DNA of 64,000 nt, taken from Bradyrhizobium sp. CCBAU 051011 (GTDB taxonomy: Bacteria > Pseudomonadota > Alphaproteobacteria > Rhizobiales > Xanthobacteraceae). The notes under the pieces were generated by a model. That model was not told the origin of the DNA and ran no database searches. It saw nothing but the letters and a program-made list of their open reading frames with translations. Below, piece after piece: positions 1 to 64,000 of this stretch; within the stretch, counting starts at the first letter, position 1; every line of letters begins with the position of its first letter. The position numbers were made by a program, and so were the translations under genes. Location of the stretch: NCBI RefSeq assembly GCF_009930815.1, contig NZ_CP022222.1, positions 2,460,501 through 2,524,500 on the forward strand. The letters are read 5' to 3'.

Positions 1-622
1 CGCGCAGCCTGTGTTCCAGGGTCGCGAAATCATACTCGATGTTCTTGAAGGTCTCGGGCGAGGCGAGGAAGGTCACCTCGGTGCCGCGCCTGCCCTTGCC
101 GTCACCGACCACCTTCAGCGGCGCCAGCGAGTCGCCATGGGCGAACTCGACGAAATGCTCCTTGTCGTCGCGCCAGACCCTGAGCTTCAGCGAGCTCGAC
201 AGCGCGTTGACGACGGAGACGCCGACGCCGTGCAGGCCGCCGGAAACCTTGTAGGAGTTCTGGTCGAACTTACCGCCGGCATGGAGCTGGGTCATGATGA
301 CTTCGGCGGCGGAGATGCCTTCGCCCTTGTGGATGTCGACGGGAATACCGCGGCCGTCATCGCGCACGGTAACGGAATTGTCGGCGTTGAGGATTACGTC
401 GACGCGCGTGGCGTGGCCCGCAAGCGCCTCGTCGATCGCGTTGTCGACGACCTCGTAGACCATGTGGTGCAGGCCGGAACCGTCATCGGTGTCGCCGATA
501 TACATGCCCGGCCGCTTGCGCACCGCATCGAGGCCCTTCAACACCCGGATCGATTCCGCGCCGTACTCGACCGGAATGGGATGCTCAGTGTCGGCAGGGG
601 TCCGCCGGGCAGGTTCTGTCAT
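1..622 (-). CDS. gyrB: DNA gyrase subunit B, N-terminal part (cut by window edge)
   Basis: This is the ATPase subunit of DNA gyrase, which drives negative supercoiling together with GyrA. Only the first 207 residues lie in the window. They hold the GHKL ATPase fold: the N-box [10 protein letters not shown] (N61), the DDGRGIPV motif near residues 88-95 and [15 protein letters not shown] near 128-142, which closes over ATP. The ATG at 622 begins [20 protein letters not shown], a normal short leader before the [21 protein letters not shown] signature. It reads in the same direction as recF, dnaN and dnaA, but a plus-strand acyltransferase gene separates it from recF, so it probably has its own promoter. 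Identification is secure; the rest of the protein is outside the window. Confidence 0.97.
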
Positions 623-699
623 GTGAAGCCTTCGAGGGTGTCCGGAATCAGCTGCGCAATATGAGGCGCTGATTACGCTATTTGTGCCATGAAAGAGGC

Positions 700-716
700 A
701 TTGCGCCTAGCGCAAT
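700..716. promoter_or_regulatory. Perfect 7-bp inverted repeat upstream of gyrB
   Basis: ATTGCGC and GCGCAAT flank a 3-nt centre, 78 bp upstream of the gyrB start codon and upstream of the divergent acyltransferase. It could be a regulator site for either gene or a small hairpin. No regulator can be named from sequence. Confidence 0.3.
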
Positions 717-866
717 CTCTCTGTCTACAAGTCTTTGAATAAATGGTGGTTTTTTACCCTTTTTCAAGGTGTTCCAGGGCCGATTCTGGGGCCCTCGAAA
801 AGCGCGATTCGAAGGCCGATTTTGCGCCCTCGATCGCCTGATTTTCGCGGGCGGTCGCCGGGAAAA

Positions 867-2843
867 ATGGCAGGCCGCCGCGGACCTGCTAGAGAGGACG
901 GTACGACAGCTTGTGGACGTTGTCCGCCGTCGGTCGCGATCTCGGATTCGTCTGCATTGTCCTCGCCCCCACCAAAATATCGGCCGGATATCGATGGCCT
1001 CCGAGCCATCGCGGTGATGCTGGTCCTGAATTTTCACGCGTTCCCGGATGCTGCGCCGGGCGGCTTCGTCGGCGTCGACGTGTTTTTCGTGATCTCGGGC
1101 TTTCTGATCACGGGCATTATCGCGCGCGAGCTGGAACTCGGGCGCTTCAGCTTGATCGAGTTCTACAATCGGCGGATCCGGCGGATATTCCCGGCGCTGA
1201 TCGTGGTGCTCTGCGCGACATTGGTGTTGGGCTGGCTCTGGATGTTGCCGCAGGCCCTGGCGCGGCTCGGCAGCGACACCTTTGCCAGCGCGGCGTTTTT
1301 GGCCAATGTCGCACTGCTGTTGCAGTCCGGCTATTTCGACATCGAATCCGCCAAAAAGCCGCTGCTGCATCTGTGGTCGCTCGGCATCGAGGAACAGTTT
1401 TATCTGTTCTGGCCGCTGCTGTTGATGCTCGCTGCCCGGCTGCGATGGCGCATTCTTGCGGTGGCCGCAATTCTTGGTGTGGGTTCGTTCGCGTTCAATG
1501 TGGTGCTGATCGGTCCGAATCCGGTTGCGACCTTCTATCTGCCGTTTACTCGGGCTTTCGAATTGCTCATTGGGGCGGCGCTGGCTTGCGGCTGGAACAA
1601 GGTCGGCCACGGTGTCAAAGCGAGCGATTGGCGGGCGTGGACCGGCGTGGCGCTGATCGCGGCGAGCGTCCCCATTATCGATAGCCACCGCGCCTTTCCG
1701 GGCTGGTGGGCGGCGATGCCCGTCGCCGGCAGCGCGCTGCTTTTGTCGGCGCCGGCGGCATGGGTGAACCGCGCCGTGCTGGCGAGCCGGCCTTTGGTGT
1801 GGATCGGCCTGATCAGCTACCCGCTCTATCTCTGGCACTGGCCGCTGTTGGTATTCGCTGGGATCGTGAAATTTGCTCCGCTGACGCTGCCGGAACGCGA
1901 ATTGATATTGCTCGCGAGCGTGGTGCTGGCCTGGGCGACGTATCGGTTTGTCGAGACGCCGATCCGTTTCGGCGTCCCGAGCCGGCGCAAGATGTTCGGT
2001 CTCGGGGCCGGCATGGCCATGATCGCGGTCGCTGGCTTTGTCGCCGTCTGGGGGCGCGGCTTCGACTATCGGCTGCCGCCGGAAATCCGCGCCATGGCCA
2101 ATGTGACGACGGAGAGCTTCAAATGGCGGTTTCACGAATGCCTGCTCGATCTCAGCCGCGAAATGACGTTTGCCGATACTTGCGTCGAACGCGATCGGCG
2201 GCCGCTGGTTCTGGTGTGGGGCGATTCGACCGCCGGCGCGCTGCTGCCCGGCCTGCGCAAGGCGCAGGAGGCGCGAAGCTTCGGCATTGCGCAGCTTACC
2301 TCCAGTTCCTGCATTCCGGCGCTGAACGCCGACATCCCGGGCACGCCCAATTGCCGCGCGATGAACGACAAGGTGTTTTCGCTCGTGCGGGAGATCAGCC
2401 CCGAAATCGTGTTGCTGCACGGGACTTGGGAAAAGCATCTCGACAATGTCGCTGAGACGGTGGTCGCGCTGAAGAGGAAGACGAATGCCCGCGTCGTCGT
2501 CCTCGGCGGGGTGCCGGCGTGGAAGCGCGGGCTTCCGTGCGAGGTGCTCAGATATTTCATGCTCCATCGCACGCTGATCCCGGAGCGCTCGCCCAGCGCC
2601 TCGTCGCCCACCGCCTATGATGCCGTCATGCGCGCCAGGCTCGGGCCGCTCGGCGCGGAATTCATCTCGGCGTCGGACGTCCTTTGCAACGCTGAGGGGT
2701 GCCTGACGCGCATTGGCGATGCGGCGGAAGACCTCACCGCGAGCGATCAGGTGCACCTGACCGAAAAGGCGTCGGTGTTTCTCATCGAATCGATCATCGA
2801 TCGTTTGCTCGGCGGCGAGGCGCCTGCGGGCAAGGGGCGTTAA
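867..2843 (+). CDS. Membrane O-acyltransferase of the OafA/YrhL type with C-terminal SGNH domain
   Basis: It probably O-acetylates a cell-surface polysaccharide such as LPS O-antigen or exopolysaccharide in the inner membrane. The acyltransferase-3 signature YRPDIDGLRAIAVM opens the core near residue 38. It is followed by about ten hydrophobic segments, with FFVISGFLITG and SLGIEEQFYLFWPLL typical of the family. The periplasmic tail has an SGNH-hydrolase block I (VWGDS, about residue 450) and a DQVHLT block near 626, the usual acyltransferase-SGNH fusion. The start is uncertain: ATG 735 has no ribosome site, ATG 867 follows GGGAAAA, and TTG 957 would give a start just before the conserved core. 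It is convergent with recF, with 7 bp between stops, and sits inside the replication gene block. Confidence 0.9.
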   Translation: MAGRRGPAREDGTTACGRCPPSVAISDSSALSSPPPKYRPDIDGLRAIAVMLVLNFHAFPDAAPGGFVGVDVFFVISGFLITGIIARELELGRFSLIEFYNRRIRRIFPALIVVLCATLVLGWLWMLPQALARLGSDTFASAAFLANVALLLQSGYFDIESAKKPLLHLWSLGIEEQFYLFWPLLLMLAARLRWRILAVAAILGVGSFAFNVVLIGPNPVATFYLPFTRAFELLIGAALACGWNKVGHGVKASDWRAWTGVALIAASVPIIDSHRAFPGWWAAMPVAGSALLLSAPAAWVNRAVLASRPLVWIGLISYPLYLWHWPLLVFAGIVKFAPLTLPERELILLASVVLAWATYRFVETPIRFGVPSRRKMFGLGAGMAMIAVAGFVAVWGRGFDYRLPPEIRAMANVTTESFKWRFHECLLDLSREMTFADTCVERDRRPLVLVWGDSTAGALLPGLRKAQEARSFGIAQLTSSSCIPALNADIPGTPNCRAMNDKVFSLVREISPEIVLLHGTWEKHLDNVAETVVALKRKTNARVVVLGGVPAWKRGLPCEVLRYFMLHRTLIPERSPSASSPTAYDAVMRARLGPLGAEFISASDVLCNAEGCLTRIGDAAEDLTASDQVHLTEKASVFLIESIIDRLLGGEAPAGKGR

Positions 2844-2850
2844 CGAGCTT

Positions 2851-3990
2851 CTAGGCGCGGCGGCTCACCTGGCCGGCCTCCACGTCGAAAATCTCACCGG
2901 TTGCGCCGATATCGACGAACGCGGCTGGATCGGCGCCGGTCATCCAGACCTGCGCGCCGAGCTTTGCGAGTTCATCGAACAGCGCCTTGCGCCTGTTGGG
3001 ATCGAGATGGGCGACGACTTCGTCGAGCAGCAACAGCGGGACGATGCCGGTCATCTCGGCGACGAGCGTGGCATGCGCCAGCACCAGCCCGATCAGCAGC
3101 GCCTTCTGCTCGCCGGTGGAGGCGTCGCGCGCCGGCATGTTTTTCGGCGCGTAGACTACCTGCAGGTCGGTGAGGTGGGGGCCATCAAGCGTGCGGCCCG
3201 CGGCGGCGTCGCGGGCGCGGCTGGCGCGCAGGATCTCGCGGTAACGATCCTCCACCGATGTCGCTGACTCCTTGACCAGCGCGTTTTCCATCCAGCCGTC
3301 GAGCATAATATGCGCCGACGGGAAGGCGGAAGCCGCGCCACGTTCGCGCAGCATTGCCGCCAGCCTCGTCACGGTCTGGCCGCGGGTGGCGGCGACCGCA
3401 ACCGCAAGCTCGGCGGTCTCGCGCTCGATCGCGTCGCACCAATGGTCGTCATAGTTGCGCACTTCGAGCAGACGGTTGCGCGAGCGCAGCGAACGTTCCA
3501 GCGCCGAGACGCGGCTGGAATGCTCGCTGTCGATCGCCAGCACCAGGCGGTCGAAGAAGCGCCGCCGTTCCGAAGCAGCACCCAGGAACAGCCCGTCCAT
3601 CGTCGGCGTCAGCCATACCATGCGCAGATGATCGCCGAACGCGGTCGCTGAACTTACGGGCTCGCGGTCGATCCGGCAGCGCCGACTGGTTGACGCCGCC
3701 TCCGCAGCCGGCGCATCGATGCCGGTGCCGAGCGTGGCAAGTCCGAGCGCGCCCTCGACCTCGGCGGAGACCGCCCAGGAGCCGTTGCCCTGATTGTCGG
3801 CGACATCCTCCAGCGTCGCGCGCCGCAGGCCGCGTCCCGGCGAGAGAAACGAGATCGCCTCCAGGCAATTGGTCTTGCCGGCGCCGTTCGGCCCGACCAG
3901 CACCACGACGTCCCCACGCGTCTGCACGCTTCCAGCGCGGTAATTGCGGAAGTGCGTGAGGGAGAGGCGATGGATACGGGACGGGGTCAT
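2851..3990 (-). CDS. recF: DNA replication and repair protein RecF
   Basis: This SMC-like ATPase helps load RecA at single-strand gaps. The 379-residue product has Walker A GPNGAGKTN (residues 33-41) after the IHRLSLTHFRNYR strand, the ABC-type signature DASTGEQKALLIGL near 285, and Walker B PLLLLDEVVAHLD near 315. Length matches the family. It lies downstream of dnaN in the same direction, but a 364-bp inverted-repeat cassette with a broken GIY-YIG gene fills the gap to dnaN. Confidence 0.97.
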   Translation of the reverse strand: MTPSRIHRLSLTHFRNYRAGSVQTRGDVVVLVGPNGAGKTNCLEAISFLSPGRGLRRATLEDVADNQGNGSWAVSAEVEGALGLATLGTGIDAPAAEAASTSRRCRIDREPVSSATAFGDHLRMVWLTPTMDGLFLGAASERRRFFDRLVLAIDSEHSSRVSALERSLRSRNRLLEVRNYDDHWCDAIERETAELAVAVAATRGQTVTRLAAMLRERGAASAFPSAHIMLDGWMENALVKESATSVEDRYREILRASRARDAAAGRTLDGPHLTDLQVVYAPKNMPARDASTGEQKALLIGLVLAHATLVAEMTGIVPLLLLDEVVAHLDPNRRKALFDELAKLGAQVWMTGADPAAFVDIGATGEIFDVEAGQVSRRA

Positions 3991-3998
3991 ATCAGGTT

Positions 3999-4362
3999 GT
4001 CATTGCCGGGCTTGACCCGGCAATCCATCGTCCGCGCTAGCGGACAATCTCATCGTACAAATCCTTCCAGTCGGGATTGCCCGCGACAATCAGATCGATT
4101 TTCCACTCGCGCGACCAATGCTTGATGTTCTTTTCGCGTTGAAGCGCGACCGCAATTGCGTCGTGTGCTTCGAAATATACCAGCGTCTTGATGCCGTATC
4201 GCTTGGTAATCCGTCAGCCAAGCCTTCCCGGTGCTGGTAGACGCGCCTCACTAGATTGTTCGTCACACCGATATACAGTGTTCCGCCGGGTTTGCTCGCG
4301 AGGATGTACACCCAATAGGTCATTTTGTTTTGATGGATTGCCGGGTCAAGCCCGGCAATGAC
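3999..4362. mobile_element. Cassette with perfect 30-bp inverted repeats enclosing a GIY-YIG gene
   Basis: Positions 3999-4028 and 4333-4362 are exact reverse complements over all 30 bases. Each end is itself a hairpin: arms ATTGCCGGG and CCCGGCAAT around a CTTGA loop, preceded by GTC and followed by CCAT on the outside-in reading. The only gene between them is the GIY-YIG reading frame. The cassette fills the dnaN-recF gap almost completely. The outer motif GTCAT...ATGAC is shared with nine other elements in this window. That the unit is or was mobile is inference. Confidence 0.6.
4037..4323 (-). pseudogene. GIY-YIG endonuclease domain protein, frameshifted
   Basis: This is a single-domain GIY-YIG nuclease of the small UPF0213-like type. 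From ATG 4323 the protein begins MTYWVYILASKPGGTLYIGV, containing the catalytic YVY-like and YIG segments and the conserved NNLVRRVYQHREGLADG. The frame then breaks near 4208-4212. As it stands it ends after 77 residues at 4090. Shifting by one base restores TKRYGIKTLVYFEAHDAIAV and QREKNIKHWSREWKIDLI, ending at TAG 4037-4039, the expected family length of about 95 residues. A single-base deletion at GGATTACC is the simplest explanation. It could also be a sequencing error. The conserved C-terminal helix with the K-W-R residues is lost in the unshifted product, so it is probably inactive. Confidence 0.8.
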
Positions 4363-4369
4363 AGTGAGC

Positions 4370-5488
4370 TCACACCCGCATTGGCATCAGCACATACAGC
4401 GCGCCCTTGTTGTCCTTGTCCTGCACTAGCGTCGGCGAGCCGGGGTCGGCGAGGCGCAGTACGGCGACTTCGCCTTCGATCTGGGCGGCGATGTCGAGCA
4501 GATAGCGCGAGTTGAAGCCGATATCGAGGGCGTCGGAGGCGTATTCTACTTCGAGCTCTTCAGTGGCGCTGCCGGAATCCGGGTTGGTCACCGACAGCAC
4601 CAGCTTGCCGGCGGACAGCGCCAGCTTCACCGCGCGGCCGCGCTCGCTCGAAATAGTCGAGACACGGTCGACCGCCGCCTCGAAATCCTTCTTGTCGACG
4701 ATCAGCTCCTTGTCGTTGTTCTGCGGAATGACGCGACCGTAATCCGGGAAGGTTCCGTCGATCAGTTTCGAGGTCAGCACGACATTGCCGAGCGTGAAGC
4801 GGATCTTGCCCTGCGACAACTCGATTTTGATTTCGGCTTCATTGTCCTCGATCAGCCGCTGCACCTCGCCCACGGTCTTGCGCGGTACGATCACGCCGGG
4901 CATGCCGGTCGCACCGGAGGGCAGCCCCAGATCGATCTGGGCCAGGCGATGTCCGTCGGTCGCAACACCGCGCAGGGTCGCGGCCTTGGCGCTGCCAGCG
5001 GTGTGCAGGTAGATACCGTTGAGGTAGTAGCGGGTCTCTTCGGTCGAGATCGCAAACTGCGTACGGTCGATCAGGCGCTTGACGTCGGAAGCCGGAAGCG
5101 AAAACGAATGCGTCATGTCGCCGGCGGCAAGGTCCGGGAAGTCGCTTTCGGGCAGCGTCTGCAGCGTGAAGCGCGAGCGGCCGGCGCGAATGGCCATCAC
5201 CGAGCGGTCGCCGTCCGCTTCCAGCACGATCTGGGAGCCGTCGGGCAGTTTGCGGACGATGTCGTAGAACATATGGGCCGGCACGGTGGTGGAGCCGCCG
5301 GTCGCGGTCTCCGCCGCCAGGGTTTCGGTCACCTCGAGGTCGAGGTCGGTCGCCTTCAGCGACAGCCTGGCGTTTTCGGCGCGGACCAGCACGTTGCCGA
5401 GGATCGGGATGGTATTTCGGCGCTCGACCACGCGATGGACGTGACCCAGCGATTTCAGCAGTTGCGCGCGTTCGACGGTGACCTTCAT
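4370..5488 (-). CDS. dnaN: DNA polymerase III sliding clamp (beta subunit)
   Basis: This homodimeric ring tethers the replicative polymerase to DNA. The 372-residue product starts MKVTVERAQLLKSLGHVHRV at ATG 5488. An upstream in-frame ATG at 5530 would add 14 residues outside the family pattern. Conserved stretches include TIPILGNVLVRAE, the second-domain LIDRTQFAISTEETRYYLNG and the C-terminal YVLMPMRV, which closes the clamp's peptide-binding pocket. It is transcribed from the dnaA side. Confidence 0.97.
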   Translation of the reverse strand: MKVTVERAQLLKSLGHVHRVVERRNTIPILGNVLVRAENARLSLKATDLDLEVTETLAAETATGGSTTVPAHMFYDIVRKLPDGSQIVLEADGDRSVMAIRAGRSRFTLQTLPESDFPDLAAGDMTHSFSLPASDVKRLIDRTQFAISTEETRYYLNGIYLHTAGSAKAATLRGVATDGHRLAQIDLGLPSGATGMPGVIVPRKTVGEVQRLIEDNEAEIKIELSQGKIRFTLGNVVLTSKLIDGTFPDYGRVIPQNNDKELIVDKKDFEAAVDRVSTISSERGRAVKLALSAGKLVLSVTNPDSGSATEELEVEYASDALDIGFNSRYLLDIAAQIEGEVAVLRLADPGSPTLVQDKDNKGALYVLMPMRV

Positions 5489-5704
5489 TGCAATACCCGC
5501 CAGAGATGGAAAAGCCGGGCGGCCCGTCAAGGCAGCGCCGCGGCATTGGAAACCCGAAAAGCCGGATCAGGATCGGATTTGATCAAACCCCCGGGGGGAC
5601 CGCAAGGTGGCGCGGATGGGGCGCCGGTGCAAGGGAGACAGGGCCGCGTTCCCCCACTTTTGCCGCAGAAAATGGCAGCAGAAAAAAATTCTCCCGCCCC
5701 ACCC

Positions 5705-5764
5705 AACTCGGGCTTTACCCGAGTTAGGCATCCTAATTGTCGAAGTCGGATAGATCCGACTTCG
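5705..5764. terminator. Two tandem hairpins between dnaA and dnaN
   Basis: In the 329-bp dnaA-dnaN gap, 5705-5725 has arms AACTCGGG and CCCGAGTT around a 5-nt loop. Positions 5741-5764 have perfect 11-bp arms (CGAAGTCGGAT and ATCCGACTTCG) around 2 nt. Read from dnaA they form two successive hairpins. There is no immediate T-run; an A/T stretch appears about 20 nt further on. Partial termination, RNA processing or an operator are all possible. Confidence 0.45.
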
Positions 5765-5817
5765 ATGAATCAGGGGCGGGAGAGGCTGGGAGGAGCCAGG
5801 TCCTTTCCTGTTAGCCG

Positions 5818-7248
5818 CTATTCCTGCAACTGCCGCTTCAGCGACTCGACCTCTTCGGACAGCGCATTGTCCCGGGCCACCAATGCCTCGATCTTGCGCA
5901 CGGCGTGCAGCACAGTGGTGTGATCGCGCCCGCCGAACCGGCGGCCGATCTCGGGCAGCGAACGCAGCGTCAGCGTCTTCGCCAGATACATCGCGACCTG
6001 ACGCGGGCGGACGACGTTCGCGGTCCGGCGGGACGACAGCAGGTCCGAACGGCTGACATTGTATTGCCGCGCGACCACCCGCTGGATGTCCTCGATCTTG
6101 ATCCGCTTCGGTTCCTGCGGACGGATCAAGTCGCGCACCTCGCGTTCGGCCATTTCCAGCGTCACAGGCTGGTTGTTGAGCTTGGAGTGGGCGAGCAGGC
6201 GGTTGATGGCGCCTTCGAGGTCGCGGCCATTATGGGTGATGGTGCGCGCCAGATAATCCAGCACTGTTTCCGGCACGTCGAAGCTCGCGTGATGCGCGCG
6301 GGCCGCGGCCACGCGCGATTTGAGGATTCCGAGCCGCAGCTCTTCGCCGAGCGAGGCCATCTCGACGACGAGCCCACCGGCGAGCCGCGAGCGCACGCGG
6401 TCGTCGAGGCTTTCGAGATCTGACGGCGGACGGTCGGCGGCGATCACCACCTGGCGGCCGGCATCGATCAGCGCGTTCAGCGTGTGGCAGAACTCGGCCT
6501 GGGTCGACTTGCCCTGCAGGAACTGCAAATCGTCGATCACGAGCACGTCGATGCCGCGCAGCGCTTCCTTGAAGGCCAGCGCCGTCTGCGTCTTCAGCGC
6601 GGCGACGAAGCCGTACATGAACTTCTCTGCAGTGAGATAGAGCACCTTGCGCTCGCTGCCGGAATTGCCGGCCCATGTCACCGCCTGCAACAGATGGGTT
6701 TTGCCGAGGCCGACGCCGGCGTGAATGTAGAGCGGGTTGAACATCACGGGGTCGCCGCGGCGTCCCTCGGCGACCTGGCGTGCGGCGGCATGCGCCAGCG
6801 TGTTGGAACGGCCGATCACAAAACTTGCAAAGGTCAGGCGCGGATCGAGCGGCGAGCCGCCGAGCGCATCATGGCTGGCGGATACCGGCGCGGTCGCGGT
6901 GGCGCGCAATTCAGGCGCGGGCCGGCCATTGGCCTGCTCGGTGCGGCGTTGATCGGCTGGTGCGGTTGCTTCCTTGGCGGGCGCGGCAGATCGCATCGCC
7001 GTGCGCACGGTGAGGTCGATCCGGTGTACTTCCGGCATCTCGGCCTGCCAGCACGTCAGGACACGGTCGGCGTAATGCGCCTGGATCCAGCTCTTGAGGA
7101 ACCGGGTCGGCACCGACAGATGCACGGCTTCGTCCTGCACGCCTTCCAGATCCATGCGCGCAAACCAGCTCGTATAGACGTCCTCGCCCACGCTCGTCCG
7201 CAACCGCCCCTTCACGCGCGACCAGCGATCCTGTTCCATGTTTGTCAT
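5818..7248 (-). CDS. dnaA: Chromosomal replication initiator DnaA
   Basis: This AAA+ initiator binds DnaA boxes and melts the origin. Counting from ATG 7248 the product is 476 residues: domain I begins [17 protein letters not shown], a low-complexity linker follows, Walker [11 protein letters not shown] lies near 177-186, Walker [11 protein letters not shown] near 240, and the DNA-binding signature [16 protein letters not shown] near 437-452. The start at 7248 was chosen because family members begin at this point. However, an in-frame ATG at 7341 is preceded by a good ribosome site (GGAGGTGA, 10 nt upstream) and would add 31 residues, so the longer form is a real alternative. Confidence 0.96.
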
Positions 7249-7491
7249 TGCCTGAAAACTTTTCTGAATGAGTAAATAGATATCTTGCGAAATCGTCTGG
7301 CGGCTGCCTTGCAGGTTTCCTGCCAGACGTGACCTCGACATGGCGCTTCAGTCACCTCCAGACACAGATCAGGCGTGCGGCGGAATCGCCGTTTGCTCAG
7401 ATCAAAGGCTGGAGGGAGTGAGAGGCTGCCGCGAGGTCAGCGCGTACTCGACGGTCTACCCGGAGCTCGCGTAAGGCGGCTAGATACGTTG

Positions 7492-7527
7492 TTCAGGGAT
7501 TCTGAAGCATTCAGAGATTCTGAAGCG
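7492..7527. repeat. Two-copy 18-bp tandem repeat with palindromes upstream of dnaA
   Basis: Positions 7492-7509 and 7510-7527 match at 16 of 18 bases. Each unit contains TTCAG...CTGAA arms; in the second the arms are TTCAGA and TCTGAA around GAT. Each unit contains one GATTC, a GANTC methylation site of the cell-cycle methylase CcrM. It lies about 150-280 bp upstream of the two dnaA start candidates, so a role in dnaA control is a reasonable inference. Confidence 0.55.
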
Positions 7528-8193
7528 GTCACGATTGAAATGGGCGTGTCGAATGTCGCGTTGATTCCGTAAAGCATAGTACCTCCCCCTCTCGCCGCGA
7601 GAACGCGCGACGAGCAATCAGATCACAAGTGTTTTCAAAGCCAGTCTGCCGCCACCGAACATCCGCTTGTTCGTCGCTGCGCCGCCGCGTACCTCAGTCT
7701 GTCGTCTTCAACACGTTCACAAGCTCCGCGTTCCCCATCGCTGCATTGTCGGTAAGCATCTCATTCCCCTTGTCCGGAGCGCGCTTGCAACGTGAGCGCT
7801 ACGCCGGGAAATTTAGACACAGAACAGCCGTTCTCATATTGCTATGAGTTACCAACTCAGCTTCGCTTGGAAAGCGCCGCTAACGCGCACACCGCCGCCG
7901 ATTTGCACGTCCGCTCTTGGGTCTCATACCGCGCTGGTCAGGAGAGCCTTGAACGTCGCGAACGAGTTACAAATACACCAAGCGCGATTTCTGACAATCC
8001 GTGATTCGACGCGGCTGCCCGACTCTTCGTCGGTGTTGCAACGCTGCAATTGCGAAACTCCACACCAAGTTTTTGAATCAGCGCAGAGAATCCGGCGGCG
8101 CGAAGGCGCGTGACAGTTTTCGCTGCACTCGCAAAATTTTTTAAGAAACCGTTACAATCGTGGTTACCGCGACCGTTTTTCAAAACGCTTGTC

Positions 8194-8221
8194 CTCGCTA
8201 TGTGGATAAGTGATTAGCGAG
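8194..8221. promoter_or_regulatory. DnaA box inside a perfect inverted repeat
   Basis: TGTGGATAA at 8201-8209 is the exact complement of the consensus DnaA box. It lies in the 14-nt centre between perfect 7-bp arms CTCGCTA (8194-8200) and TAGCGAG (8215-8221). It could serve DnaA autoregulation or an origin. No second perfect box was found in this gap. Confidence 0.6.
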
Positions 8222-8520
8222 ACGAAGTTTTTCGGAATTGTTTTTGAAGGGTAACCTTCGCGGCAGAGATGCGCATGGAGATGCCGGCACCAGATTTGGC
8301 GGCCGTTGTGCTCACGCCCTTCGCAACTGCGTACGATTACGCCGGTGCAATAAGTTGCACCTCGTAAAATTACGGGTGCGAGAAATGTGACACATGCGCC
8401 GGTGCCCTGCAATGAGACAATCGAATTGTCACGGTCGGTGCGGCGCGAGTCCTTCAGTGTGTGCCCGAAATTCAACAGGATGCACACGCGCGCCGAAATG
8501 GATCTTCCAGATCGTACGCA

Positions 8521-8549
8521 AAAGAAAAGCCCGGCGAAGCCGGGCTTTG
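8521..8549 (-). terminator. Rho-independent terminator of rpsT
   Basis: Read on the minus strand, AAAGCCCGGC and GCCGGGCTTT pair around a TTC loop and are followed by a T-rich tail (CTTTTCTTTT), starting 23 nt after the rpsT stop codon. Confidence 0.9.
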
Positions 8550-8572
8550 AAGAATATCGATTTCTGTTCAGT

Positions 8573-8839
8573 TCACTTCGCGAGCTTGGCGATCGCGTGC
8601 GTCAGGCGCGATACCTTCCGGCTCGCGTTGTTCTTGTGAATGATGTTGCGCTGCGCCGCCTGCATCAGTTCCGGTTCCGCGCGCTTCATCGCTTCCAGGG
8701 CTGCATTGCGATCGCCGCTCTTGATCGCTTCCTCGACGGTGCGGACCGCGCCGCGCATCTGGGTGCGGCGCGACTTGTTGACGATGGTGCGGCGGGCAAT
8801 CTTGCGGGTCGCCTTCTTGGCGGAAGTGGTATTGGCCAT
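8573..8839 (-). CDS. rpsT: 30S ribosomal protein S20
   Basis: This is a primary 16S rRNA-binding protein of the small subunit. The 88-residue lysine/arginine-rich product begins [18 protein letters not shown] and contains the conserved [17 protein letters not shown] and the C-terminal [16 protein letters not shown] segment. The start ATG 8839 has AAGGA upstream; an in-frame extension to 9007 does not resemble the family. rpsT upstream of dnaA is the usual Rhizobiales arrangement. Confidence 0.97.
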
Positions 8840-9208
8840 GTTCTCAACTATCCTTCGGCTGTCATCGCTCGGGTGGTCGGCCCTTGAGCGCGCCGGCCGT
8901 TCAAATTGCGTGGACGCTGGTTGTGTTTTCCAGGGTGTTCTGACGTAGCCGTTCTTGAGGATGCCATGGACGGAAGCCAAAATGCTACCGAAGGCGGCGC
9001 TGCTCAAAGAACAGCGGCGGCGGGATTGCGCCCGCCGCCATTGGGGGTCTTATAGAGGGCGAGTCCTGCACCGTCAACGCTTTCCGCCCGCCTTGGGGGC
9101 GGAAAAGGGGGCGTAAAGGGCGCGTAAGGTGCTGACGAGGTTGAATTTCCGGGGTGCCCCCGGTATTGGCTGACAGCCTTTTTCGGGGCGACAGGTATAA
9201 GGTGACGC
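8840..9208. other. Intergenic region upstream of rpsT
   Basis: This is a divergent gap of 369 bp between rpsT and a small membrane protein gene. A GC hairpin lies near 9010-9035 (GGCGGCGGG / CCCGCCGCC). It should contain promoters for both neighbours, but I cannot assign -35/-10 boxes with confidence. Confidence 0.4.
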
Positions 9209-9526
9209 ATGATCCGCGGTTTTTTCCGGCTTATTGGCCTCCTGCTCCTGGCCGGCGGATTCATTTTCATGGTTTATGACGGCGCCCGTTTTGTCGCCGA
9301 CCAGACCCTGCGGTTCACCCGGTTTGGCCAGTTCTGGAACGACGTCCATCAGTCCAGCCAGCTCGCGTTCCGGACCTGGCTGGAGGGCGTCTCGCCCTGG
9401 CTCTGGAACAGCGTCGTCAAGGCCCTGCTGGATCAGCCGGTGTTCGCCGTGCTGGGCGTGGTCGGAATTCTGCTCATGATCCTGTTCCGGCCCCGCAAGC
9501 CGCTGATCGGCTATTCGCGGGACTGA
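9209..9526 (+). CDS. Small conserved membrane protein of unknown function
   Basis: The product is 105 residues with a hydrophobic segment at about 5-24 ([20 protein letters not shown]) and another near 80-95 ([16 protein letters not shown]), ending in a basic tail. Between them is an amphipathic aromatic-rich stretch with several W and F. This is a two-pass inner-membrane topology. I do not recognise a named family. Coding is supported by length, normal composition and position between rpsT and msrA. Confidence 0.75.
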
Positions 9527-9648
9527 CCGCGGCTCCTGTCCCAGGGGGGCGTAACAGGGCTGCGGCTTCAGGCGTAAAGACATATATAGAAGTCCAACCG
9601 GCCGACGCGCATCGTCGCGTCCGCCGATGTCCCGCCTGGAGGTATTCC

Positions 9649-10308
9649 ATGTTGTTCATGCGCAAGACCACCGCGTTGCCGAGCGCAGCCGAAGCGCTGC
9701 CGGGCCGTGCCGCCCCGATACCGACCGCGACCACGCACTTCGTCAACGGCCGCAAGCTGCAGCCGCCCTATCCTGCCGGCCTGGAGCAGGCGGTGTTTGG
9801 TCTCGGCTGTTTCTGGGGCGCGGAGCGCAAGTTCTGGGAACTCGGGGACGGCATTCATGCCACCGCCGTCGGCTATGCCGGCGGCCATACCCCCAATCCG
9901 ACCTATGAAGAGGTTTGCTCGGGCCGCACCGGCCATACCGAAGTGGTGCTGGTCGTGTTCGATCCGAAGAAGATCTCCTACGAGCAGCTCCTGAAGACGT
10001 TCTGGGAAAGTCACAACCCGACGCAGGGCATGCGCCAGGGCAACGATGTCGGCACCCAGTATCGTTCGGCGATCTACACGTTTGGCGATGCGCAGCGCCA
10101 GGCCGCCGACGCATCGAAGGCGATGTATCAGAAGGCGCTGGCCGCAAAGGGGCTCGGCACCATCACCACCGAGATCGCGCCGTCGGGCGAGTTCTATTTC
10201 GCCGAGGACTATCATCAGCAATATCTCGCCAAGAACCCGGCGGGCTATTGCGGGCTGGGCGGCACCGGCGTGTCGTGTCCGATCGGCGCCGGCGTGTCTG
10301 CCGCCTAA
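9649..10308 (+). CDS. msrA: Peptide methionine (S)-S-oxide reductase MsrA
   Basis: It repairs oxidised methionine using thioredoxin. The catalytic motif GCFWG places the reactive Cys at residue 54; [21 protein letters not shown] and the acidic substrate pocket residues follow. Resolving cysteines are at C201 (PAGYCGLGG) and C210 (GVSCP), the three-cysteine MsrA type. At 219 residues it matches the long proteobacterial form. There is no signal peptide, so it is cytoplasmic. Confidence 0.95.
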
Positions 10309-10310
10309 CC

Positions 10311-10425
10311 GTCATTGCGAACCAACAGGTCGCGCCGCGCGCCCGATGAGAGGCTCCGCGAAGCAATCCATCTCTCCGTTCAGGGATAGAATGGATTGCT
10401 TCGTCGCTTCGCTCCACGCAATGAC
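10311..10425. repeat. GTCAT...ATGAC palindromic element, family C (long form)
   Basis: The element begins 2 bp after the msrA stop codon and runs from GTCATTGCGA to CGCAATGAC. Inner arms GAAGCAATCCAT and ATGGATTGCTTC form a hairpin. It carries an extra block (GTCGCG...CGCCCGATGA) also present at 19197 and, in reverse orientation, at 54210. Confidence 0.8.
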
Positions 10426-10520
10426 GGATGGTCTCGCCTCCGGGCTATGCGAGTGCCGCGTGCAAAAAACCCTTTGTTAACCATACCCGGTGCAAAACTA
10501 GAGCTGTCTCGCTTTGAGGG

Positions 10521-11282
10521 ATGGCTCCGGTGCGGGTTGTACGCGCGTTTCGAATACCGATCACTGCGATCATCACTGCGCTCGCTTTGTCGGGCTGCAT
10601 GCGCACGATCGGGCCGGTCGCCGTCGCGCCGCAAGGCGATCTTGATTCCGTGGCTTATGGTTCGCCTGGCAGCCCGCCGCCGCAGGCGGTCGCGGCCGAT
10701 GCCGGCGGCGGTGCCATCGCAGCACTTCGTACCGCCTTCGCCTCCGCGCCACACGCGGCGCCGCCGCCCGTCGTCGTTGCCGCACCTGTCGCCTATGTCG
10801 AACCCATGCCGGCGCGATACGACGCGGCCTATCATCTCGATGCCGGCGACAAGCTGCGCGTCGTCGTCTACGGCCAGGAAGGTCTCACCAACACCTACGC
10901 GGTCAGCGCCGGCGGCTCGATCACGATGCCGTTGATCGGTTCGGTGCCGGCCCGCGGCCGCACCACGGCGGGGCTGGCGGCGGCGATCGCCGCAAAGCTG
11001 CGCGCCGGCTTCATCAGGGAGCCGTCGGTCGCCGTCGAGATCGAAGCCTATCGGCCGTTCTTCATTCTCGGCGAGGTCGCAGCGCCCGGCCAATATCCGT
11101 ACGTGCCCAACATGACGGTCGAGAGCGCGGTGGCGATTGCCGGCGGTTTCTCGCCGCGCGCCCGGCGCGACAGCGTCACCGTCACGCACACCGATGCGTC
11201 CGGTACGTCGCGCTTTGTCGTTCCGCCCGGCAGCCCGATCAGCCCAGGCGACACTGTGCTCGTTAGCGAACGCTGGTTCTAG
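10521..11282 (+). CDS. Polysaccharide export lipoprotein (Wza/KpsD-like, SLBB domain)
   Basis: This is a periplasmic or outer-membrane protein for export of capsule or exopolysaccharide. It has a lipoprotein signal peptide with lipobox ALSGC (Cys26), a proline-rich linker, a polysaccharide-export domain beginning YHLDAGDKLRVVVYGQEGL near residue 105, and an SLBB-type domain (ILGEVAAPGQYPYVPNMTV near 183). At 253 residues it is shorter than Wza and lacks the long C-terminal barrel helix, like other small alphaproteobacterial members. ATG 10521 has GAGGG directly adjacent; a GTG at 10530 is better spaced. No export or synthesis genes lie alongside. Confidence 0.9.
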   Translation: MAPVRVVRAFRIPITAIITALALSGCMRTIGPVAVAPQGDLDSVAYGSPGSPPPQAVAADAGGGAIAALRTAFASAPHAAPPPVVVAAPVAYVEPMPARYDAAYHLDAGDKLRVVVYGQEGLTNTYAVSAGGSITMPLIGSVPARGRTTAGLAAAIAAKLRAGFIREPSVAVEIEAYRPFFILGEVAAPGQYPYVPNMTVESAVAIAGGFSPRARRDSVTVTHTDASGTSRFVVPPGSPISPGDTVLVSERWF

Positions 11283-11290
11283 CGCGCAAA

Positions 11291-11320
11291 GCCGCATCGT
11301 CATTTTGATGCGGCTCTTTT
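11291..11320 (+). terminator. Rho-independent terminator after the export lipoprotein gene
   Basis: GCCGCATC and GATGCGGC pair around an 8-nt loop and are followed by TCTTTT, 8 bp after the stop codon. Confidence 0.88.
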
Positions 11321-11660
11321 ACCAAGCATTTGTGTCAGGCAAATGCCGCGCAATTGGCCAGGAAAATTCATCATTCATGTCGGACCGAGGTGGGCGCCGC
11401 GTTCTGCATCACGTTGCGGGCATCAATCCGAACGGAATAATCTAACTAGCAGTGGCAGACGCGCGGCTTCGCACGTGTCTGGACGCTCAATGGAACCCGT
11501 GCGGCGGTATCCGGCCGGGTTCGGTTGCGATGAATTGGCGCTATGCGCTGAATCCGTTCGAAACCATGTTCCATCTTGCGCTGCAGCGATGTAGAAACTC
11601 GTCGTTCAAAACGAGGCGCGCCGGTTTGTCGGTCGAGTGCCTGCAATCCGGAGTATGACC
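11321..11660. other. Intergenic region upstream of a Bug receptor gene
   Basis: I see no gene, strong promoter or repeat in these 340 bp, apart from the ribosome site GGAG just before ATG 11661. Confidence 0.4.
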
Positions 11661-12668
11661 ATGAACTATCACTTGCCGGTCAGCGTGGTGCGCGCGGCGA
11701 CTGCGGCAGCATTGCTTGCTTCCATCGCCGTGACGGCTTTGTGCGCCTCTTCGCACCAGGCTGCAGCGTCGGATCCCTATCCGAGCCGGCGCATCACCTT
11801 CGTCGTGCCCTATCCCGCGGGCGGCGCGACCGACGTCCTGGCCCGTTTGCTGGCCAACAAGCTGCAGGAGTCGTGGAAGACGGCGGTCGTCGTCGAGAAC
11901 AAGTCGGGCGGCGGCGGCGTGGTCGGCAACGACAACGTCGCCAAGGCGCAGCCTGATGGTCACACCGTGCTGGTCGGCATCACGCAGATCATTCAGGCGC
12001 CGAGCCTCGTGGCGAAGCTGCCCTACGATGTGTTCAAGGATCTCGCGCCTGTCACCCAGATCGCCTTGTCGACCATCGTTCTGGTGGTCCCCGAGCAGCA
12101 GCCGATCAAGTCCGTCAAGGAACTGATCGATTATGCCAAGGCGAACCCCGGCAAGCCTTACGGCACCTTCGGCAACGCCACGACGTCCCACCTCTACGGC
12201 GAATTGCTCAAGAAGACCGCCAATATCGACATGACCCATGTTCCCTATCGCGGCTCGGCTCCTCTCACGAACGACCTGCTCGCTAACACGGTTACCTCGG
12301 CGTTCCAGGACCTGACCACGGCGAGCGCGCAAATCAAGGCGGGCAAGCTCAGGGCGCTGGCGGTTGGCGGCGAGAAGCGCAGGACCGCGTTGCCCGACGT
12401 GCCGACGATGGGCGAACTCGGTTACCCCGGTTTTGAAATCGAAGGTTGGCTCGGCGTGTTCGTTCCTGCCGCGACGCCCAAGGAGATCGTGAAGAAGCTT
12501 TCGGACGAACTCGCCCGCATCATCGCCTCGCCGGAGGGCGTCGCCGGGATCGAGACGCTCAGCCTCGTGCCGGTGGGTGGATCGGCGGAAACGTTCGAGA
12601 AAGTCTTGCGCCGCGATTACCAGAAATGGGCCGATGTCGTGAAGGCAACCGGCGTCAAGGGCGAGTGA
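11661..12668 (+). CDS. Bug/TctC-family extracytoplasmic solute receptor
   Basis: This is a periplasmic binding protein of the tripartite tricarboxylate transport type, usually binding carboxylates. The signal peptide is hydrophobic from about residue 9 to 30 and probably cut after HQAAA. The mature part starts DPYPSRRITFVVPYPAGGATD, the family hallmark, followed by VVVENKSGGGGVVGNDNVAKA and HVPYRGSAP. Length is 335 residues. ATG 11661 was chosen because GGAG lies 7 nt upstream. No TctA or TctB membrane partners are adjacent, so it is an orphan receptor. Confidence 0.93.
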   Translation: MNYHLPVSVVRAATAAALLASIAVTALCASSHQAAASDPYPSRRITFVVPYPAGGATDVLARLLANKLQESWKTAVVVENKSGGGGVVGNDNVAKAQPDGHTVLVGITQIIQAPSLVAKLPYDVFKDLAPVTQIALSTIVLVVPEQQPIKSVKELIDYAKANPGKPYGTFGNATTSHLYGELLKKTANIDMTHVPYRGSAPLTNDLLANTVTSAFQDLTTASAQIKAGKLRALAVGGEKRRTALPDVPTMGELGYPGFEIEGWLGVFVPAATPKEIVKKLSDELARIIASPEGVAGIETLSLVPVGGSAETFEKVLRRDYQKWADVVKATGVKGE

Positions 12669-12685
12669 GGCGTTAGTTGCAGTTC

Positions 12686-12766
12686 GTCATTCCGGGATGG
12701 TCCGAAGGACCAGACCCGGAATCTCGAGATTCCGGGTTCGATGCTGACGCATCGCCCCGGAATGAC
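12686..12766. repeat. GTCAT...ATGAC palindromic element, family B
   Basis: The element runs from GTCATTCCGGG to CCGGAATGAC with internal hairpins (GGTCC/GGACC and GGAATCTCGAGATTCC). It lies between a Bug receptor gene and a convergent hydrolase gene. Related copies lie at 26248 and 61172. Confidence 0.8.
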
Positions 12767-12783
12767 GGCGGAGAGTAGACGCC

Positions 12784-13458
12784 TTACTTCTTCAAATGCT
12801 TGGCGAAAAACGCCAGGCTGCGCGGCCAAGCAATATCCGCGCTGGCCTTGTCGTAGCTGGCGCGCTCGTCGCAGTGAAAACCGTGCTGCGCGCCGGGATA
12901 GATGTGGACTTCGACCTCCGGCCGCTTGGCCTTGATGGTCTCGACATCGGTCAGCGGAATGCCGGCGTCCTTCTCACCGAAATGCAGCTGCGTCGGCACG
13001 TTGGGCTTGTCGTCGGCGAAGCGGACGACGGCGCCGCCGTAGTAGCCGACCGCGGCCGACAGGCCGGACAGCTTGGTCGCCGCGGCATAGGCGATGCTGC
13101 CGCCGAGGCAGAAGCCGATGATGCCGATCGGCCCGACATCCTTCACCGCATCGATCGCTGCCTGGGTATCGCGCAGCATCGCGTCCCAGTCGGGATTGGC
13201 GATGAACTTTCGCGCGGTCGCAATCTCGTCGGGTGAATAGCCGCACTGGAAGTTCGGCTGGGTGCGATCGAAGATCGACGGCGCAATCGCGACATAGCCT
13301 TCGGCTGCCAGCCGATCGCAGACCAAGCGGATGTGGTGATTGACGCCAAAGATCTCCTGAATCACCACGATGGCCGCTTTCGGCGCGCCAGCGGGATCGG
13401 CGCGATAGCCGCCGAGTTTGAAGCCGTCCGAAGCCGTCAGTTTGATATCCTGTCCCAC
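12784..13458 (-). CDS. Dienelactone hydrolase family protein
   Basis: This cytoplasmic alpha/beta hydrolase acts on lactones or esters. The catalytic triad is visible: Cys117 in GFCLGGS, Asp164 in EKDAGIP and His192 in AQHGFHCD. It also has the family motif QEIFGVNHHIR. At 224 residues it has the length of carboxymethylenebutenolidase. The substrate is unknown, since there are no chlorocatechol genes around it. Confidence 0.92.
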   Translation of the reverse strand: MGQDIKLTASDGFKLGGYRADPAGAPKAAIVVIQEIFGVNHHIRLVCDRLAAEGYVAIAPSIFDRTQPNFQCGYSPDEIATARKFIANPDWDAMLRDTQAAIDAVKDVGPIGIIGFCLGGSIAYAAATKLSGLSAAVGYYGGAVVRFADDKPNVPTQLHFGEKDAGIPLTDVETIKAKRPEVEVHIYPGAQHGFHCDERASYDKASADIAWPRSLAFFAKHLKK

Positions 13459-13523
13459 GGGTCATCCCTTTTTGTTTGGGTTGTTTGCACGAAGTCGATT
13501 GCGAGGGTCTGTTCGAGAGGCGG

Positions 13524-13868
13524 CTACTGCCACATCCAGTTGTGACCCCAGTCGCCCTTCCAGCCGGCCAGCCGACCTTTACGGAATTGCAGGAAGAGCC
13601 GGTCCTTCTTGTAGAACAGCCCGCTGCCGCCGATGTTGCGGAAGGCGAGGAAGATTTCCTCGCCGGGCCGGCCGCGAACATAATTGAGCGGGACGCCGAG
13701 CGCATGCGCGGCCTCATTGGCGTCCATGCCGAACGCCAGCGGTATGTTGTTCGACAGCATCTCGGTAAAAGGTGGCGGGTAGGGGCCGCCAATCGGCGGC
13801 AATTGTTGAGCCGCAGCTTGCGTGATGCTGCCTGCGATCAGGACAAGGGCGAGAGCGGTCGTCTTCAT
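13524..13868 (-). CDS. Secreted protein of unknown function
   Basis: The product has 114 residues with a clear Sec signal peptide, MKTTALALVLIAGSITQAAA, then a proline-rich start. The rest is a small globular domain with PLAFGMDANEAAHALGVPL and a tryptophan-rich end (WKGDWGHNWMWQ). It overlaps the stop of the upstream hydrolase by 4 bp, so the two are probably co-translated. No family is recognised. Confidence 0.75.
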   Translation of the reverse strand: MKTTALALVLIAGSITQAAAQQLPPIGGPYPPPFTEMLSNNIPLAFGMDANEAAHALGVPLNYVRGRPGEEIFLAFRNIGGSGLFYKKDRLFLQFRKGRLAGWKGDWGHNWMWQ

Positions 13869-14653
13869 GAGGCGGCTTTCTGTGCTGCCTTGGCATCGAG
13901 GCTGTCGAGGAACGGCAGCACTGCATCGATGAAGGCTTGCGGCTGGTCGATGTTGACGGCGTGGCCGGCGGCCGGGATCACCACCTTCTGCGCGCCGGGA
14001 ATTTTGGCTGCCATGTAGTCGGAGGCGGCGAGGAACGGCGTGTCGTCGGCGCCGACCACGATCAGCGAAGGCACCTTGATGTCAGGCAGGGATTCGATCA
14101 CACGGGCGTCGCGCTGGGTCAGCATGCCGCGCGCGGCGCGCGCAAGGCCCGTAGCATCGCGATGGGTGACGCTGGAGCGCTCGCGGCTGGCCGATTTCAG
14201 AACGTCCAGCCCCTCGCGCTCGAAGCGGTCGCCGGTGTCATGCGCGCGCTTGTTCCAGATCTCGCGGGCGTTGTCCTTCTTGAAGCCGGGGCCGGTGTCG
14301 ATGATCAGGAGCGCGCGAACGCGATCCGGATAGGCGCGGTAGAATGCCAGCGACATGTAGCCGCCCAGCGAGAGCCCGCCGACGATCGCCTTGTCGGCAC
14401 CTACGGCATCAAGCAGCGCCGCCATGTCGGCGACCGTCAGCGCTTCGCTGTAAGCTGCGGTATCCTCGGGGTAACCGGACTGGCCGTGGCCGCGCATGTC
14501 CCACAACACGAGCTTGTGATGCTTCGACAAGGCCGCGATCTGGCCCTGCCACATCCCACTTGTCGAGGAATAGCCGTGAGTCAGCAACAGCGGTGGGCCA
14601 GAGCCGTGGACCTCGTAGTAGATCTTGACGCCGTCGCGATCGATTATCGGCAT
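13865..14653 (-). CDS. Alpha/beta hydrolase
   Basis: The product has 262 residues with the oxyanion HG motif (LLLTHGYSSTSGMW) near residue 23 and nucleophile Ser95 in GGLSLGGY. Asp follows in VVGADDTPF and His in AAGHAVNI near the C-terminus. It resembles 3-oxoadipate enol-lactonase and haloperoxidase-type hydrolases, but there is no context to fix a substrate. It overlaps the downstream secreted-protein gene by 4 bp (ATGA). Confidence 0.9.
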   Translation of the reverse strand: MPIIDRDGVKIYYEVHGSGPPLLLTHGYSSTSGMWQGQIAALSKHHKLVLWDMRGHGQSGYPEDTAAYSEALTVADMAALLDAVGADKAIVGGLSLGGYMSLAFYRAYPDRVRALLIIDTGPGFKKDNAREIWNKRAHDTGDRFEREGLDVLKSASRERSSVTHRDATGLARAARGMLTQRDARVIESLPDIKVPSLIVVGADDTPFLAASDYMAAKIPGAQKVVIPAAGHAVNIDQPQAFIDAVLPFLDSLDAKAAQKAAS

Positions 14654-14989
14654 TGTCGATTTCCCAAAGCAAAATCATCGCAAATTCGGGCGCGGAGCCG
14701 TCATCGCCTGCTGCATCCTAGCGCGATTCATTCGGCAGTAGGAAATGCGGAAACGGAAGATGCGCCCGCCACGCGCGCGTGATTGACAAGCCCATGACAA
14801 GCCCTTGCCGCAGCGCACAAGCGACAGCTTGAAAAGCTTTATTCCTTTCGAACGATTCCAAACTGCATTGCCTCCGGGAAAGTTCGGTATCATTCTTCGC
14901 GCCGACCGGCATCGACCCGGTGGGTGCCGGCCAATACCCAAAGTGAGATGCCGCCGTAAGCGGCTTCATACACCGGAAGGGGAGCGAAC
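14654..14989. other. Divergent intergenic region upstream of the molybdenum hydroxylase operon
   Basis: These 336 bp separate the alpha/beta hydrolase from the oxidoreductase operon. A TTGACA lies at 14783-14788 without a convincing -10 box. I see no gene, and no other feature apart from GAAGGGGAG shortly before ATG 14990. Confidence 0.4.
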
Positions 14990-15481
14990 ATGCCTAATCT
15001 CAATATCAACGGACGGAATATGTCCGTCGAGGCGGCTGGCGATACGCCGCTGCTGTGGGTGATCCGCGAGCAATTGCAGATGACCGGTACGAAATTCGGC
15101 TGCGGCGCAGGTCTCTGCGGCGCCTGCACGGTTCACGTCAATGGCGAAGCCGTTCGCTCCTGCCAGACCCTGGTCAGCGAGATCGCCGGCAAGAAGATCA
15201 CCACCATCGAAGGTCTGTCCGCCAAGGGCGATCATCCCTTGCAGAAGGCCTGGATCGCCGAGCAGGTACCGCAATGCGGCTACTGCCAGTCCGGGCAAAT
15301 CATGCAGGCAGCGGCGCTGCTGTCCAAGAATTCCAATCCGACCAAGGATGAAGTGGTCGCGCATATGGACGGCAATCTGTGTCGTTGCATGACCTATTCG
15401 CGCATTCAAAAGGCGATCATGCGCGCCGCATCCGAAATGCGTACCGCCTCCAACGCCGGCACCGAGCGGAGGGCCACATGA
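14990..15481 (+). CDS. (2Fe-2S) subunit of a molybdenum hydroxylase (isoquinoline 1-oxidoreductase alpha type)
   Basis: It transfers electrons from the Mo-containing partner. The plant-ferredoxin-type cluster is ligated by C38, C43, C46 and C58 ([13 protein letters not shown]). The second cluster is ligated by C96 and C99 (QCGYCQSG) plus C131 and C133 (NLCRCMTY). Length is 163 residues. The stop codon overlaps the start of the large subunit (ATGA), so translation is coupled. Confidence 0.94.
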
Positions 15482-17760
15482 ATACGCACGTGAAAGTCGC
15501 CGGCAGCGCATCTGCCGATCTCAGCCGCCGCTCGTTCCTGGTCGGCTCGGCCGCCACAGGCCTCGTACTCGGTTATGCCGCGGTCCCCGGCATCGATCAG
15601 GCGCTCGCCGCACCCTCCAGCTTCGAACCTTCGGTCTGGTACTCGATCGCGCCCGACGGCATCGTCACCGTCACCTGCGGCAAGGCCGACATGGGCCAGC
15701 ACATCGCGTCCACCATGGCGCAGATCGTTTCCGAAGAACTCGGTTCGAACTGGAAGGACATGCGGGTGCAACTCGCCTCCAACGATCCGAAGTTCAACGA
15801 TCCCGTGCTGGGCGCGCAGATTACCGGCGGTAGCTGGAGCACGATGATGAACTTCGATGCGATGAGCCGCGCGGGCGCCGCGGGCCGGATCGCGTTGACG
15901 GAAGCAGCAAGCAGCATCATGGGCGTGCCGGCCGGCGAGCTGGTGGTGCGCAACTCCACCGTCGCGCACACGAAGTCGAAGAAGCAGATGAGCTTCGCCG
16001 ACATCGTCAAGAGCGGCAAGGTCACCAAGACCTTCACGCCGGACGAACTCAAGGCGATCAAGCTCAAGACGCCCGACCAATACACGATGATCGGCGTCTC
16101 GGTGCCGCAGCTCGATATTCCTCCAAAGGTCAACGGCACGGCCAAATACGGCATCGACGTCATGCTGCCGGGCATGGCCTACGGCAAGGTCATCACCCCG
16201 CCGGTGCGTTTCGGCGCCACGGTGAAATCGGTCGATGACAGTGCGGCCAAGAAGGTGCCGGGCTTTATCAAGGCCGTTACACTCGACGACAAGACCGGCA
16301 GCACGTCCGGCTGGGTGGTGGCGGTCGCCAATACCTATGCCAACGCCCGCAAGGCGGCCGATGCGCTGAAGATCACCTACGACAATGGCCCGAACGCCAA
16401 GCTGTCGAGCCAGTCGTTGATCGACGAGGCCAAGCGGCTGCAGGCGCTCGACGATTCCGGGCAGTTCTTCGTCAAGGACGGCGACACGGCGGCGGCCTTC
16501 GGGACCGCGGCCAAGGTGCTGGAAGCCGAATACACCACCAGCATCAACATCCATGCGCCGCTGGAGCCGATGAACGCGACCGCCGAGTTCAAGGGCGATA
16601 TCCTGCACATCTATTCCGGCAACCAGTTCGCGACGCGCTCTGGCGCGATCGCGGCCGGTGCTGCCGGGATCGATCCAAAATTCGTCGTGATGCACCAGAT
16701 GTGGCTGGGTGGCGGCTTCGGCCGGCGGCTCGATGCCGACATGATGGTGCCTGCCGTACAAGCGGCGAAGGCCGTCGGCAAGCCGGTCAAGGTGATCTAC
16801 TCGCGCGAAAACGACATGACCATGGACTATTCGCGTCCGCTGACCTTCCAGAAGGTCAAGGCGGGTCTCGACGGCGATGGCAAGCTGATTGCGCTCAATC
16901 ACGACGTGGTCTCGGCGTGGCCGACCGCGCGCTGGGGAATCCCCGATTTCCTGACGCCTTCGGTCGACAAGAAGGGGCCGCTGGACTCGTTCACCGTGAA
17001 TGGCGCGGACTTCTTCTATTCCGTGCCCAATCACAATGTGCGCGCGATCAAGAACGAGCTGGCGCACACCGCCACCCCGTCGGGTCAGTTGCGCTCGGTG
17101 GCGCCGGGGTGGACCTTCTGGGCGGTCGAAAGCATGATCGACGAACTCGCGCATGCGGCCGGCCAGGATCCCGCGCAGTACCGCATCGCGATGCTGGACG
17201 GCAAAGGCAAGAACGACGGTGGCGCGCAACGCCTGCGCAATACCCTGCTGGCGGCGATGGGCATGGCCGGTTACGGCACCACCAAGTTGCCGAAGGGCGA
17301 GGGCATGGGCATCGCCTGCGTCTCGTCGCAGGAGCGTGCAACCGCAAGCTGGACCGCCTGTGTGGCCCATGTTGCGGTGTCGCCGTCCGGCGAGGTCAAG
17401 GTCAAGAAACTGACCGTGGCGACCGACGTCGGCATGCAGGTGCATCCCGACAACATCCGTGCCCAGGTCGAGGGCGCGGCGCTGTGGGGCCTTTCGCTCG
17501 CCATGTATGAGAAGGCGACGTTGAAGGACGGCGGTATCGAGCAGACCAATTTCGATACCTACACGCCCTTGCGGATGAGCCAGACGCCGGAAGTGGCCGT
17601 CAACGTCATCGCCAATGGCGACAAGCCGACCGGCGTCGGCGAGCCGGCAGTGACGGTGGTCGCTCCGGCGCTCGGCAACGCCATCTTCAACGCCTGCGGC
17701 GCGCGCATCCGCTCGTTGCCGATCACGGCCGAAGCAGTGAAGGCAAGCATGAAGGCGTAA
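15478..17760 (+). CDS. Molybdopterin-binding subunit of an aldehyde/N-heterocycle oxidoreductase (IorB type)
   Basis: This is the catalytic Mo subunit that hydroxylates an aldehyde or N-heteroaromatic substrate. The 760 residues begin with a twin-arginine signal ([20 protein letters not shown]), so the folded complex is probably exported with its Fe-S partner. The Mo-binding GGGFGRR lies near residue 414, and GVGEP near 720 carries the presumed catalytic Glu. There is no FAD subunit, as in isoquinoline oxidoreductase, so the electron acceptor is probably a periplasmic cytochrome or the membrane chain. No cytochrome gene is adjacent. A strong terminator follows. Confidence 0.92.
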
Positions 17761-17785
17761 GACGAGCGTCATCGGTCGATGAATG

Positions 17786-17820
17786 ATCCGCCGGGGGCAG
17801 GGCTTCCGGCGGATTTTTCT
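17786..17820 (+). terminator. Rho-independent terminator of the molybdenum hydroxylase operon
   Basis: Perfect 9-bp arms ATCCGCCGG and CCGGCGGAT surround an 11-nt loop and are followed by TTTTCT, 26 bp after the stop codon. Confidence 0.9.
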
Positions 17821-17832
17821 TTGCCCCTCTCA

Positions 17833-17920
17833 ATGCCCCGCGCATGCGGGGCATCCAGTACGCCGTGGCCATGCCGTCTCCGCGGCCGTCACACTGGATC
17901 ATCATCCGCTTTCGCGGATG
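17833..17920. repeat. Palindromic intergenic repeat (two hairpins)
   Basis: ATGCCCCGC / GCGGGGCAT at 17833-17854 and CATCCGC / GCGGATG at 17903-17920 form two hairpins in the 320-bp gap before the HD-GYP gene. The layout looks like a REP-type element, but it does not have the GTCAT...ATGAC ends of families A-C. Confidence 0.55.
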
Positions 17921-18081
17921 CTGACGGTCGCGGGACGTTGTGGGTGCAGCGCATCACGAACCAGATCGCTAAAACTTTAGCGTTCACGCTAGCCTATATT
18001 CACGATGCCTCTTAAGCCCCGAGGAACTCCTTATCCGCTAGCCTCGGTTGCACGTCATCACCGCTAGGGGTCTGGGGTTTC

Positions 18082-19179
18082 ATGACATCGGTAGCCAACA
18101 AGACTTCGACCAAGCGCCGGCTGCTGCTGGCTTCGGATCGGAGCGATCAAAGCAGCGAGCTCGCCAGCATTCTGCGATCGGTCGGTCAGGTCGACACCAT
18201 CGCGACATCAGACATTCCCGACGCGCCGGGGCGCGATCTGGCGGGAATCGTGGTCGACATCAATCTGCGCTCCGCCGAGAGCGTGCAACTGGTGCGCAAC
18301 AAGCTGCGCGCCGAGGCCTATCGCGAGATGCCGCGGCTGTTCGTGCTGGCGGACGCGCTTCACCATGGATCGATGCAGGCGTGGGCGCTCGGCGCCACCG
18401 ATACGATAGCACGTCCGTTCGACGCGCAAGGCATTCTGCAGCGGATCCGCGCCGCGTTTCCGGACAGCGATGGATTTGACGAAACCGATCGCGGAAAGGC
18501 CCTGAACAGGGGCGTCGAGGCCGCGCATGCCGTGATGGTCAAGATCTTCGAAAAGATTCCGGCCGGCGTTCCCCTCAAATTTTCCGACATCGTCGAGGCC
18601 GAGAACAAGATTCTCAAGGCGATCAAGCATTCGTCCTTGCGCGAATGGCTGACGACGGTCGGCTGCCATCACGCCGGCAGCTACCGCCATTGCCTGTTCG
18701 TCACCGGCTTTGCGGTCGCCTATGCGCAGCATCTCGGCATGCGCGAGGACGACCAGCGCCGTCTGGCGCGGGCGGCGCTGCTGCACGACGTCGGCAAGGC
18801 GTTCATTCCGGTGGCGATCCTGGACAAGCCGGGCCCGCTGACGCTGGAAGAAATGGAAGAGATGCGCCAGCATCCACGCCGCGGCTATGATGCGCTCGCC
18901 GAACAAGGCGGCTTCCCGCCGGAGATGCTCGACGTGGTGCTGCATCACCACGAATTTCTCGACGGCACCGGCTATCCCAATGGGCTGAGCGGCAAGGAGA
19001 TCAGCGACATCGTGCGGCTGACCACGATCGTGGACATCTACGCGGCGCTGGTCGAGAAGCGCGCCTACCGCTTGCAGTTCACCCACGCCCGGGCCTTCGG
19101 CATGATGGAAGAAATGGGCGACAAGCTCGACCAGCATCTGCTGCACGCCTTCCGCCCGGTGGCGTTCGGGTATTATTGA
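18082..19179 (+). CDS. HD-GYP domain protein with receiver-like N-terminus
   Basis: This is a probable cyclic-di-GMP phosphodiesterase. Residues about 12-130 look like a response-regulator receiver: IVVDIN offers the phospho-acceptor Asp, but the usual KPF is RPF, so it may be degenerate. The HD-GYP domain has the metal pair H235-D236 in LLHDVGK, HHHEFLDGTGYPNGLSG from H288, and the DIYAAL and AYR elements. Length is 365 residues. The presence of the GTGYPNG motif argues for real c-di-GMP hydrolysis. Confidence 0.88.
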   Translation: MTSVANKTSTKRRLLLASDRSDQSSELASILRSVGQVDTIATSDIPDAPGRDLAGIVVDINLRSAESVQLVRNKLRAEAYREMPRLFVLADALHHGSMQAWALGATDTIARPFDAQGILQRIRAAFPDSDGFDETDRGKALNRGVEAAHAVMVKIFEKIPAGVPLKFSDIVEAENKILKAIKHSSLREWLTTVGCHHAGSYRHCLFVTGFAVAYAQHLGMREDDQRRLARAALLHDVGKAFIPVAILDKPGPLTLEEMEEMRQHPRRGYDALAEQGGFPPEMLDVVLHHHEFLDGTGYPNGLSGKEISDIVRLTTIVDIYAALVEKRAYRLQFTHARAFGMMEEMGDKLDQHLLHAFRPVAFGYY

Positions 19180-19196
19180 GCGTCTGGCTCCCCGCC

Positions 19197-19340
19197 GTCA
19201 TGCGAGCCAACGGGTCGCGCGAATGCGCGCCCGATGACAGGCTCCGCGAAGCAATCCATAGTGCCGCATAACGGATGGTGGATTGAATCGTCGCTCACGC
19301 TCCCTTGCGCAAACGCTTCGCGTTTGTCGCAGGCAATGAC
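19197..19340. repeat. GTCAT...ATGAC palindromic element, family C (long form)
   Basis: The element runs from GTCATGCGAGCC to GGCAATGAC, 18 bp after the HD-GYP stop codon. It shares the extra inner block with the copy at 10311 and carries an additional small hairpin (CAAACGCTTCGCGTTTG). Confidence 0.75.
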
Positions 19341-19445
19341 GCGGAGAGAGCGTAGCCGCTCAACGCAAGCATGCCACTTTTCAGCCCGCTAGTTATCGGC
19401 GATCATCGGCTCAGCCGATGACTAACGATCGCTGGCAGGAAATCC

Positions 19446-20741
19446 ATGGACACGACAGCGACCTCAGGCGGAAACCTCGACATTCCCGCCGATATTGCCG
19501 CCACGCTGGTCGACCCGGCGGCCTATGCCGATCATCGCATCCATGACAGTTACCGCTGGCTGCGCGCCAACAATCCGCTCGGCATCGCGCACCCCGAAGG
19601 GTTCGATCCGTTCTGGGTCGTGACGAAACATGCGCATATCCAGGCCATCAGCCGCCAGAACGAGCTGTTCCACAATGCCGACCGGCCGACCACGCTGACC
19701 AACCGCGCGGTGGAAGAACGCGTCCGCAAAATCACCGGCGGGCCCAACTTGGTGCGTTCGCTGGTGCAGATGGATGCGCCCGACCATCCGAAATACCGCG
19801 CGCTGACCCAGGGCTGGTTCATGCCCGCCAATCTTGGAAAGTTCGAGACGTGCGTGCGCGAGATCGCGCGGGCCACCGTGCAGCGCATGCTCGATAAGGG
19901 CGGTGCCTGCGATTTCGTCGAAGACGTGGCCCTTGGCTATCCCCTGCACGTCATCATGGAAATTCTCGGCGTGCCCGAAAAGGACGAGCCGCGCATGCTC
20001 AAGCTGACGCAGGAGCTGTTCGGCCCGCAGGATCCCGATACGGCGCGGATCAGGGAAAAGCTGACGGCGGAGCAGTTCTCCGGGATGATGCAGGCGGTGG
20101 TGGCTGATTTCGGCGCCTATTTCCGCGCCATCACCGAGGACCGCCGCTGCAACCCGCGCGACGACCTCGCCACCGTCATTGCCAACGCCAGGATCGGCGG
20201 CGACTACATGCCGGATCATGACGCCACCAGCTATTACATGATCGTAGCCACCGCGGGCCACGACACCACGTCATCCTCGACCGCCGGCGCGATCTGGGCG
20301 CTGGCGGAGGATCCCGCGCAATTCGAAAAGGTGAAGGCCAATCCCGAGCTGATTCCGGGACTGGTCGACGAGGCGATCCGCTGGATGACGCCGGTGAAGC
20401 ATTTCATGCGCTCGGCGACGGCGGACACCGAGCTCGGCGGACGCAAAATTGCAAAAGGCGATTGGCTGATGCTGTGCTACGCGTCCGGCAACCGCGACGA
20501 GGACGTGTTCGAGGAGCCATATTCGTTCCGCTGCGACCGCAAGCCCAACCGCCACGTCGCCTTCGGCTACGGCGCGCATCTTTGCCTCGGCCAGTATCTG
20601 GCGAAACTGGAGATGCGGATACTGTTCGAGGAACTGCTGCCGCGCCTGAAATCGATCGCGCTTGATGGCGAAGTGAAGATGACGCAGGCCTATTTTGTGA
20701 ACGGCCCGAAGAGGTTGCCGATCAGGTTCGAGGTGAGTTGA
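19446..20741 (+). CDS. Cytochrome P450
   Basis: This is a soluble bacterial class I P450 monooxygenase of 431 residues, needing a ferredoxin and reductase that are not encoded nearby. The heme-ligand motif FGYGAHLCLGQYLA places the proximal Cys at 380. The I-helix oxygen-activating motif is AGHDTTSSST and the K-helix region is DEAIRWMTPVKHFMR. The substrate is not predictable. The acyl-CoA ligase downstream faces it. Confidence 0.94.
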   Translation: MDTTATSGGNLDIPADIAATLVDPAAYADHRIHDSYRWLRANNPLGIAHPEGFDPFWVVTKHAHIQAISRQNELFHNADRPTTLTNRAVEERVRKITGGPNLVRSLVQMDAPDHPKYRALTQGWFMPANLGKFETCVREIARATVQRMLDKGGACDFVEDVALGYPLHVIMEILGVPEKDEPRMLKLTQELFGPQDPDTARIREKLTAEQFSGMMQAVVADFGAYFRAITEDRRCNPRDDLATVIANARIGGDYMPDHDATSYYMIVATAGHDTTSSSTAGAIWALAEDPAQFEKVKANPELIPGLVDEAIRWMTPVKHFMRSATADTELGGRKIAKGDWLMLCYASGNRDEDVFEEPYSFRCDRKPNRHVAFGYGAHLCLGQYLAKLEMRILFEELLPRLKSIALDGEVKMTQAYFVNGPKRLPIRFEVS

Positions 20742-20751
20742 ACAGCATTGC

Positions 20752-20844
20752 GTAGGGTGGGCAAGGGAGCGTTAGCGACGTGCCCACCACATTCTTGCGC
20801 TGTCGTCGATAGATGGTGGGCACGCTTCGCTTTGCCCACCCTAC
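20752..20844. repeat. Palindromic intergenic repeat, family D
   Basis: It is bounded by GTAGGGTGGGC and GCCCACCCTAC with inner GTGCCCACCA / TGGTGGGCAC arms. It fills the gap between convergent P450 and acyl-CoA ligase genes. This is a different family from the GTCAT...ATGAC elements. Confidence 0.75.
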
Positions 20845-20850
20845 AAGCCA

Positions 20851-22431
20851 TCAACCCAGCATCTTCCGCAATTCCGCCTTCGCCACCTTTTCCAACGTCG
20901 AGCGCGGCATGTCGTCGACGAAGTGGATTTCGCGTGGCACCTTGAAATCGGCGAGACTGGTTTTGCACGCAGCCATCACCGTATCATGCAGATCGGCCGG
21001 CGCACCCTTTACGCCGGCCTGCGGGATGATGAACACAACCGGCACTTCATCCAGCATCGGGTGCTTCTTCGCCACCACGGCGGCCTCGCGCACGCCGGGC
21101 ACCACCGCGATTACCTGCTCGATCTCGGACGCTGCGACGTTCTCGCCGCCGACCTTGAGCATGTCCTTGGTGCGGTCGCCGAATTTTATGAAACCGTTCT
21201 CGAGCAACGTGACGCGGTCGCCGGTGATGAAATAGCCGTGCTCGTCAAAGCTTTCACGCGTGGCCTTTTCGTTGTGGAGATACTCCGAGAACAGCGACAG
21301 GCCGGGGATGCCCTTGATCAGGAGATTGCCGGTGCCGCCGACATCCGTCGGCGTGCCGTCATCCTCGACGATGCGGATCCGGTATTCCGGGGCGGCGCGG
21401 CCGATTGACATCGGCGTGTTGGGCTGGTCGACCTCGCCGACGATGCCGTGGGTGATGGTTTCCGTCATGCCCCACCAGCCGATCGTCTTGACGCCGAAGG
21501 CGGCAAATGGCGGCGGCTCGGATACTGCGGTGCCCCAGAGCCGGAATTTGTGGTTGTTCGGAATCTCGTGCTCCAGCAGCGCCTTCATGCAGAACGGGAT
21601 CGTCGAGGTCCAGGTGCAGTTGTGTTCGAGCGCGACGCTCCAGAACCGGCTGGCCGAAAACCGTGGCTGGATCACGCAGGAGGCGCCGACCCACAGCGTT
21701 GCCAGCATCGAATAGGCCAGCGCGTTGGTGTGGAATAGCGGCAGATAGGTCTGGTGCACGTCGCCCGCGTGCAGGTCTTCATGCGCGGCGTTGATCTTGG
21801 CGCCCCATAGCGCATTGGCATGCGTCCACAGCACCGCCTTCGGCCGCGACGTGGTGCCGGACGTATATTGAACGCTGCATGGCGCGAATGGATCGGTTGC
21901 GCGGCGCGGCCGGTCGGCGCTGTCGGCGTACAGGGATTCAAAACTGTCGCCCCGCGACGCGCCTTGCGCAGGCGCAGCTCCGGCATCATGCGAGATCACG
22001 GCGATCCAGCGCAGGCCGCGGCAATTGGCCGAGATCAGTTCGGCGTAGGCCGGCTGGGTGATGGCGGCAACCGCGCCGCAATGGCCGGCGAAATACTCCA
22101 TCTCCGCTGCCGCCGAACGGGTGTTGGTGGTGACCGCAATCGCGCCGAGCTCGACGCAGGCAAACCAGGCCAGCATGGCCTCGATGCAATTGTCGAGGTG
22201 GATCAGCACATAATCGCCGGGCTTGACGCCACGTTTGATGAGGCCGGCGGCAAGCGCGCCGACACGTTCGTTAAATTCGCCGTAGGACCATTTTCGCGCG
22301 GCGCCATCGAACGGCGCCCAGATCAGGAAGGGATGGTTGCGTCGGCTCTCGGCGCGCATCCGCAACAGCCACGGCACGTCGAGGCCTGCGAATGGTCCGA
22401 CAATGCCCGGCGCAGATTGTGAAGCTGGCAT
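20851..22431 (-). CDS. AMP-forming acyl-CoA ligase (AMP-dependent synthetase family)
   Basis: It activates a carboxylic acid to its acyl-CoA through an acyl-adenylate. The 526-residue product has the phosphate-binding loop YTSGTTSRPKAVLWTH near residue 190, GWWGMTE near 300, the GYFITGD and FGDRTKDMLKVGGENV hinge, and the catalytic Lys in STLEKVAKAELRK near the C-terminus. ATG 22431 is fixed by an excellent ribosome site (GGGAGGAATT); the longer frame upstream is not family-like. It resembles the CaiC and long-chain ligase group. The substrate is unknown. Confidence 0.93.
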   Translation of the reverse strand: MPASQSAPGIVGPFAGLDVPWLLRMRAESRRNHPFLIWAPFDGAARKWSYGEFNERVGALAAGLIKRGVKPGDYVLIHLDNCIEAMLAWFACVELGAIAVTTNTRSAAAEMEYFAGHCGAVAAITQPAYAELISANCRGLRWIAVISHDAGAAPAQGASRGDSFESLYADSADRPRRATDPFAPCSVQYTSGTTSRPKAVLWTHANALWGAKINAAHEDLHAGDVHQTYLPLFHTNALAYSMLATLWVGASCVIQPRFSASRFWSVALEHNCTWTSTIPFCMKALLEHEIPNNHKFRLWGTAVSEPPPFAAFGVKTIGWWGMTETITHGIVGEVDQPNTPMSIGRAAPEYRIRIVEDDGTPTDVGGTGNLLIKGIPGLSLFSEYLHNEKATRESFDEHGYFITGDRVTLLENGFIKFGDRTKDMLKVGGENVAASEIEQVIAVVPGVREAAVVAKKHPMLDEVPVVFIIPQAGVKGAPADLHDTVMAACKTSLADFKVPREIHFVDDMPRSTLEKVAKAELRKMLG

Positions 22432-22536
22432 AATTCCTCCCGTGCGGCCTTGCGGCGGCTTTTGATCTTGCTTGGGAGTAGTTCTGCCATCGGACGGCGC
22501 GGGGATCAAATCGGGAGTTTGTGGGGCTCTCTCGTC

Positions 22537-22618
22537 GTCATTGCGAGCGAAGCGAAGCAATCCATGACGCCACGCGCCGAGACATGGTTTGCTTCGTCGC
22601 TTCGCTCCTCGCAATGAC
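22537..22618. repeat. GTCAT...ATGAC palindromic element, family C (short form)
   Basis: The element runs from GTCATTGCGAGC to CGCAATGAC with GAAGCGAAGCAA / TTGCTTCGTCGCTTC arms, between two minus-strand genes. Confidence 0.8.
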
Positions 22619-22634
22619 GGGGAGAGGCTGCGCC

Positions 22635-23054
22635 TTAGCCTCCATCGCCTTCATACGAAGAAATCTCGATCAAACTCCCATCCGGGTCCCGGCAATAGAC
22701 CGATCGCAGCGTGCCGCGGGCGCCCTGTTTGGCGACCGGGCCTTCCTCTATCGCAATCCCGTTGGCCTTCAGATGCTTCACGACTTCATCCGGCGTGCTT
22801 GACGTCAGGAAACACAGATCGTCGCTGCCGGCGGTCTCGTGGTCGGCCGTGAACCACTCCACCTTGTCGGCATCGCGCGGCCGTACATTGATCTTCTGGT
22901 TACCGAACACCAGCGAGGTCCGCGGCGTTTTGCCCGGGCCAGGATCGAATACCTTGACCTCCATGCCGAGGATTTTCCGGTACCACTCGGTGGAACGCGC
23001 CACGTCGGAGACATTGATCACGAGATGGTCGAGCGCGTTAACCCTGACGGACAT
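22635..23054 (-). CDS. VOC-family (glyoxalase/dioxygenase fold) protein
   Basis: The product has 139 residues with the vicinal-oxygen-chelate beta-alpha-beta-beta-beta layout. It begins ALDHLVINVSDVARSTEWYRKILGM, with a probable metal-ligand His at residue 10. The second half ends VYCRDPDGSLIEIS, where the Glu of LIEIS is the usual last ligand. It resembles the dioxygenase/biphenyl-diol and fosfomycin-resistance-like subfamily annotated as virulence-type VOC proteins. The reaction is unknown. Confidence 0.9.
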   Translation of the reverse strand: MSVRVNALDHLVINVSDVARSTEWYRKILGMEVKVFDPGPGKTPRTSLVFGNQKINVRPRDADKVEWFTADHETAGSDDLCFLTSSTPDEVVKHLKANGIAIEEGPVAKQGARGTLRSVYCRDPDGSLIEISSYEGDGG

Positions 23055-23207
23055 GTCTTAATCCTTTCGTCGCGGTCTGCGGCATCTGTGTCGCACTGGC
23101 CGCACCTGACTTTGTTTGTTACAACGCGGGCCGCGTTCGGTTCAATAGAACCGCGCCTCAATAGAATCGGACTGGGCTCTGAATCCCGGCCTCCAAGGAG
23201 AAGTCTT

Positions 23208-24185
23208 ATGATTTCACGTCGTACCGCGATTTGTCTGGCCGTCATCGGCCTTTCCACGGCCACTTCGATCGCCAGCGTTTCGGCGCAGGATTACCCGACC
23301 CGGCCGGTGAAATGGGTCGTCGGATATCCGCCGGGCGGCGCGACCGATATTATCGCGCGGCTGCTCGGCCAGCGGCTCTCGGAACGGCTCGGCCAGCAAT
23401 TCGTGATCGAGAACAAGCCTGGCGCCGGTAACAACATCGCCACCGAATCGGTGATCAACGCCGAGCCCGATGGTTATACGCTGCTGTTCGTCAACCCGGC
23501 GAATTACATCAACGCCTCGCTCTACGCCAATCTGAAATTCAATGTGATTCGCGATATTGCGCCGATTGCCGCGTTCAATCGCGTGCCGAACGTGATGACG
23601 GTCAACAAGGACGTGCCGGCCAAGACGGCCGCGGAGTTCATTGCGTATGTGAAAGCCAATCCCGGCAAGGTGAACCTGGCGTCGTCGGGCAACGGCACAT
23701 CGGTGCATCTGTCCGGCGAAATGTTCATGGCGATGTCCGGCGCCAAGATGCAGCACGTGCCCTATCGCGGCGCTGCGCCGGCGATCACCGACCTGCTCGG
23801 CGGTCAAGTCCAGTTGATTTTCGACAACATGCCCTCGATTCTCCAGCATGTCCGCGCCGGCTCGGTGCGGGCGCTGGCGGTCACCGGTACCGCGCGGTCG
23901 CCGCTGTTGCCTGACGTGCCTGTTCTCGCCGACACCGTCCCGGGCTACGAGGCGAGCGCGCTGTTCGGCGTCGGAGCACCGAAGAACACGCCAAAGGCGG
24001 TCATCGAGAAGCTGAACAAGGAGATCAACGCCGTGCTCGCCGAGCCGGCGATCAAGGCGCGCCTGCTCGACCTCGGCGGCGAACCGCTGATCGGCACGCC
24101 GGAAGCGTTTGGCGCGATGATCGTGGCTGAAACCGACAAGTGGAAGAAGGTGATCGAGGAAGCCAAGGTTGAGAAAGTGCAGTGA
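23208..24185 (+). CDS. Bug/TctC-family extracytoplasmic solute receptor
   Basis: This is the second orphan tricarboxylate-type binding protein in the window. The signal peptide, MISRRTAICLAVIGLSTATS and on to VSA, precedes mature QDYPTRPVKWVVGYPPGGATD. FVIENKPGAGNNIATE, HVPYRGAAPAITDLLGGQVQ and the C-terminal NKEINAVL are typical. The ATG has AAGGAGAAG upstream. Length is 325 residues. It is not adjacent to membrane components; divergent from the VOC gene. Confidence 0.94.
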   Translation: MISRRTAICLAVIGLSTATSIASVSAQDYPTRPVKWVVGYPPGGATDIIARLLGQRLSERLGQQFVIENKPGAGNNIATESVINAEPDGYTLLFVNPANYINASLYANLKFNVIRDIAPIAAFNRVPNVMTVNKDVPAKTAAEFIAYVKANPGKVNLASSGNGTSVHLSGEMFMAMSGAKMQHVPYRGAAPAITDLLGGQVQLIFDNMPSILQHVRAGSVRALAVTGTARSPLLPDVPVLADTVPGYEASALFGVGAPKNTPKAVIEKLNKEINAVLAEPAIKARLLDLGGEPLIGTPEAFGAMIVAETDKWKKVIEEAKVEKVQ

Positions 24186-24268
24186 TCTACCTCACGGAAC
24201 ATCGGCGCGGACGCGGTGTTTTCTGGCAAAGACCACGCGGTTTTTGCGTCACACGGAGGAGATCGAAG

Positions 24269-24523
24269 ATGCGCAATGCACTGTTAGCGATATTGGCGCT
24301 GTCGGCGGCGACAGCCGCCACTGTGGCGGGCAGCTCGCCCGCTGCGGCGTATGATTACCCCTATTGCCTGCAGGGCCGGGGCATCGGCATTCCCGGTGAC
24401 TGCTCCTACGCTACCTACGGTCAGTGCATGGCATCGGCCTCAGGCCGCGCGCTCTACTGCAACATCAATCCGCGCGTCGCCTACGGACAGCAGCGGCGTA
24501 TGCGGGTTTATCGGGATTATTGA
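24269..24523 (+). CDS. DUF3551 small secreted protein
   Basis: The product has 84 residues. A Sec signal peptide ends SSPAAA and is followed by YDYPYCLQGRGIGIPGDCSY and CMASASGRALYCNINP. The conserved cysteines, probably disulphide-bonded, are those of DUF3551, a family very common in Bradyrhizobium. ATG 24269 has GGAGGAGA upstream. Function unknown. It is closed by its own terminator. Confidence 0.88.
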   Translation: MRNALLAILALSAATAATVAGSSPAAAYDYPYCLQGRGIGIPGDCSYATYGQCMASASGRALYCNINPRVAYGQQRRMRVYRDY

Positions 24524-24543
24524 TCGCGCTTTGCTTCCGCAAC

Positions 24544-24590
24544 ATGGCCGGATCATCCAGCTCAAGAAGCCCGGATGATCCGGCCATTTG
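24544..24590 (+). terminator. Rho-independent terminator with 15-bp perfect stem
   Basis: ATGGCCGGATCATCC (24544-24558) pairs exactly with 24573-24587 around a 14-nt loop and is followed by TTTGCATTTCT. It isolates the DUF3551 gene from the ArsR operon. Confidence 0.88.
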
Positions 24591-24634
24591 CATTTCTGGT
24601 TGTCGCCTCTCGAATCCGTGATGCAGTCTCCGGC

Positions 24635-24681
24635 TTGACGGCGTTTCGTTTGTGTCTATACTAAACCATATGGTTAAGTAT
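24635..24681 (+). promoter_or_regulatory. Sigma-70-type promoter overlapping an ArsR operator palindrome
   Basis: TTGACG (24635-24640) and TATACT (24657-24662) are spaced 16 nt, near consensus. A 24-bp palindrome from 24658 to 24681 is centred on CATATG; its left half ATACTAAACCAT and the complement of its right half ATACTTAACCAT differ at one base. It covers the -10 box and the start codon at 24670. Transcription would begin at or next to the ATG, so the message is probably leaderless, and the palindrome is the likely autorepression site. Confidence 0.75.
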
Positions 24682-25140
24682 CAGGAAGATGTTCTCGATC
24701 GCACCTTTGCGGCGCTGTCCGATCCGACCCGGCGCGCGCTGCTGGCGCGGCTCGGCGACCGCGAAAGCCTGTCGGTCAGCGAACTGGCGCAGCCGTTTTC
24801 GATGTCGCTGCCGGCGATCATGAAGCATCTCGATGTGCTGTCGGACGCCGGCCTGATCGCGCGCGAAAAGACCGGGCGCACGGTGGCGTGCCGGCTCACC
24901 GCCAGCCCGATGGAGCAGGCGATGGATTGGCTCAATCGCTACCAGCGCTTCTGGTCCGACAATCTCGACCGCCTTGCCGCTTTTGTGGAGGAAGACCCAT
25001 GGCCACCCAGTCAAGCCTTGCCAAGCAAGACCCCGCCCGCGATGCCGAACTCGCCGCGCGGCCCAGCCTCACCCTCACGCGCCGGCTCAACGCGGCGCCC
25101 GAAAAGGTCTACGCCGCGTGGGCCGACCCGGAAAAGCTAG
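24670..25140 (+). CDS. ArsR-family winged-helix repressor
   Basis: This is a transcription factor of the non-metal ArsR group that pairs with SRPBCC proteins. Its core MVKYQEDVLDRTFAALSDPT leads into RRALLARL and LAQPFSMSLPAIMKHLDVLSD, the recognition helix, then the wing GLIAREKTGRTVACRL. No metal-site cysteines are seen. From ATG 24670 it is 156 residues, but the homologous part ends near residue 110. The last ~46 residues, rich in P, S and R, are read from the start of the next gene in another frame, giving a 142-bp overlap. A GTG at 24652 is a less likely start. Confidence 0.88.
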   Translation: MVKYQEDVLDRTFAALSDPTRRALLARLGDRESLSVSELAQPFSMSLPAIMKHLDVLSDAGLIAREKTGRTVACRLTASPMEQAMDWLNRYQRFWSDNLDRLAAFVEEDPWPPSQALPSKTPPAMPNSPRGPASPSRAGSTRRPKRSTPRGPTRKS

Positions 25141-25481
25141 TGCAATGGTTCGGGCCTGCCTCGGTAGAGGAGGGCTCGGTGAAGGCCGACATCGACCTGC
25201 GCGTCGGCGGCCGCTACCGCATCAGTTTCAACGCCAACGGCAACTATAACGAGGTCGGCGGCGTCTATCGCGAGGTCGTGCCGAACCGGCGACTGGTGTT
25301 TAGCTGGGCATGGCATTCCACGCCGGAGCGTGAATCGCTGGTGACCATTTCGATCAAGCCGGAAGGCAGCGGCACGCTGCTCGTCTTCAATCACGCGCAG
25401 TTCGTCGATGAGAAAGCGCGCGACAGTCACGAGCGCGGATGGACGGAGCTCTTGGCCAAGCTCGAAACGCATCTTGCTTAA
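24999..25481 (+). CDS. SRPBCC / AHSA1-type domain protein
   Basis: The product has 160 residues. The START-like fold motif LTLTRRLNAAPEKVYAAWAD is followed by WFGPASV, GGRYRISF and VFSWAWHSTPERESLVTI, ending in GWTELLAKLETHL. It is a ligand-binding protein of the Aha1 C-terminal-like group that is regularly encoded with an ArsR partner. It overlaps the ArsR frame by 142 bp and precedes the DUF899 gene by 12 bp. The ligand is unknown. Confidence 0.92.
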   Translation: MATQSSLAKQDPARDAELAARPSLTLTRRLNAAPEKVYAAWADPEKLVQWFGPASVEEGSVKADIDLRVGGRYRISFNANGNYNEVGGVYREVVPNRRLVFSWAWHSTPERESLVTISIKPEGSGTLLVFNHAQFVDEKARDSHERGWTELLAKLETHLA

Positions 25482-25493
25482 GGAGAGCCGCCG

Positions 25494-26228
25494 ATGCAGC
25501 CGCACAGAGTCGTCTCCCGCGATGACTGGATCGCCGCCCGCAAGGCTCATCTCGCGCATGAGAAGGAGTACACCAAAGCGCGCGAGCGCCTGAACGAGGA
25601 GCGCCGCGCTCTGCCCTGGGTCAGGGTCGAGAAGAATTACGTGTTCGACGGCCCTGATGGCAAGGTGTCGCTTGGGGACCTGTTCAGGGGGCGCAGCCAG
25701 CTCGTGGTGCAGCACCTGATGTTCGCGCCCGACTGGAACGAGGCCTGCAAGAGCTGCTCGTTCTGGGCTGACGGATTCGAGCGGATGATCCCGCATCTTG
25801 CCGCCCGGCACACCACGATGGTCGCGATCTCGCGCGCGCCGCTGCCAAAGCTCGCCGCATTCAAGCAGCGAATGGGCTGGACCTTCGACTGGCTGTCGTC
25901 CGGCGGTAACACGTTCAATTACGACTATGGTGTCTCGTTCACGCCGGAGCAGATCGCGGCGGGCGGCAACTACAATTACGGAACCACACCGTTCGGCAGC
26001 GAGGAAGCGCCCGGAATCAGCGTGTTCTATCGCGACGAGACGGGGAACATCTTCCATACCTATTCCTGTTACTCGCGCGGCCTCGACATGATGAACGCCG
26101 CCTATCACTATCTCGACCTGACCCCGCTCGGGCGTCACGAGGAGGGGCTGCCATATCCGATGGACTGGGTGCGGCTACGTGACCAATACCGGCCGGCGCA
26201 GGTTCAGGCATCTTGTTGTCATGGTTAG
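25494..26228 (+). CDS. DUF899 thioredoxin-fold protein
   Basis: The product has 244 residues: an N-terminal helical part (WIAARKAHLAHEKEYTKARE), then the thioredoxin-like core with LVVQHLMFAPDWNEACKSCS (Cys85 and Cys88), a GWTFDWLSSGGNTFNYDYGV segment and FHTYSCYSRGLDMMN. Family members are predicted thiol-dependent proteins of unproven reaction. It is third in the ArsR-SRPBCC operon, with AGGAGAG before the ATG. Confidence 0.92.
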   Translation: MQPHRVVSRDDWIAARKAHLAHEKEYTKARERLNEERRALPWVRVEKNYVFDGPDGKVSLGDLFRGRSQLVVQHLMFAPDWNEACKSCSFWADGFERMIPHLAARHTTMVAISRAPLPKLAAFKQRMGWTFDWLSSGGNTFNYDYGVSFTPEQIAAGGNYNYGTTPFGSEEAPGISVFYRDETGNIFHTYSCYSRGLDMMNAAYHYLDLTPLGRHEEGLPYPMDWVRLRDQYRPAQVQASCCHG

Positions 26229-26247
26229 TTGTCACTAACCTTCAGTT

Positions 26248-26287
26248 GTCATTCCGGGTTCGATGCTGCGCATCGCCCCGGAATGAC
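26248..26287. repeat. GTCAT...ATGAC palindromic element, family B (short)
   Basis: The 40-bp copy runs from GTCATTCCGGG to CCCCGGAATGAC with an inner GATGC/GCATC hairpin, between the DUF899 and DUF1428 genes. Confidence 0.75.
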
Positions 26288-26321
26288 GTCGTATCGACAA
26301 GAAATACCGGAGAGTATTGCA

Positions 26322-26684
26322 ATGCCCTACGTGGATGGCTTCATCGTCGCCGTGCCGAAGAAAAATCTCGAAGCTTATTCCCGTCTGTCGAAGAAGGCCG
26401 GCAAGATCTGGCGCGAATACGGTGCGCTGGACTACCGCGAATGGGTCGCCGATGACGTCAAGGTCGGCAAGTACACCTCGTTCCCGCGCAGCGTCAAGCT
26501 GAAGCCCGGCGAAACCGTCGTGTTCGCCTGGATCACCTACAAGTCGCGCGCCCAGCGCGACAAGATCAACGCCAAGGTGATGGCGGACCCGCGGCTCGGC
26601 GAGATGATGGATCCTAAGTCAAAGCCGCCGTTCGACGGCAAGCGGATGATCTATGGCGGGTTCGAAAGCCTGGTGAAAGTGTAG
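26322..26684 (+). CDS. DUF1428 protein
   Basis: The product has 120 residues with the dimeric alpha/beta-barrel family start MPYVDGFIVAVPKKNLEAY and conserved WREYGALDYREWVADDV, ending DGKRMIYGGFESLV. Family members have no established activity. It may belong to the ArsR operon, though a palindromic repeat lies between. Confidence 0.92.
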   Translation: MPYVDGFIVAVPKKNLEAYSRLSKKAGKIWREYGALDYREWVADDVKVGKYTSFPRSVKLKPGETVVFAWITYKSRAQRDKINAKVMADPRLGEMMDPKSKPPFDGKRMIYGGFESLVKV

Positions 26685-26720
26685 AACACAAGCGCGTCTT
26701 GCTCTGCCGCATGCCGCGCG

Positions 26721-26920
26721 GTGGAATCGTTGATCTATCCCGCGGTGTGGACCGACATCATCGCCTGGCTGCATTTCGGTCTGATCGAGGCCGAAGAACT
26801 CGGCGTCACCGCAGCCAATGTCGACGAGCGCCCGGCGATCAGCGGCTGCTCGGACGTCAGGCGATCTCGGATCGCGGACTGAACGCGACCTGGAGCAAGG
26901 GGCGGCCTGATGCACGCTCT
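26721..26920 (+). pseudogene. Possible frameshifted remnant of a small protein gene
   Basis: From GTG 26721 a coherent reading gives ESLIYPAVWTDIIAWLHFGL and IEAEELGVTAANVDERPAI, then breaks at about 26843-26848. One base shift continues it as RLLGRQAISDRGLNATWSKG and RPDA. Each part has protein-like composition, unlike the arginine-rich alternatives. There is no convincing start or ribosome site. I do not recognise the family; a real small gene with a sequencing error is also possible. Confidence 0.4.
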
Positions 26921-26989
26921 GCCGTTCAAGTGGGGCGCCCTGCGGCACGCCGGGTTGACACCGGTCGTGCCGCAGCCAGACTGTCGCGC

Positions 26990-27631
26990 ATGCGCATCAC
27001 CCTGGTCCACGCCCTGAAACACTCGATCGTCCCGATCGAGGCCTCCTTCGCCAGGCTCTGGCCGGAAGCGGGCCTGATGAACCTGCTCGACGACAGCCTG
27101 TCGGCCGATCTGGCGCGTGACGGCGGGCTCTCCGACGCCATGACCGAGCGTTTCCTCAGGCTTGGACGCTACGCGGCCGGCACCGGGTCGGATGCGATCC
27201 TGTTCACCTGCTCGGCGTTCGGGCCCTGCATCGAGGCGGTCGCGCGTGCCCACGCCCCGATGCCGGTGCTCAAGCCGAACGAGGCGATGATCGAGCAGGC
27301 GGTCGCGCGAGGCGGGAAGGTCGGCTTGCTGTCGACGTTTCCGCCGACGCTGGTCTCGATGCCGCCGGAGTTTCCGCCGCGAGTCGAGCTGGTGCCGAAA
27401 CTGGCGGAAGGCGCGATGGCCGCGCTCGATCGCGGCGACCGCGCCATCCATGACCGGCTGGTGGTGGAAGCGTCCATCAGCTTGCGCGACTGCGACCTGA
27501 TCGCGCTCGCCCAGTACAGCCTGGCGCCGGCGGCGGACGAGGTCGCCAAGGCGACCGGGCGGCCAGTGCTGACTACACCCGATAGCGCGGTACTAAAATT
27601 GAAGGGAATGCTTACCGCCGGCCACACTTAA
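26990..27631 (+). CDS. Asp/Glu/hydantoin racemase-family protein
   Basis: The product has 213 residues. It begins MRITLVHALKHSIVPIEASF, has the catalytic-type Cys at residue 74 in FTCSAFGPCIEAV, and a GLLSTFPPTL segment; the C-terminal half has ISLRDCDLIALAQYSLAP, giving the second Cys. These two cysteines fit the racemase/arylmalonate-decarboxylase fold. ATG 26990 was chosen because the upstream frame extension is arginine-rich and non-homologous. The substrate is unknown. Confidence 0.88.
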   Translation: MRITLVHALKHSIVPIEASFARLWPEAGLMNLLDDSLSADLARDGGLSDAMTERFLRLGRYAAGTGSDAILFTCSAFGPCIEAVARAHAPMPVLKPNEAMIEQAVARGGKVGLLSTFPPTLVSMPPEFPPRVELVPKLAEGAMAALDRGDRAIHDRLVVEASISLRDCDLIALAQYSLAPAADEVAKATGRPVLTTPDSAVLKLKGMLTAGHT

Positions 27632-27656
27632 GTTCAGGGTCGTTGAGGGGAGGGCG

Positions 27657-28922
27657 ATGGCAGTGCGGTTCAGTCGGCGCGATACATTGCGAACGGCGGC
27701 CGTCGCGGCGGCAGGCCTGATCCCCGGTGCAGCCATTCCCAGCCTTGCAGCTCCGCTCCGCTCGTCGCCGCGTGGCGGGGAAATCGACGCTATTTTGCAC
27801 ACTCGGGTCGATGCGGCAGACGTGCCGGGCGTTGTCGCCATGGCCGCAACCGAGCATTCGGTGGTCTACCAGGGCGCATTCGGCGCGAGAAGCGTGGGCA
27901 CGGCTGCCAGGATGTCGGCCGATACGATCTTCAGTATCGCGTCAATGACCAAATTGCTGACATCCGTCGCAGCGCTGCAACTCGTCGAACGGGACAAAAT
28001 CAAACTGGACGAACCGGCGGCAAGAATTGATCCGACGCTCGGCTCTCCCCAAGTTCTCGATGGTTTCGATGCGCAAGGGGTCCCGCAACTGCGCGCCGCG
28101 CGAAAGCCCATCACGCTACGCAATCTGTTGACGCACACATCCGGGCTTAGCTATCAGCTTTGGGACGCGAATGTCGTTCGCTACGGCAAGGCATCTCGCA
28201 ACGATGCCGCGCTGCCGCGTGCGCCGCTGATGTTCGATCCGGACACCAGATGGGCCTATGGTGGCAGTCTCGACCGGGTTGGGCGGCTCGTTGAAATCGT
28301 CAGTGGGCAAAGTCTGGATCGCTATTTCCGCGATCACATCCTGGGTCCGCTCGGTATGAACGACACCGCTTTCTCGCTCACCGAGAAGCAGCGCGGCCGC
28401 CAGGCAAGTCTGCATTTGCGCAAGGCAGATGGAACGCTTGCGCCGCAGCCGTTGGCGAGGCGAACGGACCCGAAAGTGATTTCTGGGGGCGGCGGCCTCT
28501 ATTCCACAGCGCCGGACTATCTGACCTTCCTCCAGGCGCTATTGAATGGCGGAGCACTTGCCGGGAAGGGCATCCTGCGGCCGCAGACGGTTGCACTCAT
28601 GTCCACCAATCAGATCGGCAACCTCGATGCGGGAATTCTCAAGACAACAAATCCGGCATTGTCTGACAACGTCGATTTTTTCCCGGGAGTCCGGCTGCGT
28701 TGGGGGCTTGGCGATATGATCAACGTCGACCCTGTACCGGATGGCCGCAGGGCAGGCAGCCTGACATGGGCCGGGCTTTACAATACCTACTATTGGATCG
28801 ATCCGGCGTCGCGAATCGCGGGTGTGATCCTGATGCAGATACTGCCGTTCGCCGACCAGCGCGCGCTTAATGTCTATCGTCTATTCGAGCGCGGTATTTA
28901 CCGTGTCCATGGGGCCGCCTGA
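27657..28922 (+). CDS. Serine hydrolase (class C beta-lactamase/esterase family), exported
   Basis: The product has 421 residues with a twin-arginine-like signal (SRRDTLRTAAVAAAGLIPGA). The SxxK motif is S96-M-T-K99. RWAYGGSLDRVGRLVE supplies the tyrosine position and HTSGLSYQL is the family marker. There is no clear KTG box; HLR or TWAG segments replace it. It is more likely an esterase or D-aminopeptidase-like enzyme than a drug-hydrolysing beta-lactamase. It is convergent with the next gene. Confidence 0.9.
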   Translation: MAVRFSRRDTLRTAAVAAAGLIPGAAIPSLAAPLRSSPRGGEIDAILHTRVDAADVPGVVAMAATEHSVVYQGAFGARSVGTAARMSADTIFSIASMTKLLTSVAALQLVERDKIKLDEPAARIDPTLGSPQVLDGFDAQGVPQLRAARKPITLRNLLTHTSGLSYQLWDANVVRYGKASRNDAALPRAPLMFDPDTRWAYGGSLDRVGRLVEIVSGQSLDRYFRDHILGPLGMNDTAFSLTEKQRGRQASLHLRKADGTLAPQPLARRTDPKVISGGGGLYSTAPDYLTFLQALLNGGALAGKGILRPQTVALMSTNQIGNLDAGILKTTNPALSDNVDFFPGVRLRWGLGDMINVDPVPDGRRAGSLTWAGLYNTYYWIDPASRIAGVILMQILPFADQRALNVYRLFERGIYRVHGAA

Positions 28923-28938
28923 GCGCGAGCGGCCGCTT

Positions 28939-29244
28939 TCAGACGTCTTTCTTCTTGGCAGGCTTCTTCGCAGCCGCCGCCGCTTCCTCGGTCGCGTTCC
29001 GGATCGCCCGCGCATAACTGTCGGCGGTGTTTGCTGCCGAGTTCTGCAGCCGCCTCGCTGCGGCGGTGCCGAGCTCCATCGTGCTCCTGGCGATCAGCCG
29101 GAACTGGTCCCGCGTTTCCTTGTCCTTGGCCTTGGCCGCGCGGGCCATGATCTGATCGCGCCGTTTCTTGACGGCAGCCATCAGGCTCTTGTTTTGCGCT
29201 TTTGCGATTTGCCGGATGAGAACATCGAGATCGGCTTCAGCCAT
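28939..29244 (-). CDS. Small helical, lysine/alanine-rich protein of unknown function
   Basis: The product has 101 residues, predicted all-helical, with an alanine/lysine-rich C-terminal tail (AAAAAKKPAKKKDV) resembling histone H1-like tails. The ATG is divergent from the chemoreceptor gene. No family recognised; coding is supported by amino-acid composition and gene spacing. Confidence 0.65.
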   Translation of the reverse strand: MAEADLDVLIRQIAKAQNKSLMAAVKKRRDQIMARAAKAKDKETRDQFRLIARSTMELGTAAARRLQNSAANTADSYARAIRNATEEAAAAAKKPAKKKDV

Positions 29245-29457
29245 TATGGGTCACTCTTAACCGCACCATGCCGTCCGCACGGTGCGGGGATCATTGGCGC
29301 ATTACGTTTGAAGGATGCGCGCCATTGTGTCGCCGCGCCGCCGTCATTTCAAGCGCCGATTCTCGCAATCAGACGCTGCGGGCCGTCCGCGCAACCCCGA
29401 TAACAGTCGATTAACGTTGTATTGGTACGAATTCTCAACCAGCAGGAAGAGAGCGGC

Positions 29458-31155
29458 ATGCGTAACCTCACCGTCTATCAGCGTTTTGCGATGATCATTG
29501 CGGCGCTGACAATCGTGCTCTTTGCCGTTTCCGCCCTGCAGATCCTGGTGTTGCGCGATGCGGTGCTGGACGAGCGGCGCACCACCGTCCGCAATCTGGT
29601 CGAGGCCGCGACGAAGATTCTTGCCACCTATGAAAGCGAAGCCAAGGCCGGCCGGATCAGTCCGGATCAGGCGCGTCAGGCGGCGTTTGCCTCGATCAGC
29701 GCCATGCGTTGGGGCGAGTACTCCGACTATATCGGCGTCTATGGCACGGGAAGCTCCGATGCCGGCGTCACCTATGTGCACGCCAATCCCAAATACATCA
29801 ACGTCAACCGCTGGGAGTTCAAGGACAAGAGCGGCAAGCTGTTGATCCAGGACATCGTGCGGACGGCGCGCGCCGGCGGCGGCTTTGTCGAATATCTGGC
29901 ACCCCGGTCGGCCGGTGGCACCGAACTCCGCAAGGTCTCCTATGTCGGCGCCTTTGGCGCTGGCGACAAGCTACTCGCGCTGCAGGCGGGCGCCTATGTC
30001 GACGATATCGATGCTGTGGTCTTCAGTCGGATGATGTGGGCCGGGATCGCGGGCCTCGGTGGCCTGACCCTCGCGGTGTTGGTTGCGTTCTGGCTCGGCC
30101 GCGGCCTGGTCATTCCCCTCAACAAGACCTGCGCGGCGATGGACGAACTGGCCAGGGGCCACCTTGCGGCCGAGATTCCGTTCGTCGACCGGACCAATGA
30201 AATCGGCCGGATCGCGCGCAGCCTCCAGGTTTTCAAGGATCACCTGGTCGAGACGACGCGGCTTCGCACCGAGCAGGAAGCGATGAAGTCGCGCACCGCC
30301 GAGGAGCGGCAGGCGGTTCTGTCCCGCATCGCCGACGATTTCGAGCGCAGCATCGGTGGCGTGATCCGCGGCACCGCCACCGCAGCCGACGAGCTGCAGA
30401 ATTCCGCCTCATCGATGTCAACGATCGCGGTGGGGACGACGGGTCAGAGCGCGAAGGTCGCTGCTGCCGCCGAGCAGACGGCGTCGAACGTCCAGACCGT
30501 TGCGGCGTCGGCGGAGGAGCTGTCGTCGTCGATCCAGGAGATCGCGCGGCAGGTCACCCAGTCTTCGTCCATTGCCCAGAATGCGGTTGGGCAGGCGAAC
30601 CGGACCGAGGCCATGGTCGGCCGCCTGGTCGAGGCCTCGCAAAAGATCGGCGAGGTCATGGCGCTGATCCAGACCATCGCGGGGCAGACGAATTTGCTGG
30701 CGTTGAACGCGACCATCGAGGCCGCCCGCGCCGGCGAGGCTGGCAGGGGGTTTGCCGTCGTGGCCAACGAGGTCAAGGCGCTGTCGTCACAGACGGCCAA
30801 GGCTACCGACGAAATCACCAGCCAGATTCAGGAAATTCGCGATGCGACCGGCTCGACCGTCAACGCAATCCGCGAGATCGGCACCACGATCGGGCAAATG
30901 AACGAAATCACCGGCTCCATTGCGGCCGCCGTCGAAGAGCAGGGCGCTGCGACCAACGAGATTGCCCGCAGCGTGCAGCAGGCGGCGCAGGGCGCCCAGG
31001 AGGTGATGCAAAACATCACGGGCGTGCGCGAAGCTTCGAGTAAGGTCGATGCTGCCGCCACCCTCGTCCTGAATGCCGCCGCGCAACTGACTTCACAGTC
31101 CGAGCAACTCGAAACCGAAACCGGCAAATTCCTCGGCAATATCCGCGCGGCCTAA
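29458..31155 (+). CDS. Methyl-accepting chemotaxis protein with periplasmic Cache-type sensor
   Basis: The product has 565 residues. TM1 is at about 9-31; a single Cache-like sensor follows with [20 protein letters not shown] and [12 protein letters not shown]2 is at about 193-215, with HAMP just after. The signalling domain has the conserved hairpin tip [20 protein letters not shown] near 430-450, preceded by [18 protein letters not shown]. It senses a small ligand and signals to CheA/CheW. ATG 29458 has GGAAGAG upstream. There is no CheR-docking pentapeptide at the end. Confidence 0.94.
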
Positions 31156-31281
31156 AGCGTGATGACTTTTCTTCGAATCGTTATCCCGCTTTATCTTTTT
31201 GTTTGAGCATGATCTCCGCGCAAACGCGTTCCGCGTTTGTCGCGAGGGAAAACCGCTGCACACTTTTCCGGATCAAGCTCT
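31156..31281. repeat. Long intergenic repeat, family E
   Basis: It begins immediately after the chemoreceptor stop codon. It contains GAGCATGATC, a CAAACGCG / CGCGTTTG hairpin (31220-31238) and ends CCGGATCAAGCTC, which is partly complementary to the GAGCATGATC near 31205. It may act as the chemoreceptor's transcript end. Confidence 0.5.
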
Positions 31282-31350
31282 AAGGGCGCGCGGAGGCTTT
31301 CTCGTGATGTCCGGCCATGACGGGCAACGGTGGCCAGCAACCTGCAGGCG

Positions 31351-32499
31351 TCAATTGAGCCGCGCGCCGATCCCCGTAAGCACGCGGAAATCGGGCTTGG
31401 ACTGAACGCCGTTGTGCTGGTTGATGACCGGCACGCCGACAGAGACGAAGCCCGAGAAGCGGTCGAAGCCAACGCGCACGCCGGGTGAGAGATAAACCGT
31501 CGTGCCCCCCGAATTGGGGTCGGCGATGCCGGCGATGCGCTGCTTGTCGTGCCACTCGCCATTCAGCTCCAGCACGAGATCGAGCGTATAGGGCGTCTTC
31601 TTCATGTCGCTGTGGTCGTGATTGGCGTGATAGAGGCAGTGCTCCTGCAGCTGATTGCGCGGCTGCATGCAGTACTCATGCAGCTCAATCTCCTTCGCCG
31701 AGCCGGTGGGGCCGACGAGGCGGTATGACACCGCGGTGCCGAACAGAAAGCGGTCGCCGAGATTGGTGTTCTGCGTGCCGTTGGTGATTAGGTAATAAAG
31801 GCCGCTCACGTCGAACGACCAGCGTCCCGTGCGTTTGGTCAAGGCGGCACCGATCAGGCCGTCCCAGGAGCCCGAGCCCGGCTGAAACTCGGCCTGGAAG
31901 AGCTGCCCGAAGGCGTCGCGCTGGCTGGTGCTGCCGGTCGGCGCCTTGAAGCCGAACAGCACGGCGGCCGACGTTCCGGTCTGCGCATTGCTGTGGAAGC
32001 GATATTGCCCGAGCATGGTGACGTCGCCGAAGCCGGCGGAGTTGCCGCGCCGGTTGATGCCGTCGGGGCTCATCAGGCTGCTCATGTCGCTCGAATTCAT
32101 GATGCCCATATGGCCGCCGCTCAGCATGTCTTCATGCGCCTCGCGAATGTCGGAGCGGCGGACGCCGGACGCGCGAACGGCAAGGGTCAGATCGTTGGTG
32201 ATGCCGTAGGCGACCGAAAGCGAAACGCTGTCGAGCGAACGAAGTGAATGCGCATGCGTGCCGCGGTTCGCGGCGGCGATCAGATCGGCATCGCTGAGCT
32301 GACCCAGCCGGATAAATTCGTAGCGGATGGATGCAGCGAACATTCCTTCGGCAAGTGTGTCGGCTGAGATGGTGTTGATGGGGCCGCCGCTGCCGGTGTT
32401 GCCGCCGCCGCCGGGATGATGCGCTTCTGCAGGCGCGGCGAGAAGAAGTGCCATGGATGAAAAGATGCCGGCCGCAGGCCGTTTAAAATACGCACACAC
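31351..32499 (-). CDS. Outer-membrane protein with His-rich loop, probable metal-related transporter
   Basis: The product has 382 residues. The signal peptide ends LAAPAEA, and the mature protein starts HHPGGGGNTGSGG. The rest is alternating amphipathic strands typical of a beta-barrel (for example AVSYRLVGP and VYLSPGVRVGFDRFSGFVSV). One loop carries HCLYHANHDHSDMKK, and another HMGIMNSSDM, rich in metal ligands. GTG 32499 has AGGGGG upstream. It is divergent from a PCuAC gene, so copper is the likely metal, by inference. It may belong to the MetA-pathway-of-phenol-like barrel group. Confidence 0.8.
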   Translation of the reverse strand: MCAYFKRPAAGIFSSMALLLAAPAEAHHPGGGGNTGSGGPINTISADTLAEGMFAASIRYEFIRLGQLSDADLIAAANRGTHAHSLRSLDSVSLSVAYGITNDLTLAVRASGVRRSDIREAHEDMLSGGHMGIMNSSDMSSLMSPDGINRRGNSAGFGDVTMLGQYRFHSNAQTGTSAAVLFGFKAPTGSTSQRDAFGQLFQAEFQPGSGSWDGLIGAALTKRTGRWSFDVSGLYYLITNGTQNTNLGDRFLFGTAVSYRLVGPTGSAKEIELHEYCMQPRNQLQEHCLYHANHDHSDMKKTPYTLDLVLELNGEWHDKQRIAGIADPNSGGTTVYLSPGVRVGFDRFSGFVSVGVPVINQHNGVQSKPDFRVLTGIGARLN

Positions 32500-32726
32500 A
32501 TTACGCCCCCTGTACTTACTGTCCGGCGATTAGCCATCGCAATCGGGCGCCAGATTGACTGGATCGTGCGAGAAGCGCGGCTTGCTGGCAACGGAAGCGA
32601 AGCGGAAAAGCGAAGACACTATCGCGGGCGCGACATCTGTGTGGCCATCGCGTGGTTGGCAAATGGCAAGTGGCGTAGTCCGCCTGTCGGTTGTGCGTCC
32701 GAATTTTTCGCGTTCAGCGCAGCGGT

Positions 32727-32783
32727 AGCCGCAATCACGTCCGGCGGCAGCCGCAATCACGGCGAGCACCAGCCGTAATCGCG
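32727..32783. promoter_or_regulatory. Three direct repeats at exact 22-bp spacing upstream of the PCuAC gene
   Basis: AGCCGCAATCACG occurs at 32727-32739 and 32749-32761, and AGCCGTAATCGCG at 32771-32783. The constant 22-bp period places the copies on the same DNA face. They lie 58-114 bp upstream of ATG 32841 in the 341-bp divergent gap. A further GTTTCTCT pair (32791, 32803) follows. The regulator is unknown. The rest of the gap (32500-32726) holds no gene that I can see. Confidence 0.6.
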
Positions 32784-32840
32784 TCTGAATGTTTCTCTAC
32801 ACGTTTCTCTGTCCAGCGCGCGTATCGGAGTAGGACAGTT

Positions 32841-33359
32841 ATGACAACCGTCGTCAGAGATATCTTTGTGTTTGTCACTGCGGCCATTTTCATCGCCGCG
32901 ACTTTGCTAATTGCGAGCGGCGCTGGCGCGCACGAGTTCAAGATAGGCGCGATCGACATCGGTCATCCCTGGTCGCGCCCGACCCCGAAAGACGCCAACA
33001 TCGCAGGCGGCTATCTCACCATCACCAACAAGGGGAAGACGGCGGACCGCCTGATCGGCGGCACGTCGCCGGTGGCTAGCCAGATCGAGGTGCACGAGGT
33101 GATCGATGTCGACGGCATGTCGAAGACGCGCCCGCTCGCGAACGGTCTCGAGATCAAGCCCGGCAAGACCGTCGAGCTCAAGCCCGGCGCCTACCGCATC
33201 CTGCTGATGGGGCTCAAGGAGCCGTTCCAGGTCGGCCAGAAGGTGAAGGGCACGCTGGTATTCGAGAAGGCGGGGCCTGTCGACATCATCTACAACGTCG
33301 AGGAAAACGCCGGAGCCGCCGTCAGTGGCGTCAACGGTGTCTCGCACAAGCACCATTAG
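32841..33359 (+). CDS. PCuAC-family periplasmic copper protein
   Basis: The product has 172 residues. The signal peptide ends SGAGA and the mature part begins HEFKIGAIDIGHPWSRPTP. The beta-sandwich has GGYLTITNKGKTADRLIG and QIEVHEV followed by GMSKTRPL, which supply the first His and Met ligands. The third and fourth ligands, normally His-x-Met before MGLK, are Arg and Leu here (AYRILLMGLK), so copper binding may be altered. The C-terminus ends SHKHH and could compensate. Family members deliver copper to cytochrome oxidase. Confidence 0.9.
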   Translation: MTTVVRDIFVFVTAAIFIAATLLIASGAGAHEFKIGAIDIGHPWSRPTPKDANIAGGYLTITNKGKTADRLIGGTSPVASQIEVHEVIDVDGMSKTRPLANGLEIKPGKTVELKPGAYRILLMGLKEPFQVGQKVKGTLVFEKAGPVDIIYNVEENAGAAVSGVNGVSHKHH

Positions 33360-33472
33360 CGTGCCCGCTCGCGTCGAATCAGTGAGCAGCTGAGAAGAGG
33401 CTTGAAACAAGCGCCGCCGCGGCCAGCGGCGGCCGATCTTCGAACCGTAATTCTTCATTGGGATACTGACCC

Positions 33473-33748
33473 GTGTCCAGCTCAGGCCAAATGTCGCTCG
33501 CTAACTCGGGCACGGCGCAGCCGTCGTCGCAAGTAAAGTCAGTTGCCTTGCAGTCCGTTGCCGCGGTCTTGTCCGCATCGCTTCTCGGTGTTGGACTGGC
33601 TTACTGTGCTTGCACGTTGTTGATCCCAGCCGTCGCGCACGAGGGGAACAGTGCTTCACTTCTTTCGGCTGAGGGTCGTTCGCAGAATGTCATCTGCTCA
33701 AGCGACAACTCTTCGACCTCGGCGCAGGCGGCTCGCGCGGAGCAGTAA
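33473..33748 (+). CDS. Small predicted membrane protein, uncertain
   Basis: A GTG-started frame gives 91 residues with one hydrophobic segment (AAVLSASLLGVGLAYCACTL) and a serine-rich remainder. An ATG at 33491 would shorten it. No family is recognised and there is no strong ribosome site. It may be a remnant or a small Bradyrhizobium-type orphan. Confidence 0.4.
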   Translation: MSSSGQMSLANSGTAQPSSQVKSVALQSVAAVLSASLLGVGLAYCACTLLIPAVAHEGNSASLLSAEGRSQNVICSSDNSSTSAQAARAEQ

Positions 33749-33896
33749 GATTCCGAGAGGCCGCTTCGCCTCCGCGCGCTGCTCGTCCGCCGTCAACGGT
33801 TCGGAAACCACGCGCGCTCTCTCCCGGCCCCGCTAACCAATCGAAAATCGTTCTGCCGCAAGTTCGTCTCCGGGAAAAGAAAGGGGAGATCCTGAT

Positions 33897-34121
33897 ATGA
33901 ACGGCCTGGCAATCATGGAAAACGTTCGCCGATATCGCACGATCGCGTCGCTGTGCCGCCAAACCGCGGCGTACCGGCCGCTGCATAGCGGCTCCCTGCT
34001 GGCGCAGGCCAGCGAGTGGGAACATCGCGCCGTTGCCGAGCTTGAGGCTTACTATGAGGCTTTCTGTCACGTGGCGTCCGGCAACACGCCAGCGCGCTCA
34101 GGTAGCTGCGCCCTGAACTGA
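33897..34121 (+). CDS. Small helical protein of unknown function
   Basis: The product has 74 residues, beginning MNGLAIMENVRRYRTIASLC. It is soluble and helical, with one Cys at each third of the chain. The ribosome site is good (AAAGGGGAG before GATATG). The segment RQTAAYRPLHSGSLLAQASE looks like a conserved small-protein motif, but I cannot name a family. Confidence 0.65.
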   Translation: MNGLAIMENVRRYRTIASLCRQTAAYRPLHSGSLLAQASEWEHRAVAELEAYYEAFCHVASGNTPARSGSCALN

Positions 34122-34463
34122 AGCCCGACGCCCGGAAATGGACGTTCGCTGATTTTCAGTTAACCAAGGAGAAATATGACGGCGTGGGGAGATCTCTCTG
34201 CCTTCGCCGTCCCCGGCGGGTGACTTGATCGGTTGGGCCGCCGACCATCATCGATGGCAATACGATCGAATTTCACGATAGCGCCTGCGGCTTTGGGTCG
34301 TTAACGCATCAGGGGTTGACCAATCCCGGATCAGGCAGCTCGGCCGATGCAGCGCCCCCACGCGCTCGAACCGATAAATCTCAGATTTTCTGATTTTTGC
34401 GCTGCGCTTGCAAATAGTCTTCAGCGGCACCATCAATAGCAACGCAGGTTCACCGGTGCCGCC
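34122..34463. other. Intergenic region with a possible 15-codon leader
   Basis: AAGGAG precedes ATG 34176, opening a 15-codon frame (MTAWGDLSAFAVPGG) that ends at TGA 34221-34223. GACGGCG (34178-34184) and CGCCGTC (34205-34211) are inverted within it. The remaining sequence up to 34463 shows nothing clear. Confidence 0.3.
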
Positions 34464-34928
34464 ATGGCTGACAGGGCAGATACCGCGAATGTGATTGTCC
34501 GGCCGCCGATCGCGTGGGCGCTCGCGGTGCTTGCCGGTTTCGCGCTCAACTGGCTCATGCCCTTGCCGCTCTTGCCGGCCCCTGCAGGCTGGCTCGGCGC
34601 GATCGTGTTTGCGCTTGCACTGGCGCTGCTCGCGTGGGCGATCTCTACCATGACCAGGGCCGGCTCGAACGTGCCCACCAACCTGCCGACCACGACCATC
34701 GTCGATGCTGGTCCTTACCGCTTCACGCGCAATCCCATCTATCTCGGCATGGTGCTGGGGCTCATCGGCTTGGCCATCGCCTTCAACAGCCTCTGGCTGC
34801 TGATGATGCTGGTGCCCTTCGCCCTCGTCATCCGCTACGGCGTGATCACCCGCGAGGAAGCCTATCTCGAGCGCAAGTTCGGCGACGTCTATCGCCGCTA
34901 CTGCGCGCGGGTGCGGCGCTGGCTGTAG
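34464..34928 (+). CDS. Isoprenylcysteine carboxyl methyltransferase-like membrane methyltransferase
   Basis: The product has 154 residues with four hydrophobic segments (about 15-35, 40-60 and 95-125). It carries the family signature GPYRFTRNPIYLGMVLGLIG and the C-terminal REEAYLERKFGDVYRRYCAR, which bind S-adenosylmethionine at the membrane face. The bacterial substrates are mostly unknown. Confidence 0.88.
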   Translation: MADRADTANVIVRPPIAWALAVLAGFALNWLMPLPLLPAPAGWLGAIVFALALALLAWAISTMTRAGSNVPTNLPTTTIVDAGPYRFTRNPIYLGMVLGLIGLAIAFNSLWLLMMLVPFALVIRYGVITREEAYLERKFGDVYRRYCARVRRWL

Positions 34929-35070
34929 GGCTTGCCGGCCAGGGCACGGGGGCCGGGGAGCCCGTGCCCCACCGTTCCCGCTGCGCAGAACAGCATAGGC
35001 ATGGGGCGTCGGAAGGCGTATGATTGTGAGGTCCTTCGCGCAAATTGATCGACATCACGTGGAGGTGGCC

Positions 35071-35355
35071 ATGAAATATGTGCTGCTTGGTAATCTGAGC
35101 CCGGAATGGGCAAGCAAGCAATCGGAGCGGATCGGCAAGGCCAAGGCAAAACTCGACAAGCTGGGCATCAAGGTCGAGTCGATCCACTACACGCAGGGCT
35201 ATTACGATTTCGTCGACATCGTCGATGCCCCGAATGAGGGGGCGATGCTCGCGTTCTCCGTCTGGTACGCGACGCAAGGTCTGGGGCGGATCCAAAGTAT
35301 GCCGGCCTTCGACGCAAAGACCTTCGAAGCCGCGATCAAGGACGCGGCGGGCTAA
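35071..35355 (+). CDS. GYD-domain protein
   Basis: The product has 94 residues with a ferredoxin-like fold, beginning MKYVLLGNLSPEWASKQ and holding the signature YTQGYYDFVDIVDAP, then MLAFSVWYATQGLGRIQSMP. ATG 35071 has GGAGGTGG upstream; the longer frame lacks support. The family has no assigned activity. Confidence 0.88.
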   Translation: MKYVLLGNLSPEWASKQSERIGKAKAKLDKLGIKVESIHYTQGYYDFVDIVDAPNEGAMLAFSVWYATQGLGRIQSMPAFDAKTFEAAIKDAAG

Positions 35356-35958
35356 GCGCCGGGGTCGTGGCTCACGGCTTTGCTGCCAACCAGCCGTGCT
35401 CATTTCGCTTGCGCGCGCGTGGTGCCGCATTCTTGCCGGTCGCGGTGGCACGGAGCAGGCTCGAAGGAGCCGATTAATGTTTCGCGCCCTGCTGGAAGAT
35501 GCGGGGCCTTGCGAATAGCTGCGCTTCCCGTGAAAGCTTGGCTCATCGGGCTCCAAATTCCACCGGCGATTTCAGCGGCTTGATGCGGCAGCTTCGGACG
35601 CAAACGGGCGGGCCTCGGCATGGCCGGCTCGGTGCGGAAACGTGGCATTCGACCGACCAAGCCATAGCCGAATTGCATGTGGACGCCTGACCTCGCCAGG
35701 AAAGAGGCGAAGGTTCAGTTGGGCACAGTCGCGCACGGAGACAACCGGCAGTGGAAAGCCAAACTTGACCACACGGCCATTACTGTCACGGAACTATGCG
35801 ATCTGTGTCTCAACCACTATTGTTTCTTCGTGCGGAGTCGCCACTCCTTCGGGCGCTATAGATCGGCCTCAACGTCGGACCAAGCTATTGCGGTTTTCTA
35901 CAGCCCGATACGTGCCGCCTGATTCACCCGCAAAGGCTCCGCACCCGAGGAGAAAAAA
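35356..35958. other. 600-bp region without a convincing gene
   Basis: A possible 81-residue frame at 35677-35922 has no ribosome site and no recognised family. The sequence has a less biased composition than its neighbours. It ends with GAGGAG before the TTG start at 35959. Decayed sequence from past rearrangement is possible. Confidence 0.35.
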
Positions 35959-37362
35959 TTGAACCAGCCCGCTCTGCCTCGCTTCTCCGCTCGCCTGCTA
36001 ACTCTGAGCGCGCTCGCATTCATGGCGGCCTCAGGTCCGGCGCAAGCGCATGTGAAGTGGTTTGCGCCGTATATCGTCGGCGCACCGCCACAGCCGATCG
36101 GGGCCACCCTCACCAATCCCTGGTTCTGGACCGGCATAGCGCTGGTGTTGGTGTTTTTCCTCGTGACAAGAGCGATTGAAAAGTCGAGTGCGGGCGAGAC
36201 GATCCTGCGCGGCATGGACGGCATCACCGACCCCCTCTGGAATAGCCTCGACAACTTCGTGCGCGTGGTCATCGCCGCCTTCTTCGTGGCTATCTTTGCG
36301 GTCGGTGGCGTCTACCTGACACCCGACCTCAAGACGCCCGCCGAATGGGTGTCATGGACGCAGCTCCTGATCGCCGGGCTGATCTTCTCTCGCAAGACGC
36401 AGCCGCTTGCGGCTGCCGGCATCATCGGCCTTTGGCTGCTGGCGCTACGCGACTACGATGTCTTCCATCTGCTTGACTACCTTGCGCTCGGCGTCGGCGT
36501 CGCCGCCTATCTGGTGCTGGAGGCATCGTCCAATCCGGAATGGCGCAAGCATCGCTTCGAGGCGCTGCGCTGGGGCGTGGCCATCGCGCTGATGTGGTCC
36601 AGCCTCGAAAAGTTCGCCTATCCCGACTGGTTCTACCCGCTCGTGGAGGAAAAACCCTTCCTGACTTTCGGCATGCCGCGCGACGTCTTCATTCCAATGG
36701 CCGGCGTCGCCGAGTTCACGATGGGATTCGGCCTGATCTGGACGCCGCTGGTCCGCCGGCTGTCGGCCATCGCGCTCTTCGTCATCTTCAACGCAGCCGT
36801 CTATCCATTCGGCCGCACCGACCTGATCGGCCACGCGCTCATCATGGCGATCATCGTCGCCATCGCCGCCGATCATACAAGGGAGGTGCATTTCCTGCCC
36901 GCCCTCAAGCGCAGGCTGGCCGGCGTCCCGGCAGGACTTGCGGCCGCGCTTGTCATCTTCGTAACCGGATATTGGGGGCTGCACATCGCGATCTACGGCA
37001 TCGAAGGAAATACGAGAGCGACGGCCGGCGAACGGCTGACGCACACGCCGAACCCCGAGCATCCGCACGGCATGCACGGCACCACCGCGACAGCGGCGAC
37101 GGCCGAGGCGGCCTATCGCGCAGCAATGGACCGCATGCACGGCCCCATGATGCAGGGCATCGCCAATGTCGATCCCGACCAGGCCTTCGTGCTCGGCATG
37201 ATCCCGCACCATCAGGGCGCGGTCGATATGGCCGAGATCGTCCTGAAATTCGGCAAGGATGCCCGAAACCAGCACCTTGCGCGCGAGATCATCGACGCCC
37301 AGCGGCGAGAGATCGGCGAGATGCGCGAATGGCTCAAGCAGAAGAACATTCCGCAACCCTAG
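35959..37362 (+). CDS. Membrane protein with C-terminal DUF305 domain
   Basis: The product has 467 residues, starting at TTG 35959 after GAGGAG. A signal or anchor segment (LTLSALAFMAASGPAQAHV) is followed by about eight hydrophobic segments of a DoxX-like membrane part (residues 50-345). A His-rich linker PNPEHPHGMHG follows. A DUF305 ferritin-like four-helix domain from about 375 has MIPHHQGAVDMAEIVLKFGK near 414 and the MHGPMMQGI methionine cluster. DUF305 proteins are often linked to copper handling. The fusion ties the periplasmic domain to the membrane part. It is close to the PCuAC gene. Confidence 0.85.
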   Translation: MNQPALPRFSARLLTLSALAFMAASGPAQAHVKWFAPYIVGAPPQPIGATLTNPWFWTGIALVLVFFLVTRAIEKSSAGETILRGMDGITDPLWNSLDNFVRVVIAAFFVAIFAVGGVYLTPDLKTPAEWVSWTQLLIAGLIFSRKTQPLAAAGIIGLWLLALRDYDVFHLLDYLALGVGVAAYLVLEASSNPEWRKHRFEALRWGVAIALMWSSLEKFAYPDWFYPLVEEKPFLTFGMPRDVFIPMAGVAEFTMGFGLIWTPLVRRLSAIALFVIFNAAVYPFGRTDLIGHALIMAIIVAIAADHTREVHFLPALKRRLAGVPAGLAAALVIFVTGYWGLHIAIYGIEGNTRATAGERLTHTPNPEHPHGMHGTTATAATAEAAYRAAMDRMHGPMMQGIANVDPDQAFVLGMIPHHQGAVDMAEIVLKFGKDARNQHLAREIIDAQRREIGEMREWLKQKNIPQP

Positions 37363-37401
37363 GGAACGGCGACGAGCACAAGCGAACCGACTTGCGACGT
37401 C

Positions 37402-37902
37402 ATGAGGACTCGGTTGAAGCGTGTTTTGATTACCGGTATGTCCGGAACAGGGAAGAGCGCCGTTGCTCGGGAGCTCGTCGCAAGGGGCCATCGGGCCGTG
37501 GACCTGGATACGCCGGAATGGTCCGAGTGGGTCGACAGCGCGCCCACGGACACGCTGACACCAGCGGAGGGAAAGGACGGGGTCTGGCGCGAAGACCGCG
37601 TCAGAACGCTTCTCCTGACGCAAGATCAAGCACCTTTGTTCGTCAGCGGTTGTGCCGAGAACATGGGGCGGCTGTTTTCTTTGATCGATATAGTCATTCT
37701 CCTGTCCGCTCCTGTCGCGACGATCATGAAGCGGCTCGAAGCGCGCTCGGCGGAGGGCTACGGCAGAACCGACGGGGAACGTCAGAAGGTTTGCGAACTT
37801 CTCGCGACGATCGAACCGCTGCTAAGACAATCAGCCGACCATGAGATCGACACGAGCGGCCCGGTAGAAGCTACGGTCGATGAGATTCTCAAGGTCATCT
37901 AA
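37402..37902 (+). CDS. P-loop kinase-like ATPase (shikimate/adenylylsulfate kinase fold)
   Basis: The product has 166 residues. Walker A GMSGTGKS is at residues 12-19. VDLDTPEWSEW follows at the acceptor position, and the lid segment MKRLEARSAEGYGRT and adenine loop (DTSGPVEATVDEIL) are those of small nucleoside or sugar kinases. Probable function is phosphorylation of a small molecule; the substrate is unknown. Confidence 0.85.
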   Translation: MRTRLKRVLITGMSGTGKSAVARELVARGHRAVDLDTPEWSEWVDSAPTDTLTPAEGKDGVWREDRVRTLLLTQDQAPLFVSGCAENMGRLFSLIDIVILLSAPVATIMKRLEARSAEGYGRTDGERQKVCELLATIEPLLRQSADHEIDTSGPVEATVDEILKVI

Positions 37903-38105
37903 GGAGCGACGCCGGAGCGGTCCGCTGTCGAGAGCTGTCTCGCATGTGCGAGCTGTCACGGTATTGGCAGCCGAGGAGCGATGGACTGATAGGAACGCCT
38001 AAGGCCGCCGAACATCGCACGCGCTGCGACAACGAATTCCGTTCGGTGTGAACTGGCGGGGCGGATCGCAGGAAATCGTGGATTCTGCCCTTCCTGAGAG
38101 AGGGG

Positions 38106-39358
38106 TGACAGTTCATTCCGGAGACATGGGTTACACAATCGGGCCTTTTGCGGGGAGCGCAAAATGCCCTGGAAGGCGTGTAAACCCATGGATGAGCGTC
38201 TAAAATTCATTGCCCGGCGGCTGGACGGGGAGCGGATGGCGGGCCTTTGCCGCGAGTTCGGCATCTCCCGCAAGACCGGCTACAAGATCTTCTCGCGCTA
38301 CAACGAGATTGGCTTGGAAGGGCTCACCGACCGCTCGCGCCGGCCCTATCGCCATGCCAACCAGCTGCCCACCCAGATCGAGACGCTGATCGTGCGCTTG
38401 AAGCAGGACAAGCCGAGCTGGGGCGCCCCAAAGATCAGGGAACGGCTGGCCCGGCTTTATCCGGATGTGCACACGCCCGCGATCAGCACCGTGCATGCGG
38501 TGCTCGATCGTCATGGCCTGGTCAAGCGGCGAACCCGACGACGCAACCGGGCTGAGGGCACCACACTCTCTCACCCGGCCCAACCGAATGAGCTGTGGTG
38601 TGCCGACTACAAGGGCGAGTTCATGCTCGCCGATCGCCGCTACTGCTATCCGCTGACCATCACCGACTTTGCCAGCCGTTATCTCATTGCCTGCGAAGCC
38701 TTGCACACCACCAAGGAAGCCTATGCCTTCTCGGTGTTTGAAAGCGCATTCAAGGAGTTTGGCCTGCCGCAGGCCATCCGCACCGACAACGGTGTTCCCT
38801 TTGCCAGTCCCAATGCGCTGTTCGGATTGAGCAGGCTGTCGGTCTGGTGGCTCAGGCTCGGCATCGCGATCGAGCGGATCAAGCCAGGCAACCCGCAGCA
38901 GAACGGCCGCCACGAGCGGATGCATCTGACCTTGAAGTTGGAGACCATCAAGCCGGTCGCGCGCAACTTCCTGCAGCAGCAGGCCAGGTTCGACGATTTC
39001 ATCGACGGCTACAACAACGAGCGGCCTCACCAAGCGCTCAACATGCAGTGCCCGGCCGAGCGCTATATCCCCTCAAGGCGGATCTACCAGGGCCTGCCGG
39101 ACCTTGATTATCCCTTCCACGACAGGACCGCGACCGTAACGACATGCGGCCGTATCTGCTTCAACCGGCAGAAAATCAACCTCAGCGTGGTCTTCGCTGG
39201 GCAGAACGTCGGGATTAAGCAGGTGAGCGACAGGATTTGGCTCGTCACCTTCATGAACTATAATTTGGGTTACTTCGACGACGAGACATGCAGACTCGAA
39301 CCGATAGACAACCCGTTCGGCCCAAAGGTGTTACCTATGTCTCCGGAATAAACCGTAA
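38106..39358 (+). mobile_element. IS481-family insertion sequence
   Basis: The left inverted repeat at 38106-38135 (begins TGACAGTTCATTCCGGAGAC) matches the complement of 39329-39358 at 25 of 30 bases. The right end overlaps the transposase stop codon. A second end-like sequence (39354-39379, CGTAACCCATGTGTCCGGAA) follows directly, as if left by another copy. No target-site duplication is obvious. The element lies 9-30 bp from the 3' end of tRNA-Arg. Confidence 0.85.
38164..39351 (+). CDS. IS481-family transposase (DDE integrase core)
   Basis: The product has 395 residues. An N-terminal helix-turn-helix (ARRLDGERMAGLCREFGISR) leads to a second HTH region, then the rve core. The catalytic residues are D148 (WCADYKG), D208 (RTDNGVPF) and E251 (NGRHERMH). 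The C-terminal part YNNERPHQALNMQCPAERY is typical. The frame is complete, so the element could still be active. Confidence 0.94.
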   Translation: MPWKACKPMDERLKFIARRLDGERMAGLCREFGISRKTGYKIFSRYNEIGLEGLTDRSRRPYRHANQLPTQIETLIVRLKQDKPSWGAPKIRERLARLYPDVHTPAISTVHAVLDRHGLVKRRTRRRNRAEGTTLSHPAQPNELWCADYKGEFMLADRRYCYPLTITDFASRYLIACEALHTTKEAYAFSVFESAFKEFGLPQAIRTDNGVPFASPNALFGLSRLSVWWLRLGIAIERIKPGNPQQNGRHERMHLTLKLETIKPVARNFLQQQARFDDFIDGYNNERPHQALNMQCPAERYIPSRRIYQGLPDLDYPFHDRTATVTTCGRICFNRQKINLSVVFAGQNVGIKQVSDRIWLVTFMNYNLGYFDDETCRLEPIDNPFGPKVLPMSPE

Positions 39359-39388
39359 CCCATGTGTCCGGAACGGACCTTCGGCGAT

Positions 39389-39465
39389 TGGCGCACCCGA
39401 CACGATTCGAACGTGTGACCTTTGCCTTCGGAGGGCAACGCTCTATCCAGCTGAGCTACGGGTGC
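39389..39465 (-). tRNA. tRNA-Arg (anticodon CCG)
   Basis: Read on the minus strand, the 77-nt gene has the acceptor stem GCACCCG / CGGGTGC and the D-arm TAGCTCAGCTGGATAGAGC. The anticodon stem TTGCC / GGCAA encloses loop CTCCGAA, giving anticodon CCG. The T-arm is ACACGTTCGAATCGTGT, followed by discriminator G and an encoded CCA. It decodes CGG. The IS481 element lies directly downstream. Confidence 0.96.
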
Positions 39466-39640
39466 GTTGGGGCATCCTTTAGCCGATTGGCCGGGCAGGG
39501 GCAACGCCCCATGCCGGGGTTGGTGAGACCAAGGGAGACCAAGGTGGCGGCCGGTAACCACGTTCTCGACGCAAAATTCCGATCCGTTCCCGTTAATTGG
39601 TGCTAGTCTTGGCGTGTTGAACCATGGATGGGGACGTCCG

Positions 39641-40117
39641 ATGTATAAGAAGGTTCTTCTCGCCTATGACGGTTCGGTCGAGGGGCGGCGTGCGCTGCGG
39701 GAGGGCGCAAAGCTCGCACAACTCTGCCGTTCCGAGGTTTTTTTGCTCGCCGTCGTCGAGGTTTCCTCGATCATGACACCCGAGGCCGGGCTGACGATCC
39801 CGATCGAACTTCAGACCGAGGATTACAAGGCCATCCTGAACGAAGGCGCCGAGCGGCTGAAGGCGCTGGGATTTACGCCGACCGTGCGGCTCGAGGTCGG
39901 CGATGCCGGGCAGAAAATCGCCGAGGTCGCCGAAGAAATCGGCGCGCATCTCGTGGTCGTCGGGCACCGCCCGCAGGGGGCGCTGGCGCGCTGGTTCGGC
40001 TCGATCGGCAGCTACCTGGTCAAGCGCCTGCGCTGCAGCGTGCTGGTGGCGCAGACCGAGATCAGCGACGCCGAGTTCGAGCGGTTGAAGCCGGCGGAGG
40101 CGACGGCCTCGGGCTAG
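39641..40117 (+). CDS. Universal stress protein (UspA family)
   Basis: The product has 158 residues, beginning MYKKVLLAYDGSVEGRRALR, with the nucleotide-binding stretch HLVVVGHRPQGALARWFGSI and the C-terminal VKRLRCSVLVA. The G-rich loop for ATP is present but lacks one of the usual glycines, so ATP binding is uncertain. Cytoplasmic. Confidence 0.92.
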   Translation: MYKKVLLAYDGSVEGRRALREGAKLAQLCRSEVFLLAVVEVSSIMTPEAGLTIPIELQTEDYKAILNEGAERLKALGFTPTVRLEVGDAGQKIAEVAEEIGAHLVVVGHRPQGALARWFGSIGSYLVKRLRCSVLVAQTEISDAEFERLKPAEATASG

Positions 40118-40124
40118 ACATAGG

Positions 40125-40532
40125 CTAGTTCGTGGGAACGATGACCTTGCCGATCGGCCATAGCGCGATCCCGGCAAGCTTCAGGTGTGCCCAGGCGAAA
40201 GGAATCCCAATGATGGTCACGGCCAGCAACACCGCCGTGACCACATGCCCGAGCGCCAGCCACCATCCCGCCAGCACCAGCCAGATGATGTTGCCGATCA
40301 CCCCGAGCGGCCCGGTGCCGATATCTTCCTGCCCGGTATAGGCGTCGCGCGACACCGCGGTGAAACCGAACGGGAACAGCGTGTAGGCCGCGATGTTGAA
40401 CGCGGCCCGCGCCCAGGGAATTCCGATGATCGTGATCGCCATGACGATGGCGGCAACCAGCCAGCCGAACGCCATCCATGCGCCGCCGAGAACGATCCAG
40501 ATGATATTGAGAAGCAGCGAGACCGGAGACAT
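40125..40532 (-). CDS. YccF-domain inner-membrane protein
   Basis: The product has 135 residues made of two homologous halves, each with a hydrophobic segment and the signature ITIIGIPWARAAFNIAAY or VTIIGIPFAWAHLKLAGI. The family is found widely in proteobacteria as a small multi-pass membrane protein with unknown function. It ends 7 bp from the convergent universal stress protein gene. Confidence 0.92.
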   Translation of the reverse strand: MSPVSLLLNIIWIVLGGAWMAFGWLVAAIVMAITIIGIPWARAAFNIAAYTLFPFGFTAVSRDAYTGQEDIGTGPLGVIGNIIWLVLAGWWLALGHVVTAVLLAVTIIGIPFAWAHLKLAGIALWPIGKVIVPTN

Positions 40533-40672
40533 GACCGAGAACTTAGCTTGCCGTGGATGCGATTGAAATCGAAAACAGCCCTGCGAGCGGAACCCGATTT
40601 GCCCCGTGCCTCGCAGCCGCTAAACTCATTTGCCTAACGACCGGGCAACAGCGTCGACAGGGAGAAACGTTC

Positions 40673-41704
40673 ATGCGTCCACTCGAATTCGGCTGGTATC
40701 TGCCAACGCATGGCGACACCACGGCCTATGGCCTGATGGACGCGCAGATTCCGGGCTCGCCTGAACTGTGCGACCGCGTGGTGCAGGCGGCGGAACAGGC
40801 CGGCTTCGAATATCTCCTGATCCCGGTCGGCTCGGTGTGCTGGGAAGCATGGATCACAGGCGCGTTCATGGCGGCGCGTTCATCGTCGATCAAGCCGCTG
40901 ATCGCGGCGCGACCGGGCTACATCAATCCCGTGCTGCTGGCGAAGATGATCTCGACCTTCGACCAGATGTCGGGCGGGCGAATCTGCATCAATCTGATCG
41001 CCGGTCAGAACGAGAGCGAGGTCGAAGGGGAGGGCGTGCTCTACCCGAAGGAAGCGCGCTATGAGTTGATGGAGGAGGAAGTCTCGATCCTCAAGGCGCT
41101 GTGGACCACGCGCGGGCCGGTAAACTTCGAGGGAAAGTTTCACAAATTGTCCGGCGCCCATATCCGGCCGCGGCCGCACCAGCAGCCGTTTCCGAAATTC
41201 TATCTTGGCGGTGGCTCGCGACAGGCCTGGGAATTGTCAGCCAAACATTCCGACGTGCATCTGTTCTGGGGCGACCTGCCGGAAAAGATCGCCTCGAACA
41301 TCGCCGAGATCAGGGCGATGGCGCGCGCGCATGGACGCGAGAACGACATCGGTTTCGGCATGCGGCTGCAGGTGATCTGCCGCGAAAACGAGGCCGACGC
41401 CTGGGAGGCTGCCGACCAGCTGGTGCGGCACGCCACCGAGCGGCAGAAGCAGGAAATCAAGACGCTTTACAACAAATCGGAAGCGAACATGCGCGTGCAG
41501 CAGCTTGCCCGCGAGCACGGCGATCTCTTGCTGCCGCATCTTTGGACCGGCATCACAAAAGTCCGTCCCGGCGCCGGCATTGCCGTCGTCGGTAATCCCG
41601 TCCAGTGCGCCGAGACCCTGCAGCAATTCATCGATGCCGGCTGCCACTCGTTCTGCCTGTCCGGTTATCTGCATGACGAGGAGCCGAGCGCTTTGGCCGG
41701 CTGA
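40673..41704 (+). CDS. LLM-class flavin-dependent monooxygenase (alkanesulfonate monooxygenase SsuD-like)
   Basis: This FMNH2-dependent oxygenase of the bacterial luciferase superfamily is 343 residues long. It begins RPLEFGWYLPTHGDTTAYG, contains DQMSGGRICINLIAGQNESE and the typical YPKEARYELMEEEVSILKALW, then LGGGSRQAWELSAKHSDVHL. These fit the SsuD/dimethylsulfone branch that cleaves C-S bonds. No Ssu transporter or flavin reductase is adjacent, so the substrate stays open. GGGAG lies 9 nt before the ATG. Confidence 0.9.
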   Translation: MRPLEFGWYLPTHGDTTAYGLMDAQIPGSPELCDRVVQAAEQAGFEYLLIPVGSVCWEAWITGAFMAARSSSIKPLIAARPGYINPVLLAKMISTFDQMSGGRICINLIAGQNESEVEGEGVLYPKEARYELMEEEVSILKALWTTRGPVNFEGKFHKLSGAHIRPRPHQQPFPKFYLGGGSRQAWELSAKHSDVHLFWGDLPEKIASNIAEIRAMARAHGRENDIGFGMRLQVICRENEADAWEAADQLVRHATERQKQEIKTLYNKSEANMRVQQLAREHGDLLLPHLWTGITKVRPGAGIAVVGNPVQCAETLQQFIDAGCHSFCLSGYLHDEEPSALAG

Positions 41705-41902
41705 TCCGTGCCATTCTGGCCGAGAACAATCGCGGCCGGTGGGCGGCGTAAGGCAGAGGTGCGGCGGTCATGCTGCAGTGCATCCGTAAGACCACCTGAC
41801 ACGGGGCTGCTGCTGCGGTGCGCTAGTTTGCAAGCCTTTATATCACTCGCGATGGTTTTAGCCCGGCGCTAAAGTCGGGCCGTTTCAACTGGGTACCGCC
41901 AA

Positions 41903-43837
41903 ATGAGTGGGTCGAGCTCGGTCCTCGCCTGGAGCTCCGCGCTGGAGGACTTCGCGCTGTTTCGAACGCTCAGTTCCGAACAGCGGCTGAAGGCTCTCAG
42001 CGCCATGGTCCGCCAGGATCTGGTGCGTGGGCAGATGCTGGTCGCGCAAGGCGGGCCGTCGGATTCGCTCTTCCTCGTGCTGCACGGCGCGCTTGCGGTG
42101 CGCAAGACCGGCTATCTCGAACCGATCGCTGAACTTCGAGCCGGCGAACTCGTCGGCGAGATCGGCTTCTTCGCCAATGTCCCGCGCACGGCCGATGTGA
42201 TCGCGATCCGCGACACCAGCGTGCTGGCGTTGACTCGTCCTGCCTACCAGAAGCTCGTCGAGGAGGCTCCCGCCATCGTCGAAGCGCTGCTCGCGGCGCT
42301 GGCGCGGCGGTTCGCCAGGGAGACTGCGCGCATCGCGCCATTCCGCACCTCGCCGAAGGCGCGAACGGTGGCGCTGATCGGCGGCGGATTGGAGCCGCTG
42401 CCGGGCGCTTTCGAGCGCCGGATCCGCGAGGGGCTCGCCGCGATCGATGCCGAGATTGTCGACGCCGACCGTCTGCAGGCGATGTTTCCCGGCCGCGTGC
42501 TCGATGCGCATGATGTGACCGAGTGGCTCAACAAGCTCGAACACGCCGCGCCGCTGGTGGTCTATCTCGGTGGCCATGAGGCGTCGCCCTGGGCGCGCAA
42601 GGCCATCCGCCAGGCCGACATGGTCGTGTTCGCCTGCCGCGGCGATGCGCCGGCAGCCGCATTGACGGATATCGAGGCCTTTGCCTGCGAGGTTCATTCC
42701 ATTTCGGCCCGACGCCTTGTACGCGTTCATGACCGGCGAAGCGGCGAGGTTTCTCGCACCGCGGCCTGGCTTGCCCGGCTGCCGTCCTTCATGCATCACC
42801 ACGTCGCCCTCGAAGACCAGGTCGATATCGACAGCCTGATCCGCTTTCTGTGCGGCCGGGCAATCGGCTTCGTCGCTGCAGGCGGTGGCAGTTTTGGCAC
42901 GGCGCATGTCGGGATCTACAAGGCGTTTCGCGAACGCGGCGTGATGTTCGATATCTTTGTCGGCACCAGCGTCGGCTCCGCGATGGTGGCGGGATTTGCC
43001 AAAAACCTCGAAGCCGAGGATCTCGAGCGCGGGACGCACGAAATCTTCGTCAGAAGCAGAAGCTTTCGGCGGCCGACCTGGCCGCGTTACGCGCTGCTGG
43101 ACCACAAGGCCTTCGATCGCGCGCTGGCCCATCAATACGGCCCCGACTGCCGGATCGAGGATTGCTGGCGGCCGTTCGCCGCCGTCGCCACCAACCTGTC
43201 GACCCACAATCTCGAACTGATCCGCTCGGGGCCGCTATGGCAGGCGGTGCGGGCATCGAGCGCGATCCCGGGGCTGTTGCCGCCGTTCTACACGGCGGAA
43301 GGCGCGATGCTGGTCGATGGATGCCTCATCGACAACGTCCCGCTCGCCTCGATGCATCAGCTCAAGAGCGGCCCCAATCTGGTCGTGCATTTCGGCGAGC
43401 CTGCGGCGGAGATGTTCGACGTCGATTATGCCTCGCTGCCGGGACGGCTGGAGCTAATCGCCGCCATGCTGACGCCGTTCCGCAAGAAGCTGCTGCCCGC
43501 AGCGCCGAGCGCAGTCAACGTGCTCTGGCGCAGCCTCGTGGCGCATCAGCGCTACGATACGCTGCCGGTCGGGCCATTCGATACGGTGATGCGTCCGCCG
43601 CTTCCGCTCGATATCGACGTGACGGATTTCGATCGTCACACGGAAATCTTCGAGGCCTCCTACCTCTGGGCCAGGGAAGCGATCGCGGCGCTGGAGGCGG
43701 GGGGCAGTTCGGCGATCGAGGCGATACTCGATACCGGCGCGCTGGAACGGCGTCAGGCGACGGCCGTCGCGGCCTCCAATCGCACGCCGAGCAGTCGCCT
43801 CGCCTCGGCCGCGGGCTTGGGTGCGCTGAACAGGTAA
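41903..43837 (+). CDS. Patatin-like phospholipase with N-terminal cyclic-nucleotide-binding domain
   Basis: The product has 644 residues, NTE/RssA type. A cNMP-binding domain occupies about 15-130 (GQMLVAQGGPSDSLFLVLHG and AGELVGEIGFFANVPRTADV). A linking Rossmann-like segment follows. The patatin domain has the oxyanion stretch GGGSFGTAHVGIYKAF near 330, nucleophile Ser356 in GTSVGS and Asp472 in VDGCLIDNVP. It probably deacylates membrane lipids under cyclic-nucleotide control. Its last 85 bp overlap the end of the opposite-strand GGDEF/EAL gene. Confidence 0.92.
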   Translation: MSGSSSVLAWSSALEDFALFRTLSSEQRLKALSAMVRQDLVRGQMLVAQGGPSDSLFLVLHGALAVRKTGYLEPIAELRAGELVGEIGFFANVPRTADVIAIRDTSVLALTRPAYQKLVEEAPAIVEALLAALARRFARETARIAPFRTSPKARTVALIGGGLEPLPGAFERRIREGLAAIDAEIVDADRLQAMFPGRVLDAHDVTEWLNKLEHAAPLVVYLGGHEASPWARKAIRQADMVVFACRGDAPAAALTDIEAFACEVHSISARRLVRVHDRRSGEVSRTAAWLARLPSFMHHHVALEDQVDIDSLIRFLCGRAIGFVAAGGGSFGTAHVGIYKAFRERGVMFDIFVGTSVGSAMVAGFAKNLEAEDLERGTHEIFVRSRSFRRPTWPRYALLDHKAFDRALAHQYGPDCRIEDCWRPFAAVATNLSTHNLELIRSGPLWQAVRASSAIPGLLPPFYTAEGAMLVDGCLIDNVPLASMHQLKSGPNLVVHFGEPAAEMFDVDYASLPGRLELIAAMLTPFRKKLLPAAPSAVNVLWRSLVAHQRYDTLPVGPFDTVMRPPLPLDIDVTDFDRHTEIFEASYLWAREAIAALEAGGSSAIEAILDTGALERRQATAVAASNRTPSSRLASAAGLGALNR

Positions 43838-46800
43838 CCCTGCATCTGCGTGCAGCCGAGCTGGCGCAGCATCTCGCGCTGCTGCTCGGTCTCGACGCCT
43901 TCCGCAGTCGTGGTCATGCTGCGGGCGGCTGCGATATTCACCACCGCCTGCACGATTGCCGCCGAACCGTCGACCTCGATGTCGCTGACGAAGCAGCGGT
44001 CGATCTTGATCTTGTCGAACGGGAACCGCTTCAGATAGCTGAGCGAGGAGAAGCCGGTGCCGAAATCGTCGAGCGCGATGCGCACGCCGATGGCGCGGAG
44101 CTGATGCAGGATGGCGAGTGCGGTCTCGTCGTCATGGATCAGCACCGCCTCGGTGATTTCGATCTCGAGCCGGTCAGGCGCCAGGCCGGAGGCGGCCAGC
44201 GCGCCGGTGATCCGCAGCGCCAGCGTCGGCGACTTCAACTGGACTGGCGACACGTTGACGGCGATCCTGACCCGGGACGGCCAGCCGGCCGCCTCGGTAC
44301 AGGCGGTCTGCAGCACCCAGACGCCGAGTTCGTTGATCAGGCCGGTATCCTCGGCGACCGGAATGAATTCGGCCGGCGAGACCATGCCGCGCTCGGGATG
44401 GCGCCAACGCAACAGCGCCTCGCAGCCGGTCACCTCATTGCTGGTGAGATCGAGCAGCGGCTGGTAGTGGATTTCGAAGCCGCCGTCGGCCAATGCCTGA
44501 CGCAGATCCTGCTCCATGGTGAGCCGCGCCTTGGCGCGGGCATCCATCGTGGGCTCGAAGAAGCGATGGACGCGGCGTCCCTCGGCCTTGGCGGCGTACA
44601 TTGCGAGGTCGGCGTGCTTGATCAACTGGTCGAGTTCGGTGCCGTCCTCCGGCGCGAGCGCGATGCCGATGCTGGCGTCGGTCGAAAGCTGATGCCCGAG
44701 GCATTGATAGGGCTGGCGAATTGCCTCGTAGACGCACGCCACGAATTCCTCGACATCGGCACGGCCGCCGATCGCGGTCTGGATGACAGCAAATTCGTCG
44801 CCGCCGAGGCGGGCGATGAGGTCACCCGGCTTGATGCAATCCTTGAGGCGGGCCGCGACCGCCTTCAAAAGTTCGTCGCCGACATGATGTCCGAGCGAGT
44901 CGTTAATGCCCTTGAATTCGTCGATGTCGATATAGAGCAGGGCGAATGATTTGCCGCCGGCGGCCTTGCGCAGCTCGCGCTCGATCTGCTCGCGGAACAG
45001 CACCCGGTTCGGAAGGTCGGTCAGCGCGTCATAATGCGCCAGATGCGCGATCTTCTCGTTGGCAAGCCTTCGCTCGGTGACGTCGTCGACGACGTTGATG
45101 ATGTAACGCGCTTGACCCGCGGAATTGCGGATTCCAAGCCGCCTGGAGGTGATGTACCGCGGGCCCAGCCCTTGCGTTTCCCAGACGTGCTCGTCCTTGA
45201 ACAGGCCGTCGGGGGATTGCAGTGTTTTCTCTTCGTCGGCCGCGATGATCGCGGCGGCGTCTTCCGGAAAGAGGTCGGACGCCGTCTTGCCGATGATCAG
45301 GTCGCGCGAAATGCCGAACTGAGCCTCAGCCACGCGGTTGACGAGCAAATAGCGCCGGTCATGCACGTCCTTCACGGTGATCTGCGAGGGGATGTGATCG
45401 ATGATTTGGCTCAGAAACGCGTAGTTGCGGTCGCGCTCCTGTTCGAGATTGCGCCGCTCGGTGATGTCTTCCATGGTGGCAACCCAGCCACCGCCCGCCA
45501 GCGGCTTGCTTACTCCCATGAACGAGCGTCCGTCCGGGCCCTGCATGATGCTGTGATCGACCTGGCCGCGTGCGATGTTTCGCATCACGGTCGAGCAGAA
45601 TTCGTCGACATCGCCGGCGAACGACCCGCTGTCCTTGCGGTGCTGCATCAGGTCGCGGAAGTGGCAGCCCGGTTTCACGATTTCGGTCGACAAATTGTAC
45701 ATGTCGATATAACGGCGGTTGAAGGTGACGACGCGCGCCGAGGCGTCGAAGGTGACCAGGCCCTGGATCATGTTGTTCAGGGCGGTGTCGAGCCGACCCC
45801 GTTCCGCTTCCAGCCGCTGCTGCGCCTCGCTGTTCTGGCGGGTGATCTGTCGGATGATCAGGAACAGGATCAGGGCGATCACCGCCGCCGCCAGCGTTGC
45901 CGCGATAACCAGGACCGTGGTTTGTTCGTGCCAATCGGCGAGCGCGGCGGTAACCGTGTTGGTCGCGACCACTATGCCCGAGTAGTGGCCGAGTGGGGCT
46001 GCCGATCCCAGCCTGGCCGTCTGGTCGATCGGGCTTTGTACGCGCAGTGTCTGCTGGGTGCCGCGCTCCCGGACCCGCTGCAGCAGCGGCGCTTTCGCGA
46101 AATTCTGGCCGATCAGGTCGTCGACCCGGGGATAGCGCGCAAGCAGGGTGCCGTCGGCATGAAACATCGAGATGGCCGCGCCGGTGCCGAGGGCTACGGA
46201 AGCGAAGAATTTTTCATAATTGGCGGGGTTGATGCGGCGCGTCATCACGCCGAGAAAAGTGCCGTCCTCGCCTCGCAATCGATGCGCGATGACGGAGTTC
46301 AGATTGCCGGTGAGATAGCTGCGAACCGATTCGGTCAGGATGGACGGTGAGCGCGAATCGAATTTGAAGCTTTTGAAATAAGCCCGCTCGGAAATGTTAA
46401 GCGTTGGCGCTGGCAGCGGCCGCGACCAGTTGATCATGTCGCCATTGGAGTCGAAGATCGAGATGTCGCCGAGATACGACAGGACGCCCGCCTTGGATCG
46501 CAGGATCTCGTGCGCTTCGACGCTCGCGACGCGTTGCCGGAATTCCTTCTCCGAGGCGATGCCGGAAATCTGCAGTCGGGTAATCACGTCATCGGCGAGC
46601 GTGTCGGAATCCTCGAATTGCTAGTCGAAATGGCGGGCGAGCAGACGAACGGTGTTCTCCAGTTCGCGTTCGCTGTTGACGAGCGCACGCTCGCGGAATT
46701 CACCGGCCATCATGATGGTGCCGACGAAAATCGCCGCGACCAGCATCCCACCGCATAGCGTCAGCCACAGCACCGGACCCTGGATAGTCGCGGCAAGGTG

Positions 46801-46911
46801 CCGCCCGGTGGCCGCCGTTCTGGCCTTCATGCCGTGCAGGTGGTGAATCAGCTCGCGCATTTCTCCCTTCTCCCGGAAGCCCAAATACGATGCGCGGATG
46901 TCATAAGCCAT
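43753..46911 (-). pseudogene. Membrane PAS-GGDEF-EAL protein interrupted by an in-frame amber codon
   Basis: Two parts lie in one frame: 46911-46624 codes for 96 residues with TM1 (VLWLTLCGGMLVAAIFVGTI), then TAG at 46621-46623. The frame continues as QFEDSDTLADDVITRLQ without a shift. Downstream are a periplasmic Cache-like sensor, TM2 (VLVIAATLAAAVIALILFLI), two PAS domains, GGDEF (RLGGDEFAV, about residue 702) and EAL (CEALLRW, about 832; AEGVETEQQ near the end). The full length would be about 1,052 residues. A CAG-to-TAG change fits. The best restart is GTG 46587, which has no good ribosome site. Both c-di-GMP catalytic motifs are intact. Confidence 0.8.
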
Positions 46912-47003
46912 TAGGAAATCCGGTTACTTAAGGCTTAAATCGCGTGTCCTTCGGGCGCCGATGGAAAGGAGTTATTTTGCTGCGTCCGCGGCGAGCATCC
47001 CCT

Positions 47004-48779
47004 CTAGCGGCGATAGGTGCCGGTGCGGGCATAAGCCGCGCGGGTTTCCGGCGCGGGACGGCTGACCACCCCGGCGCGCGCCTCGCTGACGCGCGGGGTC
47101 GCCAGCTTGAGGTCTTCCAGGAAGATCGGCTTCGAGAAATAGTAGCCCTGCGCGTAGCGGATCTTGGTTGCGGCCTGCAGATAGGCCAGCTCCTCGAAGC
47201 TTTCGAGCCCTTCGGCGATCACGGTCATGCCGAGCGCTTCGCTCAAGGATTCGATCGCACGCAGGATGCCCTGGCTGCGCGGACGCTTATGGATGTCGGT
47301 GATGAAGGAGCGGTCGATCTTGATCTCGTCGGCGGTGATGTCGGCCAGCGCCGAGAGCGACGAATAGCCGATGCCGAAATCGTCGATCGAGATCCTGACG
47401 CCGAGCTTGCGGAACAGCGGCAGGATCTCGTCGTGGAAATGCGTCTTGGTGACGAAGGCGTCTTCCGTCACCTCGATCATGAAGCGCTTGGGAAATCCGG
47501 TGGCTTCGATCGCCTGCGCGAACGGCCCCATGAATTCGGGGTTGCCGGCCTGCTTGGCCGCGACGTTCATGCTGATCGTGGTGTCGGGGCCGAAGGTCTC
47601 GTTGATCAGGTCGATCGACTTGACGATCTCCGCCAGCACGAGGTGGGTCAATTCGTCGATCAGGCCGAGTTCGGTAGCAAGATTGATGAACGTGCTGGGA
47701 GCCTGAATCACCCCCTCGTCGTCGCGCAGGCGCACCAGCGCCTCGACGCCCTGGATCTCCTGGGTCCGGATGTCGACCTTGGGCTGGAAGGCGCAGCAGA
47801 AGCGCTTTTCCAGGATCGCTATCCGTAATGCCTGCTCGACCTTCATCCGCGCCAGCGCCTCGCGTTCCATGCTGGCATCGAAGAACGCCGCGGCGCCCTT
47901 GCTGCCATTCTTGACGCGGTACATTGCGATATCGGCGTTCTGACGCAACTCCTCATAGCTGCGTCCGTGCTCGGGATAGAGGCTGACGCCGATCGAGGTC
48001 GAGGCGAAGATTTCGGACTGGTCGATGAAGAACGGCGCCTTCAGCCGCTGCAGAATGAAGCGAATGAACTCGGCGACCTCGTCCTCACTCTCGATCGGGT
48101 TGAGCAGCAGCACGAACTCGTCGCCGCTGATCCGCGACAGGATGTCGGATTCGCGCAGGTCGAGACCGACCCGCTTGGCCATCTCCGCCAGCAGCGCGTC
48201 GCCGACCGAATGTCCGTAGTAGTCGTTGATGTGCTTGAAATTGTCGACGTCGAGGAAGGCGAGTGCGAAACGGCCCTGTCCGTTGTCGTACTTCAAGAGA
48301 CTGTTGACGCGATGTTCGATCACGCGCCGCGTCGGCAGCCCGGTCAATTCGTCGTAATACGCGGAGCGGAACAGATGCTCCTCGAATGCCTTCTGTTCGG
48401 AGATGTCGGTGGAGCTCGAGATCAGCAAATTGCGCTCGGCGATCCGGATCGGTCGGTGCGAGGTCAGCAATACCTGCTTGGCCTGGCCACCGGCAATGGA
48501 TTCTTCCAGCACGGCCGGGCGGCCTGCACGCAGCAATTCGAGGCAGGTTTCGCGGCGATCGCTCAGTTGCGACGGGTCCGGCGCGGCGGCAGCCGCCTGC
48601 AGCGCAGCCGCCGCGGCGTCGTTCATCAGAACGAATTCGCCATTCTCGTCCTGAACCGTCACGCCGTTCGGGAGCAGCCTGAAAACATCTCTCAGGATGT
48701 TCAGTTCGGATTCGAATGAGCTTTCATTGCCGGCCTGCGTCGCCGCGGCCTGAAAATCGTTCTTATTGGGACTATGCAT
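47004..48779 (-). CDS. PAS-GGDEF-EAL protein
   Basis: The product has 591 residues, cytoplasmic. A PAS domain (ILRDVFRLLPNGVTVQDENG) leads into a GGDEF domain whose active site reads SGDEF near residue 218, which can still act as a cyclase. The EAL domain has VEALVRL near 348, DDFGIGYSSLSAL and AEGLESFEEL, so phosphodiesterase activity is likely. It follows the broken GGDEF/EAL gene on the same strand, with 92 bp between. Confidence 0.93.
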   Translation of the reverse strand: MHSPNKNDFQAAATQAGNESSFESELNILRDVFRLLPNGVTVQDENGEFVLMNDAAAAALQAAAAAPDPSQLSDRRETCLELLRAGRPAVLEESIAGGQAKQVLLTSHRPIRIAERNLLISSSTDISEQKAFEEHLFRSAYYDELTGLPTRRVIEHRVNSLLKYDNGQGRFALAFLDVDNFKHINDYYGHSVGDALLAEMAKRVGLDLRESDILSRISGDEFVLLLNPIESEDEVAEFIRFILQRLKAPFFIDQSEIFASTSIGVSLYPEHGRSYEELRQNADIAMYRVKNGSKGAAAFFDASMEREALARMKVEQALRIAILEKRFCCAFQPKVDIRTQEIQGVEALVRLRDDEGVIQAPSTFINLATELGLIDELTHLVLAEIVKSIDLINETFGPDTTISMNVAAKQAGNPEFMGPFAQAIEATGFPKRFMIEVTEDAFVTKTHFHDEILPLFRKLGVRISIDDFGIGYSSLSALADITADEIKIDRSFITDIHKRPRSQGILRAIESLSEALGMTVIAEGLESFEELAYLQAATKIRYAQGYYFSKPIFLEDLKLATPRVSEARAGVVSRPAPETRAAYARTGTYRR

Positions 48780-49017
48780 GCCACGGAACTTGGCAAAGTC
48801 CCTTGTAGCATTGGTTAAGCGGACTTCCGAAAAGCCGCAACAACCCTAGAAGTCGGCGATTCCCAAACGGCGTCCGCTCGATCGTCATTAACAGAGTATC
48901 AACGCCGGGCGAGAATGTCGCGTGCAAGGCGAATCTCGATTCACGGCGTTTCGAGAGTGCGACGGACATCTTGCGTCGGCAAGGATGTCTCAAGATGAGA
49001 AAATGGCGCTATCGGGT

Positions 49018-49980
49018 CTAGTTTGCGGGAAGCCGGCACTGCATCGTGCAATGTACGCCGGTCTTGAGGAAGCTGATCTCGGTCTTGCCGTCGAAGGCAC
49101 GAAGCGCCGATTGCAGCAGTTTGGTGCCGAAGCCCGCCGGGCCGACTTTTTCGACCGCGGGACCTTCAGTCTCGTCCCACGTGACGTTGAGGCGCCCTTC
49201 CGACACCGACCACGACACCTGCAGCAGTCCGCGGGCCGAGGAAAACGCGCCGTACTTGCCCGCATTGGTGGCGAGTTCGTGAAAGATAAGCGCTAGGCTG
49301 ACCGCCAGCTTGGCCGGCAGGAACAGCGAGTCGCCGTTCAAGTTGAACCGGACATGGCCGTACGGCCCGAGCTCCGAGCGCAGCATGTCCTTGATGTCGC
49401 AGCCGCTGCCGTCCAGCCGCGCAATCAAATCGTCGGTCGCCGACAGCGCGCGGAGGCGGCGATCGATACTGCCCCAGATCTGCGGTTGGTCCTGCAGGAC
49501 CTGGTGCAGCACGGCGTGGATCGTCGACGTCTTGTTCTTGAGCCTGTGCTGCAATTCCTCGACGAGGAGTTTGCGGTACTCTTCTTCCCGGATCAGGCGT
49601 TTGGAATCTTCCCGTTGTTGCGCCACGATCGTCCGGTAATGCTCGACGCCCCAGATGGCGAAGCCGCAGACCGCCCAGAACATCAATAGCAGCGCAAGCC
49701 GCGCGGAATCGGCCGTGGCGCCGTCGAAATTGACGGTGAGGCCGAGCACGCCCCCCGCGACGGCGGTGGCGATCCCGAACCGGGCGCCGCCGATCGCGGC
49801 GGCCAGGAACACGGCCGGGAAATACGGCGTGAAGAATACGTCGGGGCGGAGCTGGGCGACGCCCCACCGGGCGATCGTCGACACAGCGAGGCAGCCGGCC
49901 GCGAAGGCCGTGCTGAAAAGCAGCGAGGGCTGGGAGATGCCCTGCCAGCCGCGTCTGAATTCGTCGATCAATTTCTTCAT
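49018..49980 (-). CDS. HWE-family sensor histidine kinase
   Basis: The product has 320 residues. The N-terminus has four hydrophobic segments (DUF4118-like, residues 20-120). The phospho-acceptor is His145 in EELQHRLKNKTSTI. The catalytic domain has FHELATNAGKYGAFS (N-box) and the VTWDETEGPA stretch with the W-x-E of HWE kinases, then GFGTKLLQSAL. This kinase class often controls the general stress response or light response. GTG 49992 is an alternative start. No response regulator is adjacent. Confidence 0.9.
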   Translation of the reverse strand: MKKLIDEFRRGWQGISQPSLLFSTAFAAGCLAVSTIARWGVAQLRPDVFFTPYFPAVFLAAAIGGARFGIATAVAGGVLGLTVNFDGATADSARLALLLMFWAVCGFAIWGVEHYRTIVAQQREDSKRLIREEEYRKLLVEELQHRLKNKTSTIHAVLHQVLQDQPQIWGSIDRRLRALSATDDLIARLDGSGCDIKDMLRSELGPYGHVRFNLNGDSLFLPAKLAVSLALIFHELATNAGKYGAFSSARGLLQVSWSVSEGRLNVTWDETEGPAVEKVGPAGFGTKLLQSALRAFDGKTEISFLKTGVHCTMQCRLPAN

Positions 49981-50168
49981 CAGAATGGTCACTTCACGTG
50001 ATCAGCGAATCCAAAATATGGCCGACCATGCCGAAATTCGAGGATTTCGGGGCGCCTTGAGGTCGCAAACCGGCCCGGCGCCGGCGGGAACGCGATGGAA
50101 CAAGTGCGCTTGCCTTGCCGGCAAGAGACGGGAATATTGGCCTCAACCGATATCGGGGGGGTAACGAC

Positions 50169-51011
50169 ATGGGACGGCTGGACGGCAAGGTCGCGGTGAT
50201 CACGGGTGCGACGAGCGGCATCGGACTGCGCACCGCGGAGATATTCGTCGCGGAGGGCGCGAAAATCGTCATCGCCGGCCGCCGCGCGCCAGAAGGCGAG
50301 GCGCTGGCCAAGAAACTCGGTGCCCACTGCATCTTTCGCCAGACCGACGTCACGGTGGAAGCGCAGATGAAGGCGCTGATTGGTCTTTCGGTAGAAAAAT
50401 TCGGCCGCATCGATTGCCTGTTCAACAATGCCGGCGGTCCGGCCCAGACCGGCGGCATCGAAGGCCTGGAGGTGGAGCGGTTTGATGCGGCGATGGCGAC
50501 GCTGATCCGCAGCGTGATGCTCGGCATGAAGCATGCGGCGCCTTACATGCGCAAGCAGGGCTCCGGCAGCATCATCAACAACGGCAGCATCGCCGGCACG
50601 CTGGCCGGCTATTCATCGTCGATGGTCTATAGCGCGGCCAAGGCCGCCGTCATCCACCTCACCAGATGCGTGGCGATGGAGCTCGGCGAATCCAATATTC
50701 GCGTCAATTCGATTTCGCCCGGCGCGATCGCGACCGGCATTTTCGGCAAAGCGCTCGGCCTGTCGGTGGAAGCCGCCGAGAAGACCCCGGCCGTAATGCG
50801 CGAGGTCTACAAATCGGCGCAGCCCATCCCGCGCGCCGGCCTGCCGGATGATATTGCGCACGCGGCGGTTTTTCTGGCCAGCGACGAATCTTCCTTCGTC
50901 AACGGCCACGACCTTGTGGTCGACGGCGCCATGATCGGCGGCCGCAACTGGAGCCAGCAACAGCAGGGCTATGTCACGCTGAAGAAGGCGTTCGATCAGG
51001 GCGCGGGATAG
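50169..51011 (+). CDS. Short-chain dehydrogenase/reductase
   Basis: This NAD(P)-dependent oxidoreductase of 280 residues has the TGATSGIG cofactor motif near residue 14, NNAGG near 91, a catalytic Ser in NNGSIAG and Tyr154/Lys158 (YSAAK). RINVNSISPG-like IRVNSISPGAI and the C-terminal NGHDLVVDGA are typical of the classical SDRs with 3-oxoacyl or alcohol substrates. GGGGGGG lies upstream of the ATG. Confidence 0.94.
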   Translation: MGRLDGKVAVITGATSGIGLRTAEIFVAEGAKIVIAGRRAPEGEALAKKLGAHCIFRQTDVTVEAQMKALIGLSVEKFGRIDCLFNNAGGPAQTGGIEGLEVERFDAAMATLIRSVMLGMKHAAPYMRKQGSGSIINNGSIAGTLAGYSSSMVYSAAKAAVIHLTRCVAMELGESNIRVNSISPGAIATGIFGKALGLSVEAAEKTPAVMREVYKSAQPIPRAGLPDDIAHAAVFLASDESSFVNGHDLVVDGAMIGGRNWSQQQQGYVTLKKAFDQGAG

Positions 51012-51014
51012 TCC

Positions 51015-51096
51015 GTCATTGCGAGCGCAGCGAAGCAATCCATCGCGCCGAACACGGAGACCTGGATTGCTTCGTCGCTTCGCTTCTCGCATTGAC
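51015..51096. repeat. GTCAT...ATGAC-type palindromic element, family C (short form)
   Basis: The element runs from GTCATTGCGAGC to CGCATTGAC, 3 bp after the SDR stop codon. The arms are GAAGCAATCCA / TGGATTGCTTC. The right end has one change in the ATGAC motif (TTGAC). Confidence 0.75.
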
Positions 51097-51126
51097 GGTT
51101 AAGATTTGGGGCAAAAGGAGACGCAA

Positions 51127-51618
51127 ATGTCTGCAACATTCCAGCTATCGCCATCGGAAGGCCGCCCGCTCTATCTCGCCGTCATCGCCGGCCTCGCCTG
51201 CGCCTTCGTCATCGGCAAGACGCTGCCGTCGACCATGGACGCGGTCTCGGCGATCATCGAGCCGCTCTGCGCCAACAGCGTGACCGGTTCGCAGGATGTC
51301 GTCGAGCCGATCAGCTCGCATGCGCTGCCGAACGTGGCGGGCAAGCGCGTCACCATCGTGCGGGTGTTCTACGGCCCCGGCGGCTTTACGCCGGCGCACC
51401 AGCATGCCGGCTCTGTCACCGCCTATGTCACCAAGGGCGAGATCCGCTCGCAGTTGGCCGGCGGGCCGGTCGAGACGTTTGGGGTCGGCCAGTCATTCTT
51501 CGAGCCGCCCGGCTCGACCCATCTGGTCTCGGCCAATGCCAGCATGACCGAACCCGCGGAATTGATCGCGGTGTTCGTGGCCGATGAAGGTGCGCAACTG
51601 ACGACGCTGGTGAAGTAG
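51127..51618 (+). CDS. Cupin-domain protein with N-terminal membrane anchor
   Basis: The product has 163 residues: one hydrophobic segment (LYLAVIAGLACAFVIG, about 16-31), then a single cupin barrel with FTPAHQHAGSVTAYVTKGEI, which supplies the metal-binding His pair and Glu, and FFEPPGSTHLVSANAS for the third His. It is probably periplasmic and membrane-anchored. The reaction or ligand is unknown. Confidence 0.9.
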   Translation: MSATFQLSPSEGRPLYLAVIAGLACAFVIGKTLPSTMDAVSAIIEPLCANSVTGSQDVVEPISSHALPNVAGKRVTIVRVFYGPGGFTPAHQHAGSVTAYVTKGEIRSQLAGGPVETFGVGQSFFEPPGSTHLVSANASMTEPAELIAVFVADEGAQLTTLVK

Positions 51619-51645
51619 ATGTAGTGCGTAACCCGATAAATGCTC

Positions 51646-51730
51646 GTCATGCGCGGGCTTGACCCGCGCATCTATCAAGAAAGACATTCAGCGAAGAGTG
51701 ATGGATTGCCGGGTCAAGCCCGGCAATGAC
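51646..51730. mobile_element. Gene-less copy of the inverted-repeat cassette (family A)
   Basis: The left end at 51646-51675 and the right end at 51701-51730 correspond to the two ends of the 3999-4362 cassette, with only 25 bp between. The right end is identical to the one at 4333-4362. The left hairpin is ATGCGCGGG / CCCGCGCAT instead of ATTGCCGGG / CCCGGCAAT, so both arms changed together and pairing is kept. The loop CTTGA is unchanged. Confidence 0.7.
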
Positions 51731-51734
51731 GGGT

Positions 51735-53111
51735 TCACACCGCCTTCACCACCACCCGCAATCCATCCCGCGGTTTCGGGATCGGCCACATCTGCCAATC
51801 AGCCTTGTAACCAGGCTCCAGCGACACTTCGAGATTCTGCAGGAAATGCCGGGCAAAGCATTTCGCCTGCATATAGGCGAAGTGCAGCCCGAGGCACATA
51901 TGCGCGCCGCCGCCATACGGCACCCATGCGAAACGATTTCGGTTGCGCTGCGCCTCGTCGGAGAAACGCATCGGATCGAACTTGTCCGGCTCGGGCCAGA
52001 TCTCCGGCATATGGTGCGTGAACAGCGGGTTGACGCCGACCAGCGTGCCGGCAGGAACGTCGTACCCCCTGAACGAAAAGTCGCGCACCGCGCGGCGCGG
52101 CATCGACGGCACCGGCGGCTTCAGCCGCAGCGCTTCCTTGAATGCCATTTCCGACAGCGGCATCTTTTCGAGATTGGCGATGCTGGAGGGATCGTTGGCC
52201 TCGATGCCGAGGCCTTTGACTTCCTCGCGCAACTGCTGCTGCCATTCGGGATGGGCGGCAAGCTCGCCGACAAAGGAGGTCAGCGACGATGTCAGCGTGT
52301 CATGCGCCGCCATCATCAGAAAACTCATGTGGTCGATGATGTCCTGGGTCGACAGCAGCGCGCCGTTCTCGTGCGTCGCCTGGCATAGCTGCGAGAACAG
52401 GTCATCGCCGCCGCCCCGCGCGCGGCGGATCGGAATCTGCTCGGCGAAGTAGGCAACGATCCGCTTGCGGCCGGCAACGCCGCGGCCCATCTGCGTGAAC
52501 GGCAGCGGCCGCCGGATCGGCGCCACGGCTGCCGCCACCATGTCGACGAAGGCGCGGGTGATCTCGTCGACCTCGGGCCCAATCTTGGCGCCGAGGAACG
52601 ACGTTGCCGCCAGATCGAGCGTGAGCTGCTTCATCGCCGGATACACCAGCATCTCGCCCGGCTGCGCCTTCCACTGCTTGACCCGCGCGGCAATGCCGCG
52701 GTCGAGATCGACGAGATAGGACTTCATCGGCCCCGATTTGAACGCGACCGACAGCGCGCGACGGTGCAGGCGGTGCTCTTCAAAATCCAGCAGCATCAGC
52801 CCGCGCGGAAACAGCAGGCCGAGGATCGGTCCCCAGCCATGGGTGGAGGAGAACAGGCGGGCCTGGTCGAACAGCACGAGCTCGTTGGCCTCCGGCCCGA
52901 GCATCGTCACGCTGGTCTCGCCGAACAAATGGGTGCGGTAGATCAGACCGTATTTGGCGGCCGACTTCTCGATCTGTCCTTTGGGGTCGGCCAGCACCGC
53001 CAGCGTGTTGCCGATAAACGGCCAGCCCTCATTACCGGGAATGTGCCGCAACGCCTTGGGGTTCGGCGGCACCGGAATATTGGCTGATGAAGCCACACTC
53101 GGCATCGACAT
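51735..53111 (-). CDS. Cytochrome P450
   Basis: The second P450 is 458 residues long, with a proline-rich start (NIPVPPNPKALRHIPGNEG). The I-helix is MMAAHDTLTSSL, ExxR is in KEALRLKPP, and the heme motif FAWVPYGGGAHMCLGLHFAY has its Cys at 406. It resembles the CYP120/CYP26-like bacterial group that hydroxylates lipophilic molecules. A GTCAT...ATGAC element sits 4 bp after its stop codon. No redox partners are adjacent. Confidence 0.94.
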   Translation of the reverse strand: MSMPSVASSANIPVPPNPKALRHIPGNEGWPFIGNTLAVLADPKGQIEKSAAKYGLIYRTHLFGETSVTMLGPEANELVLFDQARLFSSTHGWGPILGLLFPRGLMLLDFEEHRLHRRALSVAFKSGPMKSYLVDLDRGIAARVKQWKAQPGEMLVYPAMKQLTLDLAATSFLGAKIGPEVDEITRAFVDMVAAAVAPIRRPLPFTQMGRGVAGRKRIVAYFAEQIPIRRARGGGDDLFSQLCQATHENGALLSTQDIIDHMSFLMMAAHDTLTSSLTSFVGELAAHPEWQQQLREEVKGLGIEANDPSSIANLEKMPLSEMAFKEALRLKPPVPSMPRRAVRDFSFRGYDVPAGTLVGVNPLFTHHMPEIWPEPDKFDPMRFSDEAQRNRNRFAWVPYGGGAHMCLGLHFAYMQAKCFARHFLQNLEVSLEPGYKADWQMWPIPKPRDGLRVVVKAV

Positions 53112-53351
53112 GGCAATTGCTCCGGGCGATCTGCGAAAATCGCAAAGATTATCCTCTGTGTCGGTGGCTTTGTCGCGGCATTAAATATGGGCGTGCGCGG
53201 CGCGGGTTTAGCCTGGTCCGGCAAATAACTCCTTGTTTCCATGCGGCAAAGCGCGCGGCTGTCGGCGCCAGCCGTAGATCAGCCAAGTCGCGTCACAAAG
53301 CCGCGAGCGTGTGCTAGGGTGCTCCAAAATCAAATGGGCAGGGGGGTAGAC

Positions 53352-54164
53352 ATGCCGCGGATGCTTGGGTTGCTCGTGCTTGCGCTGGTCGCGCTGGGCG
53401 GAAATTCTCTGGCGCAGGCCCAGACCAAACCTTTGGTCAAAACGCTGGGGCCGGATTTTCCCAAAACTGAAATCTTCATCGGCAACAGCTTCTTCTACTA
53501 CAACAACAGCATGCACAGCCACGTGCTGGCGATGCAGCGGGCCGCCGACGCCACCAACAAGCAGGCCTACCGCGCCACCTCGGTCACCATCAGTGGCTCC
53601 GGCATCGACTGGCATGATGTCGAAAGCTATCTCCGTCCAAAGGCGATCGGCTCCTATTCCTTCGACGAGCAGAACAACGTCGTCTTCAACAAGCTCGATA
53701 AATTGTTCGACGTCGCCATCATGATGGATTGCAGCCAGTGCCCGATCCATCCGACGCTCAAGTCGGTATTCACCGAGTTTGCCAAAAAGAGCAGCGAGAT
53801 CGTTCGCGCCAAGGGCACTAGGCCGGTGTTCTTCATGTCCTGGGCCTATGCCGACAAGCCGGAAATGACGGCGCAACTCGCCGAGGCTTATACGATCGCA
53901 GGCAATGCGAACAACGCGCTGGTGATCCCGGCCGGCCTCGCCTTTGCGAAAGCGCTCGACAAGCAACCCGAGATCAATCTGTACGCCGCCGACAAGCGCC
54001 ATCCGAGCCCGGCCGGCACTTATCTCGCCTCCTGTGTGGTCTTTGCCGCGCTCACCGGGCGCTCGCCGGTCGGCAACGCCCATCTCGCCGGCCTCGACGG
54101 ACAAACCGTAGCGTTCCTGCAAAACATCGCGTGGGACACCGTGCAGGAATATTACGGGAAGTAG
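53352..54164 (+). CDS. Secreted SGNH-hydrolase-like protein
   Basis: The product has 270 residues with a signal peptide (MPRMLGLLVLALVALGGNSL, cut after AQA). Block I is FIGNSFFYYNN with Ser46. The Asp-His pair is D214-H217 in DKRHPSPAGTYLASC. Asn in SFFYYNNS and the GSGIDWHDVE segment fill the other positions. It probably hydrolyses an ester outside the cytoplasm. ATG 53352 was chosen because the signal peptide starts there. Confidence 0.8.
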   Translation: MPRMLGLLVLALVALGGNSLAQAQTKPLVKTLGPDFPKTEIFIGNSFFYYNNSMHSHVLAMQRAADATNKQAYRATSVTISGSGIDWHDVESYLRPKAIGSYSFDEQNNVVFNKLDKLFDVAIMMDCSQCPIHPTLKSVFTEFAKKSSEIVRAKGTRPVFFMSWAYADKPEMTAQLAEAYTIAGNANNALVIPAGLAFAKALDKQPEINLYAADKRHPSPAGTYLASCVVFAALTGRSPVGNAHLAGLDGQTVAFLQNIAWDTVQEYYGK

Positions 54165-54209
54165 GGGGCGCTGCTTCCGGTGCCGCAATAGGGCAGAGCT
54201 GGCAACCCC

Positions 54210-54357
54210 GTCATTGCGAGGAGCTCGCGACAAAATTGCAAAGCAATTTTGCGCTGAAGCGACGAAGCAATCCATCTATCCCCGAGTTGAGGAATGGATT
54301 GCTTCGCGGAGCCTGTCATCGGGCGCGCGTTCGCGCGACCCGTTGGCTCGCAATGAC
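54210..54357. repeat. GTCAT...ATGAC palindromic element, family C (long form, reversed)
   Basis: The element runs from GTCATTGCGAGG to CGCAATGAC. The extra inner block appears as the reverse complement of the one at 10311 and 19197. A separate hairpin AAATTGC / GCAATTT lies near 54235-54252. Confidence 0.75.
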
Positions 54358-54390
54358 AGGGATAAGTCTCGCCGACCCTAACGAGAAACA

Positions 54391-55632
54391 TCACGCCTTG
54401 CGCTTCGCCGCTTCCTTCTGCAAATCCGGCGCGTTGATGGTCGGAATCGCAACCCGTCCCGGGCCGGTATGGGCAAGCGCCGCAGCCGCCTTTTCGTTCT
54501 CCATGATCTTGGCCATCACGGCCTGACCTGCGCGCTCGAACACCGCGCGGTTCTCGATCAGGAATTTCTGCGACTCGCGCAGCTTGGCGACGTAGCCGTT
54601 GATCTCCGGGATCACGTAGCGGGCAACCATGTCCCAGCTTCGCCGGGTATTTTCCGGATTGGCCCAGTCATGCACGAAGCCGATGATGGCGCCGACGCCG
54701 CCCGAGACGTGCATCAGGTTCTTGATGGTTTTGACCAGGTCGTCCGGCGTGCCGATGGTGGAGGCGGCATTTTCGCCGCCGGCCGTCTTCTCGATCGCAT
54801 CCTCGGGCGAGGTGAACGGCTCCAGCCCCGGCCGCTGCAGCGTGCGGACATTATATTCATTGTGCCAGCGCATCAGACCGGCGCCGGCCTCGCGCTGTGC
54901 CTGCTCGCGTGTCTCGGCGATGTGCCAGCTCAAGAGCACGCGCCAGTCGGAACGGCTCACCGTGGTGCCGGCCTTCCTGGCGGCATCCTCGGCAAAGCCC
55001 CATTGCGTCGGCAGCGCCATCAGGCCCTGCGTGGACATCGAGCCGAGCGAGATGATGCCGATGCCGTATTTGCCGGCCAGCGTCATGCCCGAGGGCGAGA
55101 TCTGCGACGCCACCACGAACGGCATATCTTCCTGCAGCGGCAGCAATTGCAGCGCGGCGTCCTGCATGGTGAACCAGTCGCTCTTGGCGGTGACGCGCTC
55201 GCCCTTGAACAGGCGACGGATGACCGCGATCGCTTCGTCCTGGCGGTCACGCTGCGTCATTGGATCGATGCCGAGCGTGTGCGCGTCGGAGGCGAGCGCG
55301 CCGGGCCCCGAGCCGAAAATGGCACGGCCGCCGGTCATCCAGTCGAGCTGCACCATGCGCTGTGCGACATTGTAGGGGTGATGATAGGGCAGGGAGACCA
55401 CGCCGGTGCCGAGCTTGATGCGCTTGGTGCGCTCGCCGGCCGCCGCCAAAAACATTTCCGACGAAGCGATCATTTCCCAGCCCGAGGAATGGTGCTCGCC
55501 GCACCAGAACTCGTCGTAACCAAGCGTGTCGATCTGCTCGACGAAATCGAGGTCGCGGCGGAACTGGAGCAGCGGATTCTCGCCGATCGGATGATGCGGG
55601 GCGAGAAAGGCTCCGAATTTCAGACGTGCCAT
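54391..55632 (-). CDS. LLM-class flavin-dependent oxidoreductase
   Basis: The product has 413 residues, luciferase superfamily. It begins ARLKFGAFLAPHHPIGENPL, with FWCGEHHSSGWEMIASSEMF, GTGVVSLPYHHPYNVAQRM and SGPGALASDAHTLGIDP, the FMN-binding pattern of the limonene-monooxygenase-like branch. A C-terminal helical tail of about 60 residues is longer than usual. It lies downstream of an Lrp/AsnC regulator on the same strand. The substrate is unknown. Confidence 0.9.
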   Translation of the reverse strand: MARLKFGAFLAPHHPIGENPLLQFRRDLDFVEQIDTLGYDEFWCGEHHSSGWEMIASSEMFLAAAGERTKRIKLGTGVVSLPYHHPYNVAQRMVQLDWMTGGRAIFGSGPGALASDAHTLGIDPMTQRDRQDEAIAVIRRLFKGERVTAKSDWFTMQDAALQLLPLQEDMPFVVASQISPSGMTLAGKYGIGIISLGSMSTQGLMALPTQWGFAEDAARKAGTTVSRSDWRVLLSWHIAETREQAQREAGAGLMRWHNEYNVRTLQRPGLEPFTSPEDAIEKTAGGENAASTIGTPDDLVKTIKNLMHVSGGVGAIIGFVHDWANPENTRRSWDMVARYVIPEINGYVAKLRESQKFLIENRAVFERAGQAVMAKIMENEKAAAALAHTGPGRVAIPTINAPDLQKEAAKRKA

Positions 55633-55824
55633 GGGGTTTGCTCTCCGAAATTAAATTATTGTTCTTTGGATTGGCTCGGCAGCAAACCTACGTGGTGGGC
55701 AGGGGCAAGGCAATGCTGCAAGCCCGCGGCCAGTGCATGGTTGTCGCGCGGCCCGGCCGACATGCCGTCGCCCGGAATTCCCGTTCCTGAGGCTCAATCA
55801 AACAGGCGCAGTGCGAGTCACGCG

Positions 55825-56280
55825 CTAAACGCGGACGCTCCATGTCTCCTTCGCCGTCGACAGCGTGATCAGTGTCTCTGTTCGCTCCACGCCATCCACG
55901 GCCTTGATGGTTTCAGTGAGAAACCGTTCGAGATCGCGCGTGGTGCTGACGCGCACCTTCATGAGATAATTCCAGGCGCCGGTGATGTGATGGCACTCCA
56001 GCACGTCGGGCGAGGCCTTCACCCGTTCCAGGAAAACCGCTTCGACCTTCGGATTGCTCCAGCTCACCATGATGAAGGCGAGCAGATCGAGTCCGATCGC
56101 CTCCGGTGCGATCCGGGCGTGAAAACCGGAAATCATGCCGGTTCGAACCAGCCGCTTGATGCGGTCGTTGATGGTGGAAACCGCGACGCCGATCTTCTCG
56201 CTGAGAACAGCCAACGCCTGACGGTCGTCATCCTGCAGCAGCATCAGCAGTTGCCGGTCGGTGTCGTCTAGTTTCGCCAT
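55825..56280 (-). CDS. Lrp/AsnC-family transcriptional regulator
   Basis: The product has 151 residues: an N-terminal HTH (LDDTDRQLLMLLQDDDRQAL and VAVSTINDRIKRLVRTGMI) followed by a RAM/ACT ligand-binding domain with VLECHHITGAWNYLMKVRV. It is divergent from the MFS exporter and upstream of the LLM gene, so it may control either one; amino-acid-type effectors are typical of the family. Confidence 0.93.
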   Translation of the reverse strand: MAKLDDTDRQLLMLLQDDDRQALAVLSEKIGVAVSTINDRIKRLVRTGMISGFHARIAPEAIGLDLLAFIMVSWSNPKVEAVFLERVKASPDVLECHHITGAWNYLMKVRVSTTRDLERFLTETIKAVDGVERTETLITLSTAKETWSVRV

Positions 56281-56688
56281 CAGCCCTCGCCAGGAATTTC
56301 GGAAGTCTTACGGAATTAGACCGGCCGCCGAGCGCCTGCAAAGGCTTTCAGTGACTTTTCCGGCCCTCTTCTCGAATGAAGTCCGGAATGTATCGGTAGA
56401 ACCACCAACAAAAACGGAAAAACCTGAAAATTCCGAAAATATACACTTAGAGGGCAACCCCGGTGCGGTCGCCTCACCACCGAAGGATCGCCAGCATTGC
56501 AGCGAGGGCGGCGGGCACAATTTCGAAACGGCAGACATGAAGCATCCTTCGCAACGCCGATGCTGCCTGGTCGCAGGCCGCGGGAGCTGCGTTCAGGGCA
56601 CGGGTGATCGCTTACCTCGGGGGTAATCGCGGACATGACCGCAGGCTGAGATCATCCGCCGCACAGTTTCCCGGACGAGGCCGTTCTC
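56281..56688. other. Divergent intergenic region between the Lrp/AsnC regulator and the MFS gene
   Basis: A gene-free 408-bp region. AATTTCGGA and ACGGAATT near 56295-56318 form a loose inverted pair that could be a regulator site, and there is an A/T-rich patch at 56403-56452. I see no gene, and no promoter I would commit to. Confidence 0.35.
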
Positions 56689-58095
56689 ATGCATCAGATC
56701 GTCTCAACTCCCGTCGATACTTCGCGCCGCTGGTTGGTGCTCGCGACCGTGGTTGCGGCGCAATTCATGTTCGGGGTCGATGCCTTCATCGTTAACGTCG
56801 CGATCCCGACCATTGCAGCGGAGCTGCACGCGAGCGCGGCGCAGATCGAGGCGGTCATCGCGATCTATCTGATCGCCTATGCGACGCTGGTCATTACCGG
56901 CGGGCGGCTCGGCGACATCTACGGCACGCGCAATGTGTTCATCGCGGGCGTGGCGGGCTTCACCGTCACCTCGCTGTGGTGCGGGCTGGCGCAATCCGGG
57001 CCTGAATTGATCGTGGCGCGGCTGGCACAGGGCGCGACCGCGGCATTGATGGTGCCGCAGGTGCTCGCCACCATTCACTTGCTGTTTGCGGATGCTTCAC
57101 GTGCCCGCGCCTTCGGCATTTACGGCATCGTGCTTGGGCTGGCCGGCGCGGCCGGTTTTCTGCTCGGCGGCCTCCTGGTGACGCTCGATCTCGCTGGCGT
57201 CGGCTGGCGCGCGGTGTTTTTCGTCAACGTGCCCTTCGGCGCCGTCATCATTGCCGCCGCCTTCAGGATCATGCCGACGTTTCAGCGCCGGGCCGGCACG
57301 CGGCTGGACATTTCAGGCGCCATCGTGCTGTTTCTTGGGCTGCTATGCCTGATCGGTCCGCTGCTATCAGGCCATGACATGCAGTGGTCGCCATGGGTCT
57401 GGCTGGTGATGGCGGCGGGTCTTGTCATCATCGCAGGTTTCCTGCGGCTGGAGCGCGCGGTCGCCCGCCGCGGCGGTATGCCGCTGATTGATCTTGCGCT
57501 GCTGTCGGATGCCACGTTCATGCGCGGGCTGGCCGCAGTGTTCTTTTTCTTCTTCGCCAACCTCTCGTTCTACCTGGTCATGACGATCTACATGCAGAAG
57601 GGGCTGCATATTCCGCCGCTGCAGGCGGGGCTGGTCTTCCTGCCGCTGGCGCTGACCTTCGTGGTCGCCGCACGGCATGGTGGAATGCGCACCAAACATC
57701 GCGGCACGCTGGTATTGATCGAAGGGTGCGCGGTGCAGATTGCCGGCCTGGTGACTCTGGTCGCTACGGTCGAATGGATCGAGGCGCCGTCCGTCATCGT
57801 GCTGGCGCTGGTGCTGACGGTCTTCGGTTACGGTCAGGGGCTTGTCATGGCGCCGCTTTCAGGCGCGGTGCTGTCGAGCGTTAGACCGGCCAGCGCCGGT
57901 GCGGGCTCGGGCATGTACGGCACGACGGCGCAAATCGCTAACGCCGCCGGCGTGGCGGCGATCGGCGCGGTATTCTTCGCGATCGAATCAGCGCACTCGG
58001 CGCGGCTGGCATTGCTCGCTTCTGTCGCGCTGTTTGTCGCGTCGATCCTCGCCTGCGCCGCATTCCTGACATGGATGCGTCGGATCACAGGATGA
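56689..58095 (+). CDS. MFS transporter, DHA2 (14-TM drug:H+ antiporter) family
   Basis: The product has 468 residues with about 14 hydrophobic segments. The antiporter motif A-like GGRLGDIYGTRNVF follows TM2, VDAFIVNVAIPTIA lies in TM1 and a motif C-like GAAGFLLGGLLV lies in TM5. It probably exports a small hydrophobic compound from the cytoplasm using the proton gradient. Its divergent position to an Lrp/AsnC gene suggests control by that regulator. Confidence 0.92.
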   Translation: MHQIVSTPVDTSRRWLVLATVVAAQFMFGVDAFIVNVAIPTIAAELHASAAQIEAVIAIYLIAYATLVITGGRLGDIYGTRNVFIAGVAGFTVTSLWCGLAQSGPELIVARLAQGATAALMVPQVLATIHLLFADASRARAFGIYGIVLGLAGAAGFLLGGLLVTLDLAGVGWRAVFFVNVPFGAVIIAAAFRIMPTFQRRAGTRLDISGAIVLFLGLLCLIGPLLSGHDMQWSPWVWLVMAAGLVIIAGFLRLERAVARRGGMPLIDLALLSDATFMRGLAAVFFFFFANLSFYLVMTIYMQKGLHIPPLQAGLVFLPLALTFVVAARHGGMRTKHRGTLVLIEGCAVQIAGLVTLVATVEWIEAPSVIVLALVLTVFGYGQGLVMAPLSGAVLSSVRPASAGAGSGMYGTTAQIANAAGVAAIGAVFFAIESAHSARLALLASVALFVASILACAAFLTWMRRITG

Positions 58096-58220
58096 CACAT
58101 TAACGTCACCTGCCAAAATTTGATTGTGGGGAATGACAGTGCACGGCCTTTTTATTTTGCGGTGCAGCAACTATCTGTTCTTTGAAGAGTAGTTAAGAAC
58201 AATCGCCCCAGGAGCTGTCG

Positions 58221-59432
58221 TTGTCTCTCGCCAAGAACGTCGAATTCTTGCGCCATTTCCCGAAGCTGAACGGGTTCAATGGCTTGGGAATCTATGGCCG
58301 AAGCGCATCGCCCGGAGCTGAAAGTCCGCTGGTCGAAATCTCAGGATTCGGCACCAATCCCGGTGCGCTCAAGATGTTCGCGTATGTGCCGGAGCAATTG
58401 TTGCCCGCGCGCGCCCTTGTCGTCGTGCTGCACGGCTGCGGCCAGACCGCGACCGGTTACGATTTCGGCGCCGGCTGGTCGACGCTCGCCAAACGCTACG
58501 GCTTTGCGTTGTTGATGCCCGAGCAGCAGGCGGCCAACAACGCCAACACCTGCTTCAACTGGTTCAACCCGGGCGACATCGCGCGCGGCCGCGGCGAGGC
58601 TGCGTCGATCCGGCAGATGGTCGCGCGCATGGTCGCCGATCACAAACTCGATTCGCGCCGCATCTATGTGACCGGGCTTTCCGCCGGCGGCGCGATGACG
58701 TCGGTGATGCTGGCGACCTATCCGGAAGTGTTCGCGGGTGGGGCCATCATCGCGGGCCTGCCGTTCGGCATCGCCAGCAATGTCCGGGAAGCGCTCGGCG
58801 GTATGATGCAATCGACTTCACGCCCCTCGGGCAAGCTTGGCGATCTCGTGCGCAAGGCCTCCAAGCACAAGGGGCCGTGGCCGAAAGTGTCGGTGTGGCA
58901 CGGCAGCGCGGACCGCACGGTGAACCCGGGCAACGCCAACGAGATCATCAAGCAGTGGCTCGACGTCCACGGTCTGCCGACGGCGCCGATGTCGATCGGC
59001 GATGTCGACGGTCATCCGCGCGAAGTCTGGTGGAATGCCGACGGCGAGACCGTCGTCGAATCCTACACCATCACCGACATGGCCCACGGCACGCCGCTGG
59101 GGCTATCCGGCAGTGACGAGCGTTACGGCGCGGAGGGCGCGTTCCTGATCGAGGCAGGGATTTCCTCGTCCTATCACATCGCCAATTTTTTTGGCCTGAC
59201 CGAACGCGTCAGCCCGGCCAGCGAAGCAGCCAAGCCGGCGCAGGCGCCGAAGGTCGTTGCATCGGCTGCCACGGAATCCCTGCAGTCGTCCGATCTTGCC
59301 GCCAGGCTCTGGTCGAGGTCTCACAAGCCGGTTCGCCAGCCCAAGCCGGCACCGCGCGAGCCGAAGCGACGCGGCATCGATGTCAGCGGCGTCATCACCC
59401 GCGCGCTGACGGCCGCGGGATTGATGAAGTAG
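58221..59432 (+). CDS. PHB-depolymerase-family esterase
   Basis: The product has 403 residues, read from TTG 58221 (AGGAG upstream). It has VVLHGCGQTATGYDFGAGWS, nucleophile Ser154 in GLSAGGAMTSV, Asp in HGSADRTVNP and His in MAHGTPLG. NTCFNWFNPGDIARG is the family's second marker. There is no signal peptide, and the C-terminal ~80 residues are proline/lysine-rich, ending IDVSGVITRALTAAGLMK. It could act on intracellular polyhydroxybutyrate or a related polyester. Confidence 0.88.
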   Translation: MSLAKNVEFLRHFPKLNGFNGLGIYGRSASPGAESPLVEISGFGTNPGALKMFAYVPEQLLPARALVVVLHGCGQTATGYDFGAGWSTLAKRYGFALLMPEQQAANNANTCFNWFNPGDIARGRGEAASIRQMVARMVADHKLDSRRIYVTGLSAGGAMTSVMLATYPEVFAGGAIIAGLPFGIASNVREALGGMMQSTSRPSGKLGDLVRKASKHKGPWPKVSVWHGSADRTVNPGNANEIIKQWLDVHGLPTAPMSIGDVDGHPREVWWNADGETVVESYTITDMAHGTPLGLSGSDERYGAEGAFLIEAGISSSYHIANFFGLTERVSPASEAAKPAQAPKVVASAATESLQSSDLAARLWSRSHKPVRQPKPAPREPKRRGIDVSGVITRALTAAGLMK

Positions 59433-59467
59433 CACGGCATCACGGCCGTCAGGCGGATATTTTCAGC

Positions 59468-60148
59468 TCACATCTCGCCGGTGAGGAACGGATTGGTCAG
59501 CCGCTCCTGGCCGAGGCTGGATCCGGCGCCATGGCCGCAGATGAAGCCGACGTCGTCGCCGAGCGGCAGCAACTTTTCCTTGATCGAATTGATCAGCGTG
59601 GCGTGGCTGCCGCCGGGCAGGTCGGTGCGTCCGACCGAGCCGTTGAACAAGACGTCGCCGACATGGGCGAAGCGCAATTCCTTGTTGAAGAACACCACGC
59701 TGCCCGGTGAGTGGCCGGGGCAGTGCAGGATGTCGAAGGTGAGGTCGCCGATCGAGACCTGATCGCCTTCGTCGAGCCAGCGGTCGGGCCCGAAATTGCG
59801 CACCCCGGTCATGCCGAAGCGCTCGCCGCTCGAGACGACGTTGTCGAGCAGGAATTTATCGGCGATATGCGGGCCCTCGATCTTCACCTGCAGCGCGTCG
59901 CGCAATTCGGCGGCGCCGCCGACATGGTCGATATGGCCGTGCGTCAGCCAGATCTTCTCGACCGTGACGCCGGTCTGCTTGATCGCTTCCAGTATTCTGG
60001 GAACATCCCCGCCGGGATCGATCACTACGGCCTTCTTAGAGGGCTCGTGCCAGATGATGGTGCAGTTCTGCTCGAACAGCGTCACCGGCACGATCATCGC
60101 GCCGGCCTTGGCCTGGTTTTCGGCCTGGGTATCGGTTTTGTTGTCCAT
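59468..60148 (-). CDS. Metallo-beta-lactamase-fold hydrolase (YcbL/glyoxalase II-like)
   Basis: The product has 226 residues. The zinc motif THGHIDHVGG is at residues 69-78, CPGHSPGSVVFF supplies the next His, GDVLFNGSVGRTDLPGGSHA the bridging Asp and ICGHGAGSSLG the last His. This is the hydroxyacylglutathione-hydrolase-like group lacking the long C-terminal domain. Cytoplasmic. Confidence 0.93.
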   Translation of the reverse strand: MDNKTDTQAENQAKAGAMIVPVTLFEQNCTIIWHEPSKKAVVIDPGGDVPRILEAIKQTGVTVEKIWLTHGHIDHVGGAAELRDALQVKIEGPHIADKFLLDNVVSSGERFGMTGVRNFGPDRWLDEGDQVSIGDLTFDILHCPGHSPGSVVFFNKELRFAHVGDVLFNGSVGRTDLPGGSHATLINSIKEKLLPLGDDVGFICGHGAGSSLGQERLTNPFLTGEM

Positions 60149-60309
60149 GGGGGCACCATATTCATCCCGGGAGGGTGGTCAACACGGCTTTGTAATCATC
60201 GTGTTACCGGCGTGTGATGCACACGGCTCCGTGATAGGGTTGCATGTGGTTTGACAGTTTGGCGTGCGCTGCCGGATAGCGCCGCCGCCGGCCAATTCCG
60301 GGGGTCATC

Positions 60310-61149
60310 GTGGTTTCGACAGTCGAGACTTCCACCAGCCAAGCTTCTGCGTCGCCGCTGGCCGGGCCCCGTATTACTGCCCGGGCCTTCTTCGTCAGCG
60401 AGCGCCTGAATATGTCGGGGCTCGAGCGCGGCGACGTCCTCGCCACGATACCGCTTGCGTTTCGCGTCAATGCGAATGGTGTCGCGATTCTGTTCCGCTA
60501 TGGCGTGGTGGTCCTGATCGGGCTGAATGCGCTGGAAGAGGAGGAGTTCCTGCGCGGCCTGGAACATCGGATGACGGGCAAGCTCGCGCGACGCGACGAG
60601 GAAATCGCCATCATCGAGCTGGCTCCGGAAAAGGAAGATCAGATCCCGCCCGGCGGCCCGATCTGCCTGCAGAGCCTTTCGCCCGACCGCTTGATCCTGA
60701 TCGGCGAGGCGCTGGCGAAGAGCGTCGTTCTGGCGCGGCACGAACGCGAGGTTGCCAGCGTCTTTGATACGACCGAACCGTTCGCGCGGGAACTGGCGCG
60801 GAGCGGGCGCATGCGCGGCAGCCGTCGCTCGATCCTGCAAAATATCGGCAACGCGCTTCTGGTGCGGCATCGGGTATCTGGGCCGGTCGAAGTGGAAGAG
60901 AAACCCGACGTGCTCTGGGACAAGCCGCATCTCGAGCGCCTGTATGCCCGGCTGGAGGACGAGTACGAACTCAAGGAGCGCGCTGAATCGCTGAACGGCA
61001 AGCTCGCCGTGATCGCCGAGAGCGCCCAGGTGTTGACCGATATCATCGACACGCGGCGCTCGCTGCGGCTCGAAGTGATTATCGTGCTCCTGATCCTGTT
61101 CGAGGTTCTGGTGACTATCTATCAACTCGCCATGGGGCGGCACACCTGA
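60310..61149 (+). CDS. RMD1 (DUF155) family protein
   Basis: The product has 279 residues from GTG 60310. The DUF155 domain is at about 60-230, with LFRYGVVVLIGLNALEEEEF, an EKPDVLWDKPHLERLYARLE segment and NGKLAVIAESAQVLTDIIDT. A C-terminal hydrophobic anchor (VIIVLLILFEVLVTIYQLA) makes it a tail-anchored membrane protein. Yeast RMD1 relatives act in meiosis and mitochondria; the bacterial role is unknown. Confidence 0.9.
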   Translation: MVSTVETSTSQASASPLAGPRITARAFFVSERLNMSGLERGDVLATIPLAFRVNANGVAILFRYGVVVLIGLNALEEEEFLRGLEHRMTGKLARRDEEIAIIELAPEKEDQIPPGGPICLQSLSPDRLILIGEALAKSVVLARHEREVASVFDTTEPFARELARSGRMRGSRRSILQNIGNALLVRHRVSGPVEVEEKPDVLWDKPHLERLYARLEDEYELKERAESLNGKLAVIAESAQVLTDIIDTRRSLRLEVIIVLLILFEVLVTIYQLAMGRHT

Positions 61150-61171
61150 GCGGGGCCGTTATTGCAGATGG

Positions 61172-61273
61172 GTCATTCCGGGATGGTCCGTAAGGACCAG
61201 ACCTCAGGGGCGCAATTGCGCCCCGGGGAATCTCGAGATTCCGGGTTCTCGCTTTCGCGAGCCCCGGAATGAC
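61172..61273. repeat. GTCAT...ATGAC palindromic element, family B (long)
   Basis: The element runs from GTCATTCCGGG to CCCCGGAATGAC. It has three inner palindromes: GGTCC/GGACC, GGGGCGCAATTGCGCCCC and GGAATCTCGAGATTCC. It lies between convergent genes. Confidence 0.8.
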
Positions 61274-61285
61274 GGGTAGGTCATA

Positions 61286-62407
61286 CTACCGCTTGATCTG
61301 CGCCTTCAGCGTATCCTCGACGACGCGGTCGAACGAAGATGTTTTCGGCGCTGCCTTGGCGCGTTGGTCGGCGACGTATTTGTCACGCTTCGCCACCAGT
61401 GCAGAAAGCTTTTCGTTGAGCGCCTTGCGCTGGGTCATCTGCTTGTTGACCTCGTCTACGCGCTGCTCGGGCTTCAGCGCGCGCAGATTGTCGGGCAGGT
61501 CTTCCTCCTTGATGGCCGAAAGCCTGCTGCGGCCGGCCGTGACGTCGGCGACGAGATCGCCGTCGCCGGTGACGGCTTCCGACGTCACCTTGGAGCGCTT
61601 GTTGAGATAGCTTGCCATCTCCGAGGCCTGCGCCGGCGCGGCGGCGGCGACCTCGGACAATTGCTTGGTCTTGCCCTCGGTACGTTTTTGCAGGTGTTTC
61701 GGCCCGTAGGGGATCACGGTGCCGTTGATCTCGCGCTGCAGGATGATGATCTCCTCGTCGAACGGCGTTTCGATCAGCACCACTTCGCCGCCGTCCTGCG
61801 GGATCGGAATGAAGCGGCCGTTGCCGTTCTGGGCGATGTCGCGCCAGATCCGTGCGGTGTCCTGGGCGTTGCCGGCCAGCACCGCGTTGACGATGATGTC
61901 CCTCTGCTTCGCCACCGACAGCGTCACCGGATATTTGGTGTCCTGCGCATAATCCATGTGCGGCGGCGCATCGCCCACCAGGAACACGATTCGCCTGACA
62001 TCGCCGCCGCTGGTCCACTGCAGCTTGTTGACGGCAACGTCCAGCGCCTCGTTGACGCTCTCCGGCCAGTCGCCGCCGCCGCGCGCCTTCAATTCGAGCA
62101 GGTGGGCGTAGAGATCCTGGATGTCGGTGGTGAGGTCGATCTTTTTGGTGACGTAGTCGTCGCCGATGTCGCGATAGGCGACGAGGCCCATGCGGATGTC
62201 GGCGTCGGGATTGGAATCGACGATGGCTGTGGCAATCGACCAGATCTTGCGCTTGGCGCCTTCGATCAGGCCGCCCATCGAGCCGGTGGTATCCAGCACG
62301 AAAGCGACTTCGACGGCGGGTTTGGCGATGGCCTGCGACAGGCCGGCAGAGAGAGGGAGGGTGGCGATAGCGAATGCGAGCGAGCGAAGGGTGATGCGTG
62401 ACTTCAT
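61286..62407 (-). CDS. Secreted von Willebrand factor type A domain protein
   Basis: The product has 373 residues. The signal peptide ends GLSQAIA and the VWA domain starts at about 32. The MIDAS metal site is DTTGSMGG (Asp39-Ser43), with later Thr and Asp in DLTTDIQDL and FLVGDAPPHMDY. The C-terminal third is a charged coiled coil (KQLSEVAAAAPAQASEMASY). ATG 62407 has GGAGGAGATC upstream, which decides it against the longer frame. It is probably a periplasmic protein-binding factor. Confidence 0.9.
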   Translation of the reverse strand: MKSRITLRSLAFAIATLPLSAGLSQAIAKPAVEVAFVLDTTGSMGGLIEGAKRKIWSIATAIVDSNPDADIRMGLVAYRDIGDDYVTKKIDLTTDIQDLYAHLLELKARGGGDWPESVNEALDVAVNKLQWTSGGDVRRIVFLVGDAPPHMDYAQDTKYPVTLSVAKQRDIIVNAVLAGNAQDTARIWRDIAQNGNGRFIPIPQDGGEVVLIETPFDEEIIILQREINGTVIPYGPKHLQKRTEGKTKQLSEVAAAAPAQASEMASYLNKRSKVTSEAVTGDGDLVADVTAGRSRLSAIKEEDLPDNLRALKPEQRVDEVNKQMTQRKALNEKLSALVAKRDKYVADQRAKAAPKTSSFDRVVEDTLKAQIKR

Positions 62408-62563
62408 GGATCTCCTCCAGATGTTTCGTCCCCTCGGAACCCAGGTTCCACCGCCTTCGCGGTGGGCTGTGGCCGAAAACAAGGCGGCCGGGGTCGAAAT
62501 TGCGGCTGATGGTGCGCTGGTCCGACTGTTGGACGGTCCGAAATCGGTTATGGTTCGAGCGCC

Positions 62564-63052
62564 ATGGAATCATCACCCGCCCGCCACATCAGCCTCGTGC
62601 CCGCGCCGGATCGCCGCCAGTCGGAGACGGCGCTCGCGATCGCGCGCGGCACCGCGCGGCTGTTACGATCGCTGGGATTTTCCTGCATCAGCGAACTGCC
62701 GCTGCCGTCGGGCCGGCGCGCCGATCTGGTGGCACTGAACGAGCGCGGCGAAATCTGGATCGTCGAGATCAAGTCGTCGGTGGAAGATCTGCGCGCCGAC
62801 CAGAAATGGCAGGACTACCGGATGCATTGCGACCGGCTGTTCTTCGCCTTCACGCAGGACCTGCCTTGCGAGATTTTTCCGGAAGGCACCGGCCTGATCA
62901 TCGCCGATGCCTATGGCGCCCATCTGCATTGTGAAGCGCCGGAGCACCGTCTGCCGGCGGCCACGCGCAAATCGATGACGGTGCGGTTTGCAATGGCGGC
63001 AGCCCAACGCATCAACCGCCTGGTCGATCCGCAGGGGCATAGCGAGTTTTAG
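62564..63052 (+). CDS. mmcB: MmcB-family DNA repair protein (PD-(D/E)XK nuclease fold)
   Basis: The product has 162 residues. The nuclease core is visible: RRADLVALNERGEIWIVEIK with the Asp and the E-x-K pair, then QDYRMHCDRLFFAF. MmcB is an SOS-regulated alphaproteobacterial protein required for mitomycin C resistance. I saw no clear LexA box (GTTC-N7-GTTC) immediately upstream. Confidence 0.9.
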   Translation: MESSPARHISLVPAPDRRQSETALAIARGTARLLRSLGFSCISELPLPSGRRADLVALNERGEIWIVEIKSSVEDLRADQKWQDYRMHCDRLFFAFTQDLPCEIFPEGTGLIIADAYGAHLHCEAPEHRLPAATRKSMTVRFAMAAAQRINRLVDPQGHSEF

Positions 63053-63332
63053 ACTGCGAAGCGGCCTCGCCGGCGCAAAATCCGCAATCCGAGAGCGTGT
63101 CTGCTGGATTCAGCCAATGGGCGCATGAACTGGTTATCCTATCGCCTCTGGCATGATTCTTACGGTGATCGATGATCCCGGCTGCCGCATCAGCCCTGGC
63201 TTTTCAAGAAGAGCATTTGTGGAACCTAACGAAACCTCCGACGTTCTTTTTCGCGAATGAGCAGCGCCGTCGCCCCGGCGCAGCAAGCGCAGACGCCGAG
63301 GCGCTGCGCTGCGCTGGTCGGAGGAAACGCTC

Positions 63333-64000
63333 ATGAGGCTCACCCTTTCGGTCATCAAGGCTGACATAGGCTCCGTCGGCGGCCATACCAAACCGTCTAC
63401 ACGCATGATGGCGGCTGTCGAGGGCGAGGTCGCGAAGGCGATCTGCGATGGCTTGCTGATCGACGCTTTCGTCTGCCACACCGGCGACGACATTGCGATC
63501 ATCATGACGCACACGCGGGGCGAAGGGAGCTCCGAGGTGCATCAACTTGCCTGGAAGGCGTTCCTCGCGGCCACCTCGGTCGCGAAAACCTCCGGGCTTT
63601 ATGGCGCCGGCCAGGATCTTCTCGTCGACGCACCGTCCGGAAATGTCCGCGGCGCCGGCCCGGGCGTCGCCGAGCTCAGCTTCGACCACAGCCTCTCGGG
63701 CACGAGACCTGCGGAGTCCTTCATGGTGTTCGCCGCCGACAAATGCGGCCCCGGCGCCTACAACCTGCCGCTCTATCTCGCCTTTGCCGATCCCATGTAT
63801 TGCGCCGGGCTGATGCTGCCGCCGATGATCAAGGGGTTCCGTTTCCATGTCATAGACATGGACAACACGGCCGGCGACAGCGTGATCGAACTCGACGCGC
63901 CCGCGGATGGCTACCAGATTGCCGCACTGCTCCGCGACAACGAGCGCTTTGGCATTGATCGCATCGTTTCCCGGACCCATGGCGAGGTCGCCGTCGCCGT
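63333..64000 (+). CDS. Archaeal-type fructose-1,6-bisphosphate aldolase/phosphatase (partial, cut by window edge)
   Basis: This is a bifunctional class V gluconeogenic enzyme. 222 residues are visible. They begin MRLTLSVIKADIGSVGGHTK, followed by DDIAIIMTH, GQDLL and AELSFDH, the Mg2+- and substrate-binding pattern of FBPA/P. SIK/DMD-type metal sites continue with FHVIDMDN. ATG 63333 has GAGGAAA upstream. This enzyme type is common in archaea and deep-branching bacteria and is unusual here, suggesting past lateral gain. The gene runs off the window end. Confidence 0.9.
   Translation, partial: MRLTLSVIKADIGSVGGHTKPSTRMMAAVEGEVAKAICDGLLIDAFVCHTGDDIAIIMTHTRGEGSSEVHQLAWKAFLAATSVAKTSGLYGAGQDLLVDAPSGNVRGAGPGVAELSFDHSLSGTRPAESFMVFAADKCGPGAYNLPLYLAFADPMYCAGLMLPPMIKGFRFHVIDMDNTAGDSVIELDAPADGYQIAALLRDNERFGIDRIVSRTHGEVAVA

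Follow-up and report, generated by a model that had tools for sequence, protein, structure and literature searches.

The closest described relatives of the elements considered here are the CGTC-tagged REPs, which are widespread in alphaproteobacteria and were described in 2013, including in Bradyrhizobium (Di Nocera et al., PMC3733652). According to the part of that paper available to us, CGTC-1 and CGTC-3 REPs consist of a CGTC or TGTC tag, a stem of 8–9 bp that starts with AT, a short loop and a CCA tail; they are intergenic, are present in many copies and mostly form head-to-head pairs. The present elements are alike in tag, copy number, pairing and intergenic position, whereas stem and tail agree to an extent that depends on the type. 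The Neisseria CGTC-1 repeat is identified there with dRS3. The view in print in 2013 was that no dedicated transposase or other enzyme serves these repeats, and the available text mentions GIY-YIG zero times (PMC3733652). Among the titles and abstract openings listed in searches of open-licence literature, none connects GIY-YIG proteins with CGTC REPs or with dRS3. Another close system is that of the Ssn proteins (site-specific single-strand nucleases), members of the GIY-YIG superfamily that Chenal et al. reportedly described in 2025. The same report is said to tie a small GIY-YIG protein to a Neisseria repeat with hundreds of copies, and this enzyme–repeat pair reportedly modulates natural transformation.

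The window, which is the whole stretch of 64,000 nucleotides that was analysed, belongs to a 9.1-Mb Bradyrhizobium genome. A preliminary description had listed ten elements with common ends and three kinds of interior (A, B and C). All ten were found at the starts it gave, nine of them ending with ATGAC and the one at 51015 with TTGAC, as it had noted, and the three families match its account. The features are listed below; a strand is given for the gene.

3999–4362: gene-bearing element with A-type REPs at 3999–4027 and, inverted, at 4334–4362; strict hairpins at both ends
4046–4314, minus strand: broken GIY-YIG nuclease gene inside the 3999–4362 element, its halves (4177–4314 and 4046–4210) in different frames
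10311–10425: C-type (GAAGCAATCCAT) element with inverted ends of 9 nt
12686–12766: B-type (TCCGGG) element with a cloverleaf-like fold
19197–19340: C-type element, left end GTCATGCG, right end GCAATGAC
22537–22618: C-type head-to-head REP pair, from sequence and folding
26248–26287: single B-type half, from sequence
51015–51096: head-to-head pair of C-type REPs that ends with TTGAC on the right
51646–51730: A-type head-to-head REP pair with differing left and right stems and strict hairpins, no gene
54210–54357: C-type element with an inserted hairpin, from sequence
61172–61273: B-type element with a cloverleaf-like fold

The elements sit between the long ORFs of a mechanically derived list. 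The one at 3999–4362 lies in the gap ahead of ORF 4370–5530, and the 54210 element extends over the 5′ end of the listed ORF 53208–54275 (minus strand), the true start of which may be later. The base before GTCAT is C or T in nine of the ten and G at 61172. The A-type fits the stem, loop and CCA tail of CGTC REPs, as does the C-type with imperfect stems. B-type units have the tag and outer stem common to the family, the CCA tail is missing, and the two complete ones fold like a cloverleaf. The elements are head-to-head pairs, or remnants of pairs, of CGTC-tagged REPs.

Base composition as the source of the shared ends was ruled out by shuffles and by a reversed-pattern control. Seven of the ten elements have ends that are exact inverted repeats over 8 nt or more (GTCATNNN...NNNATGAC, 30–420 bp apart); in 200 dinucleotide shuffles of the window the count averaged 0.49 and did not exceed 3. 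Four strict GTCAT hairpins were counted; in 100 shuffles the mean was 0.12 and the highest count 2. The looser motif GTCAT-N20..50-ATGAC matched ten times (shuffle mean 1.49), and since five of these matches fall outside the elements, the bare 5-mers prove little alone. Folding of five stretches as single-stranded DNA (one REP and four whole elements) gave z-scores from −4.6 to −8.5. A genome-wide search with a general CGTC-REP pattern returned 353 matches (180 + 173), and the reversed control 0 + 0; the GCGAGC type gave 86 + 85 matches at up to three mismatches.

The preliminary description had singled out a GIY-YIG gene lying within an element. The gene does lie there, but the window copy is broken in frame and an intact copy is found elsewhere in the genome. 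The broken gene scores above the cut-off for PF01541, and its halves correspond to tblastn-type matches at G000:C1:2464677-2464814 and 2464546-2464710 on the minus strand. The one intact small GIY-YIG gene of the genome, its sole intact copy of the subfamily, lies at C1:337471-337758 and is located exactly between two CGTC-type REPs and is flanked by an A-type REP. The enzyme is about 96 residues long, and a complete element (REP, gene, inverted REP) measures about 390 bp. PF01541 was found in all 22 aligned subfamily members, in which Tyr, Tyr, Arg, Glu and Asn are invariant; such residues have a catalytic role in GIY-YIG enzymes, and the active site is apparently intact. A predicted model (pLDDT 93.8) shows a confident GIY-YIG fold nearest to UPF0213, Slx1 and UvrC. 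In the fold search only 1zg2 reached E 0.001 (E 2.5e-4, and 4e-7 by sequence search), followed by Slx1 entries at E 0.016–0.07 and the UvrC domain at E 0.6–1.7. The NCBIfam search of the protein gave nothing above cut-off, and the first 25 kb, when searched against plasmids, had only short matches to conserved genes.

The association of gene and repeat extends to other genomes. Inverted repeats flank 85 of 125 GIY-YIG genes, compared with 1/123, 1/121, 0/118 and 1/117 at shifted controls; five of the 130 loci were dropped as too short for 250-base flanks, and the set leans to fuller copies because fragments and the weakest matches were left out. The remaining 40 genes have no inverted flank by this measure, and a comparison of direct repeats scores as well (54/125) because REPs are palindromes. 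A second, named set, the best 80 of more than 586 loci with three dropped as too short, may overlap the genomes of the class; here 58 of 77 genes have inverted flanks, against 0/75, 0/75 and 2/72 at controls. The flanking hairpins of other loci have C or T before GTC (YGTC) in 98 of 104 cases and a CCA tail in 88 of 104. A B-type start was found near the gene at none of 210 loci and a C-type start within 250 bases at six of 210, so that a GIY-YIG partner was found neither for B nor, in this genome, for C.

It could be argued that small genes and REPs simply gather in the same intergenic gaps, where they are tolerated, and that the flanking is a by-product of this. GIY-YIG and other palindromic elements do use the same gaps in different species. 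However, DUF559 genes in those gaps carry other palindromes: at DUF559 loci CCTCnCC palindromes were found in 26 of 32 cases and GTC hairpins in five of 32, compared with none of 130 and 65 of 130, respectively, at GIY-YIG loci (of 35 DUF559 loci, three that are truncated by a contig end were dropped). Moreover, among eight short GIY-YIG genes outside the subfamily, seven lack inverted repeats at their flanks and a palindrome of another kind accompanies the eighth (L145), which also speaks against all GIY-YIG proteins behaving alike. Crowding is thus ruled out by the DUF559 comparison unless that comparison is biased, and we regard it as highly improbable.

The subfamily is present in 82 of 241 genomes of the class. 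When the own genome was left out, 46 of 73 carriers were rich in CGTC REPs compared with 19 of 167 non-carriers (240 genomes, p = 9e-16), and the association persisted with one genome per family (23/39 versus 8/87, p = 8e-9). Ten genomes are REP-rich (at least 20 matches) without a subfamily match at E 1e-17, six of them with a uvrC-sized GIY-YIG only, and 24 carriers have fewer than eight REP-pattern matches. The same comparison bears on the idea that RAYT (Y1) transposases spread these REPs in trans, which is suggested by the tag-plus-hairpin analogy with GTAG REPs and, in the available part of the 2013 paper, is left open (PMC3733652). Yet Y1 transposases showed no association with REP richness in the 240 genomes (16/50 versus 49/190, p = 0.38), and PF01797 (Y1_Tnp) had no match in the own genome in a search that was positive in five of 14 control genomes. 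In addition, the 2013 paper, as far as available, reports no RAYT flanked by CGTC units (PMC3733652). RAYT mobilisation is therefore ruled out for the own genome and unsupported across the class, and its involvement seems most improbable. The earlier guess that the GIY-YIG protein is the partner is well supported, this being the best candidate in view of the inverted flanks of its gene and a co-occurrence with REPs that is absent for Y1 transposases.

The preliminary description had further suggested, from the shared ends, that one enzyme recognises all families. The shared ends do point to a common recognition chemistry; a single enzyme for all families is not supported, as the YGTCAT tag stays the same from one enzyme clade to another and the REP stem and loop that follow it differ. 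Stems of CCGACG and of GCCGGG, for instance, flank enzymes of different clades. Across families, stem similarity climbs with protein identity. REP type clusters on the protein tree, with 16 changes where 300 shuffles gave 29.7 on average and never fewer than 23; with one locus per family (24 loci) there were five changes against 7.4, which is not significant. A single genome may hold several paralogues with different REPs, and in G219 and G092 even close paralogues (66% identical) have unlike REPs. A rare stem read off two gene flanks was found in only three of 241 genomes. As read from these sequences, the tag is common to the families and the stem appears to be enzyme-specific.

Taken together, we consider it fairly probable (roughly 0.6) that the nuclease is the cognate enzyme of CGTC REPs, that it cuts the hairpin near the tag, and that gene-bearing elements spread with the help of host repair. 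We infer that the nuclease would recognise a REP in single-stranded DNA by the hairpin into which it folds and that the cut would fall near the invariant YGTCAT tag, which would account for a tag common to the families. Stem and loop would decide which enzyme acts. Gene-bearing elements may then move to, or convert, other sites; a hydrolytic nuclease alone cannot join DNA, and host steps must therefore be assumed. Loss of the gene would leave the short REP pairs that fill intergenic gaps.

Homologous sites in relatives reveal gain and loss of elements. The twenty relatives compared at 3999–4362 hold counterparts of the element, some with the gene and some without. At the L002 site, 11 of 20 relatives are nearly empty, one has an intact gene, one has both REPs without a gene and one has a single REP; the nearly empty ones also miss about 40–50 bases that the own genome has beside the element. 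Most relatives compared at the 10311 site are without a CGTC element (C-type in G252 and G325), and the element at the 51015 site is missing in G271. The 22537 site holds a C, B or A type in five of seven relatives compared, and the 26248 site a fuller B or C element in six of seven and a decayed B in the seventh. The right flank starts exactly past the 12686–12766 element in six of 15 relatives, and a left-flank match in G259 reaches exactly to the 54210–54357 element. Neither an exact insertion junction nor a target duplication could be read at homologous sites in relatives, and no target-site duplication was evident by eye beside the ten window elements.

These histories also bear on a homing-like alternative, in which the GIY-YIG gene is selfish and inserts into REP pairs that already exist: its product would cut pairs without the gene, repair would copy the gene into them, and something else would have spread the REPs. 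Homing nucleases exist among GIY-YIG enzymes, some REP-rich genomes are without the gene, and the same intergenic sites hold gene-bearing or gene-less elements depending on the species. On the other hand, the relatives that lack the element at L002 show a nearly empty site, not a gene-less pair as the prior state, and no other candidate spreader was found in the genome, where Y1 was the one searched for. The stem varies with the enzyme as if the REPs depended on it, although homing would give the same pattern. We consider such a gene unlikely.

It is also conceivable that REPs and enzyme form a cellular, non-mobile system in which marked sites are cut in single-stranded DNA, for instance to limit uptake of foreign DNA. 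The effect on natural transformation reported for the Neisseria pair would agree with this, as would a 96-residue enzyme with an apparently intact active site. Such a role is difficult to reconcile with the patchy presence in the class (82/241), with the occurrence of broken copies, with the loss of the gene and the turnover seen when homologous sites of different species are compared, and with several paralogues with different REPs in a single genome; we judge it distinctly improbable.

With the nuclease read as cognate enzyme of the REPs, the enzyme question can be tested directly, using a protein of about 96 residues and a DNA of 29 bases. If this reading is true, tagged hairpins are served here by an enzyme without relation to the RAYT class, and a common tag is combined with a code in the stem that has changed many times in evolution. 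DUF559 nucleases, likewise small and intergenic, sit within another palindrome family, and none of the titles and abstract openings listed in the open-licence searches joins DUF559 with palindromic repeats. At L145, a second GIY-YIG type is accompanied by a CTCATCC palindrome. The DUF559 parallel points to a more general principle, in which the palindromes that a nuclease targets enclose its gene. We put forward only tentatively that small hydrolytic nucleases spread palindromes and that this has arisen at least twice, with GIY-YIG and CGTC REPs and with the restriction-nuclease-like DUF559 and CCTCTCCC; the GIY-YIG type with the CTCATCC palindrome may be a third case. In general terms, the nuclease gene would have a copy of its own hairpin on either side, the two inverted to each other, and the nuclease would cut this hairpin when single-stranded; copying by the host would spread the element, and gene-less pairs would be by-products.

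Compared with the CGTC REPs described previously, the difference lies in the gene-bearing elements found here, which are not described in the available part of that paper (PMC3733652). As to MITE-type elements, which have terminal inverted repeats, a target-site duplication and a related autonomous element, inverted ends are seen here in seven of the ten elements and a gene-bearing counterpart exists, with no duplication evident by eye beside the ten. RAYT/GTAG REPs and REPINs, with their IS200/IS605-type Y1 enzymes, are similar in having a tag plus hairpin, inverted pairs, and gene-bearing and gene-less forms; however, their enzyme is unrelated and their tag different, and here there is neither Y1_Tnp in the genome nor co-occurrence. 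UPF0213 (1zg2, 1ywl), Slx1 and the UvrC nuclease domain have their fold in common with the subfamily, and none of them is known to be linked to a repeat family. The Ssn proteins reportedly resemble the present enzyme in that a GIY-YIG protein is linked to a genomic repeat, a linkage seen here in the inverted flanks of the gene. The 2025 report on Ssn limits the novelty of this link; the gene-bearing elements, the co-variation of stem and enzyme, and the site histories come from the present work.

All ten intergenic elements with GTCAT...ATGAC ends (TTGAC at the right end of the one at 51015) proved to be present in the window, and seven of them carry exact inverted ends of at least 8 nt; 200 shuffles of the window averaged 0.49 such elements and never exceeded 3. 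The elements match the CGTC-tagged REPs, which Di Nocera and colleagues (2013, PMC3733652) characterize by a CGTC or TGTC tag, an AT-starting stem, a CCA tail and a predominance of head-to-head pairs, with families CGTC-1 and CGTC-3 reported for Bradyrhizobium. The fit of the B-type units (TCCGGG interior; 12686, 26248 and 61172) is only partial, because they share the tag and the outer stem but are without the CCA tail, and both complete units adopt cloverleaf-like folds when folded as single-stranded DNA. A genome-wide search gave 353 matches to a general CGTC-REP pattern in the host genome and 0 in the reversed control.

No Y1 transposase was found in the host genome. Four matches to PF01541, the GIY-YIG nuclease domain, were found and are listed below the window.

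G000:C1:2460501-2524500, the window, 62.7% GC, in a host genome of a single 9.1 Mb contig
PF01541 match, uvrC-sized protein, 691 aa
PF01541 match, L001, another kind of short protein, lacking inverted flanks
PF01541 match, L002, intact 96-residue protein between GTCATGGCCGGGCTTGTCCCGGCCATCCA and an inverted copy of GTCATGGCCGGGCTTGTCCCGGCCATCCA
PF01541 match, broken gene within the window's first element (3999-4362)

The sole intact copy of the small-nuclease subfamily in this genome is A-flanked (GCCGGG type). In some relatives the protein is annotated with 111 residues and starts with MAGLVPAIH or similar, residues encoded by the left REP when read in this frame (L002:1447-1491; proteins P0003 and P0007), so that the annotated protein may be too long or its start codon may sit within the REP. 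At E 0.001, searching with the protein yielded 7713 relatives, of which P0017 (150 residues) holds one partial and one complete copy of the domain. Among the best 80 of more than 586 loci, the closest match with a named source, at 99% protein identity, came from Bradyrhizobium sp. PB1.002.

The flanks of 130 GIY-YIG loci were analyzed. At 85 of the 125 comparable loci, the upstream flank matched the inverted downstream flank, as against 1/123, 1/121, 0/118 and 1/117 when both windows were shifted outward by 300 to 1200 bases. Direct, non-inverted comparison also scored at 54/125 loci, since REPs are palindromes, and left and right flanks taken from different loci matched in 7.8% of 2000 trials. 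Strict hairpins were found on at least one side at 56 of 128 loci (two to five in four controls) and on both sides at 24 (0 in controls). Inverted flanks were likewise seen at 58/77 comparable loci in a second set, made up of named loci (the best 80 of more than 586), against controls of 0/75, 0/75 and 2/72. By record name, the positives beyond the alphaproteobacteria were Gallionellaceae, Deltaproteobacteria, Lacinutrix, Gammaproteobacteria, Nevskia, Omnitrophus and one Uhrbacteria. Inverted flanks were not detected in a second Uhrbacteria record or in one record each of Parcubacteria and Campylobacteraceae, and a Bacteroidetes record scored slightly below threshold. Such non-alphaproteobacterial records are mostly metagenome bins. 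The hairpins at gene flanks comprised 104 outward and 46 inward ones; in the outward set, 98 had C or T immediately before GTC, 94 had GTCAT as the five bases and 88 had a CCA tail. Two-sided elements measured 393 bp at the median (36 cases).

Comparison of sites between relatives shows turnover. At the L002 site, 11 of 20 congeners had only 2-14 bases separating the flank matches, one (G294) had an open gene-bearing element, one (G325) kept both REPs without the gene, one (G279) had a single REP and six had a CCTC-type palindromic element instead. The first-element site held a GIY-YIG element in 5 of 20 relatives, with a full-length open frame in G325 and G310 and interrupted or altered copies in the other three; two relatives had a short gene-less CGTC pair, ten a CCTC-type element (eight with readable DUF559 sequence, one checked by Pfam) and three other remnants. 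Elsewhere, element families were swapped at the same place between species. The right flank starts exactly past element 12686 in 6/15 relatives, and relative G271 has no element at 51015. Neither exact junctions nor target duplications were readable in the relatives compared at these sites.

To relate enzyme and repeat across the class, 241 genomes spread evenly over it were sampled, the host included; 82 had a nuclease match at E 1e-8. With the host excluded, carriers defined at E 1e-17 and REP-rich meaning at least 10 REP matches, 46/73 carriers were REP-rich versus 19/167 non-carriers (p = 9e-16), and 23/39 versus 8/87 with one genome per family (p = 8e-9). In the same genomes, Y1_Tnp showed no such association (16/50 with it versus 49/190 without, p = 0.38). 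The exceptions were 24 carriers with fewer than 8 REP matches and ten genomes with at least 20 but without the subfamily, six of the latter having only uvrC-sized GIY-YIG proteins. These exceptions may reflect REPs outliving the enzyme, a repeat-flanked gene dropped from drafts, or a single pattern missing many REP types. G198, G203, G068, G069, G077 and G176 have 38-175 CGTC-REP pattern matches and a uvrC-sized protein as sole PF01541 match; loss of the enzyme, an assembly gap or another spreader are candidate readings.

Crowding of small genes and REPs into shared intergenic gaps would be an alternative, though unlikely, explanation of the flanking. DUF559 (PF04480) nuclease genes had inverted flanks at 23/32 loci (shifted controls 0, 1 and 1 of 32), with inverted pairs of CCTC(T/C)CC...GGGGAGAGG palindromes enclosing the gene. 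CCTCnCC palindromes occurred at 26/32 DUF559 loci versus 0/130 GIY-YIG loci, and the GTC hairpin at 5/32 versus 65/130. This difference speaks against crowding and suggests that DUF559 and CCTCnCC form a parallel nuclease-palindrome system. The DUF559 loci are L190-L193 (host genome) and L215-L244; in congeners, a DUF559 element (L152, L153, L155, L158, L159, L162, L163, L166) fills the gap occupied at 3999-4362 by the GIY-YIG element. At a single locus, L145 (G063:C289), inverted CTCATCCTTCGACAGGCTCAGGATGAGG palindromes enclose a different type of GIY-YIG protein, perhaps a further enzyme-palindrome pair.

The preliminary description had proposed that one enzyme recognizes the ends of all families; instead, the tag is shared and the stem varies with the enzyme. 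REP similarity rose with protein identity (rho 0.129 over 3453 cross-family locus pairs; the largest of 500 permutations gave 0.128): REPs were shared in half of the 30 pairs at least 65% identical and in 1-5% of pairs below 55%. Divergent paralogues within one genome mostly had unlike REPs, as did two close paralogue pairs (66% identical). On the protein tree of 102 loci, 16 REP-type changes were counted (shuffled mean 29.7, minimum 23, n = 300); the contrast was not significant when each family contributed a single locus (24 loci). A rare stem from two gene flanks (G079 and G082), searched in the 241 genomes, occurred only in G079 (17), G082 (3, of which two flank the gene itself) and G066 (1). 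C-type flanks (GCGAGC) were found at four of 118 typed loci and a C-type start at six of 210 by plain search; the B-type was found at 0/118 and 0/210. Since the stem tracks the enzyme and the rare stem is confined to three of 241 genomes, a single enzyme serving all families is unlikely. Genome G092 has ten nuclease matches (L013, L036, L039, L043, L044, L052, L070, L078, L100, L101), with unlike REPs at all five loci with comparable flanks, and would lend itself naturally to testing how specific each enzyme is for its stem.

On the best-supported interpretation, the enzyme would cut its own REP, as a single-stranded hairpin, beside the tag, and host repair would then copy elements into or between sites; both cleavage and mobilization are inferred. 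The chief rival is a homing-like GIY-YIG gene that parasitizes REPs. Tyr, Tyr, Arg, Glu and Asn have roles in the active GIY-YIG site, and their invariance in the subfamily agrees with a predicted active site. The enzyme model is of high confidence (mean pLDDT 93.8) and resembles UPF0213, the UvrC nuclease domain and Slx1, a structure-selective nuclease, with only UPF0213 at E < 0.001.

The CGTC REPs themselves are already known, and the lack of a dedicated enzyme for them was stated in 2013 (PMC3733652). The element anatomy, class-wide statistics, stem co-variation, site histories and DUF559 parallel are new as far as the surveyed papers show. In 2025, Ssn, a GIY-YIG single-strand nuclease family, was reportedly tied to a Neisseria repeat, a finding that probably foreshadows some of the link between enzyme and repeat.
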